Source: a bacterium
Lineage (GTDB): Bacteria > Elusimicrobiota > Elusimicrobia > Elusimicrobiales > UBA9959
DNA length: 64,000 bases
Assembly (NCBI GenBank): GCA_021811185.1
Contig: JAJZPL010000001.1
Span: forward strand, 124,001 to 188,000
Reading direction: 5' to 3'
A program made the translations under genes and the position numbers. Every line of letters begins with the position of its first letter. The first letter of the stretch is position 1. Shown piece after piece: positions 1 to 64,000 of this stretch. The notes under the pieces are model-generated. The model was given only the letters and a program-made list of their open reading frames with translations, ran no database searches and was not told the origin of the DNA.

Positions 1-786
1 CCCGGCAGTTATTTTCAGCTGAAAATAGGCGGTTTCGGGATCTATTTTAAATCGGACCAAAATGGTATCATTCCGGTTCTGAGAAGGCGTTATGGCAGGT
101 TCTCCGGCGCTGGCGGGGCGGATTTCCGGTTCGAGGTTTCTGAGGCCCCGGGCAGGCGGGAACCGTTCAAGCCGGCTATAATTCCGGCCAGGGATTCGCT
201 TGTGGTTAAGCGGGGGGACTTCAGGGCGGAGCTGGACCTACGCACCGGCAAAGGAACTCTTGAAGCCGCGCCTACGGAGCAGTGCCTGGACGCTTTCCTG
301 AGGTCTTTTTTAAGCGCCCGGCTGCTGGCTTCGGGCGGCCTGATGCTGCACTCGGCGGGCATAGTGAAGAAAGGTTGCGCCTACCTGTTCCTGGGCAAGT
401 CCGGGGCGGGGAAATCCACCCTGTCGAAACTGGCGGCGGCGGGCGGGGCCGAAGTTATAAGCGACGAGATCAATTTACTCAGGCCCGGCAAAGGCGGGTT
501 CCGGGTTTACGGTTCGCCTTTCTGGGGGGAAATGCGGGCGGATGGCAGGCCCGGGAGCTGGCCGCTGGGCGGGATCGTCCTGCTGAAGAAGGCCAAGGCG
601 AACCGCGTCCTGCCCTGTTCAAAGCCGGCGGCGCTGAAACTCCTGCTCAGGTGCCTGCTGAATTTCGACAAGAGCCCGGGTACGGCGGAGCGCGTTCTGG
701 AAAATTCGTTCAGCCTGCTTGGCGGGGTAAAGTTTTCCGGCCTTGAATTCACCAAGACCGGCGCCGGTTTCCTGGAGCTTATATGA
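1..786 (+). CDS. HPr kinase-like P-loop protein of a peptide-modification cluster (5' end outside window)
   Basis: The reading frame is open from base 1, so the true start lies upstream; 261 codons are visible. The protein carries a Walker A loop GKSGAGKST (bases about 394-420), followed by ISDEINLL, which fits the HprK-type Walker B/Asp region, and GSPFWGEM, the Pf-G motif common in HprK-related proteins beside PqqD and radical SAM genes. The region before the P-loop resembles the small N-terminal domain of those proteins, not the N-terminal domain of real HPr kinase. A genuine hprK lies at 38561, so this is a paralogue with another job. It overlaps the PqqD gene by 4 bases (ATGA), indicating translational coupling. 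Kinase or ATPase activity on the peptide or a cofactor is inference; families of this type are known from cassettes such as ScmC in SynChlorMet-like clusters. Confidence 0.8.
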   Translation, partial: PGSYFQLKIGGFGIYFKSDQNGIIPVLRRRYGRFSGAGGADFRFEVSEAPGRREPFKPAIIPARDSLVVKRGDFRAELDLRTGKGTLEAAPTEQCLDAFLRSFLSARLLASGGLMLHSAGIVKKGCAYLFLGKSGAGKSTLSKLAAAGGAEVISDEINLLRPGKGGFRVYGSPFWGEMRADGRPGSWPLGGIVLLKKAKANRVLPCSKPAALKLLLRCLLNFDKSPGTAERVLENSFSLLGGVKFSGLEFTKTGAGFLELI

Positions 787-1037
787 AAACGGGGATAAAA
801 AAAGGGCTGGCTTACCGGCGCATAGCCGATGAAATGTTCGTAGTGGATCCGCAGCGCGCCGAACTGCACGAACTTAACGGCCCGGCGGCCCTTATCTGGG
901 AGTGCCTGGCCTCCGGGAAGGGCGAAGCCGGCATCCTGGCGGCGCTCACCGCGGAATTCGAAGTGACCGAAAAAGAAGCCCGCGCCGATGTTGCGGACTT
1001 CCTGAAAGAACTGGCCCAGGCCGGCCTGCTGGAGTGA
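783..1037 (+). CDS. PqqD family peptide-modification chaperone
   Basis: An 84-residue protein with the layout of a PqqD/RiPP recognition element: an N-terminal beta hairpin (YRRIADEMFVVDP), the conserved LHELNGPAALIWECL stretch, then helices rich in Glu and Ala (EVTEKEARADVADFLKEL) and a closing GLLE. PqqD-like proteins bind the leader of a ribosomal peptide and present it to a radical SAM enzyme; both partners are encoded just downstream. GGAG sits 5 bases before the ATG, and the start overlaps the stop of the preceding gene. Length is typical for a stand-alone PqqD (about 80-95 residues). The assignment is by motif and context, and family membership is fairly secure. Confidence 0.88.
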   Translation: MKTGIKKGLAYRRIADEMFVVDPQRAELHELNGPAALIWECLASGKGEAGILAALTAEFEVTEKEARADVADFLKELAQAGLLE

Positions 1038-1057
1038 AGATATCGGGAGCTATTCTA

Positions 1058-1195
1058 ATGAAAAAGAAAAAACCGTATACTAAACCGTCCCTCAAAACGG
1101 AAAAAGTTTTCGAGACCGCCGCCCTTGCCTGCGGCAAGTGCCAGACCGGGCCCACTAACCAGCTGGCCTGCAAGACTCTCAGGAAGAAGTCTTAA
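1058..1195 (+). CDS. candidate RiPP precursor peptide, 45 residues, three cysteines
   Basis: This short gene starts at an ATG 8 bases after GGGAG and ends with TAA. The peptide opens with a Lys-rich stretch (MKKKKPYTKPSLKTEK), then VFETAALACGKC and a Gly/Thr/Asn/Gln segment with Cys residues at 25, 28 and 38. A basic leader with a KPY/KP motif and a FET-ALAC element, followed by a Cys-containing core, is a common layout for precursors next to PqqD and SPASM genes. Position supports it: it lies between the PqqD gene and a peptidase, with the radical SAM enzyme next. The likely core is the last 20 or so residues; probable chemistry is thioether or other Cys crosslinking, but that is inference. 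I do not recognise a named family. Confidence 0.75.
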   Translation: MKKKKPYTKPSLKTEKVFETAALACGKCQTGPTNQLACKTLRKKS

Positions 1196-1199
1196 TTCC

Positions 1200-1547
1200 A
1201 TGCCCGAGGCTTTCCGTCTAGAGGGTTCCAGCATGCGCCCGGTCTTTGAACCGGGCCAGGTCGTGCTGGTGGACGCCATACGTCCTGAACCTTCCGCTGT
1301 AGGCTTGAAGAAAGGCGACTGCGCCGTGTATTCCTACCAGGGCCGCACCCTGCTGCATCGGGTGGTCCGGGCCGGCCCCGGCGGGGTCTGGTTCGCCGAC
1401 GACGCCGGCCGCATAGCCCCTCACCTGGTGGGCTGGGAACTGGTGCGCGGCCGGGTGGTGGGCGGCAATTTCCTTTCCCGCGGTTTTTGCGGCCTGGTCT
1501 ATTCCGGGCTGCGCCGTGCCGTCTCCCGGGCCTTTCTCGATGTCTGA
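1200..1547 (+). CDS. small S24/S26-type serine peptidase in the RiPP operon
   Basis: A 115-residue protein taken from the ATG at 1200, directly after the precursor stop; a longer in-frame reading would run through the precursor gene and is rejected. LEGSSMRPVFEPGQVVLVD is the classic signal-peptidase/LexA box with the nucleophilic Ser before Met. The second box KKGDCAVYSY...LLHRVV has His where bacterial LepB has Lys (compare IKRVV in LepB at 48927), as in SipW and archaeal/ER-type signal peptidases. No transmembrane helix is visible, so it is probably soluble. The neighbours suggest it trims the modified peptide; alternatively it could cleave a regulator. It overlaps the next gene by 8 bases. 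AGGAAG at 1181 is a weak, distant ribosome-binding site. Confidence 0.8.
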   Translation: MPEAFRLEGSSMRPVFEPGQVVLVDAIRPEPSAVGLKKGDCAVYSYQGRTLLHRVVRAGPGGVWFADDAGRIAPHLVGWELVRGRVVGGNFLSRGFCGLVYSGLRRAVSRAFLDV

Positions 1548-2637
1548 CTCGCCTTCCGCCAGGCTTAACTCCCTTACTCTCGCCGGGAATATTCCCGTGG
1601 CCGTGACCCTGGAACTTACGCGGCGCTGCCCGCTAAACTGCCTGCACTGTTATTTGCCGGAGACCCGGGGCCGGGCTAAGGCCGGGCGCGAGCTCACGAC
1701 CGCGCAATGGGAGAACATCATTTCCCAGTTGGCCGGCGCCGGCGCCCTTTACGCGGTTTTTACCGGCGGGGAGCCCCTGCTGAGGCCGGACCTCGCCAGG
1801 CTGTGCCGCTTCGCCACGGGGGTGAACCTGGACGTGCGGGTATTTTCTACCGGGCTGGGGCTGACGCCGGCCCTGGCGGCGGAATTCGGGAAGGCCGGGG
1901 TTTCCGCTTTCGAACTGAGTTTTTACGGCAGGCCCGCTACTCACGACGCGGTTACCGGGGTTAAAGGTTCTTTCACGCGCAGTCTGGCCTCGGCCAGGGC
2001 GCTGAAAAAAGCGGGCGTAAAAGTGAAGTTTAAAACCCCGCTGATGAAGCTGAATTTGCCGCAAGCCGGCTGGCTTAAGGCACTGGCGGCGCGCGAAGGC
2101 TTCGAAATTTCCTTCGACCCGGTAATAACCGCCGCCAACGACGGGAATAAGGCTGCCCTTGCGCAGCGCCTGACGGGCAGGAGTCTCGCAAAAGCCGCGG
2201 AACTGGCCGGTCCAGCCGCCGCTTCCGCGCAATTCACTCCGCCGGCCTCCGGCCGACCCGGCCCGGAGCCAGATTTCTTATGCGGCGCCGGGCGCAACGT
2301 GTGCGCGGTAGGCGCGGGAGGCGAACTTTATCCCTGTCTCCAGCTCCAGGTCGAACTGGGAGACCTTGCGCGCAAGAAATTCGCGGCGATCTGGCGGGCT
2401 TCGGCCTGGCTTAAAAGATGGCGTTCGGCGGGGCTTAAAGACCTTAAAGGCTGCGCCGGCTGCGCCCACATCGATTTCTGCAGCCGCTGTCCCGGGGTCA
2501 GCCTGCTGGAGGAGGGTGACCTGTTCGCCCCTAATAAGCCGGCCTGCGAAATGGCGAAGATACAGAAAAAACTGCGCGGCAGGACGCGGCAGCCGTCCGC
2601 GGCTCCTGTATCCCATATTACCCATGCCGCCCCTTGA
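1540..2637 (+). CDS. radical SAM/SPASM peptide-modifying enzyme
   Basis: A 365-residue radical SAM protein starting at ATG 1540; a GTG at 1516 would add eight residues. The Fe-S motif CPLNCLHC gives Cys30, Cys34 and Cys37 of CxxxCxxC, and FTGGEPLL supplies the GGE SAM-binding motif. The C-terminal third is a SPASM domain with many cysteines: FLCGAG, VCAVGAGGELYPC, GCAGCAHIDFCSRCPG and PACEMA, which would hold one or two auxiliary 4Fe-4S clusters. Enzymes with this architecture install thioether, C-C or epimer modifications in ribosomal peptides. With the precursor, chaperone and peptidase upstream it completes a small maturation operon. A consensus promoter for the next operon overlaps its stop codon. 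The exact modification cannot be read from sequence. Confidence 0.92.
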   Translation: MSDSPSARLNSLTLAGNIPVAVTLELTRRCPLNCLHCYLPETRGRAKAGRELTTAQWENIISQLAGAGALYAVFTGGEPLLRPDLARLCRFATGVNLDVRVFSTGLGLTPALAAEFGKAGVSAFELSFYGRPATHDAVTGVKGSFTRSLASARALKKAGVKVKFKTPLMKLNLPQAGWLKALAAREGFEISFDPVITAANDGNKAALAQRLTGRSLAKAAELAGPAAASAQFTPPASGRPGPEPDFLCGAGRNVCAVGAGGELYPCLQLQVELGDLARKKFAAIWRASAWLKRWRSAGLKDLKGCAGCAHIDFCSRCPGVSLLEEGDLFAPNKPACEMAKIQKKLRGRTRQPSAAPVSHITHAAP

Positions 2638-2661
2638 CTGCGGGAATAGGCCTGCTATAAT
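2634..2661 (+). promoter_or_regulatory. near-consensus sigma-70 promoter for the Rrf2/giant-protein operon
   Basis: TTGACT (2634-2639) and TATAAT (2656-2661) are separated by 16 bases, five of six and six of six matches to consensus. The -35 box overlaps the TGA of the radical SAM gene. Transcription would begin near 2668, giving a leader of about 120 bases before the Rrf2 gene. Confidence 0.8.
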
Positions 2662-2671
2662 ACTCATATAG

Positions 2672-2707
2672 ATGACGGCAGGGTAGTAGGCGCCGGTCAT
2701 TTTTTTT
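2672..2707 (+). terminator. terminator-like hairpin with T-tract in the operon leader
   Basis: ATGACGGC (2672-2679) pairs with GCC-G-GTCAT (2692-2700), leaving one bulged G and a 12-base loop; T runs to 2707. The hairpin begins only a few bases after the predicted transcription start. It may terminate read-through from the RiPP operon, attenuate transcripts from the 2634 promoter, or both. The stem is moderate, so efficiency is uncertain. Confidence 0.6.
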
Positions 2708-2711
2708 GGGT

Positions 2712-2762
2712 AGCCATCGGATGATAATTGTCCGATGGCTGTTGGTCACTGGGAAAATTCCC
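2712..2762. promoter_or_regulatory. two inverted repeats before the Rrf2 gene (possible operators)
   Basis: AGCCATCGGA (2712-2721) and TCCGATGGCT (2731-2740) form a perfect 10-base inverted repeat with a 9-base spacer and no T-tract after it. A second dyad, GGGAA-AA-TTCCC, lies at 2751-2762. They sit between the promoter and the regulator gene. They could be binding sites for that regulator or an RNA hairpin in the leader; sequence alone does not decide. Confidence 0.5.
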
Positions 2763-2790
2763 GGAAATTTGTTTTTCTCCGGCATTAATT

Positions 2791-3201
2791 ATGAAAATGA
2801 ACCGCACCTTAGCCTATGGCTTGGCTTGCCTGCACTACCTGGGGCAGAACAACGGCGGCAGCTGGAACCAGGTGGCCGACATTTCGCGCTTCCAGGGTTT
2901 GCCCGCGCCTTATTGCAACAAGGTGCTGCAGGCTTTGGTGCACGCTGGCTACGTGGAGTCGCAGAAGGGGAAGGGCTACCGGCTGCGCAAGGACCTGGAC
3001 GATATCAGCGTGTGGGGCCTGATGGAGGCGTTCACTTTTAACGGCGCGCCCGAGTCCGAGCGGGAGGAGATCCCCGGAAGGCTTTATAAAAAACTGCGCG
3101 AAGAGGTAAACCACTGGCTGGTGGGCCTAAGCGTGCAGGACATCGTGGAGATGATGAAAGAGGAAGAGTCGCATAAAGCCGAAAGGCCGGCGGAGGAATA
3201 G
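2791..3201 (+). CDS. Rrf2 family transcriptional regulator
   Basis: A 136-residue protein beginning MKMNRTLAYGLACLHYL, the typical N-terminal helix of Rrf2 winged-helix regulators, followed by the helix-turn-helix (VADISRFQGLPAPYCNKVLQ) and the wing (GYVESQKGKGYRLRKDLDDI). Rrf2 members such as IscR and NsrR bind Fe-S clusters through three clustered cysteines after residue 90; none is present here (only two Cys, both in the N-terminal half), so it probably does not bind such a cluster. The start is set by homology, since upstream in-frame codons add a non-conserved extension and no strong ribosome-binding site is visible. It is the first gene of the giant-protein operon and may control the operon and itself. 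Confidence 0.85.
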   Translation: MKMNRTLAYGLACLHYLGQNNGGSWNQVADISRFQGLPAPYCNKVLQALVHAGYVESQKGKGYRLRKDLDDISVWGLMEAFTFNGAPESEREEIPGRLYKKLREEVNHWLVGLSVQDIVEMMKEEESHKAERPAEE

Positions 3202-3204
3202 TTG
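3192..3204 (+). promoter_or_regulatory. ribosome-binding site selecting a TTG start
   Basis: GGAGG (3192-3196) lies inside the end of the Rrf2 gene, 5 bases before TTG at 3202, which immediately follows the Rrf2 TAG. The alternative ATG at 3229 has only GGAG at 3208-3211, 17 bases away. Both starts keep the signal peptide intact. Confidence 0.6.
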
Positions 3205-6200
3205 GCCGGAGATATCGATTTTAAGATCATGAAACTCTGGAAGGCTGAAAAAACAGGAGCGGCAGCCCGCGGCGCAAGCCGGGGGACTTTCTCCTTTGCT
3301 CGGGCCGGGCGGCTGTTCTTGCTGCTGGGCTTATGCCTGCTCCCTTCCTCCCTGCGCGCGGAGACAGCCATAAGGACGGTGGAATATAACCTGGGCGGCA
3401 GGTACAGCACCACCGCCCAGACTTCCGGGGTGCAGTTCAATTTCCCGTCGCAGGTGGTAAAACTGCCCGAGAACTCAAAGGTGATCCGCAGCGCCTGGCT
3501 GGAATTCGAGGGCTTGGCCGTTTCCGCCGCCAACGTCAACCCGCTCGTCATCTATTTCGACGCCGCCGCCACTCCCAGCACCGCCCGTTTCACCTCCGGG
3601 TCCTATACCGTAAACTCCGGCGAGTCCGTTAAACTTTTCGCCAGGGCCGACGTAACTTCCGTGTTTACTGCCCAGCTTGCAAACCTGGCGGCCGGCGTCA
3701 CTTTCGCCGGCGGCGTAAAGATCACCGGGCCCACCAGCAACATGCACACCATGAAGCTGTACGTCACCTACGAGTACGACGACCAGTCGCCCACGCAGGT
3801 AAAGACCGTAAGGTTCCCGCTCTATTCCGACTATACCAACCAAATCGCCGCCTACACCGCGCAGCGCGCCGCCGGGACCAGCCCCTTGCAGTACTTGGCC
3901 GACCCCGCCGATACTACCGGGTTCGTCCTGAAGCAGCAGTGGTTCGAGATCCGCGGCTACCGGCAGACGGTGGGCACCACCGCGGGCAGCATCAACGTGA
4001 ACATCGGCGGCGGGACCAGCGAGCCCACGATGGGCATGGATAGTTCGCTAAGGGACTCCTACGACGTTAAATACCTGACCAATTCGGATATAGTGCCGGG
4101 CTTCTCCACAGGCACCGTGCAGACGGTGAACGTGGTGACCACCATAAACCCCATGAATACCCTGAGCGGCGAAGTGGTGCTCACCTACGAATTTTCCAAC
4201 GCCTCACCGGTGAAGACCAGGACCATAAGGCAGTTCCTGGGGCAGGGCCTGGCCGCCGGGGCCGCCAGCGCCGTTTCCACCGCCGGGCTCTTCCTGCGCG
4301 AGGAGGGGATCGCCCTGAAGCGGGTCTATGCCCAGGTTATGGGGACGTATAACAGCACTACGGCCGGCAACCTGACCATTGCCTCCAATATCGGCGCCAG
4401 CGCGGTAACCTCCAGGAGTTACGCCGAGGTCGCCACCTCGGTGCAGGTCTCCGGGTTCCAGTTCTTCCACGACATGAGCTCCGCCATGGACGGCTGGACC
4501 GACGGGGAAGTCGTTTCCTCCACTATCACGGTCCCGACCAGCGCCGGCGGCCCCGCTATAGAACTGATCGTGACTTACGATTACACCAACGGCGCGGCGC
4601 ATACCGGCGCCTACCAGGTGCTGGCCGGCCTGGACACCCTGGCCTCCGGCACCACCTACGCTTATCCCTTCACCTATTATCTCCCCGAACTGGACGGCGC
4701 CAGGACCATCCGCTCCGGCTATGTCACGGCCGACGCCATCCTGGGGGCGGCTACCGCCAACTTCACCACTTCCGTCAACTTCAACGGAAACGGGGCGCAG
4801 ACGGTTACCCACAGGACCGCAAGCGACGCGGCCACCGTTAACACGCTATACGGGAACACTTCGCAATTCTCCTCCGCCGTCACGGCCGGCAATGTCACGG
4901 TCAATTACGGCATAAGCTCCACCGGCGGTTCCCTGGGCGGGCAGGCCGGGGTGGTCTATACCTTCGTCCCGGTGCCGAAAATGCCGGACAGCCCGGCCCA
5001 GTACGCCAACGGCTCCGCGCTGGCGCAGGGGGCCTGGACCAACGCGCGCACCATAACTTTCGAGGGCGTGCTGGCCAGTTCCATGAACGCGGACAACCTG
5101 CACCTGGTCACCGAAGTAAAGCCGGCCGCTTCGGTTTTCGACGGGGTGGCTCTCTCCACCAGCCTGGTAAACGTTTATTCTGGCGCGCCGCTTACGGTAA
5201 GCCTTGACCAGACCGGCCTGACTTCCGGCACGCAGTACAAGTGGCAGCTCTCGGCCTTAGGCGACGGCGGGCGCACGGCCTGGAAGGCCTTCGGGGCCTC
5301 CGATCCGGATTTCGGCGTGGACTATTCCAGCCCTCCCGCCCCGGCCATGGCCGCCATCCTGCCGGTAAATAACGCCAACCTCAACAACGGCTCCCCGGCG
5401 CTGAGCTGGGAAGCGGTCGCCGACATCGACGGCTCGGGCCTGAAGAATTACGAGGTGCAGGTGGCGACCGCGGCCGACTTTACCACCGTTACTTTCAGCT
5501 CCGCCCCGCTGGCCGCGGCGGCTGCGCCTTCCGGTCTCGCTCAGAACCCGTATTTCTGGCGCGTGCGCGCGCTGGACAACGCCGGCAATACCGGGCTGTG
5601 GTCGGCCGCGCGCGCTTTCAGGGTGGACCTTTCCACACCTGTCATCACCGGCAGGATGGGGACCGGGGACCAGGTCTGGCGCAATACCAACAACGGGCTT
5701 TATAACGTGGACTTCGACGACGCGGGCGGTTCGCTCATCTCCAAGTTCCAGGTGCGCGCCACCTCCGGTACGGGTCAGACCGGCACGGATTTCAGCGGCG
5801 GCTGGGTGGACGCGGCGCTTAACGTGAACGCCACTTATTATTATGCCGATTGGGCCCTGCCCGCCGGGTTCTGGACCAGCCTCGCCAGCTGGACCACCAA
5901 CTATATCTCGGTGCGGGCCGTGGATTATTCCTCCAATACGGTCACCCTTTCGGACGCTTTTATAGTCCTTAAGGATACCGCGCCCCCCGGTTTTGCCAAC
6001 GGCGAAGCGGGCGGCGATCTGGCCTGGCGCAATACCGGCAGGAACTACAACGTGGATTTCGCCGATCCCTTTTCCAGGCTTGCCGGCGCGGCTTACGCGG
6101 CGCGGACCGCGCCCGGCGGGGCGGGGGCCATGCAGGTTTCCACCACCGCCATCCCCGGGGTGGGCGGCGCCTCGTATACCGCCGACTGGGCGGTGAACTT

Positions 6201-9200
6201 CGCCGGGCTCGCAGGCGACTCTACGAACTATATCTCGATCGAGCTTTACGATATAGCCGGGAATACCACCACCATCACCGACGCGTTCAAAGTGCTTAAA
6301 GACACCACGCCCCCGGCTTATGCCAACGGCGAGGCCGGAGGCGACCTGACCTGGCGCAATACCGGCAGGAATTACAATTTCGATTTTTCCGACGGCGCCT
6401 CCCGCCTGGCCGGGGCCAAGTACGCGGCGCGCGCCAATCCCGGCGGGAACCCGCCGGTACTGGTAGCCTCCACCACCATAGCCGGGGTGACCGGCGCCGC
6501 CTACACCGCGGATTGGCCCGTGGATTTCGCGAACCTGGGCGGCGACAATACCAACTATATCAGCGTGGAATTCTACGACGTGGCCGGCAATACCGTCAGC
6601 GTGGTGGACGCTTTCCGGGTGCTAAAAGACACTACGCCGCCCGCGGTGCCGGCGCCGCTCGCCCCTGCCGCCGGTTCTAAGACCAATTCGGCCTACCTGG
6701 CTTTCGACTGGGGAGACGCCGCGGATAACGCTTCCCGGACGGCTAATTATCTGCTGCAGTTGGCCACCTCCACCGATTTCGCCACGATCACCTACTCCAG
6801 CCAGCCCGCGATCTCCGCGGCCTATATCCCGCTGGCCGCGCAGAACACCTATTACTGGCGCGTGGCTTCCAGCGACACGGCCGGCAACCTGTCGGCGTTC
6901 AGCGCATATCGCTCCATCCTGGTGGACCTGTCCTCCCCGACGATAACGGACGGCCAGGCCGGCGACACGAAGTGGCGCAACGCCAATAACGGGCTTTACA
7001 ATGTGACCTTCGCGGACGCCGGCGGGTCTCTCCTGTCGTATTTCCAGATAAAGGTCACCTCCGGCCCCTCGCAGACCGGCACGCTGATCTCCGACTGGAC
7101 CACCGTCGCGGCCGGCATCAACGCCGCCGCCTACGCCTCGGCCTGGTCCCTGCCGACGGCGGTCTGGAACGCCATCGACAGCGGCACCACCGGCTACGTC
7201 AGCGTGCGCGTTTTCGATAACGTCGGTAATTCCTCCACTTCCGTCAACGACCTGTTCTACGTGCTTAAGGATACCGTGCCGGTCGTTATCACCGACGCGC
7301 AGGCCGGTGACGACGCCTGGCGCAACTCCGATCCGGGCGGTATATATAACGTCGCTTTCGCCGACGCCGGCGGCTCCAAGCTGGACAGCATCCAGTACAC
7401 GGCTTGGACCGGCCCCGGCCAGACCGGCGCGAAAAAAATAGATTGGACCTTCATCTCTTCGGGCCCGGCCAACCTTTCTTCCTACCCCGGCCCTTGGGGG
7501 ATCTCCGCTTCTTCCTGGCCGGCGCTGGCCGAAGGAATAAATTATATTTCCGTGCGCGCCTGGGACGTGGCCGGCGCCACCACCGCGCTGAACGACGTAT
7601 TCTACGTTAACAAAGACACTACCGCGCCTTACGCGCAGAACCTCCAGGCCGGCGGCGACGCCGCCTGGCAGAAAGACCCGGGCAAACTTTACGACGTGAA
7701 TTTCTTCGATAACGGCGGTTCGCTGCTTAATACCGTGGAGTATTCCGTGTGGTCGGCTCCCGGGCGCACCGGCACGCTGCGCAAGGACTGGAGCCCTATA
7801 GTGGGCGCGCCGCTGGGCGCGGCCTCGTATACTACCGACTGGCCCGTGGACTTCGCGGCGCTGGAGGAAGGCCAGGCGACCAACTACGTTTCCGTCCGCT
7901 TTACCGACCTGGCCGGCAACACCTCCACTTATGCCGACGCTTTCTATATCAGCAAAGATAAAACGCTGCCCGTCATAGTGGACAACCAGTTCGGCGACGA
8001 TAACTGGCGCAGCTCCTCCGGCACGGCCTACAACGTGGACTTTAACGACGCCGGCGGTTCGCTCGTTTCCAGCTTCGAACTGAAGATAACGACCGGGCCC
8101 GGCCAGACCGGCGCCGTGGTGCAGGACTGGGCCGTGCAGGCGGGGGGAATAAACCTGGCCTCCTATACCGCCGACTGGAAGCTTACCCAGGCGCAATGGG
8201 ACGCCCTGCCCCCCGGCATCTCCTACGTCTCGGCGCGCGTCAACGACAACGCCGCCAACCAGCAGGAGAAGGACGACGCCTTCTATATCCTCAAGGATAC
8301 TTCCGTCCCGTCCATTACGGATAACCAGGGCGGGGATTCCAGCTGGCGCGATTCCAATTCCGGGTCCTATAACGTGGATTTCGCCGACGACGGCGGTTCG
8401 CTGCTGGATAAGCTCCAGGTAAAGGTCACAACCGGGCCGGCCCAGACCGGCACGCTGGTAACGGATTGGACCGACGCCGTTACCGGTATTAACGCGGCCT
8501 CGTACGCGGCCGACTGGCAGCTGCCCGACCCGGTATGGGACCTGCTGCGTTCCGGCACCAATTACGTGTCCGTCCGCGTAATGGACTACGCCGGTTCCAC
8601 CGTCGCCCTTTCAGACGTGTTCTTCGTGCTCAAGGATACTTCCACCCCCGTCATTACGGATAACCAGGCCGGGGACGATACCTGGCGGCGTTTCGGCGGC
8701 ACCGTCTATAACCTGGATTTCAAGGACACCGATTCCGGCCTGGCTTCAGCCGGCTACGAAGTCTGGTCGGGCCCCAGCCGTACAGGTTCCAACACCATCC
8801 CGCTCACCGCTATCCCCGGCGCGACGGGCGCGGCCTATACCGCGGACTGGGCGGTGGACTTCAACCTGCTCGCCCAGGGCACGAATTACGTTACGGTGAC
8901 GGCGGTGGACAACCTCGGACATACCGCCACCCAGGAAGACGCCTTCTACGTGCTGAAAGATAACGTCTCCCCGTCGATAACCAATAACCAGGCCGGCGAC
9001 GATACCTGGCGCAAGGCCGATCCGGGCGCCGTCTATAACGTGGATTTCGGCGACCTGACCGCCGGCCTCACCACCGCGCAGTACCGCATAACTTCCCTGC
9101 CCGGGCAGGCCGGCGCGGTGATAAAAGACTGGACCAATATTTTTTCCGATGCGGCCGGCGTGCCTGCCTACACGGCGAACTGGGGGGTGGACTTCCCCGC

Positions 9201-12200
9201 CATCCCGAGCGGGACCACCGGTTACGTCAGCGTGCGCGCTTACGACAAGGCCGCCAATCCCGCGCAGGTGAACGACGCGTTCTACGTGCTGAAAGATACC
9301 GTCATCCCCAATATCGTCATCGTCAGCACTCCGACCAAAGGTTTCGGCCCTTATTCCGCCAACCCCGGCGCCATCTTCAACGTGGATTTCTTCGACAACG
9401 GCGGCTCAGGCATAAACGCGCCGCAATACTTCGTGTCTACGTTCCCCGCCGGAGCCGGCACGCCGGTTAAGGACTGGACCAATATAGCCACGCTGGCCGG
9501 GGCCACCTACTATGTCCAGAACTGGGATGCGGACTTCTACGCGCTCGAGACCCTGCCCGCCACCAACTATTTCTCGGTGCGCGCCACGGACCTGGCGGGC
9601 AACACTTCTACCTACCTGGACGCTTTTAAAGTCTTCAGGACCACCTTCCCGATAACCGTCACGGTTAACCAGGCCGGGGACGACGTCTGGCGCACCGCCA
9701 ACAACGGGGTCTACGACGTGGCTTTCTTCAGCAACGACCTGGGGGTCTACCTCAGTTCTTTCTCGGCGCAGGCCTGGACGCAGCCCGGCCGCACCGGGGC
9801 GATGACGGCGGACTGGACGAAGATGGCGGACGTGAACGCGCAGTCGTATACTGCGCCCTGGCCGCTGCCGCAGCCTTTCTTCGACTCGCTGTACGAAACC
9901 ACCAACTATATCTCCGTGCGCGCCTGGAACGTGGACGGGACCAGCATTACGCTGGAAGATGTGTTCTACGTTAAGAAAGACACCACGTCCCCGTCGATAA
10001 CGGATTCGCAGGGCGGCGACGATACCTGGCGTTCGGCGGCCGGCACGGTCTATAACGTGGACTTCGCCGACGCCGGCTCGCGCCTTACGCGCGCGCAGTA
10101 CAGGATCAGCACCGGGACGGCGCAGACAGGGCTGGTGTTAAAGGACTGGACCGACATCTTCAATACCCCGGCGGGGCAGGCCTCTTACACCACGAACTGG
10201 CCCGTGGATTTTGCCGCGCTCCAGAGCTGGACCAGCGGCTACGTGAGCGTGCGGGCCTACGACCAGGCCGGGTTGTCCTCCTCGCGCAACGACGTGTTCT
10301 ACGTGCGCAAGGATACCACGCCGCCGGTTTTCGCCAATAACCAGCCCGGCGCCTCCGCCTATCTTTCCGCCAATACCGGCCTGTACAACGTTGACTTTAC
10401 GGACCCGGGCCAGGAATCCGGCCTGCTTCGCTACCAGCTCAGGGCTTCCACGCATACCGGTAATTTCGCGCCGTACCTGCTCGACTGGACGGATTCCGGC
10501 AGCCTGGCGGGCCGCAGTTACACCGCCGATTGGCCGCTGCAGGCCGATATCTGGGATTCCATCCCCAGCGGCGTCACCGCCTATATCTCGGTGCGCGTGT
10601 TCGACGCGGCGCTCCTTTCCTCGGACCTCTACAACGCTTTCACGGTGTGGAAGGATACCGCGCAGCCCGAAGTGATAGTGAACCTGGCCGGCGACGATAC
10701 CTGGCGCCTTGCCGATCCGGGCGCCGCTTACGACGTGGATTTCCGCGACCTGGAATCCGGGGCGGCCTCGGCGCAGTACCGCCTCTATGCCGGGCCCGGC
10801 GGCACCGGGGCGCTGCTGAAGGACTGGACCTATATTTTTAATATCCCGGGCGGCACGAGGACTTACGCGGATAATTGGGGCGTGGACTTCGCCTCAGCCG
10901 TGGAAGGCGAAAACTATGTTTCGGTGCGCGCCTTCGACCGCGGCGGCCTTTCGGCTTCCGCGCAGGACGCCTTCTATATTCTCAAGGACACCACCCCGCC
11001 GGTCATAGTCGATAACCAGGCCGGGGATTACAGCTGGCAGGGTTCGCCCGGCGCCGTCTACGACGTGGATTTCTTCGACAGGGCTTCAGGCCTTGGCTCG
11101 CTGCAATACCGCGTCAGCACCGCGCCGGCCCTTGCCTACCCGATAAGTTCCTGGCTGACCGCGGACGTGCTGACCGGCTACCCTACCTATTACACGGACA
11201 ACTGGTCGGTGCAGTTCTCGACGCTGGCGGAGAACGCCACCAACTATATTTCCGTGCGCGCCTACGACCGCCTGAACCAGGTAACGGTCTCAAGCGACGT
11301 CTTCAAGATATTCAAGGACGTTACCCTGCCCTCCATAGCCGACAACCAGCCCGGCGACGACTCCTGGCATAATTCTTCCGGTACGCTTTACAATGTGGCC
11401 TTCGCCGACGACGGCGGCTCGCTGCTTTCCAGGTTCCAGGCGAAACTGGTCTCGGGGCCGGCCCAGCTGGGCGACGTGGTCGCCGACTGGACAGATATCG
11501 CCTCCGGGCTGAACGCCGCCTCTTACGCCTCCGCGTGGGCGCTGCCGGCTGGCCTGTGGCAGGCGCTGCCCGAGGGCCAGACCTACGTGTCCGCGCGGGT
11601 TTACGACAACGCCGGCAATGAGCGGGAAATTTCGGACGCGTTCTATGTGAGGAAGGATACCACTCCGCCCGTGATAACCGATTACCAGGGCGGGGACGGG
11701 ACCTGGCGCTCCGCCAACACCGCGGTATACGACGTGCGCTTCACCGACGCCGGCGGCTCGCTGCTGGATAACGTAAGGGTGAAACTTACCTCGCAGCCCG
11801 GCCAGGCGGGGACGCTTCTTTCCGACTGGACCGAGGTTTTTTCGGATATGAATTCCGCGGCTTACTCCGCTCCATGGGGCTTGCCGGCCGCGGCCTGGGA
11901 TTCCATACAGAGCGGCGCTACCGCCTATGTTTCTGTTGCCGTGTCCGACTATGCCGGTTCCACCACTACCCTCACCGACGCTTTCTACGTGCTGAAGGAC
12001 ACCGTGGTCCCTACCGCCGCCGACAACCAAAGCGGCGACGCGGCCTGGCGGAATTCCAACAGCGGGGTTTACAGCGTAAGCTTCGGCGACACGGGCGGTT
12101 CGCTGCTCTCGAAAGTGCAGGTTAAAGCTTCGTCCGGCCCCGCCGGCACCGGCATAGCCGCTTTCGGCTGGGCCGACAATATCACGGGCATCAACTCGCA

Positions 12201-15200
12201 GTCCTATGCCGGCCCGTGGCCGCTGGCGCCGGGCCTGTGGGACCTGCTGCTTCCGGGCACTAATTATATTTCCGCGCGCGTTTACGACAACGCCGGCGCC
12301 TCTGCCGACGTTGCCGACGCCTTCTACGTGCTGAAGGATACGCAGAACCCCGCGGGGACCGTTTCGCCTCCGGCTTATTCGGGCGCGCTGGGTTTCAGCG
12401 TTCCCTACGCGGCTTCGGACTCCGGCCCGGCCGGGGTCCAGTACGCCGAGCTTTATTACACCTATTCGACGCAGGTGCCCTACGCCTGGACCCGGTTCGG
12501 TTCTACCTTCGGTTCCAGCCCGGTAGCTTTCACGGCGCCGTCCGGCGGGACCGTCGGGTTCAGGCTGGTGGTTTACGACAGGGCCGGCAACAAGGACGAG
12601 ACCGACCCGCCCGGCAGCGACACCGCGCCCGAAGCCGTCACCTACGTGGACCTTGCCGCGCCGGCGGTGATCGACAACCAGCCGGGGGACAGCGCCTGGC
12701 GCAATTCGGCTGGCACCCTTTATAACGTGGACTTCAGCGCCGCCGGCGGCTCGCTGCTTTCCGCGGCGCAGTACAAGGTTACCTCGGCCGGCGCGCAGGG
12801 CGGCACCGTGCTTAAAGACTGGACCAATATCGCCGCCGGCATTAACGCCGCGGACTATTCGGCGGACTGGGGCGTGGATTTCGCGGCGCTCAAGTCCAGC
12901 TTCAACTACGTGAGCGTGCGCGTCTGGAACCTGGCCGGCACGACCACCACGGCTAACGACGTTTTCTACATAAAAAAAGATACGGAAACGCCGGTCTTCG
13001 TAAATAGCCAGGCCGGTGACGACAATTGGCGTTCCGCGGACCCCGGCGCTATCTATAACGTGGACTTCTACGATCCCTTCTCCCTGCTTTCAAAGGTCCA
13101 ATATTCCGCTTCTTCCGTCCAGGGCTCCGCTTCGGGCGGCCTCAAGGGCTGGACCGACATAGCGGCCGGCATCTCCGCCCCGTCGTACACCGCGGACTGG
13201 GGCGTCGACTTCGCCGCGCTCAACTCCGGGGCCACCGCCTATATCTCGGCGCGGGCCTACGACCTGGCGGGCAACGTGGCGGTAAGCACCGACGTGTTCT
13301 ACGTGCTTAAGGACACGGTGGCGCCTTCGCTGGTAAACAACCAGGCGGGGGACGCGGCCTGGCGCGCAACCAACACCGGGCTGTATAACGTGGATTTCGC
13401 GGACAGCGGCGGCTCCAAACTTTCGAGGGCGCAGTATAATGTCTGGTCTTCCACCGGCCTTTCCGGAACGGAACTGGTCCCCTGGACCGACATTTCCCCT
13501 TCGCCCTCCGGGCTGAACGCCTACGCGTCCGACTGGGCCATAAGCGCGGGCGCTTTCGCGCTGCTGCAGCCCGGTACCAATTACGTCTCGGTGCGCGTCG
13601 CGGATATGGCCGGCTCCACCACTACGCTGGCCGACGCTTTCTACGTGCGCAAGGACGCGGCCGGGCCTTCCATAATAAATAACCAGACCGGGGACAACGC
13701 CTGGCGTTCTTCCAACAGCGGCAGCTACGCCGTAGCCTTCGAGGACCTGCTTTCGGGGCTGGGCTCTTTCCAGGTTAAGGTTACCACCGGCCTTAACCAG
13801 AGCGGTACGGTACTGGCGGATTGGACCCAGGTCTCGGCCCTTTCCGGGCAGGCCTACGCGGCCGATTGGGCGCTGCCGTCCGCGGTGTTCAGCGCCATGC
13901 TCGAGGGGGCCAACTACGTGTCGGTCCGGGCGCTGGACGCAGTTTTCAACGCTTCCACCCTCTCCGACGCCTTTTACGTGAACAAGGATACCAGCGGGCC
14001 GGTGATCACCGATAACCAGGCCGGGGACGATACCTGGCGCGACGCCAATACCGGCTTATACGACGTGGACCTGGCCGACGACAAGTCCCTGGCGGCCAGG
14101 CTGCAGGTAAAAGCCATGACCGGCCCCGGCCAGACGGGTTCGCTGGTTTTCGACTGGACCGACGCCGTTACCGGGATAAACGCCGCGGTCTATACCGCCG
14201 ACTGGGCGCTGCCGCAGGCACAGTGGGACCTGCTGGCGGAGGGCACGGGCTACATCTCCGTCCGCGCCTACGACATGGGCGGTACGCCCACGGCGCTGAC
14301 CGACGCTTTCTACGTCCGCAAAGACACTACGCCCGCCGCCGCCGTAGGCGCCCTGGCGGGCGTTACGGCCTCCGAGGGCGCCATAGCGCTTTCCTGGACG
14401 GCCCCGGACGACGGCGGCGCGCCCGCCGCGGCCTACCTGGTGAAAGTTTCCTCATACGTGAATATTAACGACTCGAATTTCGACACGGCCGATACTTACG
14501 CCCAGGCCTGGGTGCCGGTGCAGCCCGGTTCTCCGGAAAGCTACGACCTTGCCGGGCTCGAGACCAATACCCTCTATTATGTCGCCGTTAAGTCCGTGGA
14601 CAGGGCCGGTAATATTTCAGCTATCTCGAACACCGCATCCGCCGTTTCCGGCCCCGACACCACGCCGCCGGGCGCGATAACGGACCTTTCCGCCCAGCCC
14701 GGCGGATTCGACGGGCAGGTGAGCCTCGCCTGGACGGCGGTGGGGGATAACGGCGTATCTGTCGGCACGGCCGCCGCCTACCAGGTACGCTACCGTACGG
14801 ACCAGGCCATAACCTCGGCCGGCTTGTGGGACAGCGCCGTGGTTTACTCCCAGGTCTGGGTGCCGCAGTATCCCGGGGTAGCGGAAGTCCAGGGCGTGGA
14901 CGGGCTTACCGCCGGCACCACGTATTATTGGGCGGTCAAGGCGGTGGACGAGGCTAATAACACCTCGCCTCTTTCCAACAGCCCGAACGCCTACGCCACT
15001 ACCGGGGGCGGCACCGGCGGGAACATCATGTTCGGGGCCGGCACCACCAACATCCCCTCCGTAAGGGTCTGGGCGCCTCCCAGCTTCGGCGTGACCAACA
15101 ACGGGTCCACTACGGGCGCGCTGGCCACTTCCGTCGTGCGGCACATTCTCGTGCGCGCTTCGCCGCTGCGCAACGAAAAAATGGCCGGGATCCTGTCCTC

Positions 15201-18200
15201 GGACGGCGTGCTGCAGGTGCAGCGCTATAACGGCCTGACCGGGACCTGGTCCAACGAGTGGAGCACCACCACCATAAGCGCCGCCAATTCGGCCTACCGC
15301 GGCTTCGACATCGCCTACGAGCAGAATTCAGGCCGCGCGCTGGTGCTCTATAACGGCGCCGCGGCCGGCACGCTCTATTACAATATCTACGACGGCAGTT
15401 CCTGGTCCGGCGCGCGGACCCTTACCGCCGGAGGCGCCTCCGCTTCCGCCTGGGTGCGGCTTGCCGCGAAGCCCGGCTCCGACGAGCTGATGGCCGCCGT
15501 CCTTAAGGCCACATCTTTCCAGATCTATGCCATCAGGTGGGACGGCTCGGCCTGGGTGAACGGTACCCAGATAATAGCCAGCGCGAGCGCCATCACCAAA
15601 CAGAATTATGACGTAGCCTGGGAAAGTCTCAGCGGCGGGGCGATAGTGGTTTACAGGGGAGGCACCAATGGCCGCGCCGAGACCACGCGCTGGAACGGCT
15701 CAGCGTGGGCCGCCGTTACCTCGTCTTATTTCACTTTCCAGACGAACACGTTTGCGCAGGCGCAATGGATCAGCCTGGCTTCGGACCCTAACTCCAACTA
15801 TATCGTGGCCACCGATGTGGATTCCAGGAGCGATTGGAACGCCTCGGTCTGGAACGGCGCCAGCTGGGGCTACCAGGCTACGGGCAACGCGAACGTCAGG
15901 AACAACGCCAACCAGGCGCGCTCTATAGACGCGGCCTTCGAGGCCAGGAGCGGCAAGGCGGTAATAGCCTGCGCCAACGCCGCGGCTAACTCGGTTTATT
16001 ACGCCTCCTGGAGCCCCGCCGGCGGCTGGAGCGGTTCGCTGGCGGCGGCCTCCACGGTGGGGAACTGGTCCAACCTGGTCAACGGCGTGCAGCTGGAGCA
16101 GGATTCTAAGACCAACGCGCTGATGCTTACGGCCTGGTCCGCTTCGAGCGACCTGCGCAGCGCGGCTTGGAGCGGCAGCGTGTTCACGCTGGACCCCGTA
16201 GCGCATACCACGGCTATTTCCGCCAACGCTTATATGCCGGCGATGCTGGCCATCCACCGCCACGACATAGTGCCGCCCACCGTAACGGACAACCAGCCGG
16301 GAGACGACGCCTGGCGCGGTTCGAACACGGGGCTTTATAATATCGACGCGGCCGATACCGGCGGCTCCCGCCTGCGCGCCATCCAGACGCGGGTCTATTC
16401 GGGACCCGGCCAGACCGGCACGCTGCTGGAGGACTGGACCAACCAGGTGTCCACTTCCGGCGTGGATTCTTACACCCAGGACTGGCCGCTCGGCGCCGGG
16501 ACCTGGGCGGCGCTGCATGAAGGCTACAACTACGTGACGGTGCGCTCTACCGACGGCTCGGACAACGTGTCGCTCGTGCCCGTAGCGGACGCCTTCTACG
16601 TGAAGAAAGATACTACGCCGCCTTCGGTGCCGGCGCAGGTCTCGCCCGCGGACGGGGCTTTCCTCAAGAACGCCGCGGTCTTCTTCGACTGGGGCAATTC
16701 TTCCGACCTGGCCAGCGGCGTGAACAATTACGAGCTGCAGGTGGCCACTTCCGCGGATTTCACCACGCCGGTCTACAGCGCGGCTCCTTCGGTCTCGGAG
16801 GCCACCTCCACGGTACTGCCCAGCGCCCTGTACTACTGGCGCGCGCGCGCCGCGGACTCTGTGGGGAATTACTCGGCCTACTCCCCCGCTTATTCCGTGT
16901 TCGTGGACACCGTCCTGCCGGTTACGGCGGATAACCAGGCCGGGGACGACGCCTGGCGCAATTCCTCCGGCACGGTTTACGACGTGGGCTTTACGGACGC
17001 GGGCGGGGCGCTGCTGGACGCGGCGAACTACTCGGTGTACAGTTCCCCCGGTCGCACCGGTTCCCAGCTGGTTTCTTTCACCGCCGGGCCGATCGCCTCG
17101 GGCATAGCCGCGCCTTCGTACGCAGGCCCCTGGAGCCTTTCCGCCGCTAACTGGGCGCTGCTGCAGAACGGCACTAATTACGTTTCCGTGCAGTCTTCGG
17201 ACCGGGCGGGCAACCTGACGGTTACCGACGACGTTTTCTATATACGCAAGGACGTTCAGTCTCCCGTGATAACCGACAACCAGCCGGGGGACGACGCCTG
17301 GCGGGCCGCGGCCGGCACGCTTTACAACGTGGATTTCTCCGACGCCGGCGGCTCCCTGCTGACCCGGTTCCAACTTAAGATCACCTCGGGCCCGAACCAG
17401 AGCGGCACCGTGCTGGCCGACTGGTTCGACCGCGCCGCCGGCATCAACGCCGGTTCCTATACGACCGATTTCGACCTTGGGACCTCTACCTGGACCGGCC
17501 TGCCGGAGGGCCAGTCCTATGTTTCCGCGCGGGTCTACGACGGCGCCGGCAACGTTTCGCTGCTTAACGACGCCTTCTACCTGCGCAAGGACACCTCGGC
17601 GCCTTCCGCCGTTTCCGCGCTGTCCCCCGCGGACGGGGCTATAACGAACAGCGCGAACGTGCTGTTCGACTGGGCCGACGCCGCGGACGCAGGTTCCGGG
17701 ATCTACGCCTACGAGGTTTATCTGGCCACCGCTTCCGATTTCGCGGTGATCTACGCCAGCGCGCAGGCCGGCTCTTCGCAGTATTCCCGCGTAGTGGATT
17801 CCGGGCTGTATTACTGGCGCGCCCGCGCGCAGGATAATGCGCTGAACTACGGGGCCTATAGCCCGGTTTTCTCGGTGCGCGTGGATACCGCCCCGCCCTC
17901 CGTTACCAATAGCCAGGCGGCCGACAACGCCTGGCATGCCTCCGACCCCGGCCCTATCTATAACGTGGACTTCGCCGACGCCGGCGGTTCGCTGATACAA
18001 TCGCTAGAGTACTCGGCCTGGTCGGGCCCCGGCCGGACGGGCGTTAATTATATCCCGTGGGCGGTCATAACTTCCACGCCGCTGAACGCCGCCTCCTACA
18101 CCGCGGACTGGGGCGTGAACTTCGGCCTGCTGGGCGACGGCACCAGCTACGTGTCAGTCAGAGTCTGGGATAACGCGGGTTCCACCGTTACCGCGGACGA

Positions 18201-21200
18201 CGTTTTCTACGTCAAGAAGGACGCCTATGCGCCCGCTATCGTGGACAACCAGCCCGGCGACGACTCCTGGCGCGCCGTTCCCGGCGCCCTGTTCAACGTG
18301 GACTTCCAGGATACGGGAGCTTCGCTGCTTTCACGCTTCCAGCTTAAGATCGCCTCCGGCCCGAACCAGAGCGGGACCGTGCTGGCCGACTGGTTCGACC
18401 GGGCGGCAGCCATCAACGCCGCTTCGTATTCTTCCGACTTCGACCTGGGCATCTCCACCTGGCTGAACCTGCCGCAGGGCGTTTCCTACGTGTCGGCGCG
18501 GGTGTACGACAACGCCGGGAACGTCTCTTCGCTCAGCGACGTCTTCTACGTTAAGAAAGACACTACCCCGCCGACCATAACCGACAACCAGGCCGGGGAC
18601 GACGCGTGGCGCGCCTCCAACGCGGGGCTTTACGATATCGACTTCGCCGACGGCGGCGGTTCCAGACTTTCTTATTTCCAGGTTAAGGCGACCACCGGCC
18701 CGGCGCAGACCGGCGCCGTGGCCGCGGACTGGACCACCGTCCTGGCCGGGATCGGGGCGGATTCCTACGCCGCCGATTGGGCGCTGCCGCAGGCCGTGTT
18801 CGATTCGCTCGCCAGCGGGGTTAATTATATCTCCGTGCGGGCTTACGACAATGCCGGGCTGTCCGCTTCCCTCAACGACGTGTTCTACGTGAAAAAGTCC
18901 ACCGCCCCGCCCCGCGTGATAAACAACCAGGCCGGCGACAATACCTGGCGCTCCGCCCCCGGGACGCTTTACGACGTGGATTTCCAGGACGCCGGGACTT
19001 CCGGCCTGGATTCAGCGCAGTACAAGGTGACCACGGCCCCCGGCCAGGCAGGTACGCTGATAAAGGACTGGACCTATATAGCCTCCAATATCAATACGCC
19101 AGCCTATACCTCCGACTGGGCCGTGGCTTTCGCGGCGCTGGCCGAGAACGCCACCAACTACGTGTCGGTGCGCGTCTGGGACGTCAGCGGGGCCACCACC
19201 ACGGTGAACGACGTGTTTTACGTGAAGAAAGACGTTACCGCCCCCGCTATCTTGAATAACCAGGCCGGGGACGACGTCTGGCGCTCCTCGAACTCCGGCC
19301 TGTACAACGTCGACTTTACCGACGCCGGCGGCTCGGCGCTTTCCCGGTTCGAGATCAAGGTTACCACCGGGGCCAGCCAGACCGGGACCGTGGTCGCCGG
19401 CTGGTACGCGCCGGTCTCCGGCATAAATTCGGGCAGCTACGCGGCCGACTGGGCGCTGGCCGTTTCCACGTTCACCGCCCTGCCGGAAGGCATAGGGCGG
19501 GTGTCGGTGCGGGTTTACGACAACGCGGGCAACGTGTCCGAACTCGACGACGCTTTCTACGTGAAGAAAGACACTACGGCCCCGTCCGCCCCGGCGCCCT
19601 CGGCCCCCGCCGACCTGGCCCCGCTCGCTACGCTGGCCCCGCTTTTCGACTGGACCGATTCCTCCGACGGCTCCTCGGGCGTGGCAGGCTACGCGCTGGA
19701 GGTTTCCACTTCTTCCGGCTTTACCCCTCTCGCTTACTCGGCCTCTCCTGCCGTATCGCAGCAGGCCGGCGCCCTGGCCGCCAGCACCACGTATTACTGG
19801 CGCGTAAAGGCCAGGGATAATGCCGGGAATTATTCCGGCTACAGCTCCGCGTTCAGGGTAGTAGCGGACACCGTGGCGCCCGTCATCGCCGACAATCAGC
19901 CCGGCGAGTCCTTCTGGCGCAACGCCGACGCCGGCGCCGTCTACAATGTGCAGTTCACCGACAATCTTACCGGACTGGACTCTATGGAGTATTCGGCCTG
20001 GAGCGGGCCCGGCCAGACCGGGGTTAATTCCGCGCCGTGGACGCTGATCTCCTCCGGCACGCCCCGCCTCTCTTACACCGCGCCCTGGGGCGTCGACTTC
20101 GCCCTGCTCGGCGCCGGCACCAACTACATCTCCGCCAGGGCCTGGGACGTGGCCGGGTCCACCGCGGTACGCGCGGACGTGTTCACCGTCCTAAAGGATA
20201 CCTTCGGCCCGGACGTGATCGATAACCAGGCCGGCGACGCGGCCTGGCGCGCGGCCAATCCCGGCGCCGTCTACGACGTGGACTTCAGGGACCTTTACTC
20301 CGGCGTGGCTACCATCCAGTACCGGATCAATTCGCTCCCCGCGCAGGCCGGCCTGGTCCTCGTGGACTGGTCCGACGTGGCGTCCGGGCTTAGCACCCCG
20401 CTCTACAGCGCCAATTGGGGGATCTCGGCGGCCGGCTGGAACCTGCTGGCCCAGGGGACGAATTACGTGACCGTGCGGGCTTATGACCGGCTGGGCCAGC
20501 TCTCTACGCTGGCCGACGCGTTCTACATCAAGAAAGACACCACGGCGCCCACCGTGGCAGACAACCAGCCGAACATCCCGCTGGCCGCCGGCCAGGCCGA
20601 CCTGGACGCCGTGAACGTGGATTTCTACGACACCGGCGGCTCGCTGCTTTCCAAGGCCCAGTATACCGCCTGGACCGGCGCCGGCCGCACCGGCGGGGAA
20701 ATTATCCCCTGGACGGATATAGCCGCCGGCATAAACGCCGCTTCCTACACCGCGGATTGGCCCGTTAACTACCTGGCCCTGCCGAACCTGGCCACCTCGT
20801 ATATCTCGGTGCGCGCCTACGACCTGGCCGGCAATACCACCTACTACAACGACGCCGTGGCCGTTTACAAGGAGGGCTCGGGCCCGTCCATCATAAACAA
20901 CCAGCCCGGCGATACGGCCTGGCGCAACGTCAATGACGGGGTTTACAACGTGGACTTCCAGTCGGAGTCCGGCTACAGCCTGGATTACTTCCAGGTCACG
21001 GCCGCCACCTCCGCCGCCGCGCCTACTTACCTTGTGGCCTGGACCAGCGCCGCCTGGAACATCGGCTCCACCGGCTATTACGCCGATTGGGCTCTGCCGC
21101 AGGCTGTCTTCGACGCGCTGGCGCCGGGGAAGAACTACATTTCGGTGAAGGTCTACGACCTGCAGCCCAGTTTCTCCGCGCTGAACAACGCCTTCTACGT

Positions 21201-24072
21201 GCTTAAAGACACATCGGCGCCGGTCCTTGCGCTCAACCAGGCCGGCGACGCGGCCTGGCAGAAAGCCGCGGGTAAAACCTATGACGTGGATTTCTTCGAC
21301 GCCCTGTCCGGGCTGGCCACGGCGCAGTACCGGATAACCTCCCAGCCCGCGCAGGCCGGGGCCGTGCTGAAGGACTGGACGGATATCGCCTCGCCGGGCG
21401 GGGCGGTTTCTTACACCGCGGACTGGCCGGTGGATTTTGCGGCGCTTCCTGAATGGGCCACGGGCTACGTAAGCGTGCGCGCTTTCGACGCCCTGGCGCA
21501 GAGCTCGGCCTCGGCGGACGCGTTCTATATCCTTAAGGATACCACGCCGCCTTCCGCCCCTTCCGCGGTCTCTCCGGCCGACCAGGCGGCCTATTCCACC
21601 TCCACGGTCTTCTTCGACTGGACGGACTCCGCGGACCTGCGGTCCGGCGTGGCCGGCTACGCGCTGGAGGCCTCGCTCTACCAGGACTTCTCTTCCGTTT
21701 ACTCCTCGTCGGTAACCGCTGCTTCGCAGGCCTCGCTCGCCAATCTGCCCGACGGCAACTATTTCTGGCGCGTCCGCGCTTTCGACCGCGCGGACAACTA
21801 CTCGGCCAATACTGGCACGAGGGCTTTCACGGTGGACGCTTCGAGCCCCGTGATCATCAATAACCAGGCCAGTCCCACCGGCTGGCTGGCCGCCGACCCC
21901 GGCGCGGTCTTCGACGTGGATTTCCGCGACCTCACCTCCGGGGTGACCACGGCGCAGTACCGGGTAACCTCGCTGCCCGCTCAGGCCGGCGCGGTGCTGA
22001 AGGATTGGACCGACATCCTTTCCTCCACCGGCACGCTCTACGCCCCGGCTGACTGGGCGCTGGATTTCGCGGCTTTGGCCGAGGGGCTTAACTACGTTAC
22101 GGTGCGGGCTTTCGACAGGGTCGCCCTGTCGTCGACCGCCGTGGACGCCTTCGTGGCGCGCAAAGACACCTCCGCCCCGGCCGTGACCGTAAACCAGGCC
22201 GGCGACAATACCTGGCGCCGGGCCTCGGGCGCGGTTTACGACGTGGATTTCAGCGACCTGGGCTCGGGGCTCGCCACGGCGCAGTACCGCATAACCTCGC
22301 TGCCCGCCGAGGGCGGCGCGGTGCTGAAGGACTGGACCAATATCTTTACCGCCGCCGGGGCCGCCTCTTATACCGCCGACTGGCCCGTGGATTTCTTCGC
22401 GCTGGCGGAAACCGCCACGAATTACGTCTCGGTGCGGGTTTACGACGCCCTCGGTAATCTTAGAACGCGGGACGACGCCTTCTACGTGCTTAAGGACGTC
22501 ACCAATCCCGCCATCCTCGATAACCAGCCGGACGATAACGTGTGGCGCGCGGCGGACCCGGGGAACATCTATAACGTCGGGTTCTCGGACCTGGGCGGCT
22601 CGAAGCTGGACCGGTTCCAGACCAGGATCACCACCGGCCCCGCCGGTACCGGCACGCTGATCAGCGACTGGACGGACAGGGTCCTCGGTATCGGCGCCAC
22701 CTATTACAGCCAGCCCTGGGGCCCGGATTTCGCGGCGCTGGCGGAAGGTCTTAACTACGTTTCCGTGCGGGTTTACGATAACGCCGCCAACAGCGCCCAG
22801 CAGGCGGACGTGTTCTCGGTGCGCAAAGATACCACCCCGCCGTCCGTCATCGACGGCCAGGCCGGGGACGACGTCTGGCGCTCGGCCAATACCGGGACCT
22901 ATAACGTGCACTTCGCCGATACCGGCGGTTCCGGCCTGGACCGGTTCCAGGTGGAAGCCACCACCGACGCCGCCGGCGCCGGCACGCCCGTGTTCGGCTG
23001 GACCGACCTGGTGTCCGGTATAAACGCCCAGGCTTACTCCTCGGACTGGGCGCTCACGTCCGAGCTCTGGGCGCTGATCGGTTCCGGCACCACCTATATC
23101 TCGGTGCGCGTTTACGACGCCGCCGGCAACTCCGCCGCGCAGACCGGGGTTTTCTATATCCGCAAGGATACCCAGGCCGTCTCGCTGGCCGACAACCAGG
23201 CCGGCGACGACGTCTGGCGCTCCGCCAATACCGGCCTTTACAAAGTGGACGCCCTGGCGCTTGGCGAGTCGCCGCTGGACCGCTTCGAGGTGCGTTCCTC
23301 CACGCTGCCCGGCAACCTGGGGCCTTTCACTTCTGGCTGGACGGTTTCCGTAGCGGGGCTGAACTCCTACGCCTATTCCGCGGCCTGGGGCCTGCCCGCC
23401 GCCTCGTTCAGCGCCATGCTGAGCGGCGCTACCAATTACGTGTCGGTGCGGGCCTATAACCAGGCGGGTCTCTACGCCGAGCTCGCCGACGCTTTCTACG
23501 TGCTGAAAGACACCGTGGCGCCGCAGGCCGCCAACGGCATGGCCGGCGGCGACCTGGCCTGGCGCAACGGGCCGGGCACGCTGTATAACGTGGACTTCAC
23601 GGACGCCGGCGGTTCCCGCCTGTCCGGGTTCGAACTGCGGGCCTCCACCAATCCCGGAGCCGGGCCCTACCTGTTCGACTGGTCGGCTGTGCAGACCGGG
23701 ATAAACTCGAATTCGTACACGAACGATTTCGCCATCCAGCCTTCTTCCTTCGGACTGCTGATGGAGACCGTAACCAATTACATCTCGGTGAGAGCCTACG
23801 ACGTGGCCGGCAACACGGTCACGGTAACGGACGCTTTCGTTATCCTGAAGGATACCACGCCCCCTGCCCTGGCCGACAACCAGGCCGGCGACGCCAGCTG
23901 GCGGCGCAGCTCCGGCACCCTCTATAACATGGACTTTACCGACACCGGCGGGTCGAGGCTCTCGAAGGTGCAGGTGCGGGCTTCCCCGAATTCGGGGACC
24001 AACGGCCCGTGGTACTTCGACTGGTCCGACGCCCTGACCGGGATAAATTCGAATTCCTACACTGCCGACTAG
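3202..24072 (+). CDS. giant secreted Ig-like repeat protein, N-terminal part (6,956 residues up to an in-frame TAG)
   Basis: A signal peptide ends near residue 53 (hydrophobic LFLLLGLCLLPSS, then LRA). Residues about 54-700 hold three or four beta-rich units of about 130-140 residues ending in VTYEY, LTYEF, VTYDY or VVYTF. Single FN3-like domains with YFWRVRA-type motifs follow. From base 5635 come repeats of about 105-115 residues with consensus DNQAGDDxWR, YNVDFxDxGGS, YTADW, YVSVRVYDNAG and DAFYVxKDTTPP; I count 44 before the stop. Two FN3 domains and a beta-propeller-like block interrupt them at about 14338-16260. No enzymatic motif is visible. A surface adhesin, sheath or stalk role is inference. 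Translation ends at TAG 24070-24072 in the 44th repeat, exactly where the conserved Trp of YTADW should be; the same frame continues to 31470. It shares an operon with a PorV-like protein. Confidence 0.85.
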   Translation: MAGDIDFKIMKLWKAEKTGAAARGASRGTFSFARAGRLFLLLGLCLLPSSLRAETAIRTVEYNLGGRYSTTAQTSGVQFNFPSQVVKLPENSKVIRSAWLEFEGLAVSAANVNPLVIYFDAAATPSTARFTSGSYTVNSGESVKLFARADVTSVFTAQLANLAAGVTFAGGVKITGPTSNMHTMKLYVTYEYDDQSPTQVKTVRFPLYSDYTNQIAAYTAQRAAGTSPLQYLADPADTTGFVLKQQWFEIRGYRQTVGTTAGSINVNIGGGTSEPTMGMDSSLRDSYDVKYLTNSDIVPGFSTGTVQTVNVVTTINPMNTLSGEVVLTYEFSNASPVKTRTIRQFLGQGLAAGAASAVSTAGLFLREEGIALKRVYAQVMGTYNSTTAGNLTIASNIGASAVTSRSYAEVATSVQVSGFQFFHDMSSAMDGWTDGEVVSSTITVPTSAGGPAIELIVTYDYTNGAAHTGAYQVLAGLDTLASGTTYAYPFTYYLPELDGARTIRSGYVTADAILGAATANFTTSVNFNGNGAQTVTHRTASDAATVNTLYGNTSQFSSAVTAGNVTVNYGISSTGGSLGGQAGVVYTFVPVPKMPDSPAQYANGSALAQGAWTNARTITFEGVLASSMNADNLHLVTEVKPAASVFDGVALSTSLVNVYSGAPLTVSLDQTGLTSGTQYKWQLSALGDGGRTAWKAFGASDPDFGVDYSSPPAPAMAAILPVNNANLNNGSPALSWEAVADIDGSGLKNYEVQVATAADFTTVTFSSAPLAAAAAPSGLAQNPYFWRVRALDNAGNTGLWSAARAFRVDLSTPVITGRMGTGDQVWRNTNNGLYNVDFDDAGGSLISKFQVRATSGTGQTGTDFSGGWVDAALNVNATYYYADWALPAGFWTSLASWTTNYISVRAVDYSSNTVTLSDAFIVLKDTAPPGFANGEAGGDLAWRNTGRNYNVDFADPFSRLAGAAYAARTAPGGAGAMQVSTTAIPGVGGASYTADWAVNFAGLAGDSTNYISIELYDIAGNTTTITDAFKVLKDTTPPAYANGEAGGDLTWRNTGRNYNFDFSDGASRLAGAKYAARANPGGNPPVLVASTTIAGVTGAAYTADWPVDFANLGGDNTNYISVEFYDVAGNTVSVVDAFRVLKDTTPPAVPAPLAPAAGSKTNSAYLAFDWGDAADNASRTANYLLQLATSTDFATITYSSQPAISAAYIPLAAQNTYYWRVASSDTAGNLSAFSAYRSILVDLSSPTITDGQAGDTKWRNANNGLYNVTFADAGGSLLSYFQIKVTSGPSQTGTLISDWTTVAAGINAAAYASAWSLPTAVWNAIDSGTTGYVSVRVFDNVGNSSTSVNDLFYVLKDTVPVVITDAQAGDDAWRNSDPGGIYNVAFADAGGSKLDSIQYTAWTGPGQTGAKKIDWTFISSGPANLSSYPGPWGISASSWPALAEGINYISVRAWDVAGATTALNDVFYVNKDTTAPYAQNLQAGGDAAWQKDPGKLYDVNFFDNGGSLLNTVEYSVWSAPGRTGTLRKDWSPIVGAPLGAASYTTDWPVDFAALEEGQATNYVSVRFTDLAGNTSTYADAFYISKDKTLPVIVDNQFGDDNWRSSSGTAYNVDFNDAGGSLVSSFELKITTGPGQTGAVVQDWAVQAGGINLASYTADWKLTQAQWDALPPGISYVSARVNDNAANQQEKDDAFYILKDTSVPSITDNQGGDSSWRDSNSGSYNVDFADDGGSLLDKLQVKVTTGPAQTGTLVTDWTDAVTGINAASYAADWQLPDPVWDLLRSGTNYVSVRVMDYAGSTVALSDVFFVLKDTSTPVITDNQAGDDTWRRFGGTVYNLDFKDTDSGLASAGYEVWSGPSRTGSNTIPLTAIPGATGAAYTADWAVDFNLLAQGTNYVTVTAVDNLGHTATQEDAFYVLKDNVSPSITNNQAGDDTWRKADPGAVYNVDFGDLTAGLTTAQYRITSLPGQAGAVIKDWTNIFSDAAGVPAYTANWGVDFPAIPSGTTGYVSVRAYDKAANPAQVNDAFYVLKDTVIPNIVIVSTPTKGFGPYSANPGAIFNVDFFDNGGSGINAPQYFVSTFPAGAGTPVKDWTNIATLAGATYYVQNWDADFYALETLPATNYFSVRATDLAGNTSTYLDAFKVFRTTFPITVTVNQAGDDVWRTANNGVYDVAFFSNDLGVYLSSFSAQAWTQPGRTGAMTADWTKMADVNAQSYTAPWPLPQPFFDSLYETTNYISVRAWNVDGTSITLEDVFYVKKDTTSPSITDSQGGDDTWRSAAGTVYNVDFADAGSRLTRAQYRISTGTAQTGLVLKDWTDIFNTPAGQASYTTNWPVDFAALQSWTSGYVSVRAYDQAGLSSSRNDVFYVRKDTTPPVFANNQPGASAYLSANTGLYNVDFTDPGQESGLLRYQLRASTHTGNFAPYLLDWTDSGSLAGRSYTADWPLQADIWDSIPSGVTAYISVRVFDAALLSSDLYNAFTVWKDTAQPEVIVNLAGDDTWRLADPGAAYDVDFRDLESGAASAQYRLYAGPGGTGALLKDWTYIFNIPGGTRTYADNWGVDFASAVEGENYVSVRAFDRGGLSASAQDAFYILKDTTPPVIVDNQAGDYSWQGSPGAVYDVDFFDRASGLGSLQYRVSTAPALAYPISSWLTADVLTGYPTYYTDNWSVQFSTLAENATNYISVRAYDRLNQVTVSSDVFKIFKDVTLPSIADNQPGDDSWHNSSGTLYNVAFADDGGSLLSRFQAKLVSGPAQLGDVVADWTDIASGLNAASYASAWALPAGLWQALPEGQTYVSARVYDNAGNEREISDAFYVRKDTTPPVITDYQGGDGTWRSANTAVYDVRFTDAGGSLLDNVRVKLTSQPGQAGTLLSDWTEVFSDMNSAAYSAPWGLPAAAWDSIQSGATAYVSVAVSDYAGSTTTLTDAFYVLKDTVVPTAADNQSGDAAWRNSNSGVYSVSFGDTGGSLLSKVQVKASSGPAGTGIAAFGWADNITGINSQSYAGPWPLAPGLWDLLLPGTNYISARVYDNAGASADVADAFYVLKDTQNPAGTVSPPAYSGALGFSVPYAASDSGPAGVQYAELYYTYSTQVPYAWTRFGSTFGSSPVAFTAPSGGTVGFRLVVYDRAGNKDETDPPGSDTAPEAVTYVDLAAPAVIDNQPGDSAWRNSAGTLYNVDFSAAGGSLLSAAQYKVTSAGAQGGTVLKDWTNIAAGINAADYSADWGVDFAALKSSFNYVSVRVWNLAGTTTTANDVFYIKKDTETPVFVNSQAGDDNWRSADPGAIYNVDFYDPFSLLSKVQYSASSVQGSASGGLKGWTDIAAGISAPSYTADWGVDFAALNSGATAYISARAYDLAGNVAVSTDVFYVLKDTVAPSLVNNQAGDAAWRATNTGLYNVDFADSGGSKLSRAQYNVWSSTGLSGTELVPWTDISPSPSGLNAYASDWAISAGAFALLQPGTNYVSVRVADMAGSTTTLADAFYVRKDAAGPSIINNQTGDNAWRSSNSGSYAVAFEDLLSGLGSFQVKVTTGLNQSGTVLADWTQVSALSGQAYAADWALPSAVFSAMLEGANYVSVRALDAVFNASTLSDAFYVNKDTSGPVITDNQAGDDTWRDANTGLYDVDLADDKSLAARLQVKAMTGPGQTGSLVFDWTDAVTGINAAVYTADWALPQAQWDLLAEGTGYISVRAYDMGGTPTALTDAFYVRKDTTPAAAVGALAGVTASEGAIALSWTAPDDGGAPAAAYLVKVSSYVNINDSNFDTADTYAQAWVPVQPGSPESYDLAGLETNTLYYVAVKSVDRAGNISAISNTASAVSGPDTTPPGAITDLSAQPGGFDGQVSLAWTAVGDNGVSVGTAAAYQVRYRTDQAITSAGLWDSAVVYSQVWVPQYPGVAEVQGVDGLTAGTTYYWAVKAVDEANNTSPLSNSPNAYATTGGGTGGNIMFGAGTTNIPSVRVWAPPSFGVTNNGSTTGALATSVVRHILVRASPLRNEKMAGILSSDGVLQVQRYNGLTGTWSNEWSTTTISAANSAYRGFDIAYEQNSGRALVLYNGAAAGTLYYNIYDGSSWSGARTLTAGGASASAWVRLAAKPGSDELMAAVLKATSFQIYAIRWDGSAWVNGTQIIASASAITKQNYDVAWESLSGGAIVVYRGGTNGRAETTRWNGSAWAAVTSSYFTFQTNTFAQAQWISLASDPNSNYIVATDVDSRSDWNASVWNGASWGYQATGNANVRNNANQARSIDAAFEARSGKAVIACANAAANSVYYASWSPAGGWSGSLAAASTVGNWSNLVNGVQLEQDSKTNALMLTAWSASSDLRSAAWSGSVFTLDPVAHTTAISANAYMPAMLAIHRHDIVPPTVTDNQPGDDAWRGSNTGLYNIDAADTGGSRLRAIQTRVYSGPGQTGTLLEDWTNQVSTSGVDSYTQDWPLGAGTWAALHEGYNYVTVRSTDGSDNVSLVPVADAFYVKKDTTPPSVPAQVSPADGAFLKNAAVFFDWGNSSDLASGVNNYELQVATSADFTTPVYSAAPSVSEATSTVLPSALYYWRARAADSVGNYSAYSPAYSVFVDTVLPVTADNQAGDDAWRNSSGTVYDVGFTDAGGALLDAANYSVYSSPGRTGSQLVSFTAGPIASGIAAPSYAGPWSLSAANWALLQNGTNYVSVQSSDRAGNLTVTDDVFYIRKDVQSPVITDNQPGDDAWRAAAGTLYNVDFSDAGGSLLTRFQLKITSGPNQSGTVLADWFDRAAGINAGSYTTDFDLGTSTWTGLPEGQSYVSARVYDGAGNVSLLNDAFYLRKDTSAPSAVSALSPADGAITNSANVLFDWADAADAGSGIYAYEVYLATASDFAVIYASAQAGSSQYSRVVDSGLYYWRARAQDNALNYGAYSPVFSVRVDTAPPSVTNSQAADNAWHASDPGPIYNVDFADAGGSLIQSLEYSAWSGPGRTGVNYIPWAVITSTPLNAASYTADWGVNFGLLGDGTSYVSVRVWDNAGSTVTADDVFYVKKDAYAPAIVDNQPGDDSWRAVPGALFNVDFQDTGASLLSRFQLKIASGPNQSGTVLADWFDRAAAINAASYSSDFDLGISTWLNLPQGVSYVSARVYDNAGNVSSLSDVFYVKKDTTPPTITDNQAGDDAWRASNAGLYDIDFADGGGSRLSYFQVKATTGPAQTGAVAADWTTVLAGIGADSYAADWALPQAVFDSLASGVNYISVRAYDNAGLSASLNDVFYVKKSTAPPRVINNQAGDNTWRSAPGTLYDVDFQDAGTSGLDSAQYKVTTAPGQAGTLIKDWTYIASNINTPAYTSDWAVAFAALAENATNYVSVRVWDVSGATTTVNDVFYVKKDVTAPAILNNQAGDDVWRSSNSGLYNVDFTDAGGSALSRFEIKVTTGASQTGTVVAGWYAPVSGINSGSYAADWALAVSTFTALPEGIGRVSVRVYDNAGNVSELDDAFYVKKDTTAPSAPAPSAPADLAPLATLAPLFDWTDSSDGSSGVAGYALEVSTSSGFTPLAYSASPAVSQQAGALAASTTYYWRVKARDNAGNYSGYSSAFRVVADTVAPVIADNQPGESFWRNADAGAVYNVQFTDNLTGLDSMEYSAWSGPGQTGVNSAPWTLISSGTPRLSYTAPWGVDFALLGAGTNYISARAWDVAGSTAVRADVFTVLKDTFGPDVIDNQAGDAAWRAANPGAVYDVDFRDLYSGVATIQYRINSLPAQAGLVLVDWSDVASGLSTPLYSANWGISAAGWNLLAQGTNYVTVRAYDRLGQLSTLADAFYIKKDTTAPTVADNQPNIPLAAGQADLDAVNVDFYDTGGSLLSKAQYTAWTGAGRTGGEIIPWTDIAAGINAASYTADWPVNYLALPNLATSYISVRAYDLAGNTTYYNDAVAVYKEGSGPSIINNQPGDTAWRNVNDGVYNVDFQSESGYSLDYFQVTAATSAAAPTYLVAWTSAAWNIGSTGYYADWALPQAVFDALAPGKNYISVKVYDLQPSFSALNNAFYVLKDTSAPVLALNQAGDAAWQKAAGKTYDVDFFDALSGLATAQYRITSQPAQAGAVLKDWTDIASPGGAVSYTADWPVDFAALPEWATGYVSVRAFDALAQSSASADAFYILKDTTPPSAPSAVSPADQAAYSTSTVFFDWTDSADLRSGVAGYALEASLYQDFSSVYSSSVTAASQASLANLPDGNYFWRVRAFDRADNYSANTGTRAFTVDASSPVIINNQASPTGWLAADPGAVFDVDFRDLTSGVTTAQYRVTSLPAQAGAVLKDWTDILSSTGTLYAPADWALDFAALAEGLNYVTVRAFDRVALSSTAVDAFVARKDTSAPAVTVNQAGDNTWRRASGAVYDVDFSDLGSGLATAQYRITSLPAEGGAVLKDWTNIFTAAGAASYTADWPVDFFALAETATNYVSVRVYDALGNLRTRDDAFYVLKDVTNPAILDNQPDDNVWRAADPGNIYNVGFSDLGGSKLDRFQTRITTGPAGTGTLISDWTDRVLGIGATYYSQPWGPDFAALAEGLNYVSVRVYDNAANSAQQADVFSVRKDTTPPSVIDGQAGDDVWRSANTGTYNVHFADTGGSGLDRFQVEATTDAAGAGTPVFGWTDLVSGINAQAYSSDWALTSELWALIGSGTTYISVRVYDAAGNSAAQTGVFYIRKDTQAVSLADNQAGDDVWRSANTGLYKVDALALGESPLDRFEVRSSTLPGNLGPFTSGWTVSVAGLNSYAYSAAWGLPAASFSAMLSGATNYVSVRAYNQAGLYAELADAFYVLKDTVAPQAANGMAGGDLAWRNGPGTLYNVDFTDAGGSRLSGFELRASTNPGAGPYLFDWSAVQTGINSNSYTNDFAIQPSSFGLLMETVTNYISVRAYDVAGNTVTVTDAFVILKDTTPPALADNQAGDASWRRSSGTLYNMDFTDTGGSRLSKVQVRASPNSGTNGPWYFDWSDALTGINSNSYTAD

Positions 24073-27000
24073 CCGCTGCCGGCCGGGCTGTGGAATTTGC
24101 TGGGCGAGGGCACCAGTTATATTTCGGTGCAGGTCTGGGACGCGGCGGGAAGCTCCACGACGCTGCTCTACCAGCCCTTCTATATCCTGAAAGACACTAC
24201 GGCGCCGGTTTTCGTCAACGGCGAAGCCGGCGGCGACCCGGCCTGGCTCGGCTCCGGCCGGAATTACAACCTGGACTTCGGCGACCAGATGAGCGGCCTG
24301 GCCGCGGCCCAGTACAGCGTCAGCACCACTGCCCTCTCGGCCGACGGCCAGGTAAAGGTCTGGACGGCGGTCCCCGTAGCTTACGGGGCGCCCGCTTACA
24401 CCGCCGACTGGCCGCTGGATTTCGCCGCGCTCGAAGAAGGCGTTACCAACTACGTGTCGGTGCGCGCCTGGGACCTGGCCGGCTCCACCGCCGTGCTTAC
24501 CGACGCCTTCTACGTCAAGAAGGACACCACCCCGCCCACGGCCGCGGACAACCAGGCCGGAGAATTCTCCTGGAGGAATTCCAACGGCGGCAGTTATAAC
24601 GTGGACTTCGCGGACGCCGGCGGTTCTGGCCTGGCCCGCTTCCAGCTGAGAGCCAGCACCGGCCCCGGCGGCACCGGCGTCACCGCCGTGGACTGGACCG
24701 ACAATATAGCCGGGATAAACTCCAATTCCTATGCGGTGGACTGGCCGCTTTCCGCCGGCATCTGGAACGGCCTTTACGACAGCGCCACCAATTATATCTC
24801 GGTGCGGGTGTTCGACAATGCCGGGGGTTCGTTCACCATAAACGACGCTTTCAACGTGCTGAAAGACACCACGGCGCCTTCCATCGCCGACAACCAGGCA
24901 GGGGACGACGCCTGGCGGAACGCCGCGGGCACGCTCTATAACGTGGATTTCGCCGACGGGGGCTCGCTGATCTCCAGCGCCGCTTACGCGGCTTGGACGG
25001 GGCCGGGGCAGACAGGGACCCAGGCCAAAGCCTGGACGCAGATCCCTTCCGTTTCCGGGGCTTCGTATGCCGCGGATTGGGGCGTGGATTTCAGCGGTCT
25101 GGCGCAGGGCTTCAACTACGTGTCGGTGCGAGCCTGGGACAATGCCGGGAACCTGCGCGAGCTTGGCGACGTTTTCTACGTAAAGAAAGATACCGCGCCC
25201 CCGGTCATAAACGACCTGCAGGCCGGCGATACCACCTGGTACAGGGCGAACCCCGGGCCCGTTTTCAACGTGGATTTCACCGACGCCAGCATAGGCGTTT
25301 CCACCGCCGCTTACGAGGCCTGGACCGAGCCGCTCCACACCGGAGTCAATGTGGTGGTGTCTACGAATATCTTCGCCGGGCCGCCGGTGTCCGCGTATAC
25401 CCAAAACTGGGGGATTTCCGACGCGGACTGGCTGCTGCTGGCGCCGGGCACCAACTATATAACCGTTACGGCCTGGGACGGCCTGGGGCTGTCGGCGGCG
25501 GCCACGGACGTTTTCTATATCCTTAAAGATACCGTGCCGCCTTCCGCCATAACCACCCTGGGCGCTTCGCCCGCCGCCGGGCAGTTGGGAGAGGGGGATA
25601 TTAACGCGAAGTGGAACGCGCCGGGCGATAACGGGCTGACCGGCAGCGCCAGTTACTACCTGCTGCGCTATAAAACTTCGGCTTTCACGGACCAGGCCGA
25701 CTTCGACGCCGCTTCCGTGTATGTGTCCACCCTGGCGCCGAAGGCCGCCGGCGGGCTGGAAGGCATGACGCTCACCGGCCTTAACGCCGGCGTTACCTAC
25801 TACCTGGCCGTGGAGGCAGTGGACAAGGCCGGCAACGCGGGCGCGCTCAGCAACCTTGCTTCCGGCTACGCCGGAGTGGACCTTACGCCCCCCGGCGCCA
25901 TAACGGACCTTTCAGCCGCCATGGCGGACTTCCAGGGGCAGATCGCCCTTGCCTGGACCGCCCCTGGGGAGGGCGTGAAGGGCGTGACCAATGCCGGGAC
26001 GGCGGCCGCTTACATAGTTCGCTACGCCACCTTCGCCATTACCGCGGCCAATTTCAGCGCGCCTAACGTGTCCACCTTCACCCAGACCACCTGGTTCCCG
26101 CTGGCTTACGGCCAGGCCGAAAGCCACATCGTGGACGGCCTGACCCCCGGCGCGACTTATTCCATCGCCATCAAAGCCGTGGACGAGGCTGGTAACATCG
26201 GCGCTATCTCCAACGTCCCGGTCTCCAGCGCCACGCCGGCGGGCTCGGCCGCCGGGATGATAGTTTACGGCGAGGGAACCTCCAATATTCCCAAGTACCG
26301 CAACTGGACGCCCGAGATCTGGGGCGCCCAGGCCGACGCCCTCGCCACCGCCGCCACGGTCCGCTGGGCCGCGCTGAAAGCGGTGCCCGTGGTGGCCAAC
26401 GCCAAGGTGGCCGGTTTCCTGGCCTCCGACAACAGCCTGAAGTTCCTGAACTGGGACGGGGCCGCTTCGAACTGGAGCGATATTACCATGACGCCGGCCC
26501 CCGCCCCGGCGGGCTCGGCCACGCGCAAGTTCGACCTGGCCCCGGAGAACCTGACCGGCAGGATGCTGGCGGTTTATTATAACGGCACCGCGGGGGCCGT
26601 GACCTACGCGGTCTGGTCGGCCACCGCCTCCGCGTGGTCCGTGGCGCCCGCCTCGCTGCCGCTCGCCTCGCTTACCGGGGCGATCAACTGGGTGCGCCTG
26701 AAATCCATGCCGGGTACGAACCGCATCCTGCTTATGGCGCTCGACGCCAACTCCCGTATTTCCGCCGCCGTCTGGAACGGCTCGGCCTGGGTCTCCAACC
26801 AGAACCTGACCACCACCGCTTCTATCGCCACCAGGGAGTGTTTCGACGGGGACTGGGAGTCCCAGACCGGCAACGGCATGGCGCTGTGGGGCACCGGTAC
26901 TACCACCAGCTTCAGCGTCTGGCGCGCCACTTCTGCCGCCTGGGAGACGGTCAAGACCGGTCCCGCTACAGGCGCTACCGTGGTCAACTGGCTGCGCGTA

Positions 27001-28212
27001 GCGGCGGACCCGGCCACTAACCGCCTCGGCGCGAGCATCATTACCGTGACGCCGTCCTGGTACGTCTCGGTCTGGCGCGCCGCGCTGGCCACCGAGGCCT
27101 GGTCCGTATCCCCCACGGCGGACACCTCCATGTCGTCCAACGCGGGGCGCATTACCGACGCGGCCTGGGAGGCGCAGTCCGGCAAGTTCATGGCCGCCGC
27201 CGTGGACAACCTTGGCACCAACGACAACCAGTTCGACTATATAACGTGGCTGAACGGCGCCTGGACCCCGGCCAGCCCCTCCGTGACGACGGCCAACACC
27301 AACACCACTTTCGCCACCGACATCCGGCAGCTGGCGCTGGTGCCGGACCCGAACACGAACAAGATCACCGCGCTCGGCATGGACACCTCCGGTAACCTTA
27401 AGACCACGCTGTGGGGCGGCACGTCCTGGGCCGGCACTACGGCTTCCTCCAACTTCCTGCACGACAGCGCCGTTTCCGACTTCAACTACGAACCCGCTGC
27501 GCTGGCCTTCGACCGGCAGGATCCCGTGCCGCCCACGGTGGTGGACAACCAGGCGGGCGACGACAATTGGCGCAACTCGCGGGTCAATTACAACATAGAC
27601 GCCACGGATTCGGGCGGTTCGCACCTGGCCTCTATCCAGACCAAGATCTTCTCCCAGGCGGGCGGCGGCGGCACGCTGATCCAGGACTGGACCGACCAGG
27701 TGACCGGCATCAACGCGGACGCCTATACGGCCGACTGGCCTCTCACGCAGGCCACCTTCGACCTGCTGCCCCAGGGCCAGAGTTACGTGGGCGTAAGGGC
27801 GCGCGATAACGCGGGCAACTACGCTTCCTATATCCTGGACGCTTTTTATGTGAAGAAAGATACCATCGCGCCCACGGTCGGCAATAACCTGCCCGCGGAT
27901 TACGACCCTTCCTGGCACAATGCCGACCAGGGCCCCGTTTACGACGTGGACTTCGCCGACACCGGCGGGTCGCAGCTCCGCAGCCTGGAGTATTCCGCCT
28001 CCAGCGGGCCCGCCCGCACCGGCACGCTGACTCCGGACTGGACGGTCATCTCTTCCGGCACCCTTGGCTCGATCTACAGCGCCAACTGGGCGCTCAACTT
28101 CGCGCTGCTGGGCAACGGCACCAACTACATAAGCGTGCGCGCCATCGACAACGCCCTGAGCACTACCACGCTGGTGGACGCGTTCAGGATACTTAAGGAC
28201 ACCCAGCCGCCC
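5635..28212 (+). repeat. array of about 50 Ig-like domain repeats in the giant gene
   Basis: The repeat unit is about 320-345 bases. By hand I count 44 units before the TAG at 24070 and six after it. Conserved positions are the DNQAGD start, the Trp-Arg six to eight residues later, YNVDF, the ADW Trp, SVR and the closing KDT-PP. FN3-like single domains are inserted at about 6640, 16620, 17600, 19590 and 21545. DNA identity between units is high at the motifs (for example ATAACCAGGCCGGGGACGA recurs), so assembly collapse or expansion is a risk here. Confidence 0.9.
24070..24072 (+). other. in-frame TAG at a conserved Trp codon of the giant gene
   Basis: The local reading is YTAD-stop-PLPAGLWN, where sister repeats read YTADW or similar. 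TGG to TAG is one base. The frame stays open for 2,465 more codons with the same repeats. TAG is the normal stop of several other genes here (Rrf2, rapZ, EIIB, metF, PorV-like), so code reassignment is unlikely. A nonsense mutation, a sequencing error or read-through remain possible. Confidence 0.9.
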
Positions 28213-31200
28213 TCGGCTATAACGGGCCTGGCCGCCGCCCCCGGGCCGGTGAGGGGCTCCGTCAACCTTTCCTGGACCGCTCCCGGCGACGACGGCGCCG
28301 CGGGCGACAATACCGCCGGCTATTACCTGGTAAGGTCGGCCACGTTCCAGATAACCACCGACGCGCTGTTCAACGCGGCCAGCGCCTATGCCCAGGCCTG
28401 GGCGCCCGCGGCCGCCGGGCAGCCGGAGGCCCGCGCCGTTTACGGGCTGGACGCCGGCAAAACGTATTACTTCGCCGTCAAGACGGCCGACAAGGCCGCC
28501 AATATCTCGGCGCTTTCCAACCAGGCCTCCGCCATGCCGCAGACGGCCAACCTGTACGTTAACGAAGTTTACGCGGCCGGGGCCGCCGCCGCCGACGACT
28601 GGGTGGAGCTTTATAATAATACCGCGTCCACCATAACGCTGACCGGCTGGAAGCTGGTTTACGACCAGGGGTCGATAGACCTGCCCGGGCCGGAGACCAC
28701 GGTCTGGACCGGGACCAGCGTCGATACGGTCAACGTCAACGGCTTCTTTACCTTCGCCCCGTCGCTGAACCTGAACGGCGCGCAGAGTTACCACGTCATC
28801 CTTAAGGACGCGGGCGGCAACGTGGTGGACCGCGTGCAGTGGCCGGCGCTTACCGCCGGCAGGTCCTTCGCCAGGATCACCGACGGCAACGCCGACTATT
28901 TCGACGCCGATCCTACTCCGACCAGGAATTACGCCAATGCCGTGTCCACCGACCCGCTCAAGATAAACGAGGTTTCTTACGGCGCGCCGGCCTCCCAGTT
29001 CATAGAACTTTACAACGCCGGGCCCGCCACCGCCACGCTTTCCGGCTACTTCCTGCGGAGTTCCTATAACGGCAGGTTCCAGTTCACCCGGAAGATCTAC
29101 GCTTATTCTTACGCGCTGATCGACCAGTCCGCCGTCAGCGGCGAGGCGCTGCCTTACGCTTCCGTGTTCGGGGCCTCCGGGCTGGCGGCCGCGGGGGACT
29201 TCGCGGTGCTGGAGAACTCCGCCGGGCAGACCCTGGACAGGGTCGTCTGGCAGTCCGGCGCGGCCTATTCGCTGCGCAACTACAAAGCCGCGCTCGTCAG
29301 CGCCGCCGACTGGGCCCCGGCCAACGCCGCCGCTTCCATAGGCCGGCGTCCCGCCGAGGGCGCGGACACCGGCGCCGATTCCGCCGACTTCGCCGCCCAG
29401 GCCGCCGCTACGCCCGCTTCGCGCAATAACGGCGCCGGCGCGGCCGCGGTCAACACGCTCGCTTATCCCGCGGCGGCCCAGATCCTGCCGTTCAGGTTCC
29501 CGCTGCGCCTCGCGCTGGGGGCCGTCTCTTCCGCCGGCACGGGCAACAATATCGTCCTGTCCCGCACCGGCGGCGCCGCCGACCCGTATTCCCCGCACCT
29601 GTACCGGCTGGAGGATATAGGCTTCTCGCTCTCCAGCCTGGCCGCGCAGGGCACCTCGCAGGCCGGCCTCTCGTTCCCGGACGAGGACGGCTACCCGCTG
29701 GTGAACGGCGCGGTCTATACGCTTACCTTGAACAGCGACACCGGTTCCGCCTCCGCGCCGCAGCTGACCCGCGCCGGCCTTGTTTACGACGCTTCCGTGC
29801 ACGCCGTCAACGCCGCCTCCGCCGCGCCGGCGCGGCTTGGGGAAGGCGCGCGGGCCGCCGCGGTACGCATAGCGGTTTATAACAACAGCCCCGCCGGCTA
29901 CAATGCCGTGGAGATAGCGAGCTTCACCGTGCGCCTGCTGGACCAGAGCCTGGCGCCGCTGGATACCGCGAAGGCCAGGAACCTGTTCCAGAGCGTTTCG
30001 CTCGTGCAGGACTCGGCCGCCGGCCTTTCCGGGGTGTACGAGTCCGGGCTGGACCTTGCCGTGGCGACCAGCACGCTTAATGCCGACCTCGTGCTCGGGG
30101 CCGGCGGCGCGCTTTCGTTCAGCGTGCCGTCCGTGCCCGCGGCCAGGACGCCCGCGGCCTCTACCGCGGCTTATTACGTGGTTTTCGAAGCGGCCCAGTA
30201 CGCTTCCACGCAGACGCCCAACGCTTTCAGCGTGAACTTTGACCCGGCGGCGGACCTTGTGCTGCGCGACGCGCCCAGCCTGGAGCCGCAGGCTTTCACG
30301 CCCGGTTCCGCCGTGCAGACCTCTTCCACCGTGATCATGGTGCCTGCCGCGCCGCCTCCCGGCACCTTCTGGCCGTACGCGCCGTCCACGCAGTCTGGCG
30401 TAGTTTCCATGGTGGACTATTACAACGGCGTTATCGTCAGTTCTTCCGTCTACATTTCATCTCTGGACGGGGTGCTGCGCGCGGTCAGGGTTGACGGCCA
30501 GGGCAAGTGGGAGTTCCAGACCTTCCCCGTCTCCCCGGTGAGGACCGCGCCGCTGTTCCGGGAGGAGTCCGGCGGAGTCTACCTTTACTTCGCCGACGAT
30601 TACGGCGACGTCTACAAGATAAGGGATAACGAGGCTTCGGCGCAGCAGATCTGGAAGAGGCAGCTGGGCGCGAAGGTGGTCTCCAACCCCGTGGATTCGG
30701 GCGATAAACTGTACTTCGGCGCGGATAACGCCCGGGCTTACTGTCTTAACAAAGCCGACGGGTCCGATTGTACCGGCTGGACTTACGACGCGGGCTTTAC
30801 GGCCGCCGTCTCCGGCACGATCTCCCTGGATGACCGCACTCCCGGCGTCAACGCCTCCTGGATAGGGCTTGAGGACGGCAAAGTGGTGCGTTTCAAGACG
30901 GCTGACGGGACCATAACGAGCGCCTTCCAGACCGGCGGGCCTATAAAGACCTCTCCCTACGCGGATGCCGCGTACCTGGGCGGGAATAACGTTTACGTTA
31001 CCTCTACCGACGGCAAGATCTACGCCAGGACTTCCGCCAACCTGACCACCACGCCCTCCAACTGGCAGGACTTTAATTCCGGCGCTCCCATCTACACCTC
31101 GCCTTTCAAGGACCAGCAGGACGGCAAGAGCGTGTATTTCGGCAACGACTCCGGCCGGCTTTATAAAGTGGACGCTTCCAGCGGCGAACTCGTAATGAGT

Positions 31201-31470
31201 TTCCAGGCCGGAGGCCCGATTCGGTCCTCGCCCGTGATGGTGCCGGCGGATTACTCCGGGCTGGGGGCCGGGGAAGATTACGTCTATTTCGGCTGCGACG
31301 ACGGGTATGTTTACGCGGTCAACACCCATACCGGGCAGTTGCGCGACGGCTGGCCCGTGCCCACCGGCGGGCCGGTCCGCGCCGACCCGAACGTGGACCT
31401 TGAAAACCTCACCCTTATCGTGGGGTCCGGAGACGGCAAGACATACATGTTCTATATAGGGCCGCCTTGA
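24097..31470 (+). CDS. giant secreted repeat protein, C-terminal part after the internal stop
   Basis: This is the same frame as the preceding part. The first possible start is TTG at 24097, with no ribosome-binding site and no signal peptide, so I read it as the tail of one broken gene. Contents in order: the end of repeat 44, four more repeats, two FN3 domains (about 25540-26230), a second beta-propeller-like block (about 26240-27530), two repeats, an FN3 domain (about 28215-28545), two lamin-tail-like domains (VNEVYAAGAAAADDWVELYN and INEVSYGAPASQFIELYN, bases about 28555-29300), a beta-rich linker, and a PQQ-type propeller (about 30360-31470) with repeated GVVSMVDYYNG, GKVVRFKTADG and GYVYAVNTHTG motifs. 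There is no sorting domain at the end. Lamin-tail domains occur in bacterial surface proteins and nucleases; no nuclease motif is seen. Confidence 0.8.
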   Translation: MLGEGTSYISVQVWDAAGSSTTLLYQPFYILKDTTAPVFVNGEAGGDPAWLGSGRNYNLDFGDQMSGLAAAQYSVSTTALSADGQVKVWTAVPVAYGAPAYTADWPLDFAALEEGVTNYVSVRAWDLAGSTAVLTDAFYVKKDTTPPTAADNQAGEFSWRNSNGGSYNVDFADAGGSGLARFQLRASTGPGGTGVTAVDWTDNIAGINSNSYAVDWPLSAGIWNGLYDSATNYISVRVFDNAGGSFTINDAFNVLKDTTAPSIADNQAGDDAWRNAAGTLYNVDFADGGSLISSAAYAAWTGPGQTGTQAKAWTQIPSVSGASYAADWGVDFSGLAQGFNYVSVRAWDNAGNLRELGDVFYVKKDTAPPVINDLQAGDTTWYRANPGPVFNVDFTDASIGVSTAAYEAWTEPLHTGVNVVVSTNIFAGPPVSAYTQNWGISDADWLLLAPGTNYITVTAWDGLGLSAAATDVFYILKDTVPPSAITTLGASPAAGQLGEGDINAKWNAPGDNGLTGSASYYLLRYKTSAFTDQADFDAASVYVSTLAPKAAGGLEGMTLTGLNAGVTYYLAVEAVDKAGNAGALSNLASGYAGVDLTPPGAITDLSAAMADFQGQIALAWTAPGEGVKGVTNAGTAAAYIVRYATFAITAANFSAPNVSTFTQTTWFPLAYGQAESHIVDGLTPGATYSIAIKAVDEAGNIGAISNVPVSSATPAGSAAGMIVYGEGTSNIPKYRNWTPEIWGAQADALATAATVRWAALKAVPVVANAKVAGFLASDNSLKFLNWDGAASNWSDITMTPAPAPAGSATRKFDLAPENLTGRMLAVYYNGTAGAVTYAVWSATASAWSVAPASLPLASLTGAINWVRLKSMPGTNRILLMALDANSRISAAVWNGSAWVSNQNLTTTASIATRECFDGDWESQTGNGMALWGTGTTTSFSVWRATSAAWETVKTGPATGATVVNWLRVAADPATNRLGASIITVTPSWYVSVWRAALATEAWSVSPTADTSMSSNAGRITDAAWEAQSGKFMAAAVDNLGTNDNQFDYITWLNGAWTPASPSVTTANTNTTFATDIRQLALVPDPNTNKITALGMDTSGNLKTTLWGGTSWAGTTASSNFLHDSAVSDFNYEPAALAFDRQDPVPPTVVDNQAGDDNWRNSRVNYNIDATDSGGSHLASIQTKIFSQAGGGGTLIQDWTDQVTGINADAYTADWPLTQATFDLLPQGQSYVGVRARDNAGNYASYILDAFYVKKDTIAPTVGNNLPADYDPSWHNADQGPVYDVDFADTGGSQLRSLEYSASSGPARTGTLTPDWTVISSGTLGSIYSANWALNFALLGNGTNYISVRAIDNALSTTTLVDAFRILKDTQPPSAITGLAAAPGPVRGSVNLSWTAPGDDGAAGDNTAGYYLVRSATFQITTDALFNAASAYAQAWAPAAAGQPEARAVYGLDAGKTYYFAVKTADKAANISALSNQASAMPQTANLYVNEVYAAGAAAADDWVELYNNTASTITLTGWKLVYDQGSIDLPGPETTVWTGTSVDTVNVNGFFTFAPSLNLNGAQSYHVILKDAGGNVVDRVQWPALTAGRSFARITDGNADYFDADPTPTRNYANAVSTDPLKINEVSYGAPASQFIELYNAGPATATLSGYFLRSSYNGRFQFTRKIYAYSYALIDQSAVSGEALPYASVFGASGLAAAGDFAVLENSAGQTLDRVVWQSGAAYSLRNYKAALVSAADWAPANAAASIGRRPAEGADTGADSADFAAQAAATPASRNNGAGAAAVNTLAYPAAAQILPFRFPLRLALGAVSSAGTGNNIVLSRTGGAADPYSPHLYRLEDIGFSLSSLAAQGTSQAGLSFPDEDGYPLVNGAVYTLTLNSDTGSASAPQLTRAGLVYDASVHAVNAASAAPARLGEGARAAAVRIAVYNNSPAGYNAVEIASFTVRLLDQSLAPLDTAKARNLFQSVSLVQDSAAGLSGVYESGLDLAVATSTLNADLVLGAGGALSFSVPSVPAARTPAASTAAYYVVFEAAQYASTQTPNAFSVNFDPAADLVLRDAPSLEPQAFTPGSAVQTSSTVIMVPAAPPPGTFWPYAPSTQSGVVSMVDYYNGVIVSSSVYISSLDGVLRAVRVDGQGKWEFQTFPVSPVRTAPLFREESGGVYLYFADDYGDVYKIRDNEASAQQIWKRQLGAKVVSNPVDSGDKLYFGADNARAYCLNKADGSDCTGWTYDAGFTAAVSGTISLDDRTPGVNASWIGLEDGKVVRFKTADGTITSAFQTGGPIKTSPYADAAYLGGNNVYVTSTDGKIYARTSANLTTTPSNWQDFNSGAPIYTSPFKDQQDGKSVYFGNDSGRLYKVDASSGELVMSFQAGGPIRSSPVMVPADYSGLGAGEDYVYFGCDDGYVYAVNTHTGQLRDGWPVPTGGPVRADPNVDLENLTLIVGSGDGKTYMFYIGPP

Positions 31471-31488
31471 CGAAAAAGAGGGCGGCCC
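31459..31488 (+). terminator. hairpin overlapping the stop of the giant gene (weak terminator or attenuator)
   Basis: GGGCCGCC (31459-31466) pairs with GGCGGCCC (31481-31488) across the TGA. A competing pairing of GCCGCC with GGCGGC (31492-31497) would be followed by TTTT. It could set the ratio of giant protein to downstream gene products; no strong T-tract follows the first stem. Confidence 0.4.
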
Positions 31489-31516
31489 AAGGGCGGCTTT
31501 TAAAGAGGTTAATATT

Positions 31517-34500
31517 ATGAAAGGGTTCGTTAAATACGCGCTTTCAGGGGCCGCCTTTGCGGCCTGCACCCTGCTGCCCGCCCGCGCGGCGGACTGGCCC
31601 ACGTTCAGGGGGAATGCCGCCCGCACCGGGTTTACCGCCGAGCAGGCCTACCCGGCCCCGGCTCCCGCCAACGTCTGGAATTTCGACGTGCAGGGCGACG
31701 TGGTGGCCGGCCCGGTCGTTTACGCAGGGATAGTCTACGCTACCGCGCGGACCGGGAATATCTACGCCCTTAACGCCTATACCGGGGAATTGATCTGGGA
31801 TTATTCCACCGACGACTGGATCGACGCTTCCCCCGCCGTGTCCGGGGCCGCCGTTTACGCGTCTTCCCGGGACGGAAATCTTTACGCTTTTAACCGGCTT
31901 AGCGGGGCTATGCTCTGGAAGGCCGCCCTCGGCGCCCCTTCTGTTTCCAGCCCGCTGGTCCTTGACGGGAAAGTGTACGTCGGGGTAAGCGCCCCCCAGG
32001 ACAAGCTGAAGGTCTTCAGCGCCGCCAGCGGAGCGCTGCTGTGGCAGTATTCCGCGCTGCTGCCGCAGCCGGTCGAGACTGCCCCGTCCACGGACGGCGG
32101 CACGGTCTATTTCGGTTCTAACGACGGGCACGTTTACGCCCTGAACAAGGACAGCGGCGCCTCCGCGTGGGTGAATTCAGGGACCCAGCAGACCATCGGC
32201 AGTTTCGGGGCCAATGCCCTGCCCGTCAGCGGCGGTTTCGTCTACGCCCTGCCGGGGCACGACGAAAAGAAACTGCTCCGCTTCCCGGCGGGCGCAGGCT
32301 CCCCGGCCGCGGCGAGCGCGCCGTTCGGACTTCTGGAGGGGGGGCTGGCGGGCGACCCCAGCGAGAACGAGGTGACCTCGCCCGTTCTTTCGCCGTACGG
32401 GCTGTACGTGGGCGCCGGCTCGCAGCCGCAAAGGCTGTACGGCTTCGACCCGGTTTCTTTGGAAGAACTGGCTTTCAGCTCCCCTTCCGTGGGCGCCACG
32501 GCCGGGTTCGGCCTGCTGTCCTCCCCCGCCATGGCCAACGAGGTCATCTACCAGGGAACCGTGGACGCCAGGCTGGTAGCCGTGAGCACCGCCGGGGTTA
32601 TACTGTGGCAGACGGCGCTCTCCTCGTCCGCGTACGCTTCCCCCGCGGTCTCGAACGGCTATATCTATACCGGGACGCTGGGCGGAAAGATCAGCGCGTT
32701 CAAGACCGGGCGGGCCGTCTCCATTTCCTCCCCGCGCGCCGAAGAGGTGGTGGACGCCACCGTGCCGGTTTACGGCTACCTTCTTGGGCCGGCGGTCACG
32801 GGCTATATGCTGGAATACGGGCAGAGCGAAAGCCCCTCTTCCTGGACGCAGCTCATCGCAAGCTCTGTCCCCTCTTCCGGGGTTTCCGGCGGGCTGCTGG
32901 GGCTTTGGGACACTTCTTCGCTGCTGAACGGCCTCTACACCCTGCGGCTTAAGGCGCAGGAATCCGCCCCGTCCGGCACGGTGGCCGAGGCCAGGCTGGC
33001 GGCCAGGGTCAACCACGTGCCGCAGCCGCCTTCCGGCCTGACGGCGGCGGACGAGCCGGCGGACAGCGGCAACAGGCTGCGCCTCAACTGGGCGGCTTCG
33101 CCTTCGGGCTGGGTTACCAGTTACCGCGTTTACCGAGGCCCGTACGGCGGCGACCTTTCGTACCTGGCGCAGGTCAGCACGCCCGCCGTCACCTACCTGG
33201 ACGCCTCCGCGGTCACCGGGTCCACCTTTACTTATTACGTAACGGCTTTCGACGGTTATTCCGAGTCGGCGGCTTCGCCCCGGGCCTCGGCTTTCTCGGT
33301 GGACAATAACCCGTCTTCGGACGCGGTGCCGCCTTCCGCCGTGGCCGACCTTGCGGCGGCGCCGGGCGCCGCGGGAGGCAGCGCGCTCCTGTCCTGGACC
33401 GCCCCCGGCAACGACGGGAACGTGGGCTCGGCCGCGGGTTACGAGGTGCGCTACGCCACCTATACCGGGTTCGCCTGGGGGGCAGGCACGGTCTGGAAGA
33501 GCACGCGGCCGGCGGCCGGGCCTTATGGTACCGCCGAGGCTGAGACCGTTCTTGGGCTTTTCGGCGGCGTGACCTATTACTTTACGCTGAAAGCCTACGA
33601 CGCCAAACCTAATTATTCCGCGGTTTCGAACGAGGCTTCCGCTTACGGCACTCCGGACTACACGCCGCCGCTGCCTCCTTCCGCGCTGACCGTGGCGGAC
33701 AGGCCGGGCGACCACGGCGGGGCGCTGGTGCTCAGCTGGGGGCTTTCCCCCGACGACGGAGCGGGCGCCCGCGACGTTTACGGCTACAAGATCTTCCGGT
33801 CCCTGTCGTCGGGGGTGGCGGCTTCCAGCGTTCCTTACGCCGCGGTGGGCCCCGGCTATTCCGGTTATACCGACACCCTGGCCCCCGAGAACATAAAGTT
33901 CTATTACGCCGTGGCGGCCTACGACAGCACCAATAATTCTCCGATTACGGCCGAGGCTTCGGGTATTTCTGCCGACAATTGGAGGTTCTTCGACGCCACC
34001 AACGGCGGCACGGTGCGCCTAGCCGACGGGGCCGAGGTCAGCATTCCCGGGGAGTCCGTTTCCCAGAACGACAATATCCTGGTGCTGCGCCGGGACCAGG
34101 CCTACTACTCCGGCCCCTCGGCGGTCGTGAAAGCCGACGCCGGAGGCGCAAAGCCCACCGGGATAATCTACGAGGTCAAGTTCGAGAACCCCGCCACGAA
34201 ACTGCTTAAGCCCGCCACGCTGCTGCTTCCTTATACCGCGGCCGAGATCGGCGCCATCCCCGAGGCCAGCCTGCGCGTCTACCTGCTCGACGGCGCGCGC
34301 TGGACGCTGGTTAACACCTCGCGCGTGCTTCCCGAGGTGAAAAAAGTCAGCGCCGAGGTGAACCATTTCTCGGTCTACGCGCTTATGGGATATGTCCCGA
34401 CGGGCGCCCTGCTGGCTTCGGACAGGGTTTACACTTACCCTAACCCGGCGAAAGGCGACACGCTGACGTTCAAATTCCTGCCTGCCGACGCGGCCGACGT

Positions 34501-34693
34501 TACCATCGACGTTTACAACGTGGCGGCGGAGAAAGTGGCCACGCTGGGAAAGAGCGGCTGCCCCGGGGGCGTGACCTCCGAGATAGTCTGGAAGATCGCG
34601 AACGTGGCCAGCGGGGTTTATGTTTACCGCGTGGAGGCCAGGAGCGCCTCCGGCACCAAGGCCGTTACCAAGAAGCTGGCGATAATACATTAA
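31517..34693 (+). CDS. secreted PQQ-propeller/FN3 protein with a T9SS-like C-terminal domain
   Basis: A 1,058-residue protein with a signal peptide (MKGFVKYALSGAAFAACTLL, cleavage after PARA near residue 24). Residues about 25-395 form a PQQ-like beta-propeller (GNIYALNAYTGELIWDY, GNLYAFNRLSGAMLW, GHVYALNKDSGASAW). A beta domain follows at about 400-500, then three FN3 domains starting near 501, 605 and 715. A beta domain at about 820-965 contains YEVKFENPATKLLKPATLLL. The last 85 residues (VYTYPNPAKGDTLTF, VTIDVYNVAAEKV, GVYVYRVEA, KKLAIIH) match the FlgD-Ig-like/type A sorting domain used by type IX secretion. AGAGG lies 8 bases before the ATG. A PorV-like gene follows 36 bases later, which supports outer-membrane export. 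The propeller fold resembles the C-terminus of the giant protein. Confidence 0.85.
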   Translation: MKGFVKYALSGAAFAACTLLPARAADWPTFRGNAARTGFTAEQAYPAPAPANVWNFDVQGDVVAGPVVYAGIVYATARTGNIYALNAYTGELIWDYSTDDWIDASPAVSGAAVYASSRDGNLYAFNRLSGAMLWKAALGAPSVSSPLVLDGKVYVGVSAPQDKLKVFSAASGALLWQYSALLPQPVETAPSTDGGTVYFGSNDGHVYALNKDSGASAWVNSGTQQTIGSFGANALPVSGGFVYALPGHDEKKLLRFPAGAGSPAAASAPFGLLEGGLAGDPSENEVTSPVLSPYGLYVGAGSQPQRLYGFDPVSLEELAFSSPSVGATAGFGLLSSPAMANEVIYQGTVDARLVAVSTAGVILWQTALSSSAYASPAVSNGYIYTGTLGGKISAFKTGRAVSISSPRAEEVVDATVPVYGYLLGPAVTGYMLEYGQSESPSSWTQLIASSVPSSGVSGGLLGLWDTSSLLNGLYTLRLKAQESAPSGTVAEARLAARVNHVPQPPSGLTAADEPADSGNRLRLNWAASPSGWVTSYRVYRGPYGGDLSYLAQVSTPAVTYLDASAVTGSTFTYYVTAFDGYSESAASPRASAFSVDNNPSSDAVPPSAVADLAAAPGAAGGSALLSWTAPGNDGNVGSAAGYEVRYATYTGFAWGAGTVWKSTRPAAGPYGTAEAETVLGLFGGVTYYFTLKAYDAKPNYSAVSNEASAYGTPDYTPPLPPSALTVADRPGDHGGALVLSWGLSPDDGAGARDVYGYKIFRSLSSGVAASSVPYAAVGPGYSGYTDTLAPENIKFYYAVAAYDSTNNSPITAEASGISADNWRFFDATNGGTVRLADGAEVSIPGESVSQNDNILVLRRDQAYYSGPSAVVKADAGGAKPTGIIYEVKFENPATKLLKPATLLLPYTAAEIGAIPEASLRVYLLDGARWTLVNTSRVLPEVKKVSAEVNHFSVYALMGYVPTGALLASDRVYTYPNPAKGDTLTFKFLPADAADVTIDVYNVAAEKVATLGKSGCPGGVTSEIVWKIANVASGVYVYRVEARSASGTKAVTKKLAIIH

Positions 34694-34729
34694 GGACGGA
34701 GCGGGGCGCCGCGTTCGGGAGAGAGGCTT

Positions 34730-36262
34730 ATGAAAAGAGTGAAAAAAGATCTTGCGGGCGGCGGGCGGCTGGCGCCGGCCCTGCTTCTGGTCTTTACTGT
34801 TTGCGCGCTGCGGGCCCCGGTTTCCGCGGCCAAGATCTACCCTTCGGCGGGAACGACTTCCGCCACTTTTCTCAAGATAGGCGTGGGCGCCAGGGCCGTT
34901 TCCCTGGCCGGGGCCTACACGGCCCTTTCCGACGACGCTTACGCCGTGTACTGGAACCCGGCCGGCCTGGCCCTCCCGGTAGGGCAGAGCGCGGTCTTTA
35001 CGCACAACGAATATTTCGAGGGGCTGAACCAGGAGTATTTCGGCTATACGCTGCCCGGCGAAAAGCTCGGCTTCCTGCGCGGGAGCAGGCTGGAGAACGG
35101 CCACCTGGGCCTGGGGCTGAACTACTTCTATACGCCTAAAGACCTGGAGCGGCGTAGCGGGCTGAACGAGGCCTCGGTGGCTATTTCGCCGGTGGAGGGG
35201 AAGTTCAGCTCTTACGACCTGGCTTTTTCCGCCGCCTACGGCTTTAATTATACCCGGGACCTGCGGCTCGGCGGCGCGCTGAAATTCATACGGGAGAGCA
35301 TCGACACGGAGTCCGGCAACACCGCCGCGCTGGACCTGGGCGCGCTTTACGATTTTCCCTGGCTGGACCGGCAGTTCACGGCGGGCTTTTCCGTGCAGAA
35401 TCTCGGCCCCGGCGTAAAGTTCAATTCGAAACGCTTCGATCTGCCGTTGACCTTCAAGGCGGGCCTCAGCCACCGGATGTATGAGAAAGGCCTGCTTCTT
35501 TCCCTGGACGTTTCGAAGCCCGTGGATAATTATCCCTCCGTAGCTCTGGGGCTGGAGCACCCTCTGGGGAACAAGCTCTTCCTGCGCGGCGGCTACCGCT
35601 ACCGCCAGCACGGCAACGAGCTCGGCGCCGCCTCGGGGCTGGCGGCGGGCCTGGGTTTTGTCTACCAGCAGTTCGGTTTCGATTACGCTTTTTCGCCGTT
35701 CGGAGACCTCGGCGCGACGCACCGCATCTCGCTGGCGTACCGCTTCGCCGCTCCTCCCGCGGCGGCGGCGCGGCCGCCCTCGGAAGCCGTCCCCGCCGTG
35801 GAGCGCCTGGAGGGGGCGAAGCGGGCTGTTTATTCGGTCTCTAAAAAACCCCTCAGGATGTCTGTCCGCGGGGTGGACTACGCGGTGGAGGCTTCGGCTG
35901 GGGACCCAGCCGCGTCGCTGTACGGCCTGACCTTCAAAACCAGGGTGCGCGGCGGCGGGGAGATTTCCCCGGATATTTCGGAAGGCAGCCTGCCGCCTGC
36001 GCTGGCCGCGAAATTGCCGTCCGGGTACAGCCAGCTGCTCGCCTGGCAATTCGGCCCGGGGCTGGCCGGCGTGGACGGCGGCCTGACCCTGAACTTCCGC
36101 CTTCCGGAAAAGAAGGACGGCGGCGAGCCCGCGTTCTTCTACCTCGCCTCCTCGGGCTGGGTAAAAGCCGGGGCGGTGAATGAAGGCTGCTCCGGGGGAT
36201 TGTGTTCTTTCAGCGTGAAGGCGCCGCTTAGTTCCCATTACGCGGCGGCGGAGCGTAAATAG
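34730..36262 (+). CDS. PorV/PorQ-like outer-membrane beta-barrel protein with C-terminal extension
   Basis: A 510-residue protein with a signal peptide ending near residue 34. It continues SATFLKIGVGARAVSLAGAY and ALSDDAYAVYWNPAGLA, the signature of the PorV/PorQ (UPF0164) branch of the FadL/OmpP1 superfamily. Amphipathic beta strands follow to ISLAYRF near residue 340, a typical barrel end with a terminal Phe. A further 170 residues (341-510) come after an Ala/Pro-rich linker, including WVKAGAVNEGCSGGLCSF, and form an extra domain I do not recognise. PorV shuttles type IX substrates to the cell surface. Placement right after a protein with a type A-like sorting domain suggests a dedicated partner. 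GAGAGG precedes the ATG. No core T9SS genes (porK, porL, porM, porN, sov) are in the window. Confidence 0.82.
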   Translation: MKRVKKDLAGGGRLAPALLLVFTVCALRAPVSAAKIYPSAGTTSATFLKIGVGARAVSLAGAYTALSDDAYAVYWNPAGLALPVGQSAVFTHNEYFEGLNQEYFGYTLPGEKLGFLRGSRLENGHLGLGLNYFYTPKDLERRSGLNEASVAISPVEGKFSSYDLAFSAAYGFNYTRDLRLGGALKFIRESIDTESGNTAALDLGALYDFPWLDRQFTAGFSVQNLGPGVKFNSKRFDLPLTFKAGLSHRMYEKGLLLSLDVSKPVDNYPSVALGLEHPLGNKLFLRGGYRYRQHGNELGAASGLAAGLGFVYQQFGFDYAFSPFGDLGATHRISLAYRFAAPPAAAARPPSEAVPAVERLEGAKRAVYSVSKKPLRMSVRGVDYAVEASAGDPAASLYGLTFKTRVRGGGEISPDISEGSLPPALAAKLPSGYSQLLAWQFGPGLAGVDGGLTLNFRLPEKKDGGEPAFFYLASSGWVKAGAVNEGCSGGLCSFSVKAPLSSHYAAAERK

Positions 36263-36265
36263 TTT

Positions 36266-37078
36266 TCAGTATTCGCCCAGCGTGCCGGTTTTCCTGGCGC
36301 GCCGCACGGCCAGCCCGAAGAGCCAGGCGCTGGCGGGGACCAGTACTATGTCGAAGGCCGCTAATACGGCCAGGTCGCTTTTAAGGGCCTGGAAGCCGGC
36401 GCCTTTATGGAGCGCAAGCTGGAAGGCGCGCACCGCGTAGGTAACCGGCAGGAGGTTCGCCACGCCGAGCAGCCAGCCGGGCAGCACCGCCACCGGGAAA
36501 TAAACCCCGCCCAAAAGCCCCTCGAAATTATTCAGCAGCCAGGCCAGCGGGTTCCCGCGCTTGAACAGCACCACGAAGCAGGAGGACAGGATGCCGAGCG
36601 CCGCGAAACAGGCCGCCGACAACGCGAAGACCAGCGCGGCCAGCGGCCAGTTGGCCAGCGGCAGTTCAAGCTTGAAAATGAAGACGCCTGCCAGCGCGTA
36701 AACGAGCAGTTCGAAGGACGCGAACAGGAAGTTCCAGGCCGACATGGCGGCCAGCAGCGGCAGCACGCCGACGGGGGTGGAAAGCGCCGCTTCCAGCGTG
36801 CCCTGCGTCTGTTCCAGGCGCAGCCGCCCGGCGTAGGAGCCGGCGCCGGTGCCGATGTAGCCGAAGAAAGCCAGCGCCGTGAACACGTAGGCGAAGTAGC
36901 CCGCACCGTAAGGCTCCAGCCCGGGCGCCAGCGCGCCTCCGAACAGTTTGCCGATGAAAAAGAACACGGCCAGGTTGGCCAGCGTGGCCAGCGCGCCCAG
37001 CGCGAAGGAGAGCCTGTAGCTCTTCTCCGTCAGGAAATCCCTTCGGATGAAGGCGGATATGATGCGTGCGGAGTTCAT
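36266..37078 (-). CDS. ABC-2 type transporter permease
   Basis: A 270-residue membrane protein with about six hydrophobic helices (for example LANLAVFFFIGKLF, LLVYALAGVFIFKL, ACFAALGILSSCFVVLF). It has the ABC-2 pattern: a short cytoplasmic N-terminus (FIRRDFLTEKSYRLSFALG), the RLRLEQTQGTLEAALSTP loop and a late GVYFPVAVLPGWLLGVANLLPVTYAVRAF segment. It would pair with the ATPase encoded just upstream on the same strand to export a substrate; candidates range from a drug or lipid to a polysaccharide, and none can be chosen. The gene converges on the PorV-like gene, with only 3 bases between the two stops and no clear terminator. Confidence 0.85.
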   Translation of the reverse strand: MNSARIISAFIRRDFLTEKSYRLSFALGALATLANLAVFFFIGKLFGGALAPGLEPYGAGYFAYVFTALAFFGYIGTGAGSYAGRLRLEQTQGTLEAALSTPVGVLPLLAAMSAWNFLFASFELLVYALAGVFIFKLELPLANWPLAALVFALSAACFAALGILSSCFVVLFKRGNPLAWLLNNFEGLLGGVYFPVAVLPGWLLGVANLLPVTYAVRAFQLALHKGAGFQALKSDLAVLAAFDIVLVPASAWLFGLAVRRARKTGTLGEY

Positions 37079-37140
37079 TGTTCGATTTTTTTCGCTTCTC
37101 TGGCGTTTCTTTGCGGGTAATTCTTTCTAAGCCCAAAACA

Positions 37141-37158
37141 AAGCAGCCTGTCCCCATT
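37141..37158. repeat. single arm of a REP-like GGGGACAG element
   Basis: Read on the - strand this is AATGGGGACAGGCTGCTT. It resembles the arms of the paired elements at 46930 (TGGGGTCAGGTC) and 52150 (AGGGGACAGCGACC), but no second arm was found nearby. It lies in the 83-base gap between the ABC ATPase and permease genes. It may be a decayed copy of the same repeat family. Confidence 0.4.
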
Positions 37159-37161
37159 GTT

Positions 37162-37818
37162 TCAAATTATCCTGCCGGCCTCCATTTTTACGATCCTGCC
37201 GGCGGCGGCCCGCAGCAGTTCGGGGCTGTGGCTGGAGATAAGGACGGCGCGGTCCCGGCCGGTCTCCTTTATGAGTTCAAGTAGCCCGGCGCAGGCCGCG
37301 GCGTCCAAGCCCCGGAAAGGTTCGTCCAGCAGGAGCAGCCGCGCCCGCCGCGAAAGGGTCCGGATCAGCGAGACTTTCTGCATGTTGCCCTCGGACAGAC
37401 GGTCGAAACGGCGGTCCAGGTCGGCTTGCGCCAGCCCCAGCCTGCCGGCCAGCGCCAGGGCGGAAGCGGAGGCTTCGTGCGGCGAAAGTCCCGCCAGCGC
37501 GCCGAAAAAGCGCAGGTTCTCCGCGGCGGTAAGGCGGAAATAGAAGTTCCGGGGGTTGGCCGGGCAATAGGCGGCCAGTTTTCGCAGTTCTTCGGGCCCC
37601 GCCGGCGCGCCGTCAGCCAGCACCTGTCCGCCGTCGGCTTCTATTATGCCGGCCAGCGCCCGGAAAAGGGTGGTTTTGCCGGAGCCGTTGGGGCCTTCCA
37701 CCCCCGTAACCCCCGGGGCGGCCTCCATAGCAGCCCCGTCCAGGGCGCGCAAAGCCACGCCGCCCGAGAATAAAGGCGCCGGGAAGATCTTTATCAGGCC
37801 CCTGGCTTCGAACTTCAT
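37162..37818 (-). CDS. ABC transporter ATP-binding protein
   Basis: A 218-residue ATPase starting at the ATG at 37818 (MKFEARGLIKIFP); a longer in-frame reading adds a non-conserved Pro/Arg-rich stretch and is rejected. It has Walker A GPNGSGKTT, a Q-loop region NPRNFYFRLTAAENLRF, the signature LSEGNMQKVSLIR (a variant of LSGGQ), Walker B LLLLDEPFRGLD and the H-loop SSHSPELL. Length is at the short end for ABC-2 partners. It is transcribed before the permease with an 83-base gap. The pair is an exporter of unknown substrate. Confidence 0.88.
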   Translation of the reverse strand: MKFEARGLIKIFPAPLFSGGVALRALDGAAMEAAPGVTGVEGPNGSGKTTLFRALAGIIEADGGQVLADGAPAGPEELRKLAAYCPANPRNFYFRLTAAENLRFFGALAGLSPHEASASALALAGRLGLAQADLDRRFDRLSEGNMQKVSLIRTLSRRARLLLLDEPFRGLDAAACAGLLELIKETGRDRAVLISSHSPELLRAAAGRIVKMEAGRII

Positions 37819-37944
37819 GCTGCTATGATAACATAGGGCGCGGGGCCGGTGGTAGTGGCGGGGGCGGGCGGGGGCGGGACCTGCCGGAAAAGAGGCCCTG
37901 CCGGCCCCGTTTTTCATTGTAAAGAGGCTCCAAATTTAATAAAT

Positions 37945-37950
37945 TATAAT
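37945..37950 (+). promoter_or_regulatory. possible -10 box before hpf
   Basis: A perfect TATAAT lies in an AT-rich stretch 77 bases before the hpf ATG. No convincing -35 box is found at 16-18 bases; TTGTAA at 37917 is 22 bases away. This is the only promoter candidate for the PTS cluster. Confidence 0.35.
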
Positions 37951-38026
37951 TAATAGGAACTCCCGCCCCGGTTCGGGCTGGAAATCCCCTGTTTTAAGTC
38001 AGCGCAGCATATAAATGGAGAATACA

Positions 38027-38548
38027 ATGAGAATACACATAGTGGCCCGCAAACTGAAGATGACGAAGCCCGTTAAGGACTTCATCGAAGCCAAGCTCTC
38101 TAAACTTCACGAATACCTGGACAATATCGTCTGGGCCCAGGTGATAGTTTCCGTGGAGAAGAAGATCCACACCACCGAGGTCGTGGTGCACGCCGGCCAC
38201 CAGACCCTGAAGGCCGCCGCCAACTCCGACGAGATGTATTCCGCCATCGACAAGGCCATGGACAAGATGGAAGTGCAGATCAAGAAGTACAAAGAGCGCT
38301 TCACCGACCACCACGCCACCGAGACCGTGGACCTGGGCGAGTTTACCACGCTGGTGGGCCCCGAGATCCGCTTCTCCGTAGTGAAAGACGTGCCCCTGAA
38401 GCCGATGAACAAGGAAGAGGCCGTGATGGAAATGGAAAAGATCGGCTACAACTTCTGGGTGTTCCAGGACCGCGGTTCCAAACAGCTGCAGGTCGTGTTC
38501 AAGCGGATCGACAGCACCTACGGGCTGCTGCAGCCGGTGAAGAAATAA
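38027..38548 (+). CDS. hpf: ribosome hibernation promoting factor, long form
   Basis: A 173-residue protein beginning MRIHIVARKLKMTKPVKDFI, the standard N-terminal domain of HPF/YfiA that binds the 30S decoding centre. An acidic/polar linker and the C-terminal dimerisation domain follow (VVKDVPLKPMNKEEAVMEME, GYNFWVFQDRGSKQLQVVFKR, GLLQP). Long HPF drives 100S ribosome dimers in stationary phase. An ATG at 38015 overlaps GGAG, while the ATG at 38027 sits 6 bases after GGAG and gives the conserved start, so I use the latter. It is the first gene of the hprK-rapZ-PTS cluster, a placement also common in other phyla. Confidence 0.95.
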   Translation: MRIHIVARKLKMTKPVKDFIEAKLSKLHEYLDNIVWAQVIVSVEKKIHTTEVVVHAGHQTLKAAANSDEMYSAIDKAMDKMEVQIKKYKERFTDHHATETVDLGEFTTLVGPEIRFSVVKDVPLKPMNKEEAVMEMEKIGYNFWVFQDRGSKQLQVVFKRIDSTYGLLQPVKK

Positions 38549-38560
38549 GCCGGGCGCTCC

Positions 38561-39526
38561 ATGACCCAGCCAGCCAAGAAAGACGGCAAGTTCCTGTCGG
38601 TCAGGGAACTCCTTAAGTCCCGGGGAAAGATCCTCGGGCTTAAGGCCGTTTCCGGCGCCAGGAACCTCGGCCGCCACATCACCGTGAGCGAGATAAACCG
38701 GCCGGGGCTGGCCATAGCCGGGCACATGGAGCAGTTCCGCTCGGAACGCATACAGATCATAGGCCAGGGCGAATACGCCTACTGCCAGAAGGAAGACCAG
38801 CGGAAGGTGATGGCCAACCTTCAGAAGATGTTCTCCGCGCCGGACATCCCCTGCGTGATCGTCACGGGCGGGGTAAAGCCGCTTACGGTCATCCGGCAGG
38901 CCTGCGCCAAGGCGGGCATCCCGCTGCTGGTCACCACGGAAGACACCTCCACCTTCATCCGCGAACTCACGATCTTCCTCGACGACCAGCTGGCGGCCAT
39001 TACCTACGTGCACGGCGTGCTGGTGAACGTTTACGGCCTGGGCGTGCTGATCCAGGGCGACTCGGGCGTGGGCAAGTCGGAGTGCGCGCTGGAACTGCTG
39101 AAGCGCGGCCACATCCTGATCGCCGACGACGTGGTGGAAGTGAAGCGCCGCATCGGCTACATGCTGGTGGGCAACTCGCCCAAGAACATCAAGCATTACA
39201 TGGAAGTGCGCGGACTGGGCATCATCGACGTGGAGCTGCTGTTCGGCATCGGCTCTATCATGGACCAGTCGCTGATCGAAATGCACGTCAAACTGGAGAG
39301 CGTAACCTCCGGCGCGCTGGGCAACTACGACCGCACCGGCCTCGCCGCGGCGGAAGTGCAGATCCTGGAAGTGCCCGTGCCGTCGCTGCGGCTGCCGGTC
39401 ACGCCGGGCCGGAACCTCGCCGTGCTGATCGAGGTGGCCGCGCTGAACCAGCGCCTGAAGAACCAGGGCTACTTCGTGGCTAAAAAATTCAACGAAAGCC
39501 TCATCCGCGAGATGAGTAAAAAATGA
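38561..39526 (+). CDS. hprK: HPr kinase/phosphorylase
   Basis: A 321-residue bifunctional enzyme that phosphorylates and dephosphorylates Ser46 of HPr. The N-terminal domain (residues 1-130) is followed by the catalytic His in TYVHGV (about residue 151), Walker A GDSGVGKS (about 166-173), IADDVVEVKRR, and the C-terminal signature EVRGLGIIDV, all standard for HprK. Length is normal. Its target HPr (44877) keeps Ser46 in the right context, so the regulatory pair is complete. It lies 12 bases after hpf and 1 base before rapZ, so the three are very likely cotranscribed. Confidence 0.96.
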   Translation: MTQPAKKDGKFLSVRELLKSRGKILGLKAVSGARNLGRHITVSEINRPGLAIAGHMEQFRSERIQIIGQGEYAYCQKEDQRKVMANLQKMFSAPDIPCVIVTGGVKPLTVIRQACAKAGIPLLVTTEDTSTFIRELTIFLDDQLAAITYVHGVLVNVYGLGVLIQGDSGVGKSECALELLKRGHILIADDVVEVKRRIGYMLVGNSPKNIKHYMEVRGLGIIDVELLFGIGSIMDQSLIEMHVKLESVTSGALGNYDRTGLAAAEVQILEVPVPSLRLPVTPGRNLAVLIEVAALNQRLKNQGYFVAKKFNESLIREMSKK

Positions 39527-39527
39527 T

Positions 39528-40385
39528 ATGACCCCGAAAAAAGGCAGGATCTTCATCGTTACCGGGATGTCCGGGGCGGGAAAGAGCCAGGCGCTCAAGT
39601 CCTTCGAAGACCTGGGGCTTTACTGTATAGACAACCTGCCCATCGCCCTGATCCCGGCCTTCGCCGGCCTGATCGGGGACCGGCGCTACCTCAAGACCGT
39701 GGCCCTCGGCATCGACATCCGCGAGGGCCGGTTCTTCAAGGATTTCGTGCGCACGCTGGACAACCTGGGCAAGCTCGGGCTGGACCACAAGGTGATCTTC
39801 CTGGACGCCTCCGACGAGGTGCTGATGCAGCGCTTCTCCGAGACCCGCCACCGCCACCCGCTCGGCAAGAACATCGCCGCCGCGGTCAAAGAGGAGCGGC
39901 GCATCCTCACCGAGCTCAAGAGCCGCGCCAACAAGGTCATCGACACTTCCAAACTTACGCTGGGCGAACTGAAAGAAGTTCTTTCCGGCGCGCTGGAACT
40001 TAAGCGCACCGCCGAGATGAAGCTCTCGGTCATCTCTTTCGGCTACAAGTACGGCATTCCGCTCGACGCGGATATCGTGATGGACGTGCGCTTCCTGCCC
40101 AACCCCTATTACGTGCCTTCGCTCCGGGCCAGGACGGGCCTGGACGCCCCGGTGGGCCGCTACCTCCGGAGCAAGCCGGGGTTCAGGAATTTCCTTAAGA
40201 ACTACACCGACCAGATCAAGGCCCTTCTGCCGCTGTACGTGAAGGAAGGCAAATCCTATCTCACCGTAGCGATAGGCTGCACCGGCGGCCGCCACCGCAG
40301 CGTCTATATAGCCGGCGAGATAGCTAAAAAACTTTCGGCCGGCGGTTTTTCCGTTTCGGAATACCACCGGGATATCAGGAAGTAG
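39528..40385 (+). CDS. rapZ: RapZ-like nucleotide-binding protein
   Basis: A 285-residue member of the RapZ/YvcJ family: Walker A GMSGAGKS at residues 13-20, then ALKSFEDLGLYCIDNLP, and a C-terminal half with GCTGGRHRSV near residue 250 and EYHRDIRK at the end. In E. coli RapZ is an RNA-binding adaptor controlling glmS mRNA decay; in Firmicutes the homologue YvcJ is a nucleotide-binding protein next to other regulators. Which role applies here cannot be told. It starts 1 base after the hprK stop, so translation is probably coupled. Confidence 0.94.
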   Translation: MTPKKGRIFIVTGMSGAGKSQALKSFEDLGLYCIDNLPIALIPAFAGLIGDRRYLKTVALGIDIREGRFFKDFVRTLDNLGKLGLDHKVIFLDASDEVLMQRFSETRHRHPLGKNIAAAVKEERRILTELKSRANKVIDTSKLTLGELKEVLSGALELKRTAEMKLSVISFGYKYGIPLDADIVMDVRFLPNPYYVPSLRARTGLDAPVGRYLRSKPGFRNFLKNYTDQIKALLPLYVKEGKSYLTVAIGCTGGRHRSVYIAGEIAKKLSAGGFSVSEYHRDIRK

Positions 40386-40466
40386 AGCACTGCCATAGGC
40401 GGAAGACGGCCGGCCTTTCCGCGTGTGGCGCGAGGCTTCAGGCTTATTGCGGAACTCATTCAACCT

Positions 40467-40874
40467 ATGATCAATATTATCGTTATCACGCACGGGGAAT
40501 TCGGCGCCTACCTGATAGAGGCCGCCGAGGGCATAGTGGGCGCGCAGCCGGGCGGGCTCAAGAACGTTTCCATCTCGCCGCGCATGACCCTGGACCGGGT
40601 TAAAGAGATCGTGGCCGCGGCCATCGCGGATATGCGTTCGGACGACGGGCTGATCTTCCTGATCGACATGCCCGGAGGCACGCCGATGAACGTGGTGCTG
40701 CCGCTGGCGAAAGACATAGACAAGTGCGCCGTGATCTGCGGCGTGAACATCAACATGATGACTTCGGCGTTCGCGTACAGGCCGTCCCTCGACTTCGACC
40801 GGCTGGCGGTCAAGATCGTGGAGGACGGCCGCAAGGCCATCTGCGAGGTTAAAAGCCTGCTGATGAAAAAATGA
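40467..40874 (+). CDS. PTS mannose-type EIIA component
   Basis: A 135-residue EIIA of the mannose family. The start MINIIVITHGEFG places the phosphorylated His at residue 9. FLIDMPGGTPMNVVLPLA and VICGVNINMMTSAF are conserved downstream. A longer in-frame reading from 40425 precedes the conserved start and is rejected. It would accept phosphate from HPr and pass it to EIIB, encoded 10 bases downstream. Length matches free-standing EIIA-Man proteins. Confidence 0.93.
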   Translation: MINIIVITHGEFGAYLIEAAEGIVGAQPGGLKNVSISPRMTLDRVKEIVAAAIADMRSDDGLIFLIDMPGGTPMNVVLPLAKDIDKCAVICGVNINMMTSAFAYRPSLDFDRLAVKIVEDGRKAICEVKSLLMKK

Positions 40875-40884
40875 GGCCCCATTT

Positions 40885-41361
40885 ATGATAATTCTTTACC
40901 GGGTGGACGACAGGCTGGTGCACGGCCAGGTGGTGGAGGGCTGGGTGCCGCTCCTGCACGTGGAGGAAATGGCGGTGGTGTCCGACGAGATCTCCGGGGA
41001 CGAGATGCGCCGCGTGATCATGCGCTTCGCCACGCCCGAGGGCGTGGACCTTAAGATCCTGACCGTGGATGAGGCCGCGGCCTACCTGCCCGAGGCCGAA
41101 AAATCGCCGCGCAAGGTGCTGCTGCTGCTGCCCGGCCTGGCCGAAGCCCTGGCGCTGACCAAGAAAGGCTTCAAGATCCCGGTGCTCAATATCGGCGGGA
41201 TGCACTATTCCACCGGGAAGAACCTCTCCATCGGCAAAGCCATCTTCCTCAGCGACGAGGACTGCGCCGCGCTGAAAGAGCTTTCCGCCGCCGGCATAAA
41301 GATAGAGGGCCGCGGCGTGCCTTCCGATACCCCGGTGGACCTGATGGAGGCCATAGCGTAG
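40885..41361 (+). CDS. PTS mannose/fructose/sorbose-type EIIB component
   Basis: A 158-residue protein starting MIILYRVDDRLVHGQVVEGW; RVDDRLVHGQ is the family signature with the phosphorylated His13. The fold continues through VVSDEISGDEMRR, ILTVDEAAAYL and VLNIGGMHYSTGKN. It receives phosphate from EIIA and donates it to the sugar bound by EIIC/EIID. The gene is separated from EIIC by the GH57 enzyme, an unusual insertion. The stop is TAG. Confidence 0.94.
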   Translation: MIILYRVDDRLVHGQVVEGWVPLLHVEEMAVVSDEISGDEMRRVIMRFATPEGVDLKILTVDEAAAYLPEAEKSPRKVLLLLPGLAEALALTKKGFKIPVLNIGGMHYSTGKNLSIGKAIFLSDEDCAALKELSAAGIKIEGRGVPSDTPVDLMEAIA

Positions 41362-41396
41362 GCCCGGCGCGGATATCCCCGAGTTAGCGAATTTTA

Positions 41397-43388
41397 ATGG
41401 TTAAACTGATCCTTGCCCTGCACAACCACCAGCCGGTGGGAAATTTCGAGAGCGTCCTTGAGGAGGCCTACCGCCTTAGCTACAAGCCGTTCTTCGACGT
41501 GCTGGAGCTGCACCCCGGCGTGCGCGTGTCCGCCCATTTCTCGGGGATCCTGTACGACTGGCTGGAGAAGACCCATCCCGATTACCTGGGCCGCCTGGCC
41601 GCGCTGGTGAAGGCCGGCCGGCTGGAGATCCTTTCCGGCGGCTACTACGAGCCGATCCTGGCGCTGCTGCCCGAAGAGGACCGCCGCGGGCAGGTGCGCA
41701 TGATGCGCGACTACGTGCGCAACCGTTTTAACGCGGACCCCCGCGGGCTGTGGCTGGCCGAGCGCGTGTGGGAGCCGGAGCTCGCCGGGTCGCTGGCCGC
41801 CATGGGCGTGGGCTACACCGCGCTCGACGACGTGCATTTCTTCTCCGCGGGCTTCGACGAGAAGGCCCTGACCGGGCGCTTCACCACCGAGTACGGCGGC
41901 AGGCACCTCGACGTTTTCCCGATCAACCACCGCCTGCGCTACCTGATGCCTTTCGCCGAACCCCATAAGGTGATAGATTACCTGCGGGGTTTCGAGGGCC
42001 AGGACGCCGCGCTGGTGATGGCCGACGACGGCGAGAAGTTCGGGCTGTGGCCCGGCACGCACGACCTCGTCTACAAGAAAGGCTGGCTGGACAAGATGTT
42101 CACGCTGCTGGAACAGAATTCCTCCTGGCTTACCACCGCGCGTTTCCAGGACTGCCTGGATATGCCCTCGAAGGGCCTGGCTTATCTGCCCACCACTTCC
42201 TACCACGAACTTTCGCAGTGGGCGCTGCCCGCCGAGAGGTCCCGCCGGCTGGCCGGCCTCTGGGAGGACTCGCCCGAGGATTTCCGCCAGTTCCTGCGCG
42301 GCGGCTATTTTCGCAATTTCTTTTCCAAGTATCCCGAGGCCAACCGGCTTTACCGCCGCATGCTCAGGGCCAGCGCCAAGGTGCGCGCGGCGGGCTCCGG
42401 CCTGGGCCGCGCCGCTCTTTACAAAGCGCAGTGCAACTGCGGCTACTGGCACGGCGTGTTCGGCGGCATCTACCTGCCGCATATCCGGATGGCGGTGTAC
42501 AAGAACGTGCTCGAGGCCGAAGGCGCGCTCCCCGCGGCCGGCGGCCCGGCCCGGTTCGAACTGACCCGCGAGGACTGGGACGCCGACGGCCGGCCGGAAC
42601 TCCTGGCCGAAGGCGAAAAAGCGAATTTTTATTTCTCGCCCGCCAAGGGCGGCGGGCTCTGGGAATGGGACTACAAGCCGCGCGGGGTCAACCTTGGCTC
42701 CATCATGTGGCGCCGTCCCGAGGCCTACCACGAGGGCGACGTAAAAAATATTTCCGTGAACGAGAAACTGCGGGCCGCCGAGGCGGAACTCCGCAAGGAA
42801 CTGGCCTACGACTGGCACCCGCGCATGTGCCTGCTGGACCATTTCCTGCACCCGGATACCAGCCTTGAGTCTTTCCGGAAGGCCTCGTACGGCGAGCAGG
42901 GCGATTTCGTCACCGGGGAGTATGCCTGCCAGCATTCGGAGAACCCCGCCGGGCTTACGCTGCTGCTCAGCCGCGAGGGGAAAGTCTGGTCCGGCAGCGC
43001 CAGCCTGCCGCTGCGCGTGGAAAAAGACGTGCTGCTGCGCCACGACGGTTCCTGGCGGGCGGACTACCGCGTTACCAATTTGGGCGCGCATAAAGGCGAG
43101 TTCTGGTTCGGCCCCGAGCTGGCGCTGGCTTTTTCAGGCCGGGAGCGCTGCCTGGCCGGCGAAATGAAGGGCGTTACCAAGCACGCCTTCCCCGACCCGT
43201 ATTACGGCGGCGTGGAACTTGAATTTTCCGAGCCGCTGGACCTTTGGGGCTTCCCGCTGGAAACTATCTCGCGCTCCGAGGAAGGCGCGGAAAAGACCTA
43301 CCAGGGCTCGGTGCTGCTGGCCCATGCCCGGCGCAGCCTGGAGGCCGGCGCTTCTTTCTCTTTCTGGCTGGAGGTGCGGCCGCTATGA
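41397..43388 (+). CDS. GH57 family alpha-glucan enzyme (4-alpha-glucanotransferase or amylase type)
   Basis: A 663-residue protein close in size to the archaeal GH57 glucanotransferases (about 650-660). It begins MVKLILALHNHQPVGN, conserved region 1 of GH57 (HNHQP). It contains WLAERVWEPEL with the nucleophile Glu, MADDGEKFGLWPGT with the acid/base Asp, and FSGILYDWLE and LEILSGGYYEPI between them. The C-terminal half is the beta-sandwich domain seen in this subgroup (YHEGDVKNISV, YGEQGDFVTGEY). It would act on alpha-1,4-glucans in the cytoplasm; no signal peptide is visible. It overlaps EIIC by 4 bases, so it is translationally tied to the PTS. Amylase and transferase members cannot be separated by eye. 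Confidence 0.9.
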   Translation: MVKLILALHNHQPVGNFESVLEEAYRLSYKPFFDVLELHPGVRVSAHFSGILYDWLEKTHPDYLGRLAALVKAGRLEILSGGYYEPILALLPEEDRRGQVRMMRDYVRNRFNADPRGLWLAERVWEPELAGSLAAMGVGYTALDDVHFFSAGFDEKALTGRFTTEYGGRHLDVFPINHRLRYLMPFAEPHKVIDYLRGFEGQDAALVMADDGEKFGLWPGTHDLVYKKGWLDKMFTLLEQNSSWLTTARFQDCLDMPSKGLAYLPTTSYHELSQWALPAERSRRLAGLWEDSPEDFRQFLRGGYFRNFFSKYPEANRLYRRMLRASAKVRAAGSGLGRAALYKAQCNCGYWHGVFGGIYLPHIRMAVYKNVLEAEGALPAAGGPARFELTREDWDADGRPELLAEGEKANFYFSPAKGGGLWEWDYKPRGVNLGSIMWRRPEAYHEGDVKNISVNEKLRAAEAELRKELAYDWHPRMCLLDHFLHPDTSLESFRKASYGEQGDFVTGEYACQHSENPAGLTLLLSREGKVWSGSASLPLRVEKDVLLRHDGSWRADYRVTNLGAHKGEFWFGPELALAFSGRERCLAGEMKGVTKHAFPDPYYGGVELEFSEPLDLWGFPLETISRSEEGAEKTYQGSVLLAHARRSLEAGASFSFWLEVRPL

Positions 43389-43996
43389 TAGCCGTGTTTA
43401 AAGCCGTCATCTCTTCCGCTTTTGCGGGCCTGCTGGGGCTGGACGCCGTGCAGGCCGGGCAGTTCCTTTTCGCGCGGCCGGCCTTCGTGGGCCCGGTGCT
43501 GGGCTGGCTGAACGGCTGCCCGGTGGAAGGCGCGCGCCTGGGCATCCTGCTGGAACTGCTCTATATAGATTATATCCCCGTGGGCGGCGTGGTGCCGCCT
43601 AACGGCACGGCCGCGGCCGCGGTAGGCGTGCTGGCCCATTCCGCCGGAGGCCTGGCGCCCTCGCTCTCCTTCTTTATAGGCATGGCCGCGGGCGGCGCGT
43701 ATTCCCCGCTGGAATACCGCCAGCGCGCGGCGCGCTCGGGCTGGAACGCGGCGATAGAACGGCAGATCCAGGCCGGGGCGCCCGGGCTGCGCAGCCGCCT
43801 GGCCGGGTCCCTGCTGACGGAGAACGCGGTACTGGGCGCTTACGTGCTGTGCTGGACGGCGCTGTGTTACGTTCTCGGGCGGCTCCCCGGCCTGGGCGTT
43901 TTTTACCCGGGCACCGATTTCGCCTATTCGCTGATGCCCTGGCTGGGCCTGAGCGGCCTTTATTTCAGGTTCAGGACGCAGGTGTACAAGAAATGA
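43385..43996 (+). CDS. PTS mannose-type EIIC membrane component, short
   Basis: A 203-residue integral membrane protein, shorter than enterobacterial ManY (about 266). The start MIAVFKAVISSAFAGLLGLD overlaps the GH57 stop (ATGA). It has the EIIC pattern ARLGILLELLYIDYIPVGG and VVPPNGTAAAAVGVLAH, a glycine-rich membrane loop, and a closing LMPWLGLSGLYFRFR. It forms the sugar channel with EIID. The reduced size may mean a helix or two is lost relative to ManY. It overlaps EIID by 4 bases. Confidence 0.88.
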   Translation: MIAVFKAVISSAFAGLLGLDAVQAGQFLFARPAFVGPVLGWLNGCPVEGARLGILLELLYIDYIPVGGVVPPNGTAAAAVGVLAHSAGGLAPSLSFFIGMAAGGAYSPLEYRQRAARSGWNAAIERQIQAGAPGLRSRLAGSLLTENAVLGAYVLCWTALCYVLGRLPGLGVFYPGTDFAYSLMPWLGLSGLYFRFRTQVYKK

Positions 43997-44880
43997 GCAC
44001 GGAAAACGAAGCGGTTAAAATAACGCCGGAAGCCGCCGCCCCCGCGGGGACGCCGCTCTTTTCCATGTTCCTGCGTTCTTTCTTCATCCAGGCCGGCTGG
44101 AACTACGAGAGGTACCAGAACCTGGGCTTCGCCTTCACGCTGGAACCGGCGCTGAGGAAGATCTACCCCGACGCCGAAAAATTCAAGGCCGCGATGCTGC
44201 GCCACATGCAGATCTTCAACACCCAGCCCTACCTGGCGTCCTTCGTGCTGGGGAACGTGGTCCGGATCGAGGAGCGCGCGGCGGCCGGCGAGGCGGACCT
44301 GAAGAACCTGCCGGGCATGAAGCAGGCGCTCGCCTCCAGTTTCGCCTCTATAGGCGACAGGATCTTCTGGGGCAGGCTTAAGCCGATGACCACGCAGATC
44401 TGCCTGCTGGTCTGGGCGGCCGGCGGCTTCTTCGGCTGGCTTTTTACCGGCGCGCAGCAGGAGCTCTCCGCGTCCCTGCTGCTGGCGGGCCCCCTGGCCG
44501 GGATATCTTTTTATTCGGCCTTCGCGGTTTACTGGCGCTGGAAAGGCCTGGGCGCCGGCTACGCCTGCGGCGGCTCCTCCAACTGCGCGCTCGACGCTTT
44601 CAACTGGTCCCGGCTGATCAGGCTGCTCAGCGCCGCGGGCTTCATGATGTCGGTGGCCATTGTGCTGCTGGCGGTGTGGCTGCTGGTGGGCGCGAACCGC
44701 GCCGACTTGCGTACGCCGGGACTGCTGCTCAGGCTCGGGCTGCCGCTCGCCGTGCTGGTCCTGCACCGGGTGGCGCGGGCTTTCGGCCGGTCCGTTTTCT
44801 TCGCGGCGGGCGTAGTGCTCGCCGTCTCGCTGTTTTTATTTAGCGCGCTTAAACTGGAGCCTTTCAGACTATACTTATGA
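43993..44880 (+). CDS. PTS mannose-type EIID membrane component
   Basis: A 295-residue protein beginning MSTENEAVKI, overlapping the EIIC stop. RSFFIQAGWNYERYQNLGF is the hallmark EIID segment, followed by HMQIFNTQPYLASFVLG, GDRIFWGRLKPM and several C-terminal membrane helices (ICLLVWAAGGFFGWLF, MMSVAIVLLAVWLLV, VFFAAGVVLAVSLFLF). It makes the permease complex with EIIC. It overlaps the HPr gene by 4 bases, so EIIC, EIID and HPr form an unbroken translational chain. Confidence 0.92.
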   Translation: MSTENEAVKITPEAAAPAGTPLFSMFLRSFFIQAGWNYERYQNLGFAFTLEPALRKIYPDAEKFKAAMLRHMQIFNTQPYLASFVLGNVVRIEERAAAGEADLKNLPGMKQALASSFASIGDRIFWGRLKPMTTQICLLVWAAGGFFGWLFTGAQQELSASLLLAGPLAGISFYSAFAVYWRWKGLGAGYACGGSSNCALDAFNWSRLIRLLSAAGFMMSVAIVLLAVWLLVGANRADLRTPGLLLRLGLPLAVLVLHRVARAFGRSVFFAAGVVLAVSLFLFSALKLEPFRLYL

Positions 44881-45143
44881 TAAAAAGAGATATAACCATA
44901 ATCAACGAACTGGGCATACACGCCCGGCCCGCCGGCATGATCGCCAACACCTCGTCCAGGTTCGTCTGCGACATCAAGCTCGTCAAGGACGGCATGGAAG
45001 TGAACGCCAAGAGCATCATGGGCATCATGACGCTGGCCGCCGGCAAGGGCTGCATCATCGAAGTTACGGCCAAGGGCAAGGACGAAGCCGACGCGGTCAA
45101 GGCGATAGAGGACCTGTTCACCCGGAAGTTCGACGAAGACTGA
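44877..45143 (+). CDS. phosphocarrier protein HPr
   Basis: An 88-residue HPr. ELGIHARPAG gives His15, phosphorylated by EI, and NAKSIMGIMTLAAGKG gives Ser46, the HprK target, both at the classical numbers. It carries phosphate to EIIA and, when phosphorylated on Ser46, acts as a regulatory form. The start overlaps the EIID stop by ATGA. EI follows 53 bases later. Confidence 0.97.
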   Translation: MIKRDITIINELGIHARPAGMIANTSSRFVCDIKLVKDGMEVNAKSIMGIMTLAAGKGCIIEVTAKGKDEADAVKAIEDLFTRKFDED

Positions 45144-45196
45144 CGGCGGGTCCCGCGGCAGGCGGCAAAGACCGGAGAAGAAGCAGAGACTAATTT

Positions 45197-46924
45197 ATGC
45201 TTATAAAAAAAGGCGTGGCGGCGAGTTTGGGCATAGCCATCGGCAAGGCGCATATCGTTAAGGAGGACAACATCCTTATCGAGCAGAAGGAGATAGCGCC
45301 CGACAAGATCAAGGCCGAGATCAAGCGCTTCAAGGAAGCGCTTGACAAGACCAAGCTCGACCTGGACACGATCCGCGGCAAGATCCTGACCGTGCTGGGC
45401 AAGCAGCACGCCAAGCTGATAGACGCGCACCACCTGATCCTGCAGGACCCCCTGATAACCAAGGAGGTCCCCAAATTGATCGCGCTCAAGGGCATCAACG
45501 CAGAATTCGCCCTCTCCGAGATCCTGGACAAGGCCGAGGAACAGTTCGAAAAGATCGACGACGAATTCTTCCACGAGCGCAAGCACGACATCTTCGACGT
45601 GGGTAAAAAGATCATCTCCAACCTGGTGAATTCCGAGAAGACCTCGCTGAAGGACCTGAAGGAGCCGGTCATCATCGTGGCGCACAACCTTTACCCTTCG
45701 GACACGCTGCACATCCGCGAGAGCAACAAGGTGCTGGGCTTCTGCATGGACCTGGGGTCCAAGTCCAGCCACACCGCCATTTTCGCGCAGAGCATGGGCA
45801 TCCCAGCCGTGGTGGGCCTGTCCGACATCAGCCGCCAGGTACAGAGCGGCGATACGCTGATCGTGGACGGCGAACAGGGGATGGTGATCATCTCCCCGTC
45901 GCCCGAGATCATAGAGAAGTACAAGGTCCGCAAGGAAGAGCTGCAGAAACAGGAACATTTCTTCCACCGGCTCAAGGGCCTCCCGGCTACCACCCGCGAC
46001 GGGCATAAGATCAGCCTGATGGCCAACCTGGATTCCGCCGAGGACGCGCCGGGCCTGGCCGCCGTGAAGGCCGAGGGCGTGGGCCTTTACCGCACCGAGT
46101 TCCTGTACATGAACCGCGATTCCGTCCCCGCCGAGGAAGAGCAGTTCAAGGCTTATTCTTCCGTGGTGAAGGCCGCTCCGGCGCTGCCGCTCACCATCCG
46201 CACCGCCGACATCGGCGGCGACCGAGCCACACAGCTGGGCATCAAGGGCCTTAAAGACGAGCGCAACCCGTTCATGGGCTTCCGAGGGATCAGGCTTTTC
46301 ATAAAGTACCCCGAGCTCCTGAAGACGCAGCTGCGCGCCATCTACCGCGCCAACACCGAGGGGAACATCAAGATCATGATCCCGATGCTCTCCTCCGCCG
46401 ACGAGCTTTACACGGTGAAGAAGATAGCGCTGGACGTGAAGGCCGAGCTGGCGGAGGAAGGTTTCCCCGTTAAAAAGGACCCGGAGTTCGGCGTCATGAT
46501 AGAGATCCCGGCCGCGGCCATCATCCTGGACTCGCTGCTCTCCGAGATCGACTTCGTGTCGATCGGCACCAACGACCTGGTGCAGTACACGCTGGCCGTG
46601 GACCGCATCAACCAGTACGTGTCCGAACTGTACGAGCCTTTCCACCCGGCCGTGCTGCGCCTGATCAACCTGGTGGTGCAGACCGCCCACAAGAAAGGCA
46701 AGCCGGTCTCCGTCTGCGGCGAGATGGCCTCCGACCCGTTCGCTATCCCGCTGCTTATAGGCATGGGTGTGGATATCCTGTCCGTGCCCCCGAAGATGTA
46801 CCTGCGCTCCAAGCACGCGATCCGGGCCATGAACTTCGAGAAGTTCAACGGCATCGCCCAGCGCGCGCTCAGCATGCCTACCGCGGACGAGATCCGCAAA
46901 CTGGTAGAGGAAGAGGTCAAATAA
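45197..46924 (+). CDS. ptsI: PTS enzyme I (phosphoenolpyruvate-protein phosphotransferase)
   Basis: A 575-residue EI of normal length. The N-terminal HPr-binding helices (residues about 30-140) lead to the phosphorylated His192 in GSKSSHTAIFAQ; the motif is usually GGRTSHTAI, so the Gly-Arg-Thr part is replaced by Ser-Lys-Ser. The PEP-binding TIM barrel follows: GLYRTEFLYMNR, RTADIGGDRAT, NPFMGFRGIR, IKIMIPMLSS, GVMIEIPAA, SIGTNDLVQYTLAVDR and SVCGEMASDP, with the active-site Cys in the last. It takes phosphate from PEP and charges HPr. An 85-bp hairpin element begins 5 bases after its stop. Confidence 0.96.
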   Translation: MLIKKGVAASLGIAIGKAHIVKEDNILIEQKEIAPDKIKAEIKRFKEALDKTKLDLDTIRGKILTVLGKQHAKLIDAHHLILQDPLITKEVPKLIALKGINAEFALSEILDKAEEQFEKIDDEFFHERKHDIFDVGKKIISNLVNSEKTSLKDLKEPVIIVAHNLYPSDTLHIRESNKVLGFCMDLGSKSSHTAIFAQSMGIPAVVGLSDISRQVQSGDTLIVDGEQGMVIISPSPEIIEKYKVRKEELQKQEHFFHRLKGLPATTRDGHKISLMANLDSAEDAPGLAAVKAEGVGLYRTEFLYMNRDSVPAEEEQFKAYSSVVKAAPALPLTIRTADIGGDRATQLGIKGLKDERNPFMGFRGIRLFIKYPELLKTQLRAIYRANTEGNIKIMIPMLSSADELYTVKKIALDVKAELAEEGFPVKKDPEFGVMIEIPAAAIILDSLLSEIDFVSIGTNDLVQYTLAVDRINQYVSELYEPFHPAVLRLINLVVQTAHKKGKPVSVCGEMASDPFAIPLLIGMGVDILSVPPKMYLRSKHAIRAMNFEKFNGIAQRALSMPTADEIRKLVEEEVK

Positions 46925-46929
46925 AGTGC

Positions 46930-47014
46930 TGGGGTCAGGTCTTGAATCTTGACATCGCCGTACGGCATGGATAGATCGCAAGACCGCGATGTCAAGATTC
47001 AAGACCTGACCCCA
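46930..47014. repeat. 85-bp hairpin element with 29-bp perfect inverted repeats
   Basis: The arms are 46930-46958 and 46986-47014 and match over all 29 bases (outer end TGGGGTCAGGTCTTGAATC). The 27-base centre holds the palindrome GCCGTACGGC, shared with the arm (46957-46966). It lies between ptsI and lepA, ending 9 bases before the lepA ATG. The layout is that of REP/BIME or MITE elements mobilised by REP-associated tyrosine transposases; no transposase is in the window. As RNA it would fold into a very stable hairpin. Confidence 0.85.
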
Positions 47015-47023
47015 TTAAACAAC

Positions 47024-48835
47024 ATGAACATACGAAACTTTTCCATCATCGCGCATATCGACCACGGCAAATCCACGCTGGCGGACCGCTTCATCAACAT
47101 CACGAACACCGTCCCCGACCGGCAGATGCACGAGCAGTTCCTGGACGGCATGGAGCTGGAGCGCGAGCGCGGCATAACTATAAAGGCCAAGGCCGTCAGG
47201 ATGCGCTACACGTCCGAGAAAGACGGCCAGGAATATATCCTTAACCTGATCGACACCCCGGGCCACGTGGACTTCTCCTACGAGGTGTCCCGCGCGATGG
47301 CGGCCTGCGAGGGCGCCATCCTGCTGGTGGACGCTTCGCAGGGCGTGGAGGCGCAGACGCTGGCGCACGCGCACCTGGCGCAGAGCCTGGGCCTCACCAT
47401 CATCCCCGTCATCAACAAGATAGACCTCGAGCACGCCAACCCCGACGCCACCGAGGAGCAGATCTGGGAAGTGCTGAAGGATCCCAGGGATTCCTCGCGC
47501 ATCAGCGCCAAGGACGGCCGCGGCGCGCGCGAAGTGCTGGAGCGCGTGATAAAAGAGATCCCGCCCCCGGCCGGCTCGCCAGATAAACCGCTGAAGGCCC
47601 TGGTCTTCGACTCGTTCTACGACACCTACAAAGGCGTGGTCATTTACACCCGCGTGGTGGACGGGGAGATCTCGGCCGGCCAGCACATCACTTTCTATTC
47701 CAAGGGCACCAGTTACAAGGTGGAAGAGGTCGGCTACCTCACGCCCAAACTGGTTAAGGCCGGTTCCATCAAGACCGGCGAGGTGGGCTACATCATCGCC
47801 GGCATCCGCGACATCCACGAGATCAAGATGGGCGACACCATCTCCGAGAAGGGCGTGGCCATCGACGCGCCGCTGCCCGGCTACAAGGAAGTCAACCCGG
47901 TGGTGTTCGCCGGTTTCTACCCCGTCAATACCACGGATTACACGGCCCTGAAGAGCGCCATCGAAAAACTGAACCTGACGGACTCCTCCTTCAACTTCCA
48001 GGGCGAGACCTCCAAGGCGCTGGGCTTCGGCTTCCGCCTCGGCTTCATGGGCCTGCTGCACATGGACATCATCCGCGAGCGCATCGAGCGCGAGTTCAAC
48101 ATCCCGATCATCGCCACCAACCCTAACGTCATCTACAGGGTGCTGGCCAAGGACAAGCAGGGCCTGAAGGGGAAATACGTCGAGGTGACCAACCCGGCGG
48201 ACTTCCCGCATTACGGCGACGTGATGGACATCATGGAGCCCTACGTGAAGGCAAACATCATCGCGCCGCTGCCGTACATGGAGGGCATCATGAACCTCCT
48301 TAAGGAAAAGCGCGGCGAGCATATCAAGATCGAGTACATCTCCACCACCCGCGTGATCGTGGAGTATTACCTGCCGCTGTCCGAGATCATCCTGGACTTC
48401 TACGACCGGCTTAAGAGCGTGTCGCGCGGCTACGCCTCGTTCGACTACGAGCCGCACGAGTACCGCTCTTCGGACATGGTGAAGATCGAGATCCTGCTGC
48501 ACGCGGAATCCGTGGACGCGCTGTCGTTCATCACGCACCGCACCAAGGCTCTGGCCAACTCCAGGATCCTCTGCGAGAAGCTCAAGGAACTGATTCCCAG
48601 GCATATGTTCGAGATCGCCGTGCAGGCGCAGGTCAACGGCAAGATCATCGCGCGCGAGACCATAGGCGCGCAGCGCAAGGACGTGCTGGCCAAGTGCTAC
48701 GGCGGCGACATCACCCGCAAGCGCAAACTGCTGGAAGCGCAGAAGGAAGGCAAGCGCAAGATGAAGCTGATGGGCTCCGTGGAGATCCCGCAGGAAGCCT
48801 TCATGTCGCTCTTGAAGATAAGCCAGGACAAGTAA
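47024..48835 (+). CDS. lepA: elongation factor 4 (LepA GTPase)
   Basis: A 603-residue translational GTPase of normal LepA length. It starts MNIRNFSIIAHIDHGKSTLA (G1 AHIDHGKST), with ERGITIKA, DTPGHVDFSYEV (G3), INKIDLEHANPD (G4), and the LepA-specific C-terminal domain (FDYEPHEYRSSDMVKI, ETIGAQRKDVLAKCYGGDIT, RKRKLLEAQKEGKRKM). EF4 back-translocates or remodels stalled ribosomes. The start is the conserved ATG at 47024. In-frame upstream codons run through the hairpin element and are not conserved. No Shine-Dalgarno sequence exists between the element and the ATG, so the element appears to have replaced the native site. Confidence 0.97.
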   Translation: MNIRNFSIIAHIDHGKSTLADRFINITNTVPDRQMHEQFLDGMELERERGITIKAKAVRMRYTSEKDGQEYILNLIDTPGHVDFSYEVSRAMAACEGAILLVDASQGVEAQTLAHAHLAQSLGLTIIPVINKIDLEHANPDATEEQIWEVLKDPRDSSRISAKDGRGAREVLERVIKEIPPPAGSPDKPLKALVFDSFYDTYKGVVIYTRVVDGEISAGQHITFYSKGTSYKVEEVGYLTPKLVKAGSIKTGEVGYIIAGIRDIHEIKMGDTISEKGVAIDAPLPGYKEVNPVVFAGFYPVNTTDYTALKSAIEKLNLTDSSFNFQGETSKALGFGFRLGFMGLLHMDIIRERIEREFNIPIIATNPNVIYRVLAKDKQGLKGKYVEVTNPADFPHYGDVMDIMEPYVKANIIAPLPYMEGIMNLLKEKRGEHIKIEYISTTRVIVEYYLPLSEIILDFYDRLKSVSRGYASFDYEPHEYRSSDMVKIEILLHAESVDALSFITHRTKALANSRILCEKLKELIPRHMFEIAVQAQVNGKIIARETIGAQRKDVLAKCYGGDITRKRKLLEAQKEGKRKMKLMGSVEIPQEAFMSLLKISQDK

Positions 48836-48926
48836 GGGCAACCGTTCGGCGGCGCGCCGCGTATTGTTAAGGAGCGTCCAGGCCTGTTTGAACGGACGGA
48901 TTTAGAGACTATTGGAGAACAACAAC

Positions 48927-49925
48927 ATGGAAGAAAAACTTTTCTGGATAGGCATACTGATGGGGCTGCACCTGTTCCTTTCCCACCATTTCAAGGACAA
49001 AGGCCGGTTCGCGAAAGACTCTGGCTTCGCCCGGGGCTGGCACGCGCTCTTCGCCGCGCTGATCTCGTTCACCGTGGTGGTGCTGGCGGCCGTCAGCCTG
49101 GATAACCGGCGCGGCGACGTGGTTACCTCCGTGCTGTTCAGCTCCCGCCAGCTGCTCTACGGGCTGCTGGCCGCGGGGGCCGGCGCTTCTTACGCCTATT
49201 TTAAGGGCGGAAAAAAGCAGGAAGTTAAGGACGGCATCCTGCAGCCGATAAAGTCCGATATGGAATGGTCGGAGACGGTCTTCTCGGCCGTGCTGCTGGC
49301 CTCCGTGGTGATGTACCTGTTCGTGCAGGCCTTCAAGATCCCTTCGGGCTCCATGGAGAACACTTTCCTGATAGGGGACCACCTCTTCGTGAACAAGTTT
49401 ATCTACGGGTTCCGGATTCCCTACACCAAGACCAAGTTCCTTAAGTTCCGCCACGTCCAGCGGGGGGACATCGTGGTGTTCCAGTTCCCGTCCACGGACC
49501 CGAAAGAGTTCCAGTGCGGAGGCAGCCAGTACGGCAAGGATTTCATCAAGCGCGTGGTGGGCATGCCGGGCGACAAGGTGGAGGTGCGGGACGGCATGGT
49601 CTATATCAACGGCACCCGCATGCCCGACGAGCCGTATACCCAGTACCTCGATGGCCCGGCCCGCTATCCGGCGGCACCCGGCAAAGTGGCCCAAGGGGAT
49701 TACCAGGTTTACTGGGAGAACCGCCTGTTGGGCAAGATGTACGCCGAATATATCAGGGATAATTTCGGGCCGGTGACGGTGCCCAAAGGCAGCTATATGG
49801 TGATGGGCGACAACCGCGACCGCTCCTGCGACTCCCGCTACTGGGGGCCGGTGCCGGAGAGCAACATAAAGGGCCGGGCCTGGTTCACTTATTGGCCTAT
49901 AAGCCGCATGGGGTTCCCCAAGTAA
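48927..49925 (+). CDS. lepB: signal peptidase I
   Basis: A 332-residue membrane peptidase. The N-terminal part has several hydrophobic segments (ALFAALISFTVVVLAAVSL, VFSAVLLASVVMYLFV). The catalytic domain has IPSGSMENTFLIGDHLFVNK with Ser142, KDFIKRVVGMPGD with Lys208 as general base, and the late GDNRDRSCDSRYWGPVP box. It cuts signal peptides in the inner membrane and would process the exported proteins found here. The start ATG at 48927 lies 9 bases after GGAG; a TTG at 48912 is possible but less well placed. It overlaps metF by one base. Confidence 0.95.
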   Translation: MEEKLFWIGILMGLHLFLSHHFKDKGRFAKDSGFARGWHALFAALISFTVVVLAAVSLDNRRGDVVTSVLFSSRQLLYGLLAAGAGASYAYFKGGKKQEVKDGILQPIKSDMEWSETVFSAVLLASVVMYLFVQAFKIPSGSMENTFLIGDHLFVNKFIYGFRIPYTKTKFLKFRHVQRGDIVVFQFPSTDPKEFQCGGSQYGKDFIKRVVGMPGDKVEVRDGMVYINGTRMPDEPYTQYLDGPARYPAAPGKVAQGDYQVYWENRLLGKMYAEYIRDNFGPVTVPKGSYMVMGDNRDRSCDSRYWGPVPESNIKGRAWFTYWPISRMGFPK

Positions 49926-50803
49926 TGAGGGTGACCGAACGCCTGAAGGCCGGCGGCCGGGTCTTCTCCTTCGAGTTCTATCCCCCGAAGACCGCGGAGG
50001 ATACGGCCAAGCTGTTCAACACCGCGCTGGAGCTTAAGGCGCTCTCGCCGGATTTCGTCTCGGTCACCAATTCCTCCAGCGGCGTTACGCCTTACCGCAC
50101 CGTGGCGCTGTGCGGCGTGCTGAAGGTCCAGTTCGGGCTGGAGGTGGTGGCGCACCTGACCTGCCTCGCCCATACCAGGGAGGAAATAGCGGAGATCTGC
50201 GGCGGCCTGAAGAAGATGGATATCGCCAACATCCTGGCCCTGCGCGGGGACGCGCACAACGTGGAGTCCGGGGCGCGGCGCCGGGATTACGACCACGCCT
50301 CCCAGCTTACCGCGGACCTCAAGAAAACCGGGGGCTTCACCGTGGGCGGCGCCTGCTACCCTGAGAAACACCCCGAGGCGCCAAGTTTAGAGGCGGACAT
50401 CGCGCACCTGAAGGAAAAGGTGTCGGCCGGCGCCGAGTACCTCATTACGCAGCTTTTTTTCGACAACGCCTTCTATTTCAAATTCGTCGAGAAGGCGGCC
50501 GCCGCCGGCATAAACGTGCCCATCCTGCCCGGCCTTATGCCGCTGACCGGCTACAAGCAGATGCAGAATTTTACGCAGATGATGAAGGTGAGCGTGCCGG
50601 ACGCGCTCAGAAAAGGGCTGGAGCGCTGGGACGGCGACAAGGACGGGCTGTACAAGTTCAGCGTGGACTACGCTTCCGCCCAGGCGCGGGAACTGCTGGA
50701 GGGCGGGGCGCCGGGGCTGCACCTGTACACCCTGAACCGCAGCAAGGCCGCCATAGCGATCCTGAAGAACGTGAAAGGGGAACCGGCCCAACGGCCGGCA
50801 TAG
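49925..50803 (+). CDS. metF: 5,10-methylenetetrahydrofolate reductase
   Basis: A 292-residue flavoprotein of MetF size. VFSFEFYPPKT with the active-site Glu, FVSVTNSSSG, HLTCLAHTREEI, NILALRGD, YLITQLFFDN and ILPGLMPLTGY follow the family order. It reduces methylene-THF to methyl-THF for methionine synthesis. The start MRVTERLKAGG overlaps the lepB stop (TAATG). No metH is in the window. Confidence 0.95.
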   Translation: MRVTERLKAGGRVFSFEFYPPKTAEDTAKLFNTALELKALSPDFVSVTNSSSGVTPYRTVALCGVLKVQFGLEVVAHLTCLAHTREEIAEICGGLKKMDIANILALRGDAHNVESGARRRDYDHASQLTADLKKTGGFTVGGACYPEKHPEAPSLEADIAHLKEKVSAGAEYLITQLFFDNAFYFKFVEKAAAAGINVPILPGLMPLTGYKQMQNFTQMMKVSVPDALRKGLERWDGDKDGLYKFSVDYASAQARELLEGGAPGLHLYTLNRSKAAIAILKNVKGEPAQRPA

Positions 50804-50824
50804 CCGGGGTTTCATAAAGGATAA

Positions 50825-51595
50825 ATGGAAACGATTCATACCATAGAGGCTAAGGCGTTGGTGGACCTGCAGAAGAAGGACACCGCGCTGGCCGCGCTTA
50901 CCGCGCGCGCCGCCGAGGTGCCGGTGAAAATAGCCGCGCTCAGGAAGACTTTAGAAGAGAAGAAGCTGGCGATGAACTCCGCCCGGCAGGCGCTGGTGGC
51001 CCTGCAGGCGAAGAAAAAAAGTATAGAACTTAATATCGCCGAGGCAGAAGAAGGCGTGCGCAAGCACCAGCGCGAGCTGAACCAGGTTAAGGATAACAAC
51101 GTTTTTAAAGCGCTGCTTACCGAGATCGAGCACGACAAGAAGGTTAAGGACGACCTGGAGACCGAGGAACTGGGCGTGCTGGAGGAGATAGACCAGGCCG
51201 CGGCGCAGGACAAGATCATCCAGGGCGAAGTGAAGTTGATAGAGGGGACCCTGAACACTGAAATTTCCGCGCTCGAGGCGGAGGGGCATAAGCTTGCACA
51301 CGAACTGGAGCTGGCGAACGCGGAGCGGGCCGCGGCCGCCGCGGCTATTACGCCGGACCTGGTTGATAAATACGAGGCCATCCGGGCGGGCAAGGGCGGC
51401 GTGGCCATCGCGCCCGCTCACGAGGACCCGTCCAACGGCAAGCTTTCCTGCGGGGGCTGTCATATGTCGATGACGCCGCAGAAGATGCTGGACCTGAAAA
51501 AGCACGATACGCTCACGGTGTGCTCGGACTGCCGGCGGCTGATGTACCTGGAGAAGACCATTTACGGCGACAAGGACGCGCAGCCCAAGATTTAG
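50825..51595 (+). CDS. coiled-coil zinc-ribbon protein (COG1579 type)
   Basis: A 256-residue protein. Residues about 10-190 are a long, Ala/Lys/Glu-rich coiled coil (for example ALRKTLEEKKLAMNSARQAL). A zinc ribbon follows with Cys209, Cys212, Cys233 and Cys236 (LSCGGCHMSM and TVCSDCRRL). This matches the widespread COG1579 family, whose function is poorly known; structural relatives suggest nucleic-acid or chaperone-type roles. GGATAA lies just before the ATG. It is the last gene before the rnpB region. Confidence 0.88.
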   Translation: METIHTIEAKALVDLQKKDTALAALTARAAEVPVKIAALRKTLEEKKLAMNSARQALVALQAKKKSIELNIAEAEEGVRKHQRELNQVKDNNVFKALLTEIEHDKKVKDDLETEELGVLEEIDQAAAQDKIIQGEVKLIEGTLNTEISALEAEGHKLAHELELANAERAAAAAAITPDLVDKYEAIRAGKGGVAIAPAHEDPSNGKLSCGGCHMSMTPQKMLDLKKHDTLTVCSDCRRLMYLEKTIYGDKDAQPKI

Positions 51596-51597
51596 CC

Positions 51598-51731
51598 GGG
51601 AAGTTTCTGATGAAACTTCCCCATCGCATAGCGATGGCGCGTTCCGCGCGGCATACACCCTTTCGGACACTGCGCGCATAGCGCTTGGTCCTCAACCCGC
51701 TAGCGCGGGGAATCCTGCCAAGGCAGGATTC
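51598..51731. repeat. array of six short hairpins upstream of rnpB
   Basis: In order: GGGAAGTTTC/GAAACTTCCC with TGAT loop (51598-51621); CATCGC-ATA-GCGATG (51622-51636); GCGCG-TTC-CGCGC (51637-51649); GCGC-ATA-GCGC (51674-51684); CCCGC-TAGC-GCGGG (51696-51709); GAATCCTGCC-AA-GGCAGGATTC (51710-51731). No T-tract follows any of them, so they are not simple terminators. A GCGCATAGCGCTTG copy recurs at 52844. They look like REP-type extragenic palindromes. Confidence 0.7.
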
Positions 51732-51742
51732 GGGATAATTTT

Positions 51743-52126
51743 CAGACCGCGGATGGAGGGCCGCTCTTCCCGCAAGGGGAGGGAGGAACTTCCGAACTTC
51801 ACAGGGCAGGGTGCCGGTTCAAACTTCGCAGCATTATATGAGCGGAGCATAGGCCGGGAGGCGGGGGCTATATCCCCCGTCGCCGGATAGCGCCACAGAG
51901 AATATACCGCCCGCAAGGGTAAGGGTGAAAAGGTGCGGTAAGAGCGCACCGCGCGCCGGGCGACCGGCGCGGCAGGGCAAGCCCCTCCTGAAGCAAGGCC
52001 AAAGTTGCGCTTGGACTGCCCGTCCGTCCCCCTTCGGGGGGAGGCGCAGAGTGGGCCGCAATAGATAAATGGTCCTCCAGGTCCCGCAAGGGGCTGGACA
52101 GAATTCGGGGTACAATCCGCGGTCTG
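51743..52126 (+). ncRNA. rnpB: RNase P RNA, bacterial type A
   Basis: The ribozyme subunit that matures tRNA 5' ends. The 5' end CAGACCGCGGAT (51743-51754) pairs perfectly with the 3' end ATCCGCGGTCTG (52115-52126) to make helix P1. Inside are GAGGAACTTCC (P2/P3 junction region, 51769 on), ACAGGGCAGGGTGCCGG (P4 5' strand region), GGTAAGGGTGAAAAGGTGCG and GGTAAGAGCGCACCG (the J11/12-P12 area), and GACAGAATTCGGGG near the 3' end (P4 3' strand). Total 384 bases, normal for type A. GATAAT at 51734 is a plausible -10 box. Confidence 0.96.
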
Positions 52127-52149
52127 AAAAAGTTTTAAGGCCCATTATT

Positions 52150-52235
52150 AAATAGGGGACAGCGACCTATTTATTATGGTGTTTGCTGTGAATTGGGTTT
52201 GCGAGAAAAGAAAAACAGGTCGCTGTCCCCTATTT
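52150..52235. repeat. hairpin element with 19-bp perfect inverted repeats
   Basis: AAATAGGGGACAGCGACCT (52150-52168) is the exact reverse complement of 52217-52235, with a 48-base AT-rich centre. The outer GGGGACAG core is shared with 37141 and, as GGGGTCAG, with 46930. It lies between rnpB and a small gene. Likely a member of the same REP/MITE-like family. Confidence 0.8.
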
Positions 52236-52280
52236 TTCTTGGCAGCCCTTGGGCATGGCGGGTAAAAAAAGGAGCCTATA

Positions 52281-52553
52281 ATGGATTCTCTTTCTGCGAA
52301 GATCCCGGAGATCAAGTATTCGTCGGATGCGGCGGAGATTCCTTGGGATAATGCTGTGGTGTGGTCTTCCATGCCGCGCGTGGGGCCGCGGGTGTACGAG
52401 TGGATAGACGCCGAACACATCCGCTACGTGTCCTGGACCAACGGCATCGTTACCATCATGCCCGAAGACAGCTCCATCCTCAGCAACAGCTGTCAGTGCA
52501 TCGTTCTCCCCTCCGCCTTCGTCTGGGTCGGCAAAAACGTCAAAACCTCCTAG
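52281..52553 (+). CDS. small protein of unknown function (90 residues)
   Basis: I do not recognise this protein. It has GGAG 7 bases before an ATG and an intrinsic terminator 20 bases after its TAG, so it looks like a real single-gene unit. The sequence has no signal peptide or membrane helix, several Trp residues (VVWSSMPRVG, EWIDAEHIRY), a central hydrophobic stretch and SCQCIVLPSAFVWVG near the end with two close cysteines. Composition suggests a compact beta-rich cytoplasmic protein. Confidence 0.65.
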   Translation: MDSLSAKIPEIKYSSDAAEIPWDNAVVWSSMPRVGPRVYEWIDAEHIRYVSWTNGIVTIMPEDSSILSNSCQCIVLPSAFVWVGKNVKTS

Positions 52554-52573
52554 CCCTAAAGTCCGAGCCAATA

Positions 52574-52605
52574 AAAATGCCCGCCCCACACGGCGGGTAT
52601 TTTTT
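52574..52605 (+). terminator. intrinsic terminator of the 90-residue gene
   Basis: CCCGCC (52580-52585) pairs with GGCGGG (52592-52597); flanking AAAAATG and TATTTTT extend the stem and supply the T-tract. A clear Rho-independent terminator. Confidence 0.88.
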
Positions 52606-53004
52606 ATGCCGTCAGTTTACCCGACATCCTTTGTCGGGTTCATCCGTTAGGCTAATGCCCAAACCTGCGGTCCGCCTGACGAACAATGCCAACCGGACCC
52701 GCGCGTGGACTTATACGAAGCTATAGAACCGCCCCAGCCGACGACTGACCAACCAACAACCTGCCTTTAACACGTCCTGCTGACCGGGCGCGGGGGGAAC
52801 CGCGCAAAATTCATGAAAACGCTCCGCTTTTTGGCCGTCTGAGGCGCATAGCGCTTGATACGGCACAGCCATGGGCTGGTTATTATAGATAAAACAGACG
52901 GCTGGGGCGGCGATTTTCAAATTTTAAGCGAAGGAAAAGGGATCGGCTCCCGGAGAAACATACGATAAACGCGCTTATGTTTCCTGCAGATAAACCAAGG
53001 GCCA
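52606..53004. other. non-coding stretch with hairpin remnants
   Basis: No gene with start and ribosome-binding support is seen. It holds ACCCGACA/TGTCGGGT (52619-52639, 5-base loop) and, at about 52810-52857, a degenerate copy of part of the upstream hairpin array: TCATGAAA, CGCTCCGC and GCGCATAGCGCTTG (52844-52857). Nothing else stands out. Confidence 0.6.
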
Positions 53005-53205
53005 CTATTGGGAAACGCTATTTGAAAAATATTTCTTTTGCAGAATCCTGCCCACCCATAGGCCAACCCACATAAAAAACGGACCGATTACAATGGTTGA
53101 TAACTCAAGATATAACTGATTCCAGTAGTGATTGAGAAGATAAGCCGCCAGCAGGCCACTAAGAGCGCCCAAAGCCATTCCGGTATTGTATTTAGGGGAA
53201 GTCAT
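53005..53205 (-). CDS. small membrane protein of unknown function (66 residues)
   Basis: The gene starts at the ATG at 53205, preceded on its strand by AAGGAGA with a 6-7 base spacer, a strong ribosome-binding site. The protein MTSPKYNTGMALGALSGLLA has two predicted membrane helices (about residues 9-24 and 34-55, the latter with STIVIGPFFMWVGLWVG) and a basic tail (RILQKKYF). The gene and its surroundings are clearly richer in A and T than the rest of the window, consistent with recent acquisition. No family is recognised. Confidence 0.65.
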   Translation of the reverse strand: MTSPKYNTGMALGALSGLLAAYLLNHYWNQLYLELSTIVIGPFFMWVGLWVGRILQKKYFSNSVSQ

Positions 53206-53490
53206 TTCCAGTCTCCTTGAAAAATCAGTTCTAATTATTATATTACATGCACCAGTTAATTCGGGCCTGCCGAAATCGGCAGACCCCGAACCCAAAGACA
53301 TATTATATATCACGACTGTAAACCAGGATCAACAACACCATTATTGCTGTCAATTATGCAATACGGCACATCGAAACACTCAGGGATGATAGTGGCTACC
53401 GCCTCGCAGACGAGATACGCGGGAGCGCATTGAGTTACCGCAACACCAGCGACCCACCCAGTAACCACACAGGCGCCGGCCATCTCCTTA
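53206..53490. other. AT-richer intergenic stretch without a recognisable gene
   Basis: Between the small membrane gene and the PLP-enzyme leader I find no supported coding region and no tRNA-like fold. Base composition is lower in G and C than the flanks as far as about 53370. Confidence 0.5.
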
Positions 53491-53491
53491 C

Positions 53492-53533
53492 AAATCCGAA
53501 CCGGACTGGAAAAGACGGGTCGGATTTTTATTT
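53492..53533 (+). terminator. intrinsic terminator before the PLP-enzyme operon
   Basis: AAATCCGA (53492-53499) pairs with TCGGATTT (53520-53527), with further CC/GG pairing inside past one bulged A and a T-rich tail. No gene on this strand ends just upstream, so it may end a small RNA or form part of an attenuated leader. Confidence 0.7.
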
Positions 53534-53534
53534 G

Positions 53535-53563
53535 TATAATAAATATAAGATTTTCGCGAAAAT
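53535..53563 (+). promoter_or_regulatory. -10 box and 14-bp palindrome before the PLP-enzyme gene
   Basis: TATAAT at 53535-53540 lacks a clear -35 partner. ATTTTCGCGAAAAT (53550-53563) is a perfect palindrome at about the expected transcription start, a good operator position. GGAGG at 53572-53576 precedes the ATG by 5 bases. Confidence 0.5.
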
Positions 53564-53581
53564 ATTGCTCCGGAGGATATA

Positions 53582-55030
53582 ATGGCTAAACTTAAGGTTA
53601 ATTCCGCTATCGTCAAGAAGAACGCGGCGCTGTGCAGGAAGCGCAAGATCGTGATGCCCACTTTCGCGCAGATGAAGGACCCCAACCTTATCCCCGACAA
53701 AGTAAAGAAAGCTCTCAAGCCCGTGGGCCTTTGGGACGTAAACCCCATCAACCTTTTCAGGATAAACTGGCACAACGACCATAAGACCGGAGGCTTCGGC
53801 CCCGTGAACATGCTGGAGATCCCCAAAGAGATCACCGGCATCGACGCCCGCGTCGTAGCCATCGTCGGCAAATACTTCCCCACCGGCGCCCACAAAGTAG
53901 GCGCCGCGTTCGGCTGCCTGGCCCCCCGCATGGTCACCGGCGAATTCGACGCCGAAGCCCAGAAAGCCGTGTGGCCCTCCACCGGCAACTACTGCCGCGG
54001 CGGCGCCTTCGACAGCAAGCTCCTCGGCACCACCCCCATCGCCATCCTCCCCGAAGGCATGAGCAAAGAGCGCTTCACCTGGCTCAAAGAGATCGGCTCC
54101 GAAGTAATAGCCACCCCCGGCACCGAATCCAACGTAAAAGAAATATACGACAAGTGCTGGGAGATCAAGAAGACCCGCAAAGACTGCGTGATCTTCAACC
54201 AGTTCGAAGAGATGGGCAACCCCACCTGGCATTACCACGTAACCGGCGCCGCCCTCGAAGAAGCCTTCAACGCCATTAAAGGCCCCAAGAGCCGCCTAGC
54301 CGCCTTCACCTCCGCCACCGGCTCCGCCGGCACCATAGCCGCCGGCGACTACCTCAAAGGTAAGTTCCCCGGCATGAAGATCGTGGCCTCCGAAGCCCTG
54401 CAGTGCCCCACCATCCTCAATAACGGCTTCGGCGAGCACCGCATAGAAGGCATCGGCGACAAGCATATCCCCTGGGTGCACAACGTCAGGAACACCGACC
54501 TGGTCACCGCCATCGACGACGAAGCCTGCGTGCGCATAGCCCGCCTCTTCAACGAACCCGAAGGCAGGAAAGTGCTGGCCCAGTACGGCGTGAAGAAAGA
54601 AGTCATCGAGCAGCTGAACCTGCTCGGCTTCTCCGGCATCTCCAACCTGCTCAGCGCCATCAAGACCGCCAAATATTATGAAATGGGCAAGGACGACGTT
54701 ATCGTCACCGTGTTCACCGACTCCATGGAACTCTACGGCTCCCGCCTCAAGGAAATGGAGAAAGAGATGGGCAAGTACACCCGCGAGAACGCGCTGGTGG
54801 ACTTCGAGCGCCGCCTGCTCGGCGAGAGCGTGAACTACATGAAGGAGCTCACCTACACCGACCGCAAGGCCGTGCACAACCTCAAGTACTTCACCTGGGT
54901 GGAGCAGCAGGGCCGCAACTCCACCGAACTGCGCCAGCTGTGGGACCCCGCCTTCTGGGAAGAGACCTGGGCCCAGGTAGAGGAATACGACAAACTTATA
55001 GTCGCGTTCAATAAAGAAGTAGGCCTGTAA
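53582..55030 (+). CDS. fold-type II PLP-dependent enzyme (cysteine synthase/threonine synthase-like)
   Basis: A 482-residue enzyme. YFPTGAHKVGAAFG carries the likely Schiff-base Lys105, PSTGNYCRGGAF (about 132-143) is the substrate-carboxylate Asn loop, and TSATGSAGTIAAGD (about 243-255) is the Gly-rich phosphate loop. These place it in the cysteine synthase/TrpB superfamily, though the motifs differ from those of CysK, TrpB and ThrC, and the extra 100 or so C-terminal residues (YMKELTYTDRKAVHNLKYF) are not seen in CysK. The substrate is unknown; an amino-acid beta-replacement or lyase reaction is inferred. It begins an operon with a CpXC protein (1-base overlap) and a CCA-type enzyme. Confidence 0.82.
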   Translation: MAKLKVNSAIVKKNAALCRKRKIVMPTFAQMKDPNLIPDKVKKALKPVGLWDVNPINLFRINWHNDHKTGGFGPVNMLEIPKEITGIDARVVAIVGKYFPTGAHKVGAAFGCLAPRMVTGEFDAEAQKAVWPSTGNYCRGGAFDSKLLGTTPIAILPEGMSKERFTWLKEIGSEVIATPGTESNVKEIYDKCWEIKKTRKDCVIFNQFEEMGNPTWHYHVTGAALEEAFNAIKGPKSRLAAFTSATGSAGTIAAGDYLKGKFPGMKIVASEALQCPTILNNGFGEHRIEGIGDKHIPWVHNVRNTDLVTAIDDEACVRIARLFNEPEGRKVLAQYGVKKEVIEQLNLLGFSGISNLLSAIKTAKYYEMGKDDVIVTVFTDSMELYGSRLKEMEKEMGKYTRENALVDFERRLLGESVNYMKELTYTDRKAVHNLKYFTWVEQQGRNSTELRQLWDPAFWEETWAQVEEYDKLIVAFNKEVGL

Positions 55031-55677
55031 TGGCCACTAAAGGTGCGTTCAGGGTCGAGTGCCCGCATTGCGGCGAAAGTTTCGACGCGGATTTCTGGAC
55101 CGTGGTCCGCGGGGACCGCGACCACGACATCAAGGAGCTCATCATCAGCGGCGAGTTCAACCTGCTGATGTGCACCAAGTGCGGGGAGATGTTCCTGCAC
55201 GAAGAGCCCTTCCTGTACATGGACCCTACGCGCGCCATCCTGGCCTTCGTGATGCCCGAGACCTATCTCGGCGAGAAAGACAAGTGGATCGCCAAGCTGA
55301 ACGCCGATTACGCGCCCCTCAAGGACGCCCTTTGTTCCGAAGAAAGCGTCGGCGCCGAGCCGGCGTTCCTGTTCGGGCTCGCCCAGCTCACCGCGCTGCT
55401 CGAGAACGACGTGAACCGCGAGGAAGAGACCGACGTGATGGAGTTCATGGCGCGCGAGGACGGCCTGCACCTGCTGCCCGTGAAACCCGTGGCGGCCCGC
55501 GAGTTGGACATTCCCTTTACGCTTCCCATGCCGCCCGGGCTCTCCGGCCGCGCGGCCGCGTTGAAGGCCGCGCAGGACCTGGCCGCCAGGAACGACGCCC
55601 TCCCCAGGCTCAAGAGCCTGATAGGCGTGCTCGAGGGGCTCAAGGGCGAGGACATTCCTTTCCTTAAGGCAAAGTGA
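55030..55677 (+). CDS. CpXC domain protein
   Basis: A 215-residue protein. The N-terminal half fits the CpXC family, a zinc-binding fold named for paired CPxC-type motifs: VECPHCGESF and LLMCTKCGEMFLHE, with FLYMDPTR following. The rest is helical and Leu/Ala-rich. Function of the family is unknown. The start codon overlaps the preceding TAA by one base, and its stop overlaps the GTG of the next gene, so expression is tied to both. Confidence 0.8.
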   Translation: MATKGAFRVECPHCGESFDADFWTVVRGDRDHDIKELIISGEFNLLMCTKCGEMFLHEEPFLYMDPTRAILAFVMPETYLGEKDKWIAKLNADYAPLKDALCSEESVGAEPAFLFGLAQLTALLENDVNREEETDVMEFMAREDGLHLLPVKPVAARELDIPFTLPMPPGLSGRAAALKAAQDLAARNDALPRLKSLIGVLEGLKGEDIPFLKAK

Positions 55678-56546
55678 AACCGCTTAACGACCTGCCCCTG
55701 CTGGAGAAAGCCGCGGGCCTGGCCTTGGAGGCCGGGCTCGAACTTTACGCGGTGGGCGGCTGCGTGCGGGACTGGGCCTTAGGCCGGCCCAGCGCCGATA
55801 TAGATTTTTTGCTCAGCGGCGACGCCGCGCCGGTGGTGCGCGGCCTGGAAGCCGTTTACGGCGGCCGGCACGAGAAGTTCGGCCCCTTCCTTACCGTAAG
55901 ATTTTTTACCGCCGAAGGGCGCAGGCTGGACTTCGCCAGGTTCCGCAAAGAGACCTACGCGCGCCCCGCGGCCCTGCCGGAGGTCTCCGTCGCGGCTTCG
56001 GCCGCCGAGGACCTCAAGCGCCGGGATTTCGTCTGCAACGCCATGGCGCTGCGCCTGGACGGGCCCGCCGCCATGAGCCTGCTGGACCCTTACGGCGGGC
56101 TGGCAGACATAAAGGCCGGCGTGGTGCGTGTGCTGCACGAGAAAAGTTTCGAGGACGACCCCACGCGCGTCTACCGCGCCGCCAGGTTCGCCGCGCGCTT
56201 CGGCTGGCGGCTGGAAGCCGGCACGCAGGCGCTAATCCTGGCCGCCGTAAAAGCAGGCCTGCCGGGGCTGCTCAGCCGCCAGCGCCTGCGTAATGAACTC
56301 GTGAAAATTTTGGGGGAAGAAAACCCTCTGCCGGCCCTGGAAGCCCTTAAGGACTTGGGCGCGCTTTCCTTTGTCCAGCCGGCTCTAGCTTTCGGCCCGT
56401 CCCTGCTCGGCCTTAAGACGCCCCGCGAAAGGCTGGCCGGCATAGCCGCCCTGATGGGGCCCGCCGGCGCGGCTTTCCTCGCCGGGCTCAAATTTTCGAA
56501 TAAAGAAACGGAAGCCCTGGCCGCCCTGGCCAGGACCCTTAAATAA
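55674..56546 (+). CDS. CCA-adding/poly(A) polymerase family nucleotidyltransferase, short
   Basis: A 290-residue protein starting at GTG 55674 (overlap GTGA). The class II nucleotidyltransferase head is clear: YAVGGCVRDWALGR (28-33 core), DIDFLL with Asp42 and Asp44 as metal ligands, RRDFVCNAMALRL, LLDPYGGLADI and EDDPTRVYRAARFAARF. Most bacterial CCA enzymes run to 400-480 residues; here the body and tail after about residue 215 are very short, and no HD domain is present. It may be a CC- or A-adding member, or a compact CCA enzyme. It converges on the double-REC gene with 10 bases between stops. Confidence 0.85.
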   Translation: MKPLNDLPLLEKAAGLALEAGLELYAVGGCVRDWALGRPSADIDFLLSGDAAPVVRGLEAVYGGRHEKFGPFLTVRFFTAEGRRLDFARFRKETYARPAALPEVSVAASAAEDLKRRDFVCNAMALRLDGPAAMSLLDPYGGLADIKAGVVRVLHEKSFEDDPTRVYRAARFAARFGWRLEAGTQALILAAVKAGLPGLLSRQRLRNELVKILGEENPLPALEALKDLGALSFVQPALAFGPSLLGLKTPRERLAGIAALMGPAGAAFLAGLKFSNKETEALAALARTLK

Positions 56547-56556
56547 TTAAAAACGG

Positions 56557-57366
56557 TCAGGAATTCTTCTGCAGCAGCAGGCGGGCCTTTATCGTGTTTT
56601 CCAGCGCCACCAGGTTGACCGGCTTGGAGATGTAGTCGAAAGCGCCCATGCGCAGGCAGGCCCTGGCCACTTCCTCGTCCTCGTTGCCCGTTATCATTAT
56701 AAAACCCGCCTCGGGCAATTCTCCGGCCAGTTCCTTCAGCACTTCTATGCCGTCTTTCTTCGGCATGAAAATGTCCAGCAGGGCGATGTCGGGCTTCCTG
56801 GCCCTCGCCAGCTGCACGGCGATCTCACCGTCTTCCGCCAGTTCCACCGCGTAGCCCAGCGACTCCAGAAAACGCCCGAGCAATTTAAGGATAGCGGGGT
56901 CGTCGTCCGCCACCAGGATCAGCGCCTTGGGCCGGGCGGTATCCCGGGCCGCGGCCTTGGGCAGGGGGGCTGTCTTCCTGCGCTCTATCGGCGGTTTTCC
57001 GTCCTTTTTCTGTATCCCGAGCACCCTGTCCACTTCGGAAAGCACGTTGGAGAGACCGTCGCCTTTGGACAGGAACGAGGCCGCCCCGTCGTGCAGGTAC
57101 GCTTCCGCGTCCTCGGGGGCGTCGAAACCGGTGAGGATGATCACGGGGGTGCTGGAAATTTCGCGGATCTTGGCGAAAACCGCGGAGCCGGTTATCACGG
57201 GCAGGTCGCGGTCCAGGATCACCAGGTCGGGGGAGCCGTTCTTGAAGGCCAGCACGCCGTTGCCGCCGTCGGAAGCGGTGGTCACCTGGTGCCCGGCGCG
57301 CGAAAGAAAAACGGTCAGCGCGTCCCGCACTATCCCATCATCGTCTATGATCAAGATGTTGGCCAT
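56557..57366 (-). CDS. double receiver-domain response regulator
   Basis: A 269-residue protein with two CheY-like receiver domains and no output domain. Domain 1 (about 1-118) has IIDDD, phospho-Asp52 in LVILDRDLP and Lys in FLSKGDG. A charged linker (about 119-148) leads to domain 2 (about 149-265) with VADDD, IALLDIFMPKKDG and ISKPV. Both have the residues needed for phosphorylation. It probably works as a phospho-relay or sink for the kinases in this block. It is the last gene of the - strand signalling run and may have its own promoter (TATAAT about 20 bases upstream). Confidence 0.9.
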   Translation of the reverse strand: MANILIIDDDGIVRDALTVFLSRAGHQVTTASDGGNGVLAFKNGSPDLVILDRDLPVITGSAVFAKIREISSTPVIILTGFDAPEDAEAYLHDGAASFLSKGDGLSNVLSEVDRVLGIQKKDGKPPIERRKTAPLPKAAARDTARPKALILVADDDPAILKLLGRFLESLGYAVELAEDGEIAVQLARARKPDIALLDIFMPKKDGIEVLKELAGELPEAGFIMITGNEDEEVARACLRMGAFDYISKPVNLVALENTIKARLLLQKNS

Positions 57367-57423
57367 AATTAGATGCTGTAATTATATATTAAAAATGGCC
57401 TGCTGGCTCCCGCCGCCGCGGCG

Positions 57424-58377
57424 TCAGGCCGGGTCTTTCCTGTCTGTCCTCCTGTCCTTAAGGAAGACGCTGCCGGCGCGGTCCTTAAGGCCTTTCAGGT
57501 GTTTCTTTATTTCCGAGGCTATATCCACGATCTTGGCGTAGTGGTCCAGCTCGCGGCGCTCGTTGGTGGCGATGGCTATGCTGAGCGTCATCAGCGGGAA
57601 CTGCCGGGTGTTGCCCATCCTGTCCTTGGAAACTATGAAGCCGCGTTCCCTGTCTTCGCGGTTGTAAAGTTTCGGCGCCAGAGCGTCGAATTTCTCCGCT
57701 ATGGCCCGCCCCATCTCCTCCGCCTTCCCGGGGGCGGCCATCATAGCGAAGTCATCCCCGCCGATATGGCCCACGAAGACGTCCTCGGCCGGAAATTCCG
57801 CCTGGATCCCGGTGAGCAGCGCCGCGGCCTGCTTGATGGCGTTATCGCCGTTCAGGTAGCCGTAGTTGTCGTTGAAGGACTTGAAGTTGTCGATGTCGAT
57901 GTAAAAAAAAGCGAGCTTGGCGCCGGTCCTTATGCGGGCGGCCGCCTCTTCCTCTATGGCGGGCCCGCCGGGCAGGAAGGTCAGCGGGTTGGCCCCCAGC
58001 ATGCGCCGCGTCCTGCGGCAGGCGCCTTCCACGCGCGAGACCAGGTCCAGCGCGCTGAAAGGTTTCGAGATGAAATCGTCGGCCCCGAGCCCGAACTCGG
58101 CGGCTTTTTCGGAGGGGCTGTCGTCCCCGCTCAGGATGATCACCGGGATCATGGCCAGGCGCGAATCTTTGCGCAGGCGGGCCAGCAGTTCCCTGCCGCC
58201 GAGGAGCGGCATGTTCAGGTCCAGCAGGATCACGTCGGGGGGGCGGGCGGTGATCTGTTCCAGCGCGCTCACGCCGTCCTCCGCGGTGCTCACCTCCCAG
58301 TCCGTGCCCTCGAATACCCGGGTGATGATCCTGTGGAACGCCTTATCGTCGTCCGCCAGAAAAAGCTTCCTGTTCAT
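57424..58377 (-). CDS. REC-GGDEF response regulator (diguanylate cyclase type)
   Basis: A 317-residue protein. The receiver domain (about 1-122) has LADDD, phospho-Asp in VILLDLNMP and Lys in FISKPF. A GGDEF-type domain follows with FFYIDIDNFKSFNDNYGY, GDNAIKQAAALL and the signature GGDDF in place of GGDEF; Asp is accepted at that position in active cyclases, so c-di-GMP synthesis is plausible. The following ISKDRMGNTRQFPLMTLSIAIA is typical of this group. No RxxD inhibitory site is obvious. The promoter shares a duplicated motif with the gene at 60356. Confidence 0.88.
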   Translation of the reverse strand: MNRKLFLADDDKAFHRIITRVFEGTDWEVSTAEDGVSALEQITARPPDVILLDLNMPLLGGRELLARLRKDSRLAMIPVIILSGDDSPSEKAAEFGLGADDFISKPFSALDLVSRVEGACRRTRRMLGANPLTFLPGGPAIEEEAAARIRTGAKLAFFYIDIDNFKSFNDNYGYLNGDNAIKQAAALLTGIQAEFPAEDVFVGHIGGDDFAMMAAPGKAEEMGRAIAEKFDALAPKLYNREDRERGFIVSKDRMGNTRQFPLMTLSIAIATNERRELDHYAKIVDIASEIKKHLKGLKDRAGSVFLKDRRTDRKDPA

Positions 58378-58400
58378 ATAATCCCCTTGCCTGTCACAAT

Positions 58401-58445
58401 ATTGTAGCGGGGGGAGATACTGGATAGTTCAGGCCGGGTTCAGAT
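58401..58445 (-). promoter_or_regulatory. promoter of the REC-GGDEF gene with duplicated upstream motif
   Basis: On the - strand ATCTGAACCCGGCCTGA (58445-58429) is followed by 22 bases and TACAAT (58406-58401), 23 bases before the ATG. The same motif, spacing and a C-rich spacer occur before the gene at 60356. The motif overlaps the stop codon of the 58440 gene. Confidence 0.55.
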
Positions 58446-59495
58446 TTTCTTCAAATCGGCCCCGGGTCCTGAACCCGTTAGCCTTGCAGAAGTATCCGGG
58501 TGGCCGCGGCTGAAGGCGAGCAGTTGTTTGGCAAGGGCCGCCGCCCTGGCCGCGGCCTTGCGGATCTCCCGGAGGTTGTCTGTTATGGGGTCGCCTTCTT
58601 TGGTGGAGTTCAGCGCCAGCGCGGCGTAGCCCTCTATGGCGCAGATCATATTGTTGAAATCGTGCATGATGCCGCCGGCCAGGCGGCCCGCGGCGTCCAT
58701 CCTCCGGGCCTGCTTTACCTGTTCCTCCAGGCTGCGGCGGCCGGTTATGTCGTGAAAAACGCCCTGCAGGTACGCCAGTTCCCCGTCTTTTTCCCTCGGA
58801 AGGAAAGAGCCCTCCGCCAGGATCAGCTTTCCCTGGGGGGAAACGAAGTCCGTCTCTATCATGGCCGTGTTTTCCAGCGCCGCGGCCAGTTTGATGGCCC
58901 GCAGGAAATCCGGACGCGCCGCTTCCGCGACGAGCTCCACCGCGGTGACAGGGCGGGTTTTCCTGGGCCGGTAGCCGGTGGCCGTCTGGAAGGCCGGGTT
59001 GGAGTCGAGGATGGTCCCGTCCGTGGATACCAGGAAGATCAGGTCGGAGGAAGACTCGAACAGCCGCCTGTAGCGCGCCTCGCCTTCGGCCAGGCCGCGG
59101 ATGGCGGCGTTAAGCGCCAGTTCTTTTTCGCGTTCGGCTATCGCCGCGTTCACTGCGGCGGGCAGGCGCGCCACCCTGTCCTTTAAAATATAATCGGCGG
59201 CGCCCGCCTTAAGCAGGTCCACCGCCACCTCGTCGCTGAGCACCCCGGTCAGCAGAATCAGGGGCGTTCCCGGGGCCAGGGCGGCGCAGGTCTTCAGCAC
59301 GTCCCTGGCGTCGAAGCCTATGAGGGAGAAGTCGGAAAGCACGAGGTCGAAGGGTTCGGCCTTAAGGAGCTTTTCCACTTCCTGCAGGCTGTCCGTAAGC
59401 CTGACCTCGCAGGCTGGGTCGGACCTTTTAAGTACTTTGATCGCGAGTTCCGAGTATTCCTCGGAATCTTCGATGTAGAGTATCTTGCTGGGCAT
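58440..59495 (-). CDS. REC-PAS-HisKA protein lacking the ATPase domain
   Basis: A 351-residue protein with a receiver domain (about 1-120; IEDSEEYSE, LVLSDFSL, YILKDR), a PAS domain (about 140-255; [20 protein letters not shown]) and a HisKA dimerisation domain with MHDFNNMICAIEGYAALAL, including the phospho-acceptor His. It stops at LLAFSRGHPDTSARL plus a short tail, just where the paralogue at 60485 continues into its catalytic domain. It cannot phosphorylate itself and may accept phosphate from, or dimerise with, that paralogue. The shortening may be natural or degenerative. It lies 33 bases after the exported-protein gene, likely the same transcript. Confidence 0.85.
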   Translation of the reverse strand: MPSKILYIEDSEEYSELAIKVLKRSDPACEVRLTDSLQEVEKLLKAEPFDLVLSDFSLIGFDARDVLKTCAALAPGTPLILLTGVLSDEVAVDLLKAGAADYILKDRVARLPAAVNAAIAEREKELALNAAIRGLAEGEARYRRLFESSSDLIFLVSTDGTILDSNPAFQTATGYRPRKTRPVTAVELVAEAARPDFLRAIKLAAALENTAMIETDFVSPQGKLILAEGSFLPREKDGELAYLQGVFHDITGRRSLEEQVKQARRMDAAGRLAGGIMHDFNNMICAIEGYAALALNSTKEGDPITDNLREIRKAAARAAALAKQLLAFSRGHPDTSARLTGSGPGADLKKI

Positions 59496-59528
59496 ATCGC
59501 AGCCTTGCGCCCGTGCTTTGTCGCACTC

Positions 59529-60356
59529 TTACTTGCTCCCGCAGCGGTCCATTACGGTGTTTTCTTTCTCCATGAACGCTTCCAGTTTTCTGCTCTGGGC
59601 TTCGGGCAGGGCCGGCAAGGCTTCCTGCTCGTGGTACTTCGCGAGCAGTTCGTAAAATTTGTTTTTCACCTGGAAATCCCTGATCTCGCTGCCGGGGTTG
59701 CGGTTGAGGCTGCCCATGGTGAAGCTGGATTCTTTCATCTTCCTGGCCCAGTAGCGGGCTTTAAGGTCCACGGCGGCGGTGTTAAGGCGGGTCATTTCCT
59801 TGAACGCCCCGGCGCAGTCGAACCCTTCGTCGGCGGGAGCGTCGCGAAAATCGTTCTGCATGGCGCCCAGCGTTACGGGGGCGCCCCAGTTTATGTCCGG
59901 CACGGGGGGCAACTCTGAAAAGCGCGCCTTGGAACTGAGTTCCATGGAGCCGAGGACGCGGCCGCTGCGGGCGTCCACGAGCTTTACCATCAGGGTTATC
60001 TCTTCGCCGTCTTGGAAGACCGAGCCTTTGATCAGGGCCTGCGGGCGCAGCTTGGAGGGGAGGCCGGCCAGCCATCCCTTGGAGCCGGCGGAGGCCTCCA
60101 GCGCGGCCTGGTCCAGTACTTCAAGGTCCTTTTGGGAGGAAAGGCCCCCGGAGGTCCTCTCTTCCGCGTAGCGGGCCTCGTTCTCGGCTCCTGGCGCGGC
60201 GGAGAAGGCGCCAAGGGCTACCCGGCTGACGCCGTTGATCCTGGCGGTGCGGGCCAGGTCCGCCGCCAGGCTTTTATAGTCCGCGGCAGCCGCGGCCGAA
60301 ACGGTCAGCAAGGCCAGGAGCTGAAGGGCTAAGGTTTTCATTTTTATAATTTTCAT
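59529..60356 (-). CDS. exported protein of unknown function, FlgO/CsgG-like middle
   Basis: A 275-residue protein with a signal peptide (MKIIKMKTLALQLLALLTVS, then AAAAAD). A second start at MKTLALQ, five residues in, is equally possible. The middle (LAADLARTARINGVSRVALG, KDLEVLDQAALEA, LIKGSVFQDGEEITLMVKLV, GRVLGSMELSS) resembles the nucleotide-independent beta/alpha fold of FlgO/CsgG/TolB-like periplasmic proteins. The C-terminal third is helical and charged with a final Cys (MDRCGSK). Its place among signalling genes suggests a periplasmic input or output role, but that is speculation. Confidence 0.7.
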   Translation of the reverse strand: MKIIKMKTLALQLLALLTVSAAAAADYKSLAADLARTARINGVSRVALGAFSAAPGAENEARYAEERTSGGLSSQKDLEVLDQAALEASAGSKGWLAGLPSKLRPQALIKGSVFQDGEEITLMVKLVDARSGRVLGSMELSSKARFSELPPVPDINWGAPVTLGAMQNDFRDAPADEGFDCAGAFKEMTRLNTAAVDLKARYWARKMKESSFTMGSLNRNPGSEIRDFQVKNKFYELLAKYHEQEALPALPEAQSRKLEAFMEKENTVMDRCGSK

Positions 60357-60375
60357 AAAGTCCGCCTGTACAGAT

Positions 60376-60420
60376 AGTATAGGCGGAGGGGGTAAGCGAA
60401 ACCTCAGGCGGGGTTCAGAT
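60376..60420 (-). promoter_or_regulatory. promoter of the exported-protein gene with duplicated upstream motif
   Basis: On the - strand ATCTGAACCCCGCCTGA (60420-60404), 22 bases, then TATACT (60381-60376), 20 bases before the ATG at 60356. It differs from the copy at 58445 by one base in 17. Confidence 0.55.
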
Positions 60421-60431
60421 CTTTCTCAAAT

Positions 60432-60463
60432 AAAACCGGCCGCGGGCGTATGCCCGCGGCCGG
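60432..60463 (-). terminator. intrinsic terminator of the hybrid kinase gene
   Basis: CCGGCCGCGGGC (60436-60447) and GCCCGCGGCCGG (60452-60463) form a perfect 12-bp stem with a 4-base loop, followed on the - strand by TTTTATTT. It lies 22 bases after the kinase stop and just before the next promoter. Confidence 0.88.
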
Positions 60464-60484
60464 CTCCTGGCGCGGCGGCGCCCT

Positions 60485-62395
60485 TTATTTCTTAAGGGCT
60501 TCCTGAATGGTCTTCAGCAGCGCGTCGAGCGCGTAGGGTTTGGGGATGAACCTGTAGCCGCGGGAGGCTATCAGGTCCAGGTTGGTCTTGTCGTCCAGGT
60601 AGCCGCTGGTGAAAATAAAGTTCGCGCCGGGGTTCACCTTGGTGAACTCGTCCACGAGCTCTATGATCTTGCGGTCCCCGAGCACCAGGTCCGAGAAAAC
60701 GATATCGAACTTCCCGCGCCTGGCGCGGAACAGGGCCAGGCCTTCGGCGGCGCTGCGCGCCGTTTCGGCGGCGTGGCCGGCTTCCCGGAGGGCCTTGTCC
60801 GCCAGGCTGCGCAGCGCGTCGTCGTCCTCTATTATAAGGACGCTGGCGGGGGTCGCCGGCGCGGGAGCGGCCGCGCACGCAGCGGCGGCCGGCTTTTCGG
60901 CGTCCCCGCAGGCCGGCAGGTATACCACGAATTCGGACCCGCGGCCTGGCGAACTCGCCACTTCCAGCCAGCCGTTGTGCTGCTTCGCCACCCCGTAGAC
61001 CGTGGCGAGCCCCAGGCCCGTTCCCTTGCCTTTTTCCTTGGTCGTAAAGAACGGCTCGAAGATATGTTCCAGCGTTTCCGGGCTCATCCCCTGGCCTTCG
61101 TCTTTTACCGAAATAACGATGAACTCGCCGCCGCTTTCCGCGGGCACGGGCGATTTGATCTGGTGGCGTTCCAGGATTTTCGCCTGCGCGCGGAGCTTTA
61201 TCCGGCCGCCGCCGGGCATCGCGTCGCGGGCGTTCACCAGCAGGTTCACCAGCAGCTGCTCTATCTGGGAGGCGTCCGCCTTCATCGCGGGCAGGGCCGG
61301 CTGCAGCTCCAGTTCCAGCTTGATATCCTCGCCGATGATCCGCTTCACCATGCTCTGCAGGTTCTCGATGATGGCGGCGGGGGAGCAGACCTTTTTCTGC
61401 AGCGCGTTCTTGCGGCTGAAGACCAGCAGCTGGCGGGTAAGGGCGGCCGCGCGGGCCACCGCCTTGCGGATCTCCTCGATGTCGGGCTTCATCGGGTCCT
61501 CTTCCTTAAGGGAGTTCAGCGTAAGGGTGGCGTAGCCCTCTATGGCCCCTAGGATGTTGTTGAAGTCGTGCGCTATGCCGCCGGCCAGGCGGCCCACGGC
61601 CTCCATCTTCTGGGCCTGGCGGAACTGGGCCTCTAAAAGGCGCTGTTCGGTAAGGTCGTGGAAGATGGCTTGGATGTAGAGCACTTTGCCGTCCTTGGTG
61701 CGCGGGTGGAACGCGCCTTCGACCTCAAGGCGCTTGCCCGAAGACGAAAGGAACACGGTCTCCAGGCGGCCCGGGCTGACCCCCTGCGCGGCGGCTCCCA
61801 GCGCCTCGCGGAAGGCCTGCTGCCGGTCTTCCGGCACCAGGGCTTCGGCTTTGAAGGAATCGGGCTTTTCGCCGAGCAGGCCGCAAAAGGCCGGGTTCAT
61901 GGCCGAAATCCCGCCCCCGAGGGAGACCAGGAAGATCAGGTCGGAGGAGGACTCGAACAGCTCGCGGTAGCGGGCCTCGTTCTCCCTGACTTCGGCCTGC
62001 GCGGTTTCCAGCAGGCTTTTTTTCTCCTTGTCCTTCAGGGCCCGGTCTATGGCGGGGCAAAGCCTGGAGATGCGGTCTTTCAGGATGTAGTCGGTGGCGC
62101 CCTGTTTCAGCAGTTCCACGGCCACCTCGTCGGAAAGCGTGCCGGTTATCACGATGAGCGGGGTTCCGGGGGCAAGCGCGTTGCGTTTTTTCAGCACGTC
62201 CAAGGCGGTGAACTTCTGCATGTTGTAATCGGACAGCACCACGTCGAAAGCCCGCTTTTTCATCAGGCTTTCTATCTCGTCCAGGTCGGCCGTCACCGCG
62301 CAATCGGTGTCGTAGCCGGCTTTCTTAAGGGCGCGCAGCACCAGTTCGGCGTCGGTCCCGGAGTCTTCCGAATAAAGTATTCTCAGTGTGGGCAT
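60485..62395 (-). CDS. hybrid histidine kinase, REC-PAS-HisKA-HATPase-REC
   Basis: A 636-residue cytoplasmic hybrid kinase. N-terminal receiver (about 1-120; [25 protein letters not shown]), PAS (about 140-255; [20 protein letters not shown]), HisKA with [15 protein letters not shown] (about 275), HATPase with [11 protein letters not shown] (N box), DEGQGMS (G1), FEPFFTTK (F) and GKGTGLGL (G2), then an Ala/Pro linker and a C-terminal receiver ([26 protein letters not shown]). All catalytic boxes are intact. There is no membrane segment, so it reads an internal signal or a partner such as the receiver encoded 7 bases upstream. Its N-terminal half is closely similar to the 58440 protein. Confidence 0.94.
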
Positions 62396-62402
62396 ATCGC
62401 GT

Positions 62403-62852
62403 TTATTCCTTGACCGGCGGCTGGTTCATCAGCAGCCAGTACATTCCCAGCGTCGCCACCGCTTCCATGAACTTCTCGAAGTCCACCGGCTTCACTATGT
62501 AGCTGTTCACTCCCAGCTTGTACGTCTCTATTATGTCTTTTTCCTCGCGCGAGGAGGTGAGCACTACCACGGGCAGGCGGGCGGTTGCTGGATTTTGCCT
62601 TATGGTCCTGAGCACCTCGACCCCGTCCACTTTAGGCAGCTTCAGGTCCAGCAGCACCACCTTGGGGCCGGAGCCGCCTTGCCGCGCGGCGTATTCGCCC
62701 CGGGAAAAAATAAAGTCCAGCGCCGCCGCCCCGTCCGCCACGCGTACCAGGTGGTTGGCCAGGTTGTGTTTCTTAAGGGCCCGCGCGGTAAGCTCCGCGT
62801 CGTTATCGTTATCTTCCACCAGCAATATTTCCACGGTATCCATTAAGCTCAT
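62403..62852 (-). CDS. single-domain response regulator, Rcp1-like
   Basis: A 149-residue stand-alone receiver of the Rcp1 group (longer than CheY). [20 protein letters not shown], phospho-Asp in [25 protein letters not shown] and [11 protein letters not shown] are all in place, with the extended C-terminal [11 protein letters not shown] typical of Rcp1-like proteins. GGAGGGG precedes the start, which overlaps the stop of the kinase frame at 62849 by ATGA, so it is the probable partner of that kinase. MDTVEILLV, three residues in, is an alternative start. Confidence 0.9.
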
Positions 62853-64000
62853 TTATCCCCTCCGTTCTCCGGAATGACGGGCAGCGCGAACTGGAACGCC
62901 GCCCCTTTGCCCGGGCTGCCTTCGGCCTTCATCCACCCGCCGTGCTTGAGCACCACCCTGTTAGCCAGCGCCAGGCCCACCCCCGTGCCTGGAAATTCCT
63001 TTTCCGTGTGCAGGCGCTGAAAGATGCCAAAAAGTTTGTCCGTGTAGGCCGGGTCGAAACCGGCGCCGTTGTCTTTTACGGTGTAAACGTTGAAGCCGCC
63101 CTCGGTCCTGCAGCCTACCTCGATCCGGGGCTCCGGGGTTTTTGACGTGAATTTAACGGCGTTCGAGAACAGGTTGCTCCAGACCTGCGGAGCATGGCGC
63201 TGTCCCCGGCGGCAGGCGGCAGCGCAGGTACGCTGCAGAGCCCGGCTTTTTCCGCCGGAGCGGCGTCCCGCCAGGCTTCCCTGGCCAGTTCCGCCATGTC
63301 CACCTTTTCTTTGTTCACAGTGGAGCGCGATACGCGCGAGAAGGCCAGCATGTCGTCTATCAGCTGCGCCATTTTCAGGGTATTGTGCCTTATGACGCCT
63401 ATTACCCGCAGGGCTTCGGCGTCCAGCTTCGGGCCGTAGTCTTCCGCCAGGATCTTCGAGAAGCCCTCTATGCCGCGCAGCGGCGCGCGCAGGTCGTGCG
63501 AGACCGAGTAACTGAACGCCTCCAGCTCCTTGTTCGCTTCGGCCAGCCGCGTATTGACCCGCTTCAGCTCTTCTTCTGACCGTTCCAACTGGGCGGTCTT
63601 GGCCGCTTTTTCCCGTTCCTGCGCGTATGCCTGCCTCATAGCCGCGTAAAGGAAAGCCGCCATGGCCGCGGAGGTGGATACTACCATCAGGGCCATCCCG
63701 GTTTCCGTGCCGTACAGCCCCAGGGTTTCGCCTCTGACCCTAGCCCAGCGGATCAGGATAGGTATAGCTATCGTCCCGGGCACCAGCAGGCGCATGAGCC
63801 GCCCGGAAGCCGTGGCCGTGGCCGCCAGGGAGGCCAGTCCCCTGTCGGGCCTCGCCAGCAGCAGCCCGGCGCCCAGCAGGAGGAAGGCCAGCCCCGCGGG
63901 AAGGGAGATGAGCGTTCTGGACGGGGAAGTGAAAACAAGCAGGTGGCCGGAGAACCAGTAGCCCACCGTTACGGTAAGCCCGGCCAGGAACACCGCGCCC
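62849..64000 (-). pseudogene. membrane histidine kinase, frameshifted in the ATPase domain (5' end outside window)
   Basis: Read from the window edge: membrane helices (ISLPAGLAFLLLGAGLLLA, LLVPGTIAIPILI, MALMVVSTSAAMAAFLY), a coiled coil (LERSEEELKRVNTRLAEANK) and HisKA with FSYSVSHDLRAPLRGIEGF, as in Rcp1-linked kinases. Near 63190 the frame slips: the original frame gives a short nonsense tail ending at 63115, while another frame gives WSNLFSNAVKFTSKT, VKDNGAGFDP, LFGIFQRLH, GTGVGLALANRVVLKHGG and GKGAAFQFALPV, a complete HATPase domain, ending at 62849. One missing base (CTCCG-CAGGTC, expected CTCCGGCAGGTC) explains it. Either a sequencing error or a true null mutation. The visible GTG at 63993 is probably not the real start. 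Confidence 0.82.

Follow-up and report, generated by a model that had tools for sequence, protein, structure and literature searches.

A giant Elusimicrobiota gene encodes a candidate surface fiber of 50 Ig-like repeats and is conserved beside type IX secretion-like genes

What kind of protein is encoded by a 28-kb reading frame in an uncultured member of the Elusimicrobiota, and where in the cell might it act? A survey of huge proteins names this phylum as one of those in Bacteria with the most proteins longer than 5,000 amino acids, and it could place the huge Elusimicrobiota proteins in no functional group (PMC11573180). Here we analyzed a stretch of 64,000 nucleotides (the window) in which an earlier note had described one giant secreted gene of near 1 MDa in the frame 3202-31470. 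The frame and its coordinates are correct; with one TAG read through, the gene has 9,413 codons and encodes a protein of 989 kDa with a pI of 4.3 and a signal peptide. Its features are as follows.

3229 to 31470 (+): giant gene (sequence and relatives)
3229 to 3360 (+): signal peptide, inferred cleavage after SLRA, without a conserved lipobox (sequence)
3361 to 5331 (+): N-terminal beta-rich domain(s) of no known family, used as the family marker
5374 to 5619 (+): Ig/FN3-like domain, Rha78A-type (PF25788, 44.4 bits, cut-off 27.4)
5623 to 6624 (+): Ig-like repeats 1-3 (self-profile, as for all repeats below)
6922 to 12333 (+): Ig-like repeats 4-19
12646 to 14319 (+): Ig-like repeats 20-24
14320 to 14943 (+): two FN3 domains (PF00041, 43.8 bits, two stretches)
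14944 to 16260 (+): propeller-like module 1, without a Pfam match (likeness to module 2 by eye only)
16261 to 16605 (+): Ig-like repeat 25
16903 to 17586 (+): Ig-like repeats 26-27
17881 to 19566 (+): Ig-like repeats 28-32
19864 to 21534 (+): Ig-like repeats 33-37
21832 to 25524 (+): Ig-like repeats 38-48
24070 to 24072 (+): in-frame TAG within repeat 44
25525 to 26196 (+): FN3 domains (PF00041, best stretch 25939-26196)
26119 to 27516 (+): propeller-like module 2, opening with ~75 bases that close an FN3 domain, otherwise without a Pfam match
27517 to 28194 (+): Ig-like repeats 49-50
28537 to 29253 (+): two lamin-tail domains (PF00932, 56.2 and 47.6 bits, cut-off 34.3)
29269 to 30351 (+): region without a family match
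30352 to 31467 (+): C-terminal PQQ-type beta propeller, not followed by a sorting tail (PF13360, 58.1 bits, cut-off 27.6)

The start codon is best placed at ATG 3229, since relatives begin at its equivalent. TTG 3202, where the frame had been taken to begin, has a good ribosome-binding sequence before it but is unlikely to be the start. A hydrophobic N terminus is likewise seen in the giants of relatives. Given its signal peptide, the protein should reach at least the periplasm.

The frame is split by the TAG into 6,956 and 2,465 codons, a stop left unmentioned when the earlier note joined both parts as one gene. The joining itself stands. In the related genomes G018, G017, and G061/G152 the codon is TGG (Trp) and there are no internal stops; the three related genomes with TGG have unbroken giant frames of 9,181-9,565 amino acids. 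No other break occurs across the 28 kb, and dN/dS between the window giant and that of G018 is ~0.17, equal 5' and 3' of the TAG; judged by these substitutions, the gene is under purifying selection. The TGG codons, the unbroken frames, and the equal constraint rule out two genes split at the TAG; on this comparison the TAG arose by recent mutation or through an error in the assembly. It is rather unlikely that the gene is broken in the window strain, with a 6,956-codon product that ends at the TAG and lacks the C-terminal propeller, and the locus either a recent pseudogene or the source of a shortened fiber. TAG is an ordinary stop in this organism, where the Rrf2, PorV, and RapZ genes end with it, but a second break is absent, and constraint past the TAG equals that before it, so any gene loss would be very recent. 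One wrong base in a draft assembly accounts for the TAG equally well, and the giants of relatives are intact except in the G019 draft, where a TAG stands at a conserved Glu codon. We give almost no credence to readthrough or reassignment of TAG. Two drafts, G000 and G019, do carry an in-frame TAG in the giant gene, but the replaced residues are unlike (Trp in the window genome, Glu in G019) and other genes end normally at TAG, and stop reassignment was rejected.

A profile built from the repeats themselves found 51 stretches in the giant, of which exactly 50 are full Ig-like repeats of ~113 amino acids, in line with the roughly 50 first counted by inspection. Mean identity between the repeats of one giant gene is 44% (0.44, all pairs), and two adjoining repeats are 68% alike. 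The earlier note could not name the repeat family, and a Pfam search of the giant likewise found no single model spanning the array; Big_3_3 and OmpL47-type models are reached by scattered repeats only. Big_3_3 (PF13750, gathering score 27) is exceeded in two of four gene pieces (30.3 and 44.5 bits), in each case by a single stretch lying across two neighboring repeats. A structure model of three repeats (pLDDT 93.6) confidently predicts an Ig-like fold. Its Foldseek matches in the PDB are mostly extracellular proteins, the best being 6xi3, from the extender of a large adhesin; SiiE chains 2yn5 and 2yn3 also rank among the best (2yn5 in the top five; SiiE E-value 2.6e-7). VIA-align placed many FN3 and Ig chains at tied Z scores of 8-9.5, with SiiE at 8.3, an outcome that suggests a common fold and no family. 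The FN3, lamin-tail, and PQQ propeller modules proposed in addition all passed Pfam cut-offs, while the two propeller-like modules and the N-terminal units had no convincing Pfam match. Because the model of the N-terminal domain is too poor (pLDDT only 58), its Foldseek matches are unreadable.

Like SiiE, the giant Ig-domain adhesin of Salmonella, the Elusimicrobiota giant carries a long tandem Ig-like array with a similar number of domains. SiiE leaves the cell through a type I system, whereas the genes linked to the giant are of type IX secretion system (T9SS) type, and no type I secretion genes were found among its profiled neighbors. Identity to SiiE is ~15%, and the FN3, lamin-tail, and PQQ modules are additions. 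The giant also resembles 6xi3, in which tandem repeats extend a large adhesion protein. Such extender repeats are typically near-identical copies, but each repeat of the giant differs from the others and keeps its own counterpart in other species.

The same layout is found in four separately assembled genomes, and their agreement rules out an assembly artefact, the outcome that the earlier note had named as fatal to its proposal. The giants of the window, G018, and G017 each have exactly 50 repeats. Within the genus, 49/49 repeats are reciprocal best matches between the window and G018 (identity 0.77) and 48/48 between the window and G017 (identity 0.74), both with order kept, compared with an identity of 0.44 over all pairs. 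For two other genera of the family, 25/27 and 26/33 reciprocal best matches are collinear (shuffle maxima 11 and 14). Since relatives keep the string repeat for repeat beside T9SS-looking genes, the giant is a real, long-conserved surface-fiber candidate and not an assembly error. The upkeep of 50 repeats one-to-one opens the question of selection on fiber length. There is close to an even chance that the count is kept only because the repeats are too unlike to recombine, with length immaterial. The low mean identity within one gene fits this, as does the situation outside the family, where collinearity falls to chance level and counts range from 6 to 58. Within the family, however, 48-50 repeats are retained even where identity has dropped to ~60%, although the neighbors that are 68% alike could in principle recombine.

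The giant gene is flanked by three genes on the same strand.

2791 to 3201 (+): Rrf2-family regulator, directly upstream of the giant gene (TIGR00738, 66.2 bits, below the cut-off of 73.3)
31517 to 34693 (+): partner protein with signal peptide, PQQ propeller, FN3, and T9SS sorting tail at ~34436-34672 (profile matches)
34730 to 36262 (+): PorV-family outer-membrane shuttle (NF033709, 169.7 bits, cut-off 90)

In G017, G018, G061, G145, G171, G143, and G169, too, the giant is preceded by an Rrf2-family gene. Downstream, the PQQ/FN3 partner with a sorting tail follows the giant in 13 of 13 loci, across classes, and a PorV gene comes next in 12 of the 13. The partner in the window scores 107 bits for PF13360, 25.0 for TIGR04183 (cut-off 23), and 30.0 for PF18962 (cut-off 27). 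In four genomes, 49 of 74 profile-identified sorting-tail genes are followed within 600 bp by a PorV gene on their strand, where 0.2 would be expected.

The literature searched describes the T9SS as a Bacteroidota system and contained no report of it in Elusimicrobia or Elusimicrobiota, and we applied the criteria as defined in Bacteroidota. A SprA-like gene was found with TIGR04189 in 61 of 61 relatives searched, none above the cut-off of 200 bits, with up to three collinear stretches matching in a protein of ~1,800 amino acids; the copy in the window's own genome scores 121.5 bits over three stretches. A phmmer search against PDB sequences gave no match for this divergent protein, whose putative kinship to SprA rests on the NCBIfam profile. 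The window's own genome has 22 PorV-family matches (NF033709) and 13 sorting-tail matches. For the PorU sortase, nothing exceeded the cut-off in five genomes and only ~60-230 C-terminal profile positions matched, while the GldM profile gave no matches here and none in control genomes either. Sorting-tail families were absent from the last 2,465 residues of the giant, and a profile built from 12 partner tails, which detected tails in four control proteins, found none in 12 giant sequences. Direct T9SS export of the giant by the known rule is therefore not supported. Shorter proteins in relatives contain the same repeat and end with a T9SS tail.

On balance we think it somewhat probable that the giant forms a surface fiber or adhesin of fixed length and that a T9SS-like route, helped by its operon partners, exports or anchors it. 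The surface fiber suggested earlier stays a candidate role, now backed by the neighboring sorting-tail and PorV genes and by the tailed shorter repeat proteins. The product would be an acidic, extended envelope protein of ~0.99 MDa. Its rod would consist of 50 Ig-like domains, no two the same, together with FN3 spacers, the two propeller-like modules, the lamin-tail domains, and the C-terminal PQQ propeller; at ~4 nm per domain we estimate its extended length at roughly 250 nm. The Sec route would carry it into the periplasm. It may then cross the outer membrane, or be held there, via divergent Elusimicrobiota T9SS-like machinery made up of the SprA-like translocon and a dedicated shuttle of PorV type, whose gene is the second downstream of the giant, with the tail-bearing PQQ/FN3 partner as a likely adaptor or anchor, perhaps through propeller-propeller contact. 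It is improbable that the giant instead forms a structural sheath or tether in the periplasm or beneath the outer membrane, with only the CTD-bearing partner reaching the surface. The signal peptide would suit such a location, as would a sorting tail that all 12 giants lack and the partner has, but a rod of ~250 nm is too long to span an ordinary periplasm, though it could lie along it, and both the tailed shorter proteins and the mostly extracellular fold matches of the repeat speak against it.

The arrangement of a surface fiber with its operon partners recalls SprB and SprF of Flavobacterium johnsoniae, where type B substrates require an adjacently encoded PorP/SprF-like shuttle (PMC12618676). 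In both cases a giant surface protein (here predicted) has a shuttle gene downstream. SprB, however, bears its own type B tail, whereas the Elusimicrobiota giant has none; the protein encoded beside it bears the tail, and the shuttle is of PorV type, scoring 21.4 for PorP/SprF (cut-off 90.55). We tentatively consider a two-partner T9SS outside Bacteroidota, in which a megadalton tail-less fiber would be exported or anchored via an operon-encoded, signal-bearing protein and a dedicated PorV-type shuttle. If the tail of the partner aids export of the giant, the rule that each T9SS substrate bears its own signal would change.

Beyond the survey of huge proteins (PMC11573180), the analysis delimits one family by its operon, its repeat structure, and the genomes that have it. 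Domain order is fixed and the operon conserved; the family ranges widely through the phylum and is tied, outside Bacteroidota, to SprA-like, PorV, and sorting-tail genes. A phage origin was rejected, as a repeat-profile scan of viral contigs found no repeats. Separately, two records of a single 735-kb uncultured phage match N-terminal residues 6-221 of the giant at 28%, too weak for use. The N-terminal domain is present in 25 of 341 Elusimicrobiota genomes, across classes, and in only 5 of 32 genomes of the same genus; the giant is therefore dispensable in many lineages.

The giant gene encodes a real, conserved and uncharacterised family of megadalton proteins, and the product most likely works like a giant Ig-repeat surface fibre. 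Its frame (+1) extends from 3202 to 31470, and two more genes lie directly downstream:

3229–31470, + strand: giant gene
31517–34693, + strand: partner gene
34730–36262, + strand: PorV-family gene

Read from the ATG at 3229 and through a single TAG, the giant comprises 9,413 codons (989 kDa, pI 4.3) and is nearly devoid of cysteine. After a signal peptide and a beta-rich N-terminal region, it has 50 full Ig-like repeats (108–116 amino acids each), FN3 domains, two propeller-like modules and two lamin-tail domains, and it ends in a PQQ propeller. No curated family model covers the repeat; Big_3_3 is reached by a few repeats and OmpL47-type models match some. Three consecutive repeats were predicted by AlphaFold2 as beta sandwiches in a row (mean pLDDT 93.6). 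Compared with solved structures in Foldseek, this model best matches 6xi3, a large adhesion protein extender, with SiiE (2yn5) at rank 3.

The TAG (24070–24072) falls on the W position of repeat 44's YTADW motif. The codon is TGG in the Elusimicrobiota MAGs G018 (JAQTOU010000004.1), G017 (JAJZOZ010000002.1) and G061/G152 (WOVA01000005.1), whose giant frames of 9,430, 9,565 and 9,181 aa, respectively, have no stop anywhere. Against G018, dN/dS is ~0.17 on both sides of the TAG (upstream dN 0.168, dS 0.99; downstream dN 0.152, dS 0.92). A recoded codon is very unlikely, since ordinary genes near the giant terminate with TAG and the TAG in the giant of the G019 draft is elsewhere, replacing a conserved Glu. 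Given these observations, the giant is a single gene in which the TAG is either a nonsense mutation of recent origin or an error of the assembly.

The congeneric G018 and G017 retain all 50 repeats, interrupted as in the window, and reciprocal best repeat matches share the same index with zero exceptions. Mean identity of matched repeats is 0.77 (G018) and 0.74 (G017), versus 0.44 between repeats of one gene. Order is still mostly kept in two further genera of the family, represented by G061 (48 repeats) and G145 (49–50, depending on score limit): 25/27 and 26/33 reciprocal best matches are collinear, against shuffle maxima of 11 and 14. Outside the family, repeat order hardly exceeds chance, if at all, and the number of repeats varies: 49 (G171), 58 (G326 and G327), 41 (G241), 37 (G242) and 6 (G329). 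A same-genus genome without the giant's N-terminal domain has a separate long array of the repeat (G005:C54, L043), with 19 repeats in a 3,485-aa open frame that the contig ends truncate, and 39 matches genome-wide.

The N-terminal domain is strongly detected in 25 of 341 Elusimicrobiota genomes, spanning 18 genera, with two additional weak, partial matches. Within the genus it is patchy (5/32 genomes). In another genus (G033:C40, L020:4942-7139) it stops after ~220 aa; the ~1.5 kb between this point and the repeats is unrelated, apparently inserted or misassembled. N-terminal residues 6–221 have a match at 28% identity (E 9e-6) in the record of an uncultured 735-kb phage (LR756501.1, 100734–101393).

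The adjoining partner (1,058 aa) has a signal peptide, PQQ propeller, FN3 and a type A sorting tail of the type IX secretion system (T9SS). It lies 3' of the giant in all 13 loci read that far, with a small transposase-like gene intervening in G061. A PorV-family shuttle gene comes next after the partner in the window and is present at 12/13 loci, G241 having none at this place; most were identified by a BLAST or profile match, those of G017, G061 and G033 by place and N-terminal sequence. An Rrf2-type regulator lies upstream of the giant in most loci, the exceptions being G326, G327, G241, G242 and G329. Prepilin-like genes with N-terminal methylation motifs occur upstream of the locus in three same-genus genomes (L004:15493-18027, and likewise G017 and G018); one product, of 844–855 aa, has a very long C-terminal part.

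T9SS in Elusimicrobiota is demonstrated in part only. A gene of ~1,800 aa resembling the translocon SprA is present in 61/61 relatives, matching in up to three collinear stretches with scores below the curated cut-off, and no PorU sortase was seen in five genomes. The window's own genome (G000) has 22 PorV-family and 13 sorting-tail matches. Genome-wide in G000, G018, G171 and G327, 49 of 74 tail-bearing genes are followed within 600 bp by a same-strand PorV gene (expected 0.2); these genomes have 20–35 PorV loci each, and the smaller G038 genome, from the same order, has 3. Type B substrates of F. johnsoniae are followed immediately by the gene of a cognate PorP/SprF shuttle, and type A tails have PorV in common (PMC12618676). 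In these Elusimicrobiota genomes, tails scored with the type A model seem to be paired with PorV-type neighbours of their own.

Searched with a profile built from the partners' tails, none of 12 giant sequences gives a match; by this defining test, the giant is not shown to be a T9SS substrate. The same profile does detect tails in relatives' shorter Ig-repeat proteins, and one that terminates a second giant (12,469 aa) in G000. In 11/12 partners, the propeller is related to the C-terminal one of the first giant (E < 1e-14). Together, the tailless giants and related propellers suggest, from sequence, that the partner may supply the sorting signal or anchor. Alternatively, the tailless giant may be periplasmic instead of on the surface, where a fibre role would place it.

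The second, larger giant (G000:C25, L077–L079; concatenated 4521–41930, a 12,469-codon open frame) has Big_13/Big_3-type Ig domains and a sorting-tail-like end, with a PorV gene ~0.4 kb downstream of the tail. Relatives have frames with similar tail-like ends, of 14,446 codons (G018:C35) and 17,295 codons (G171:C12).
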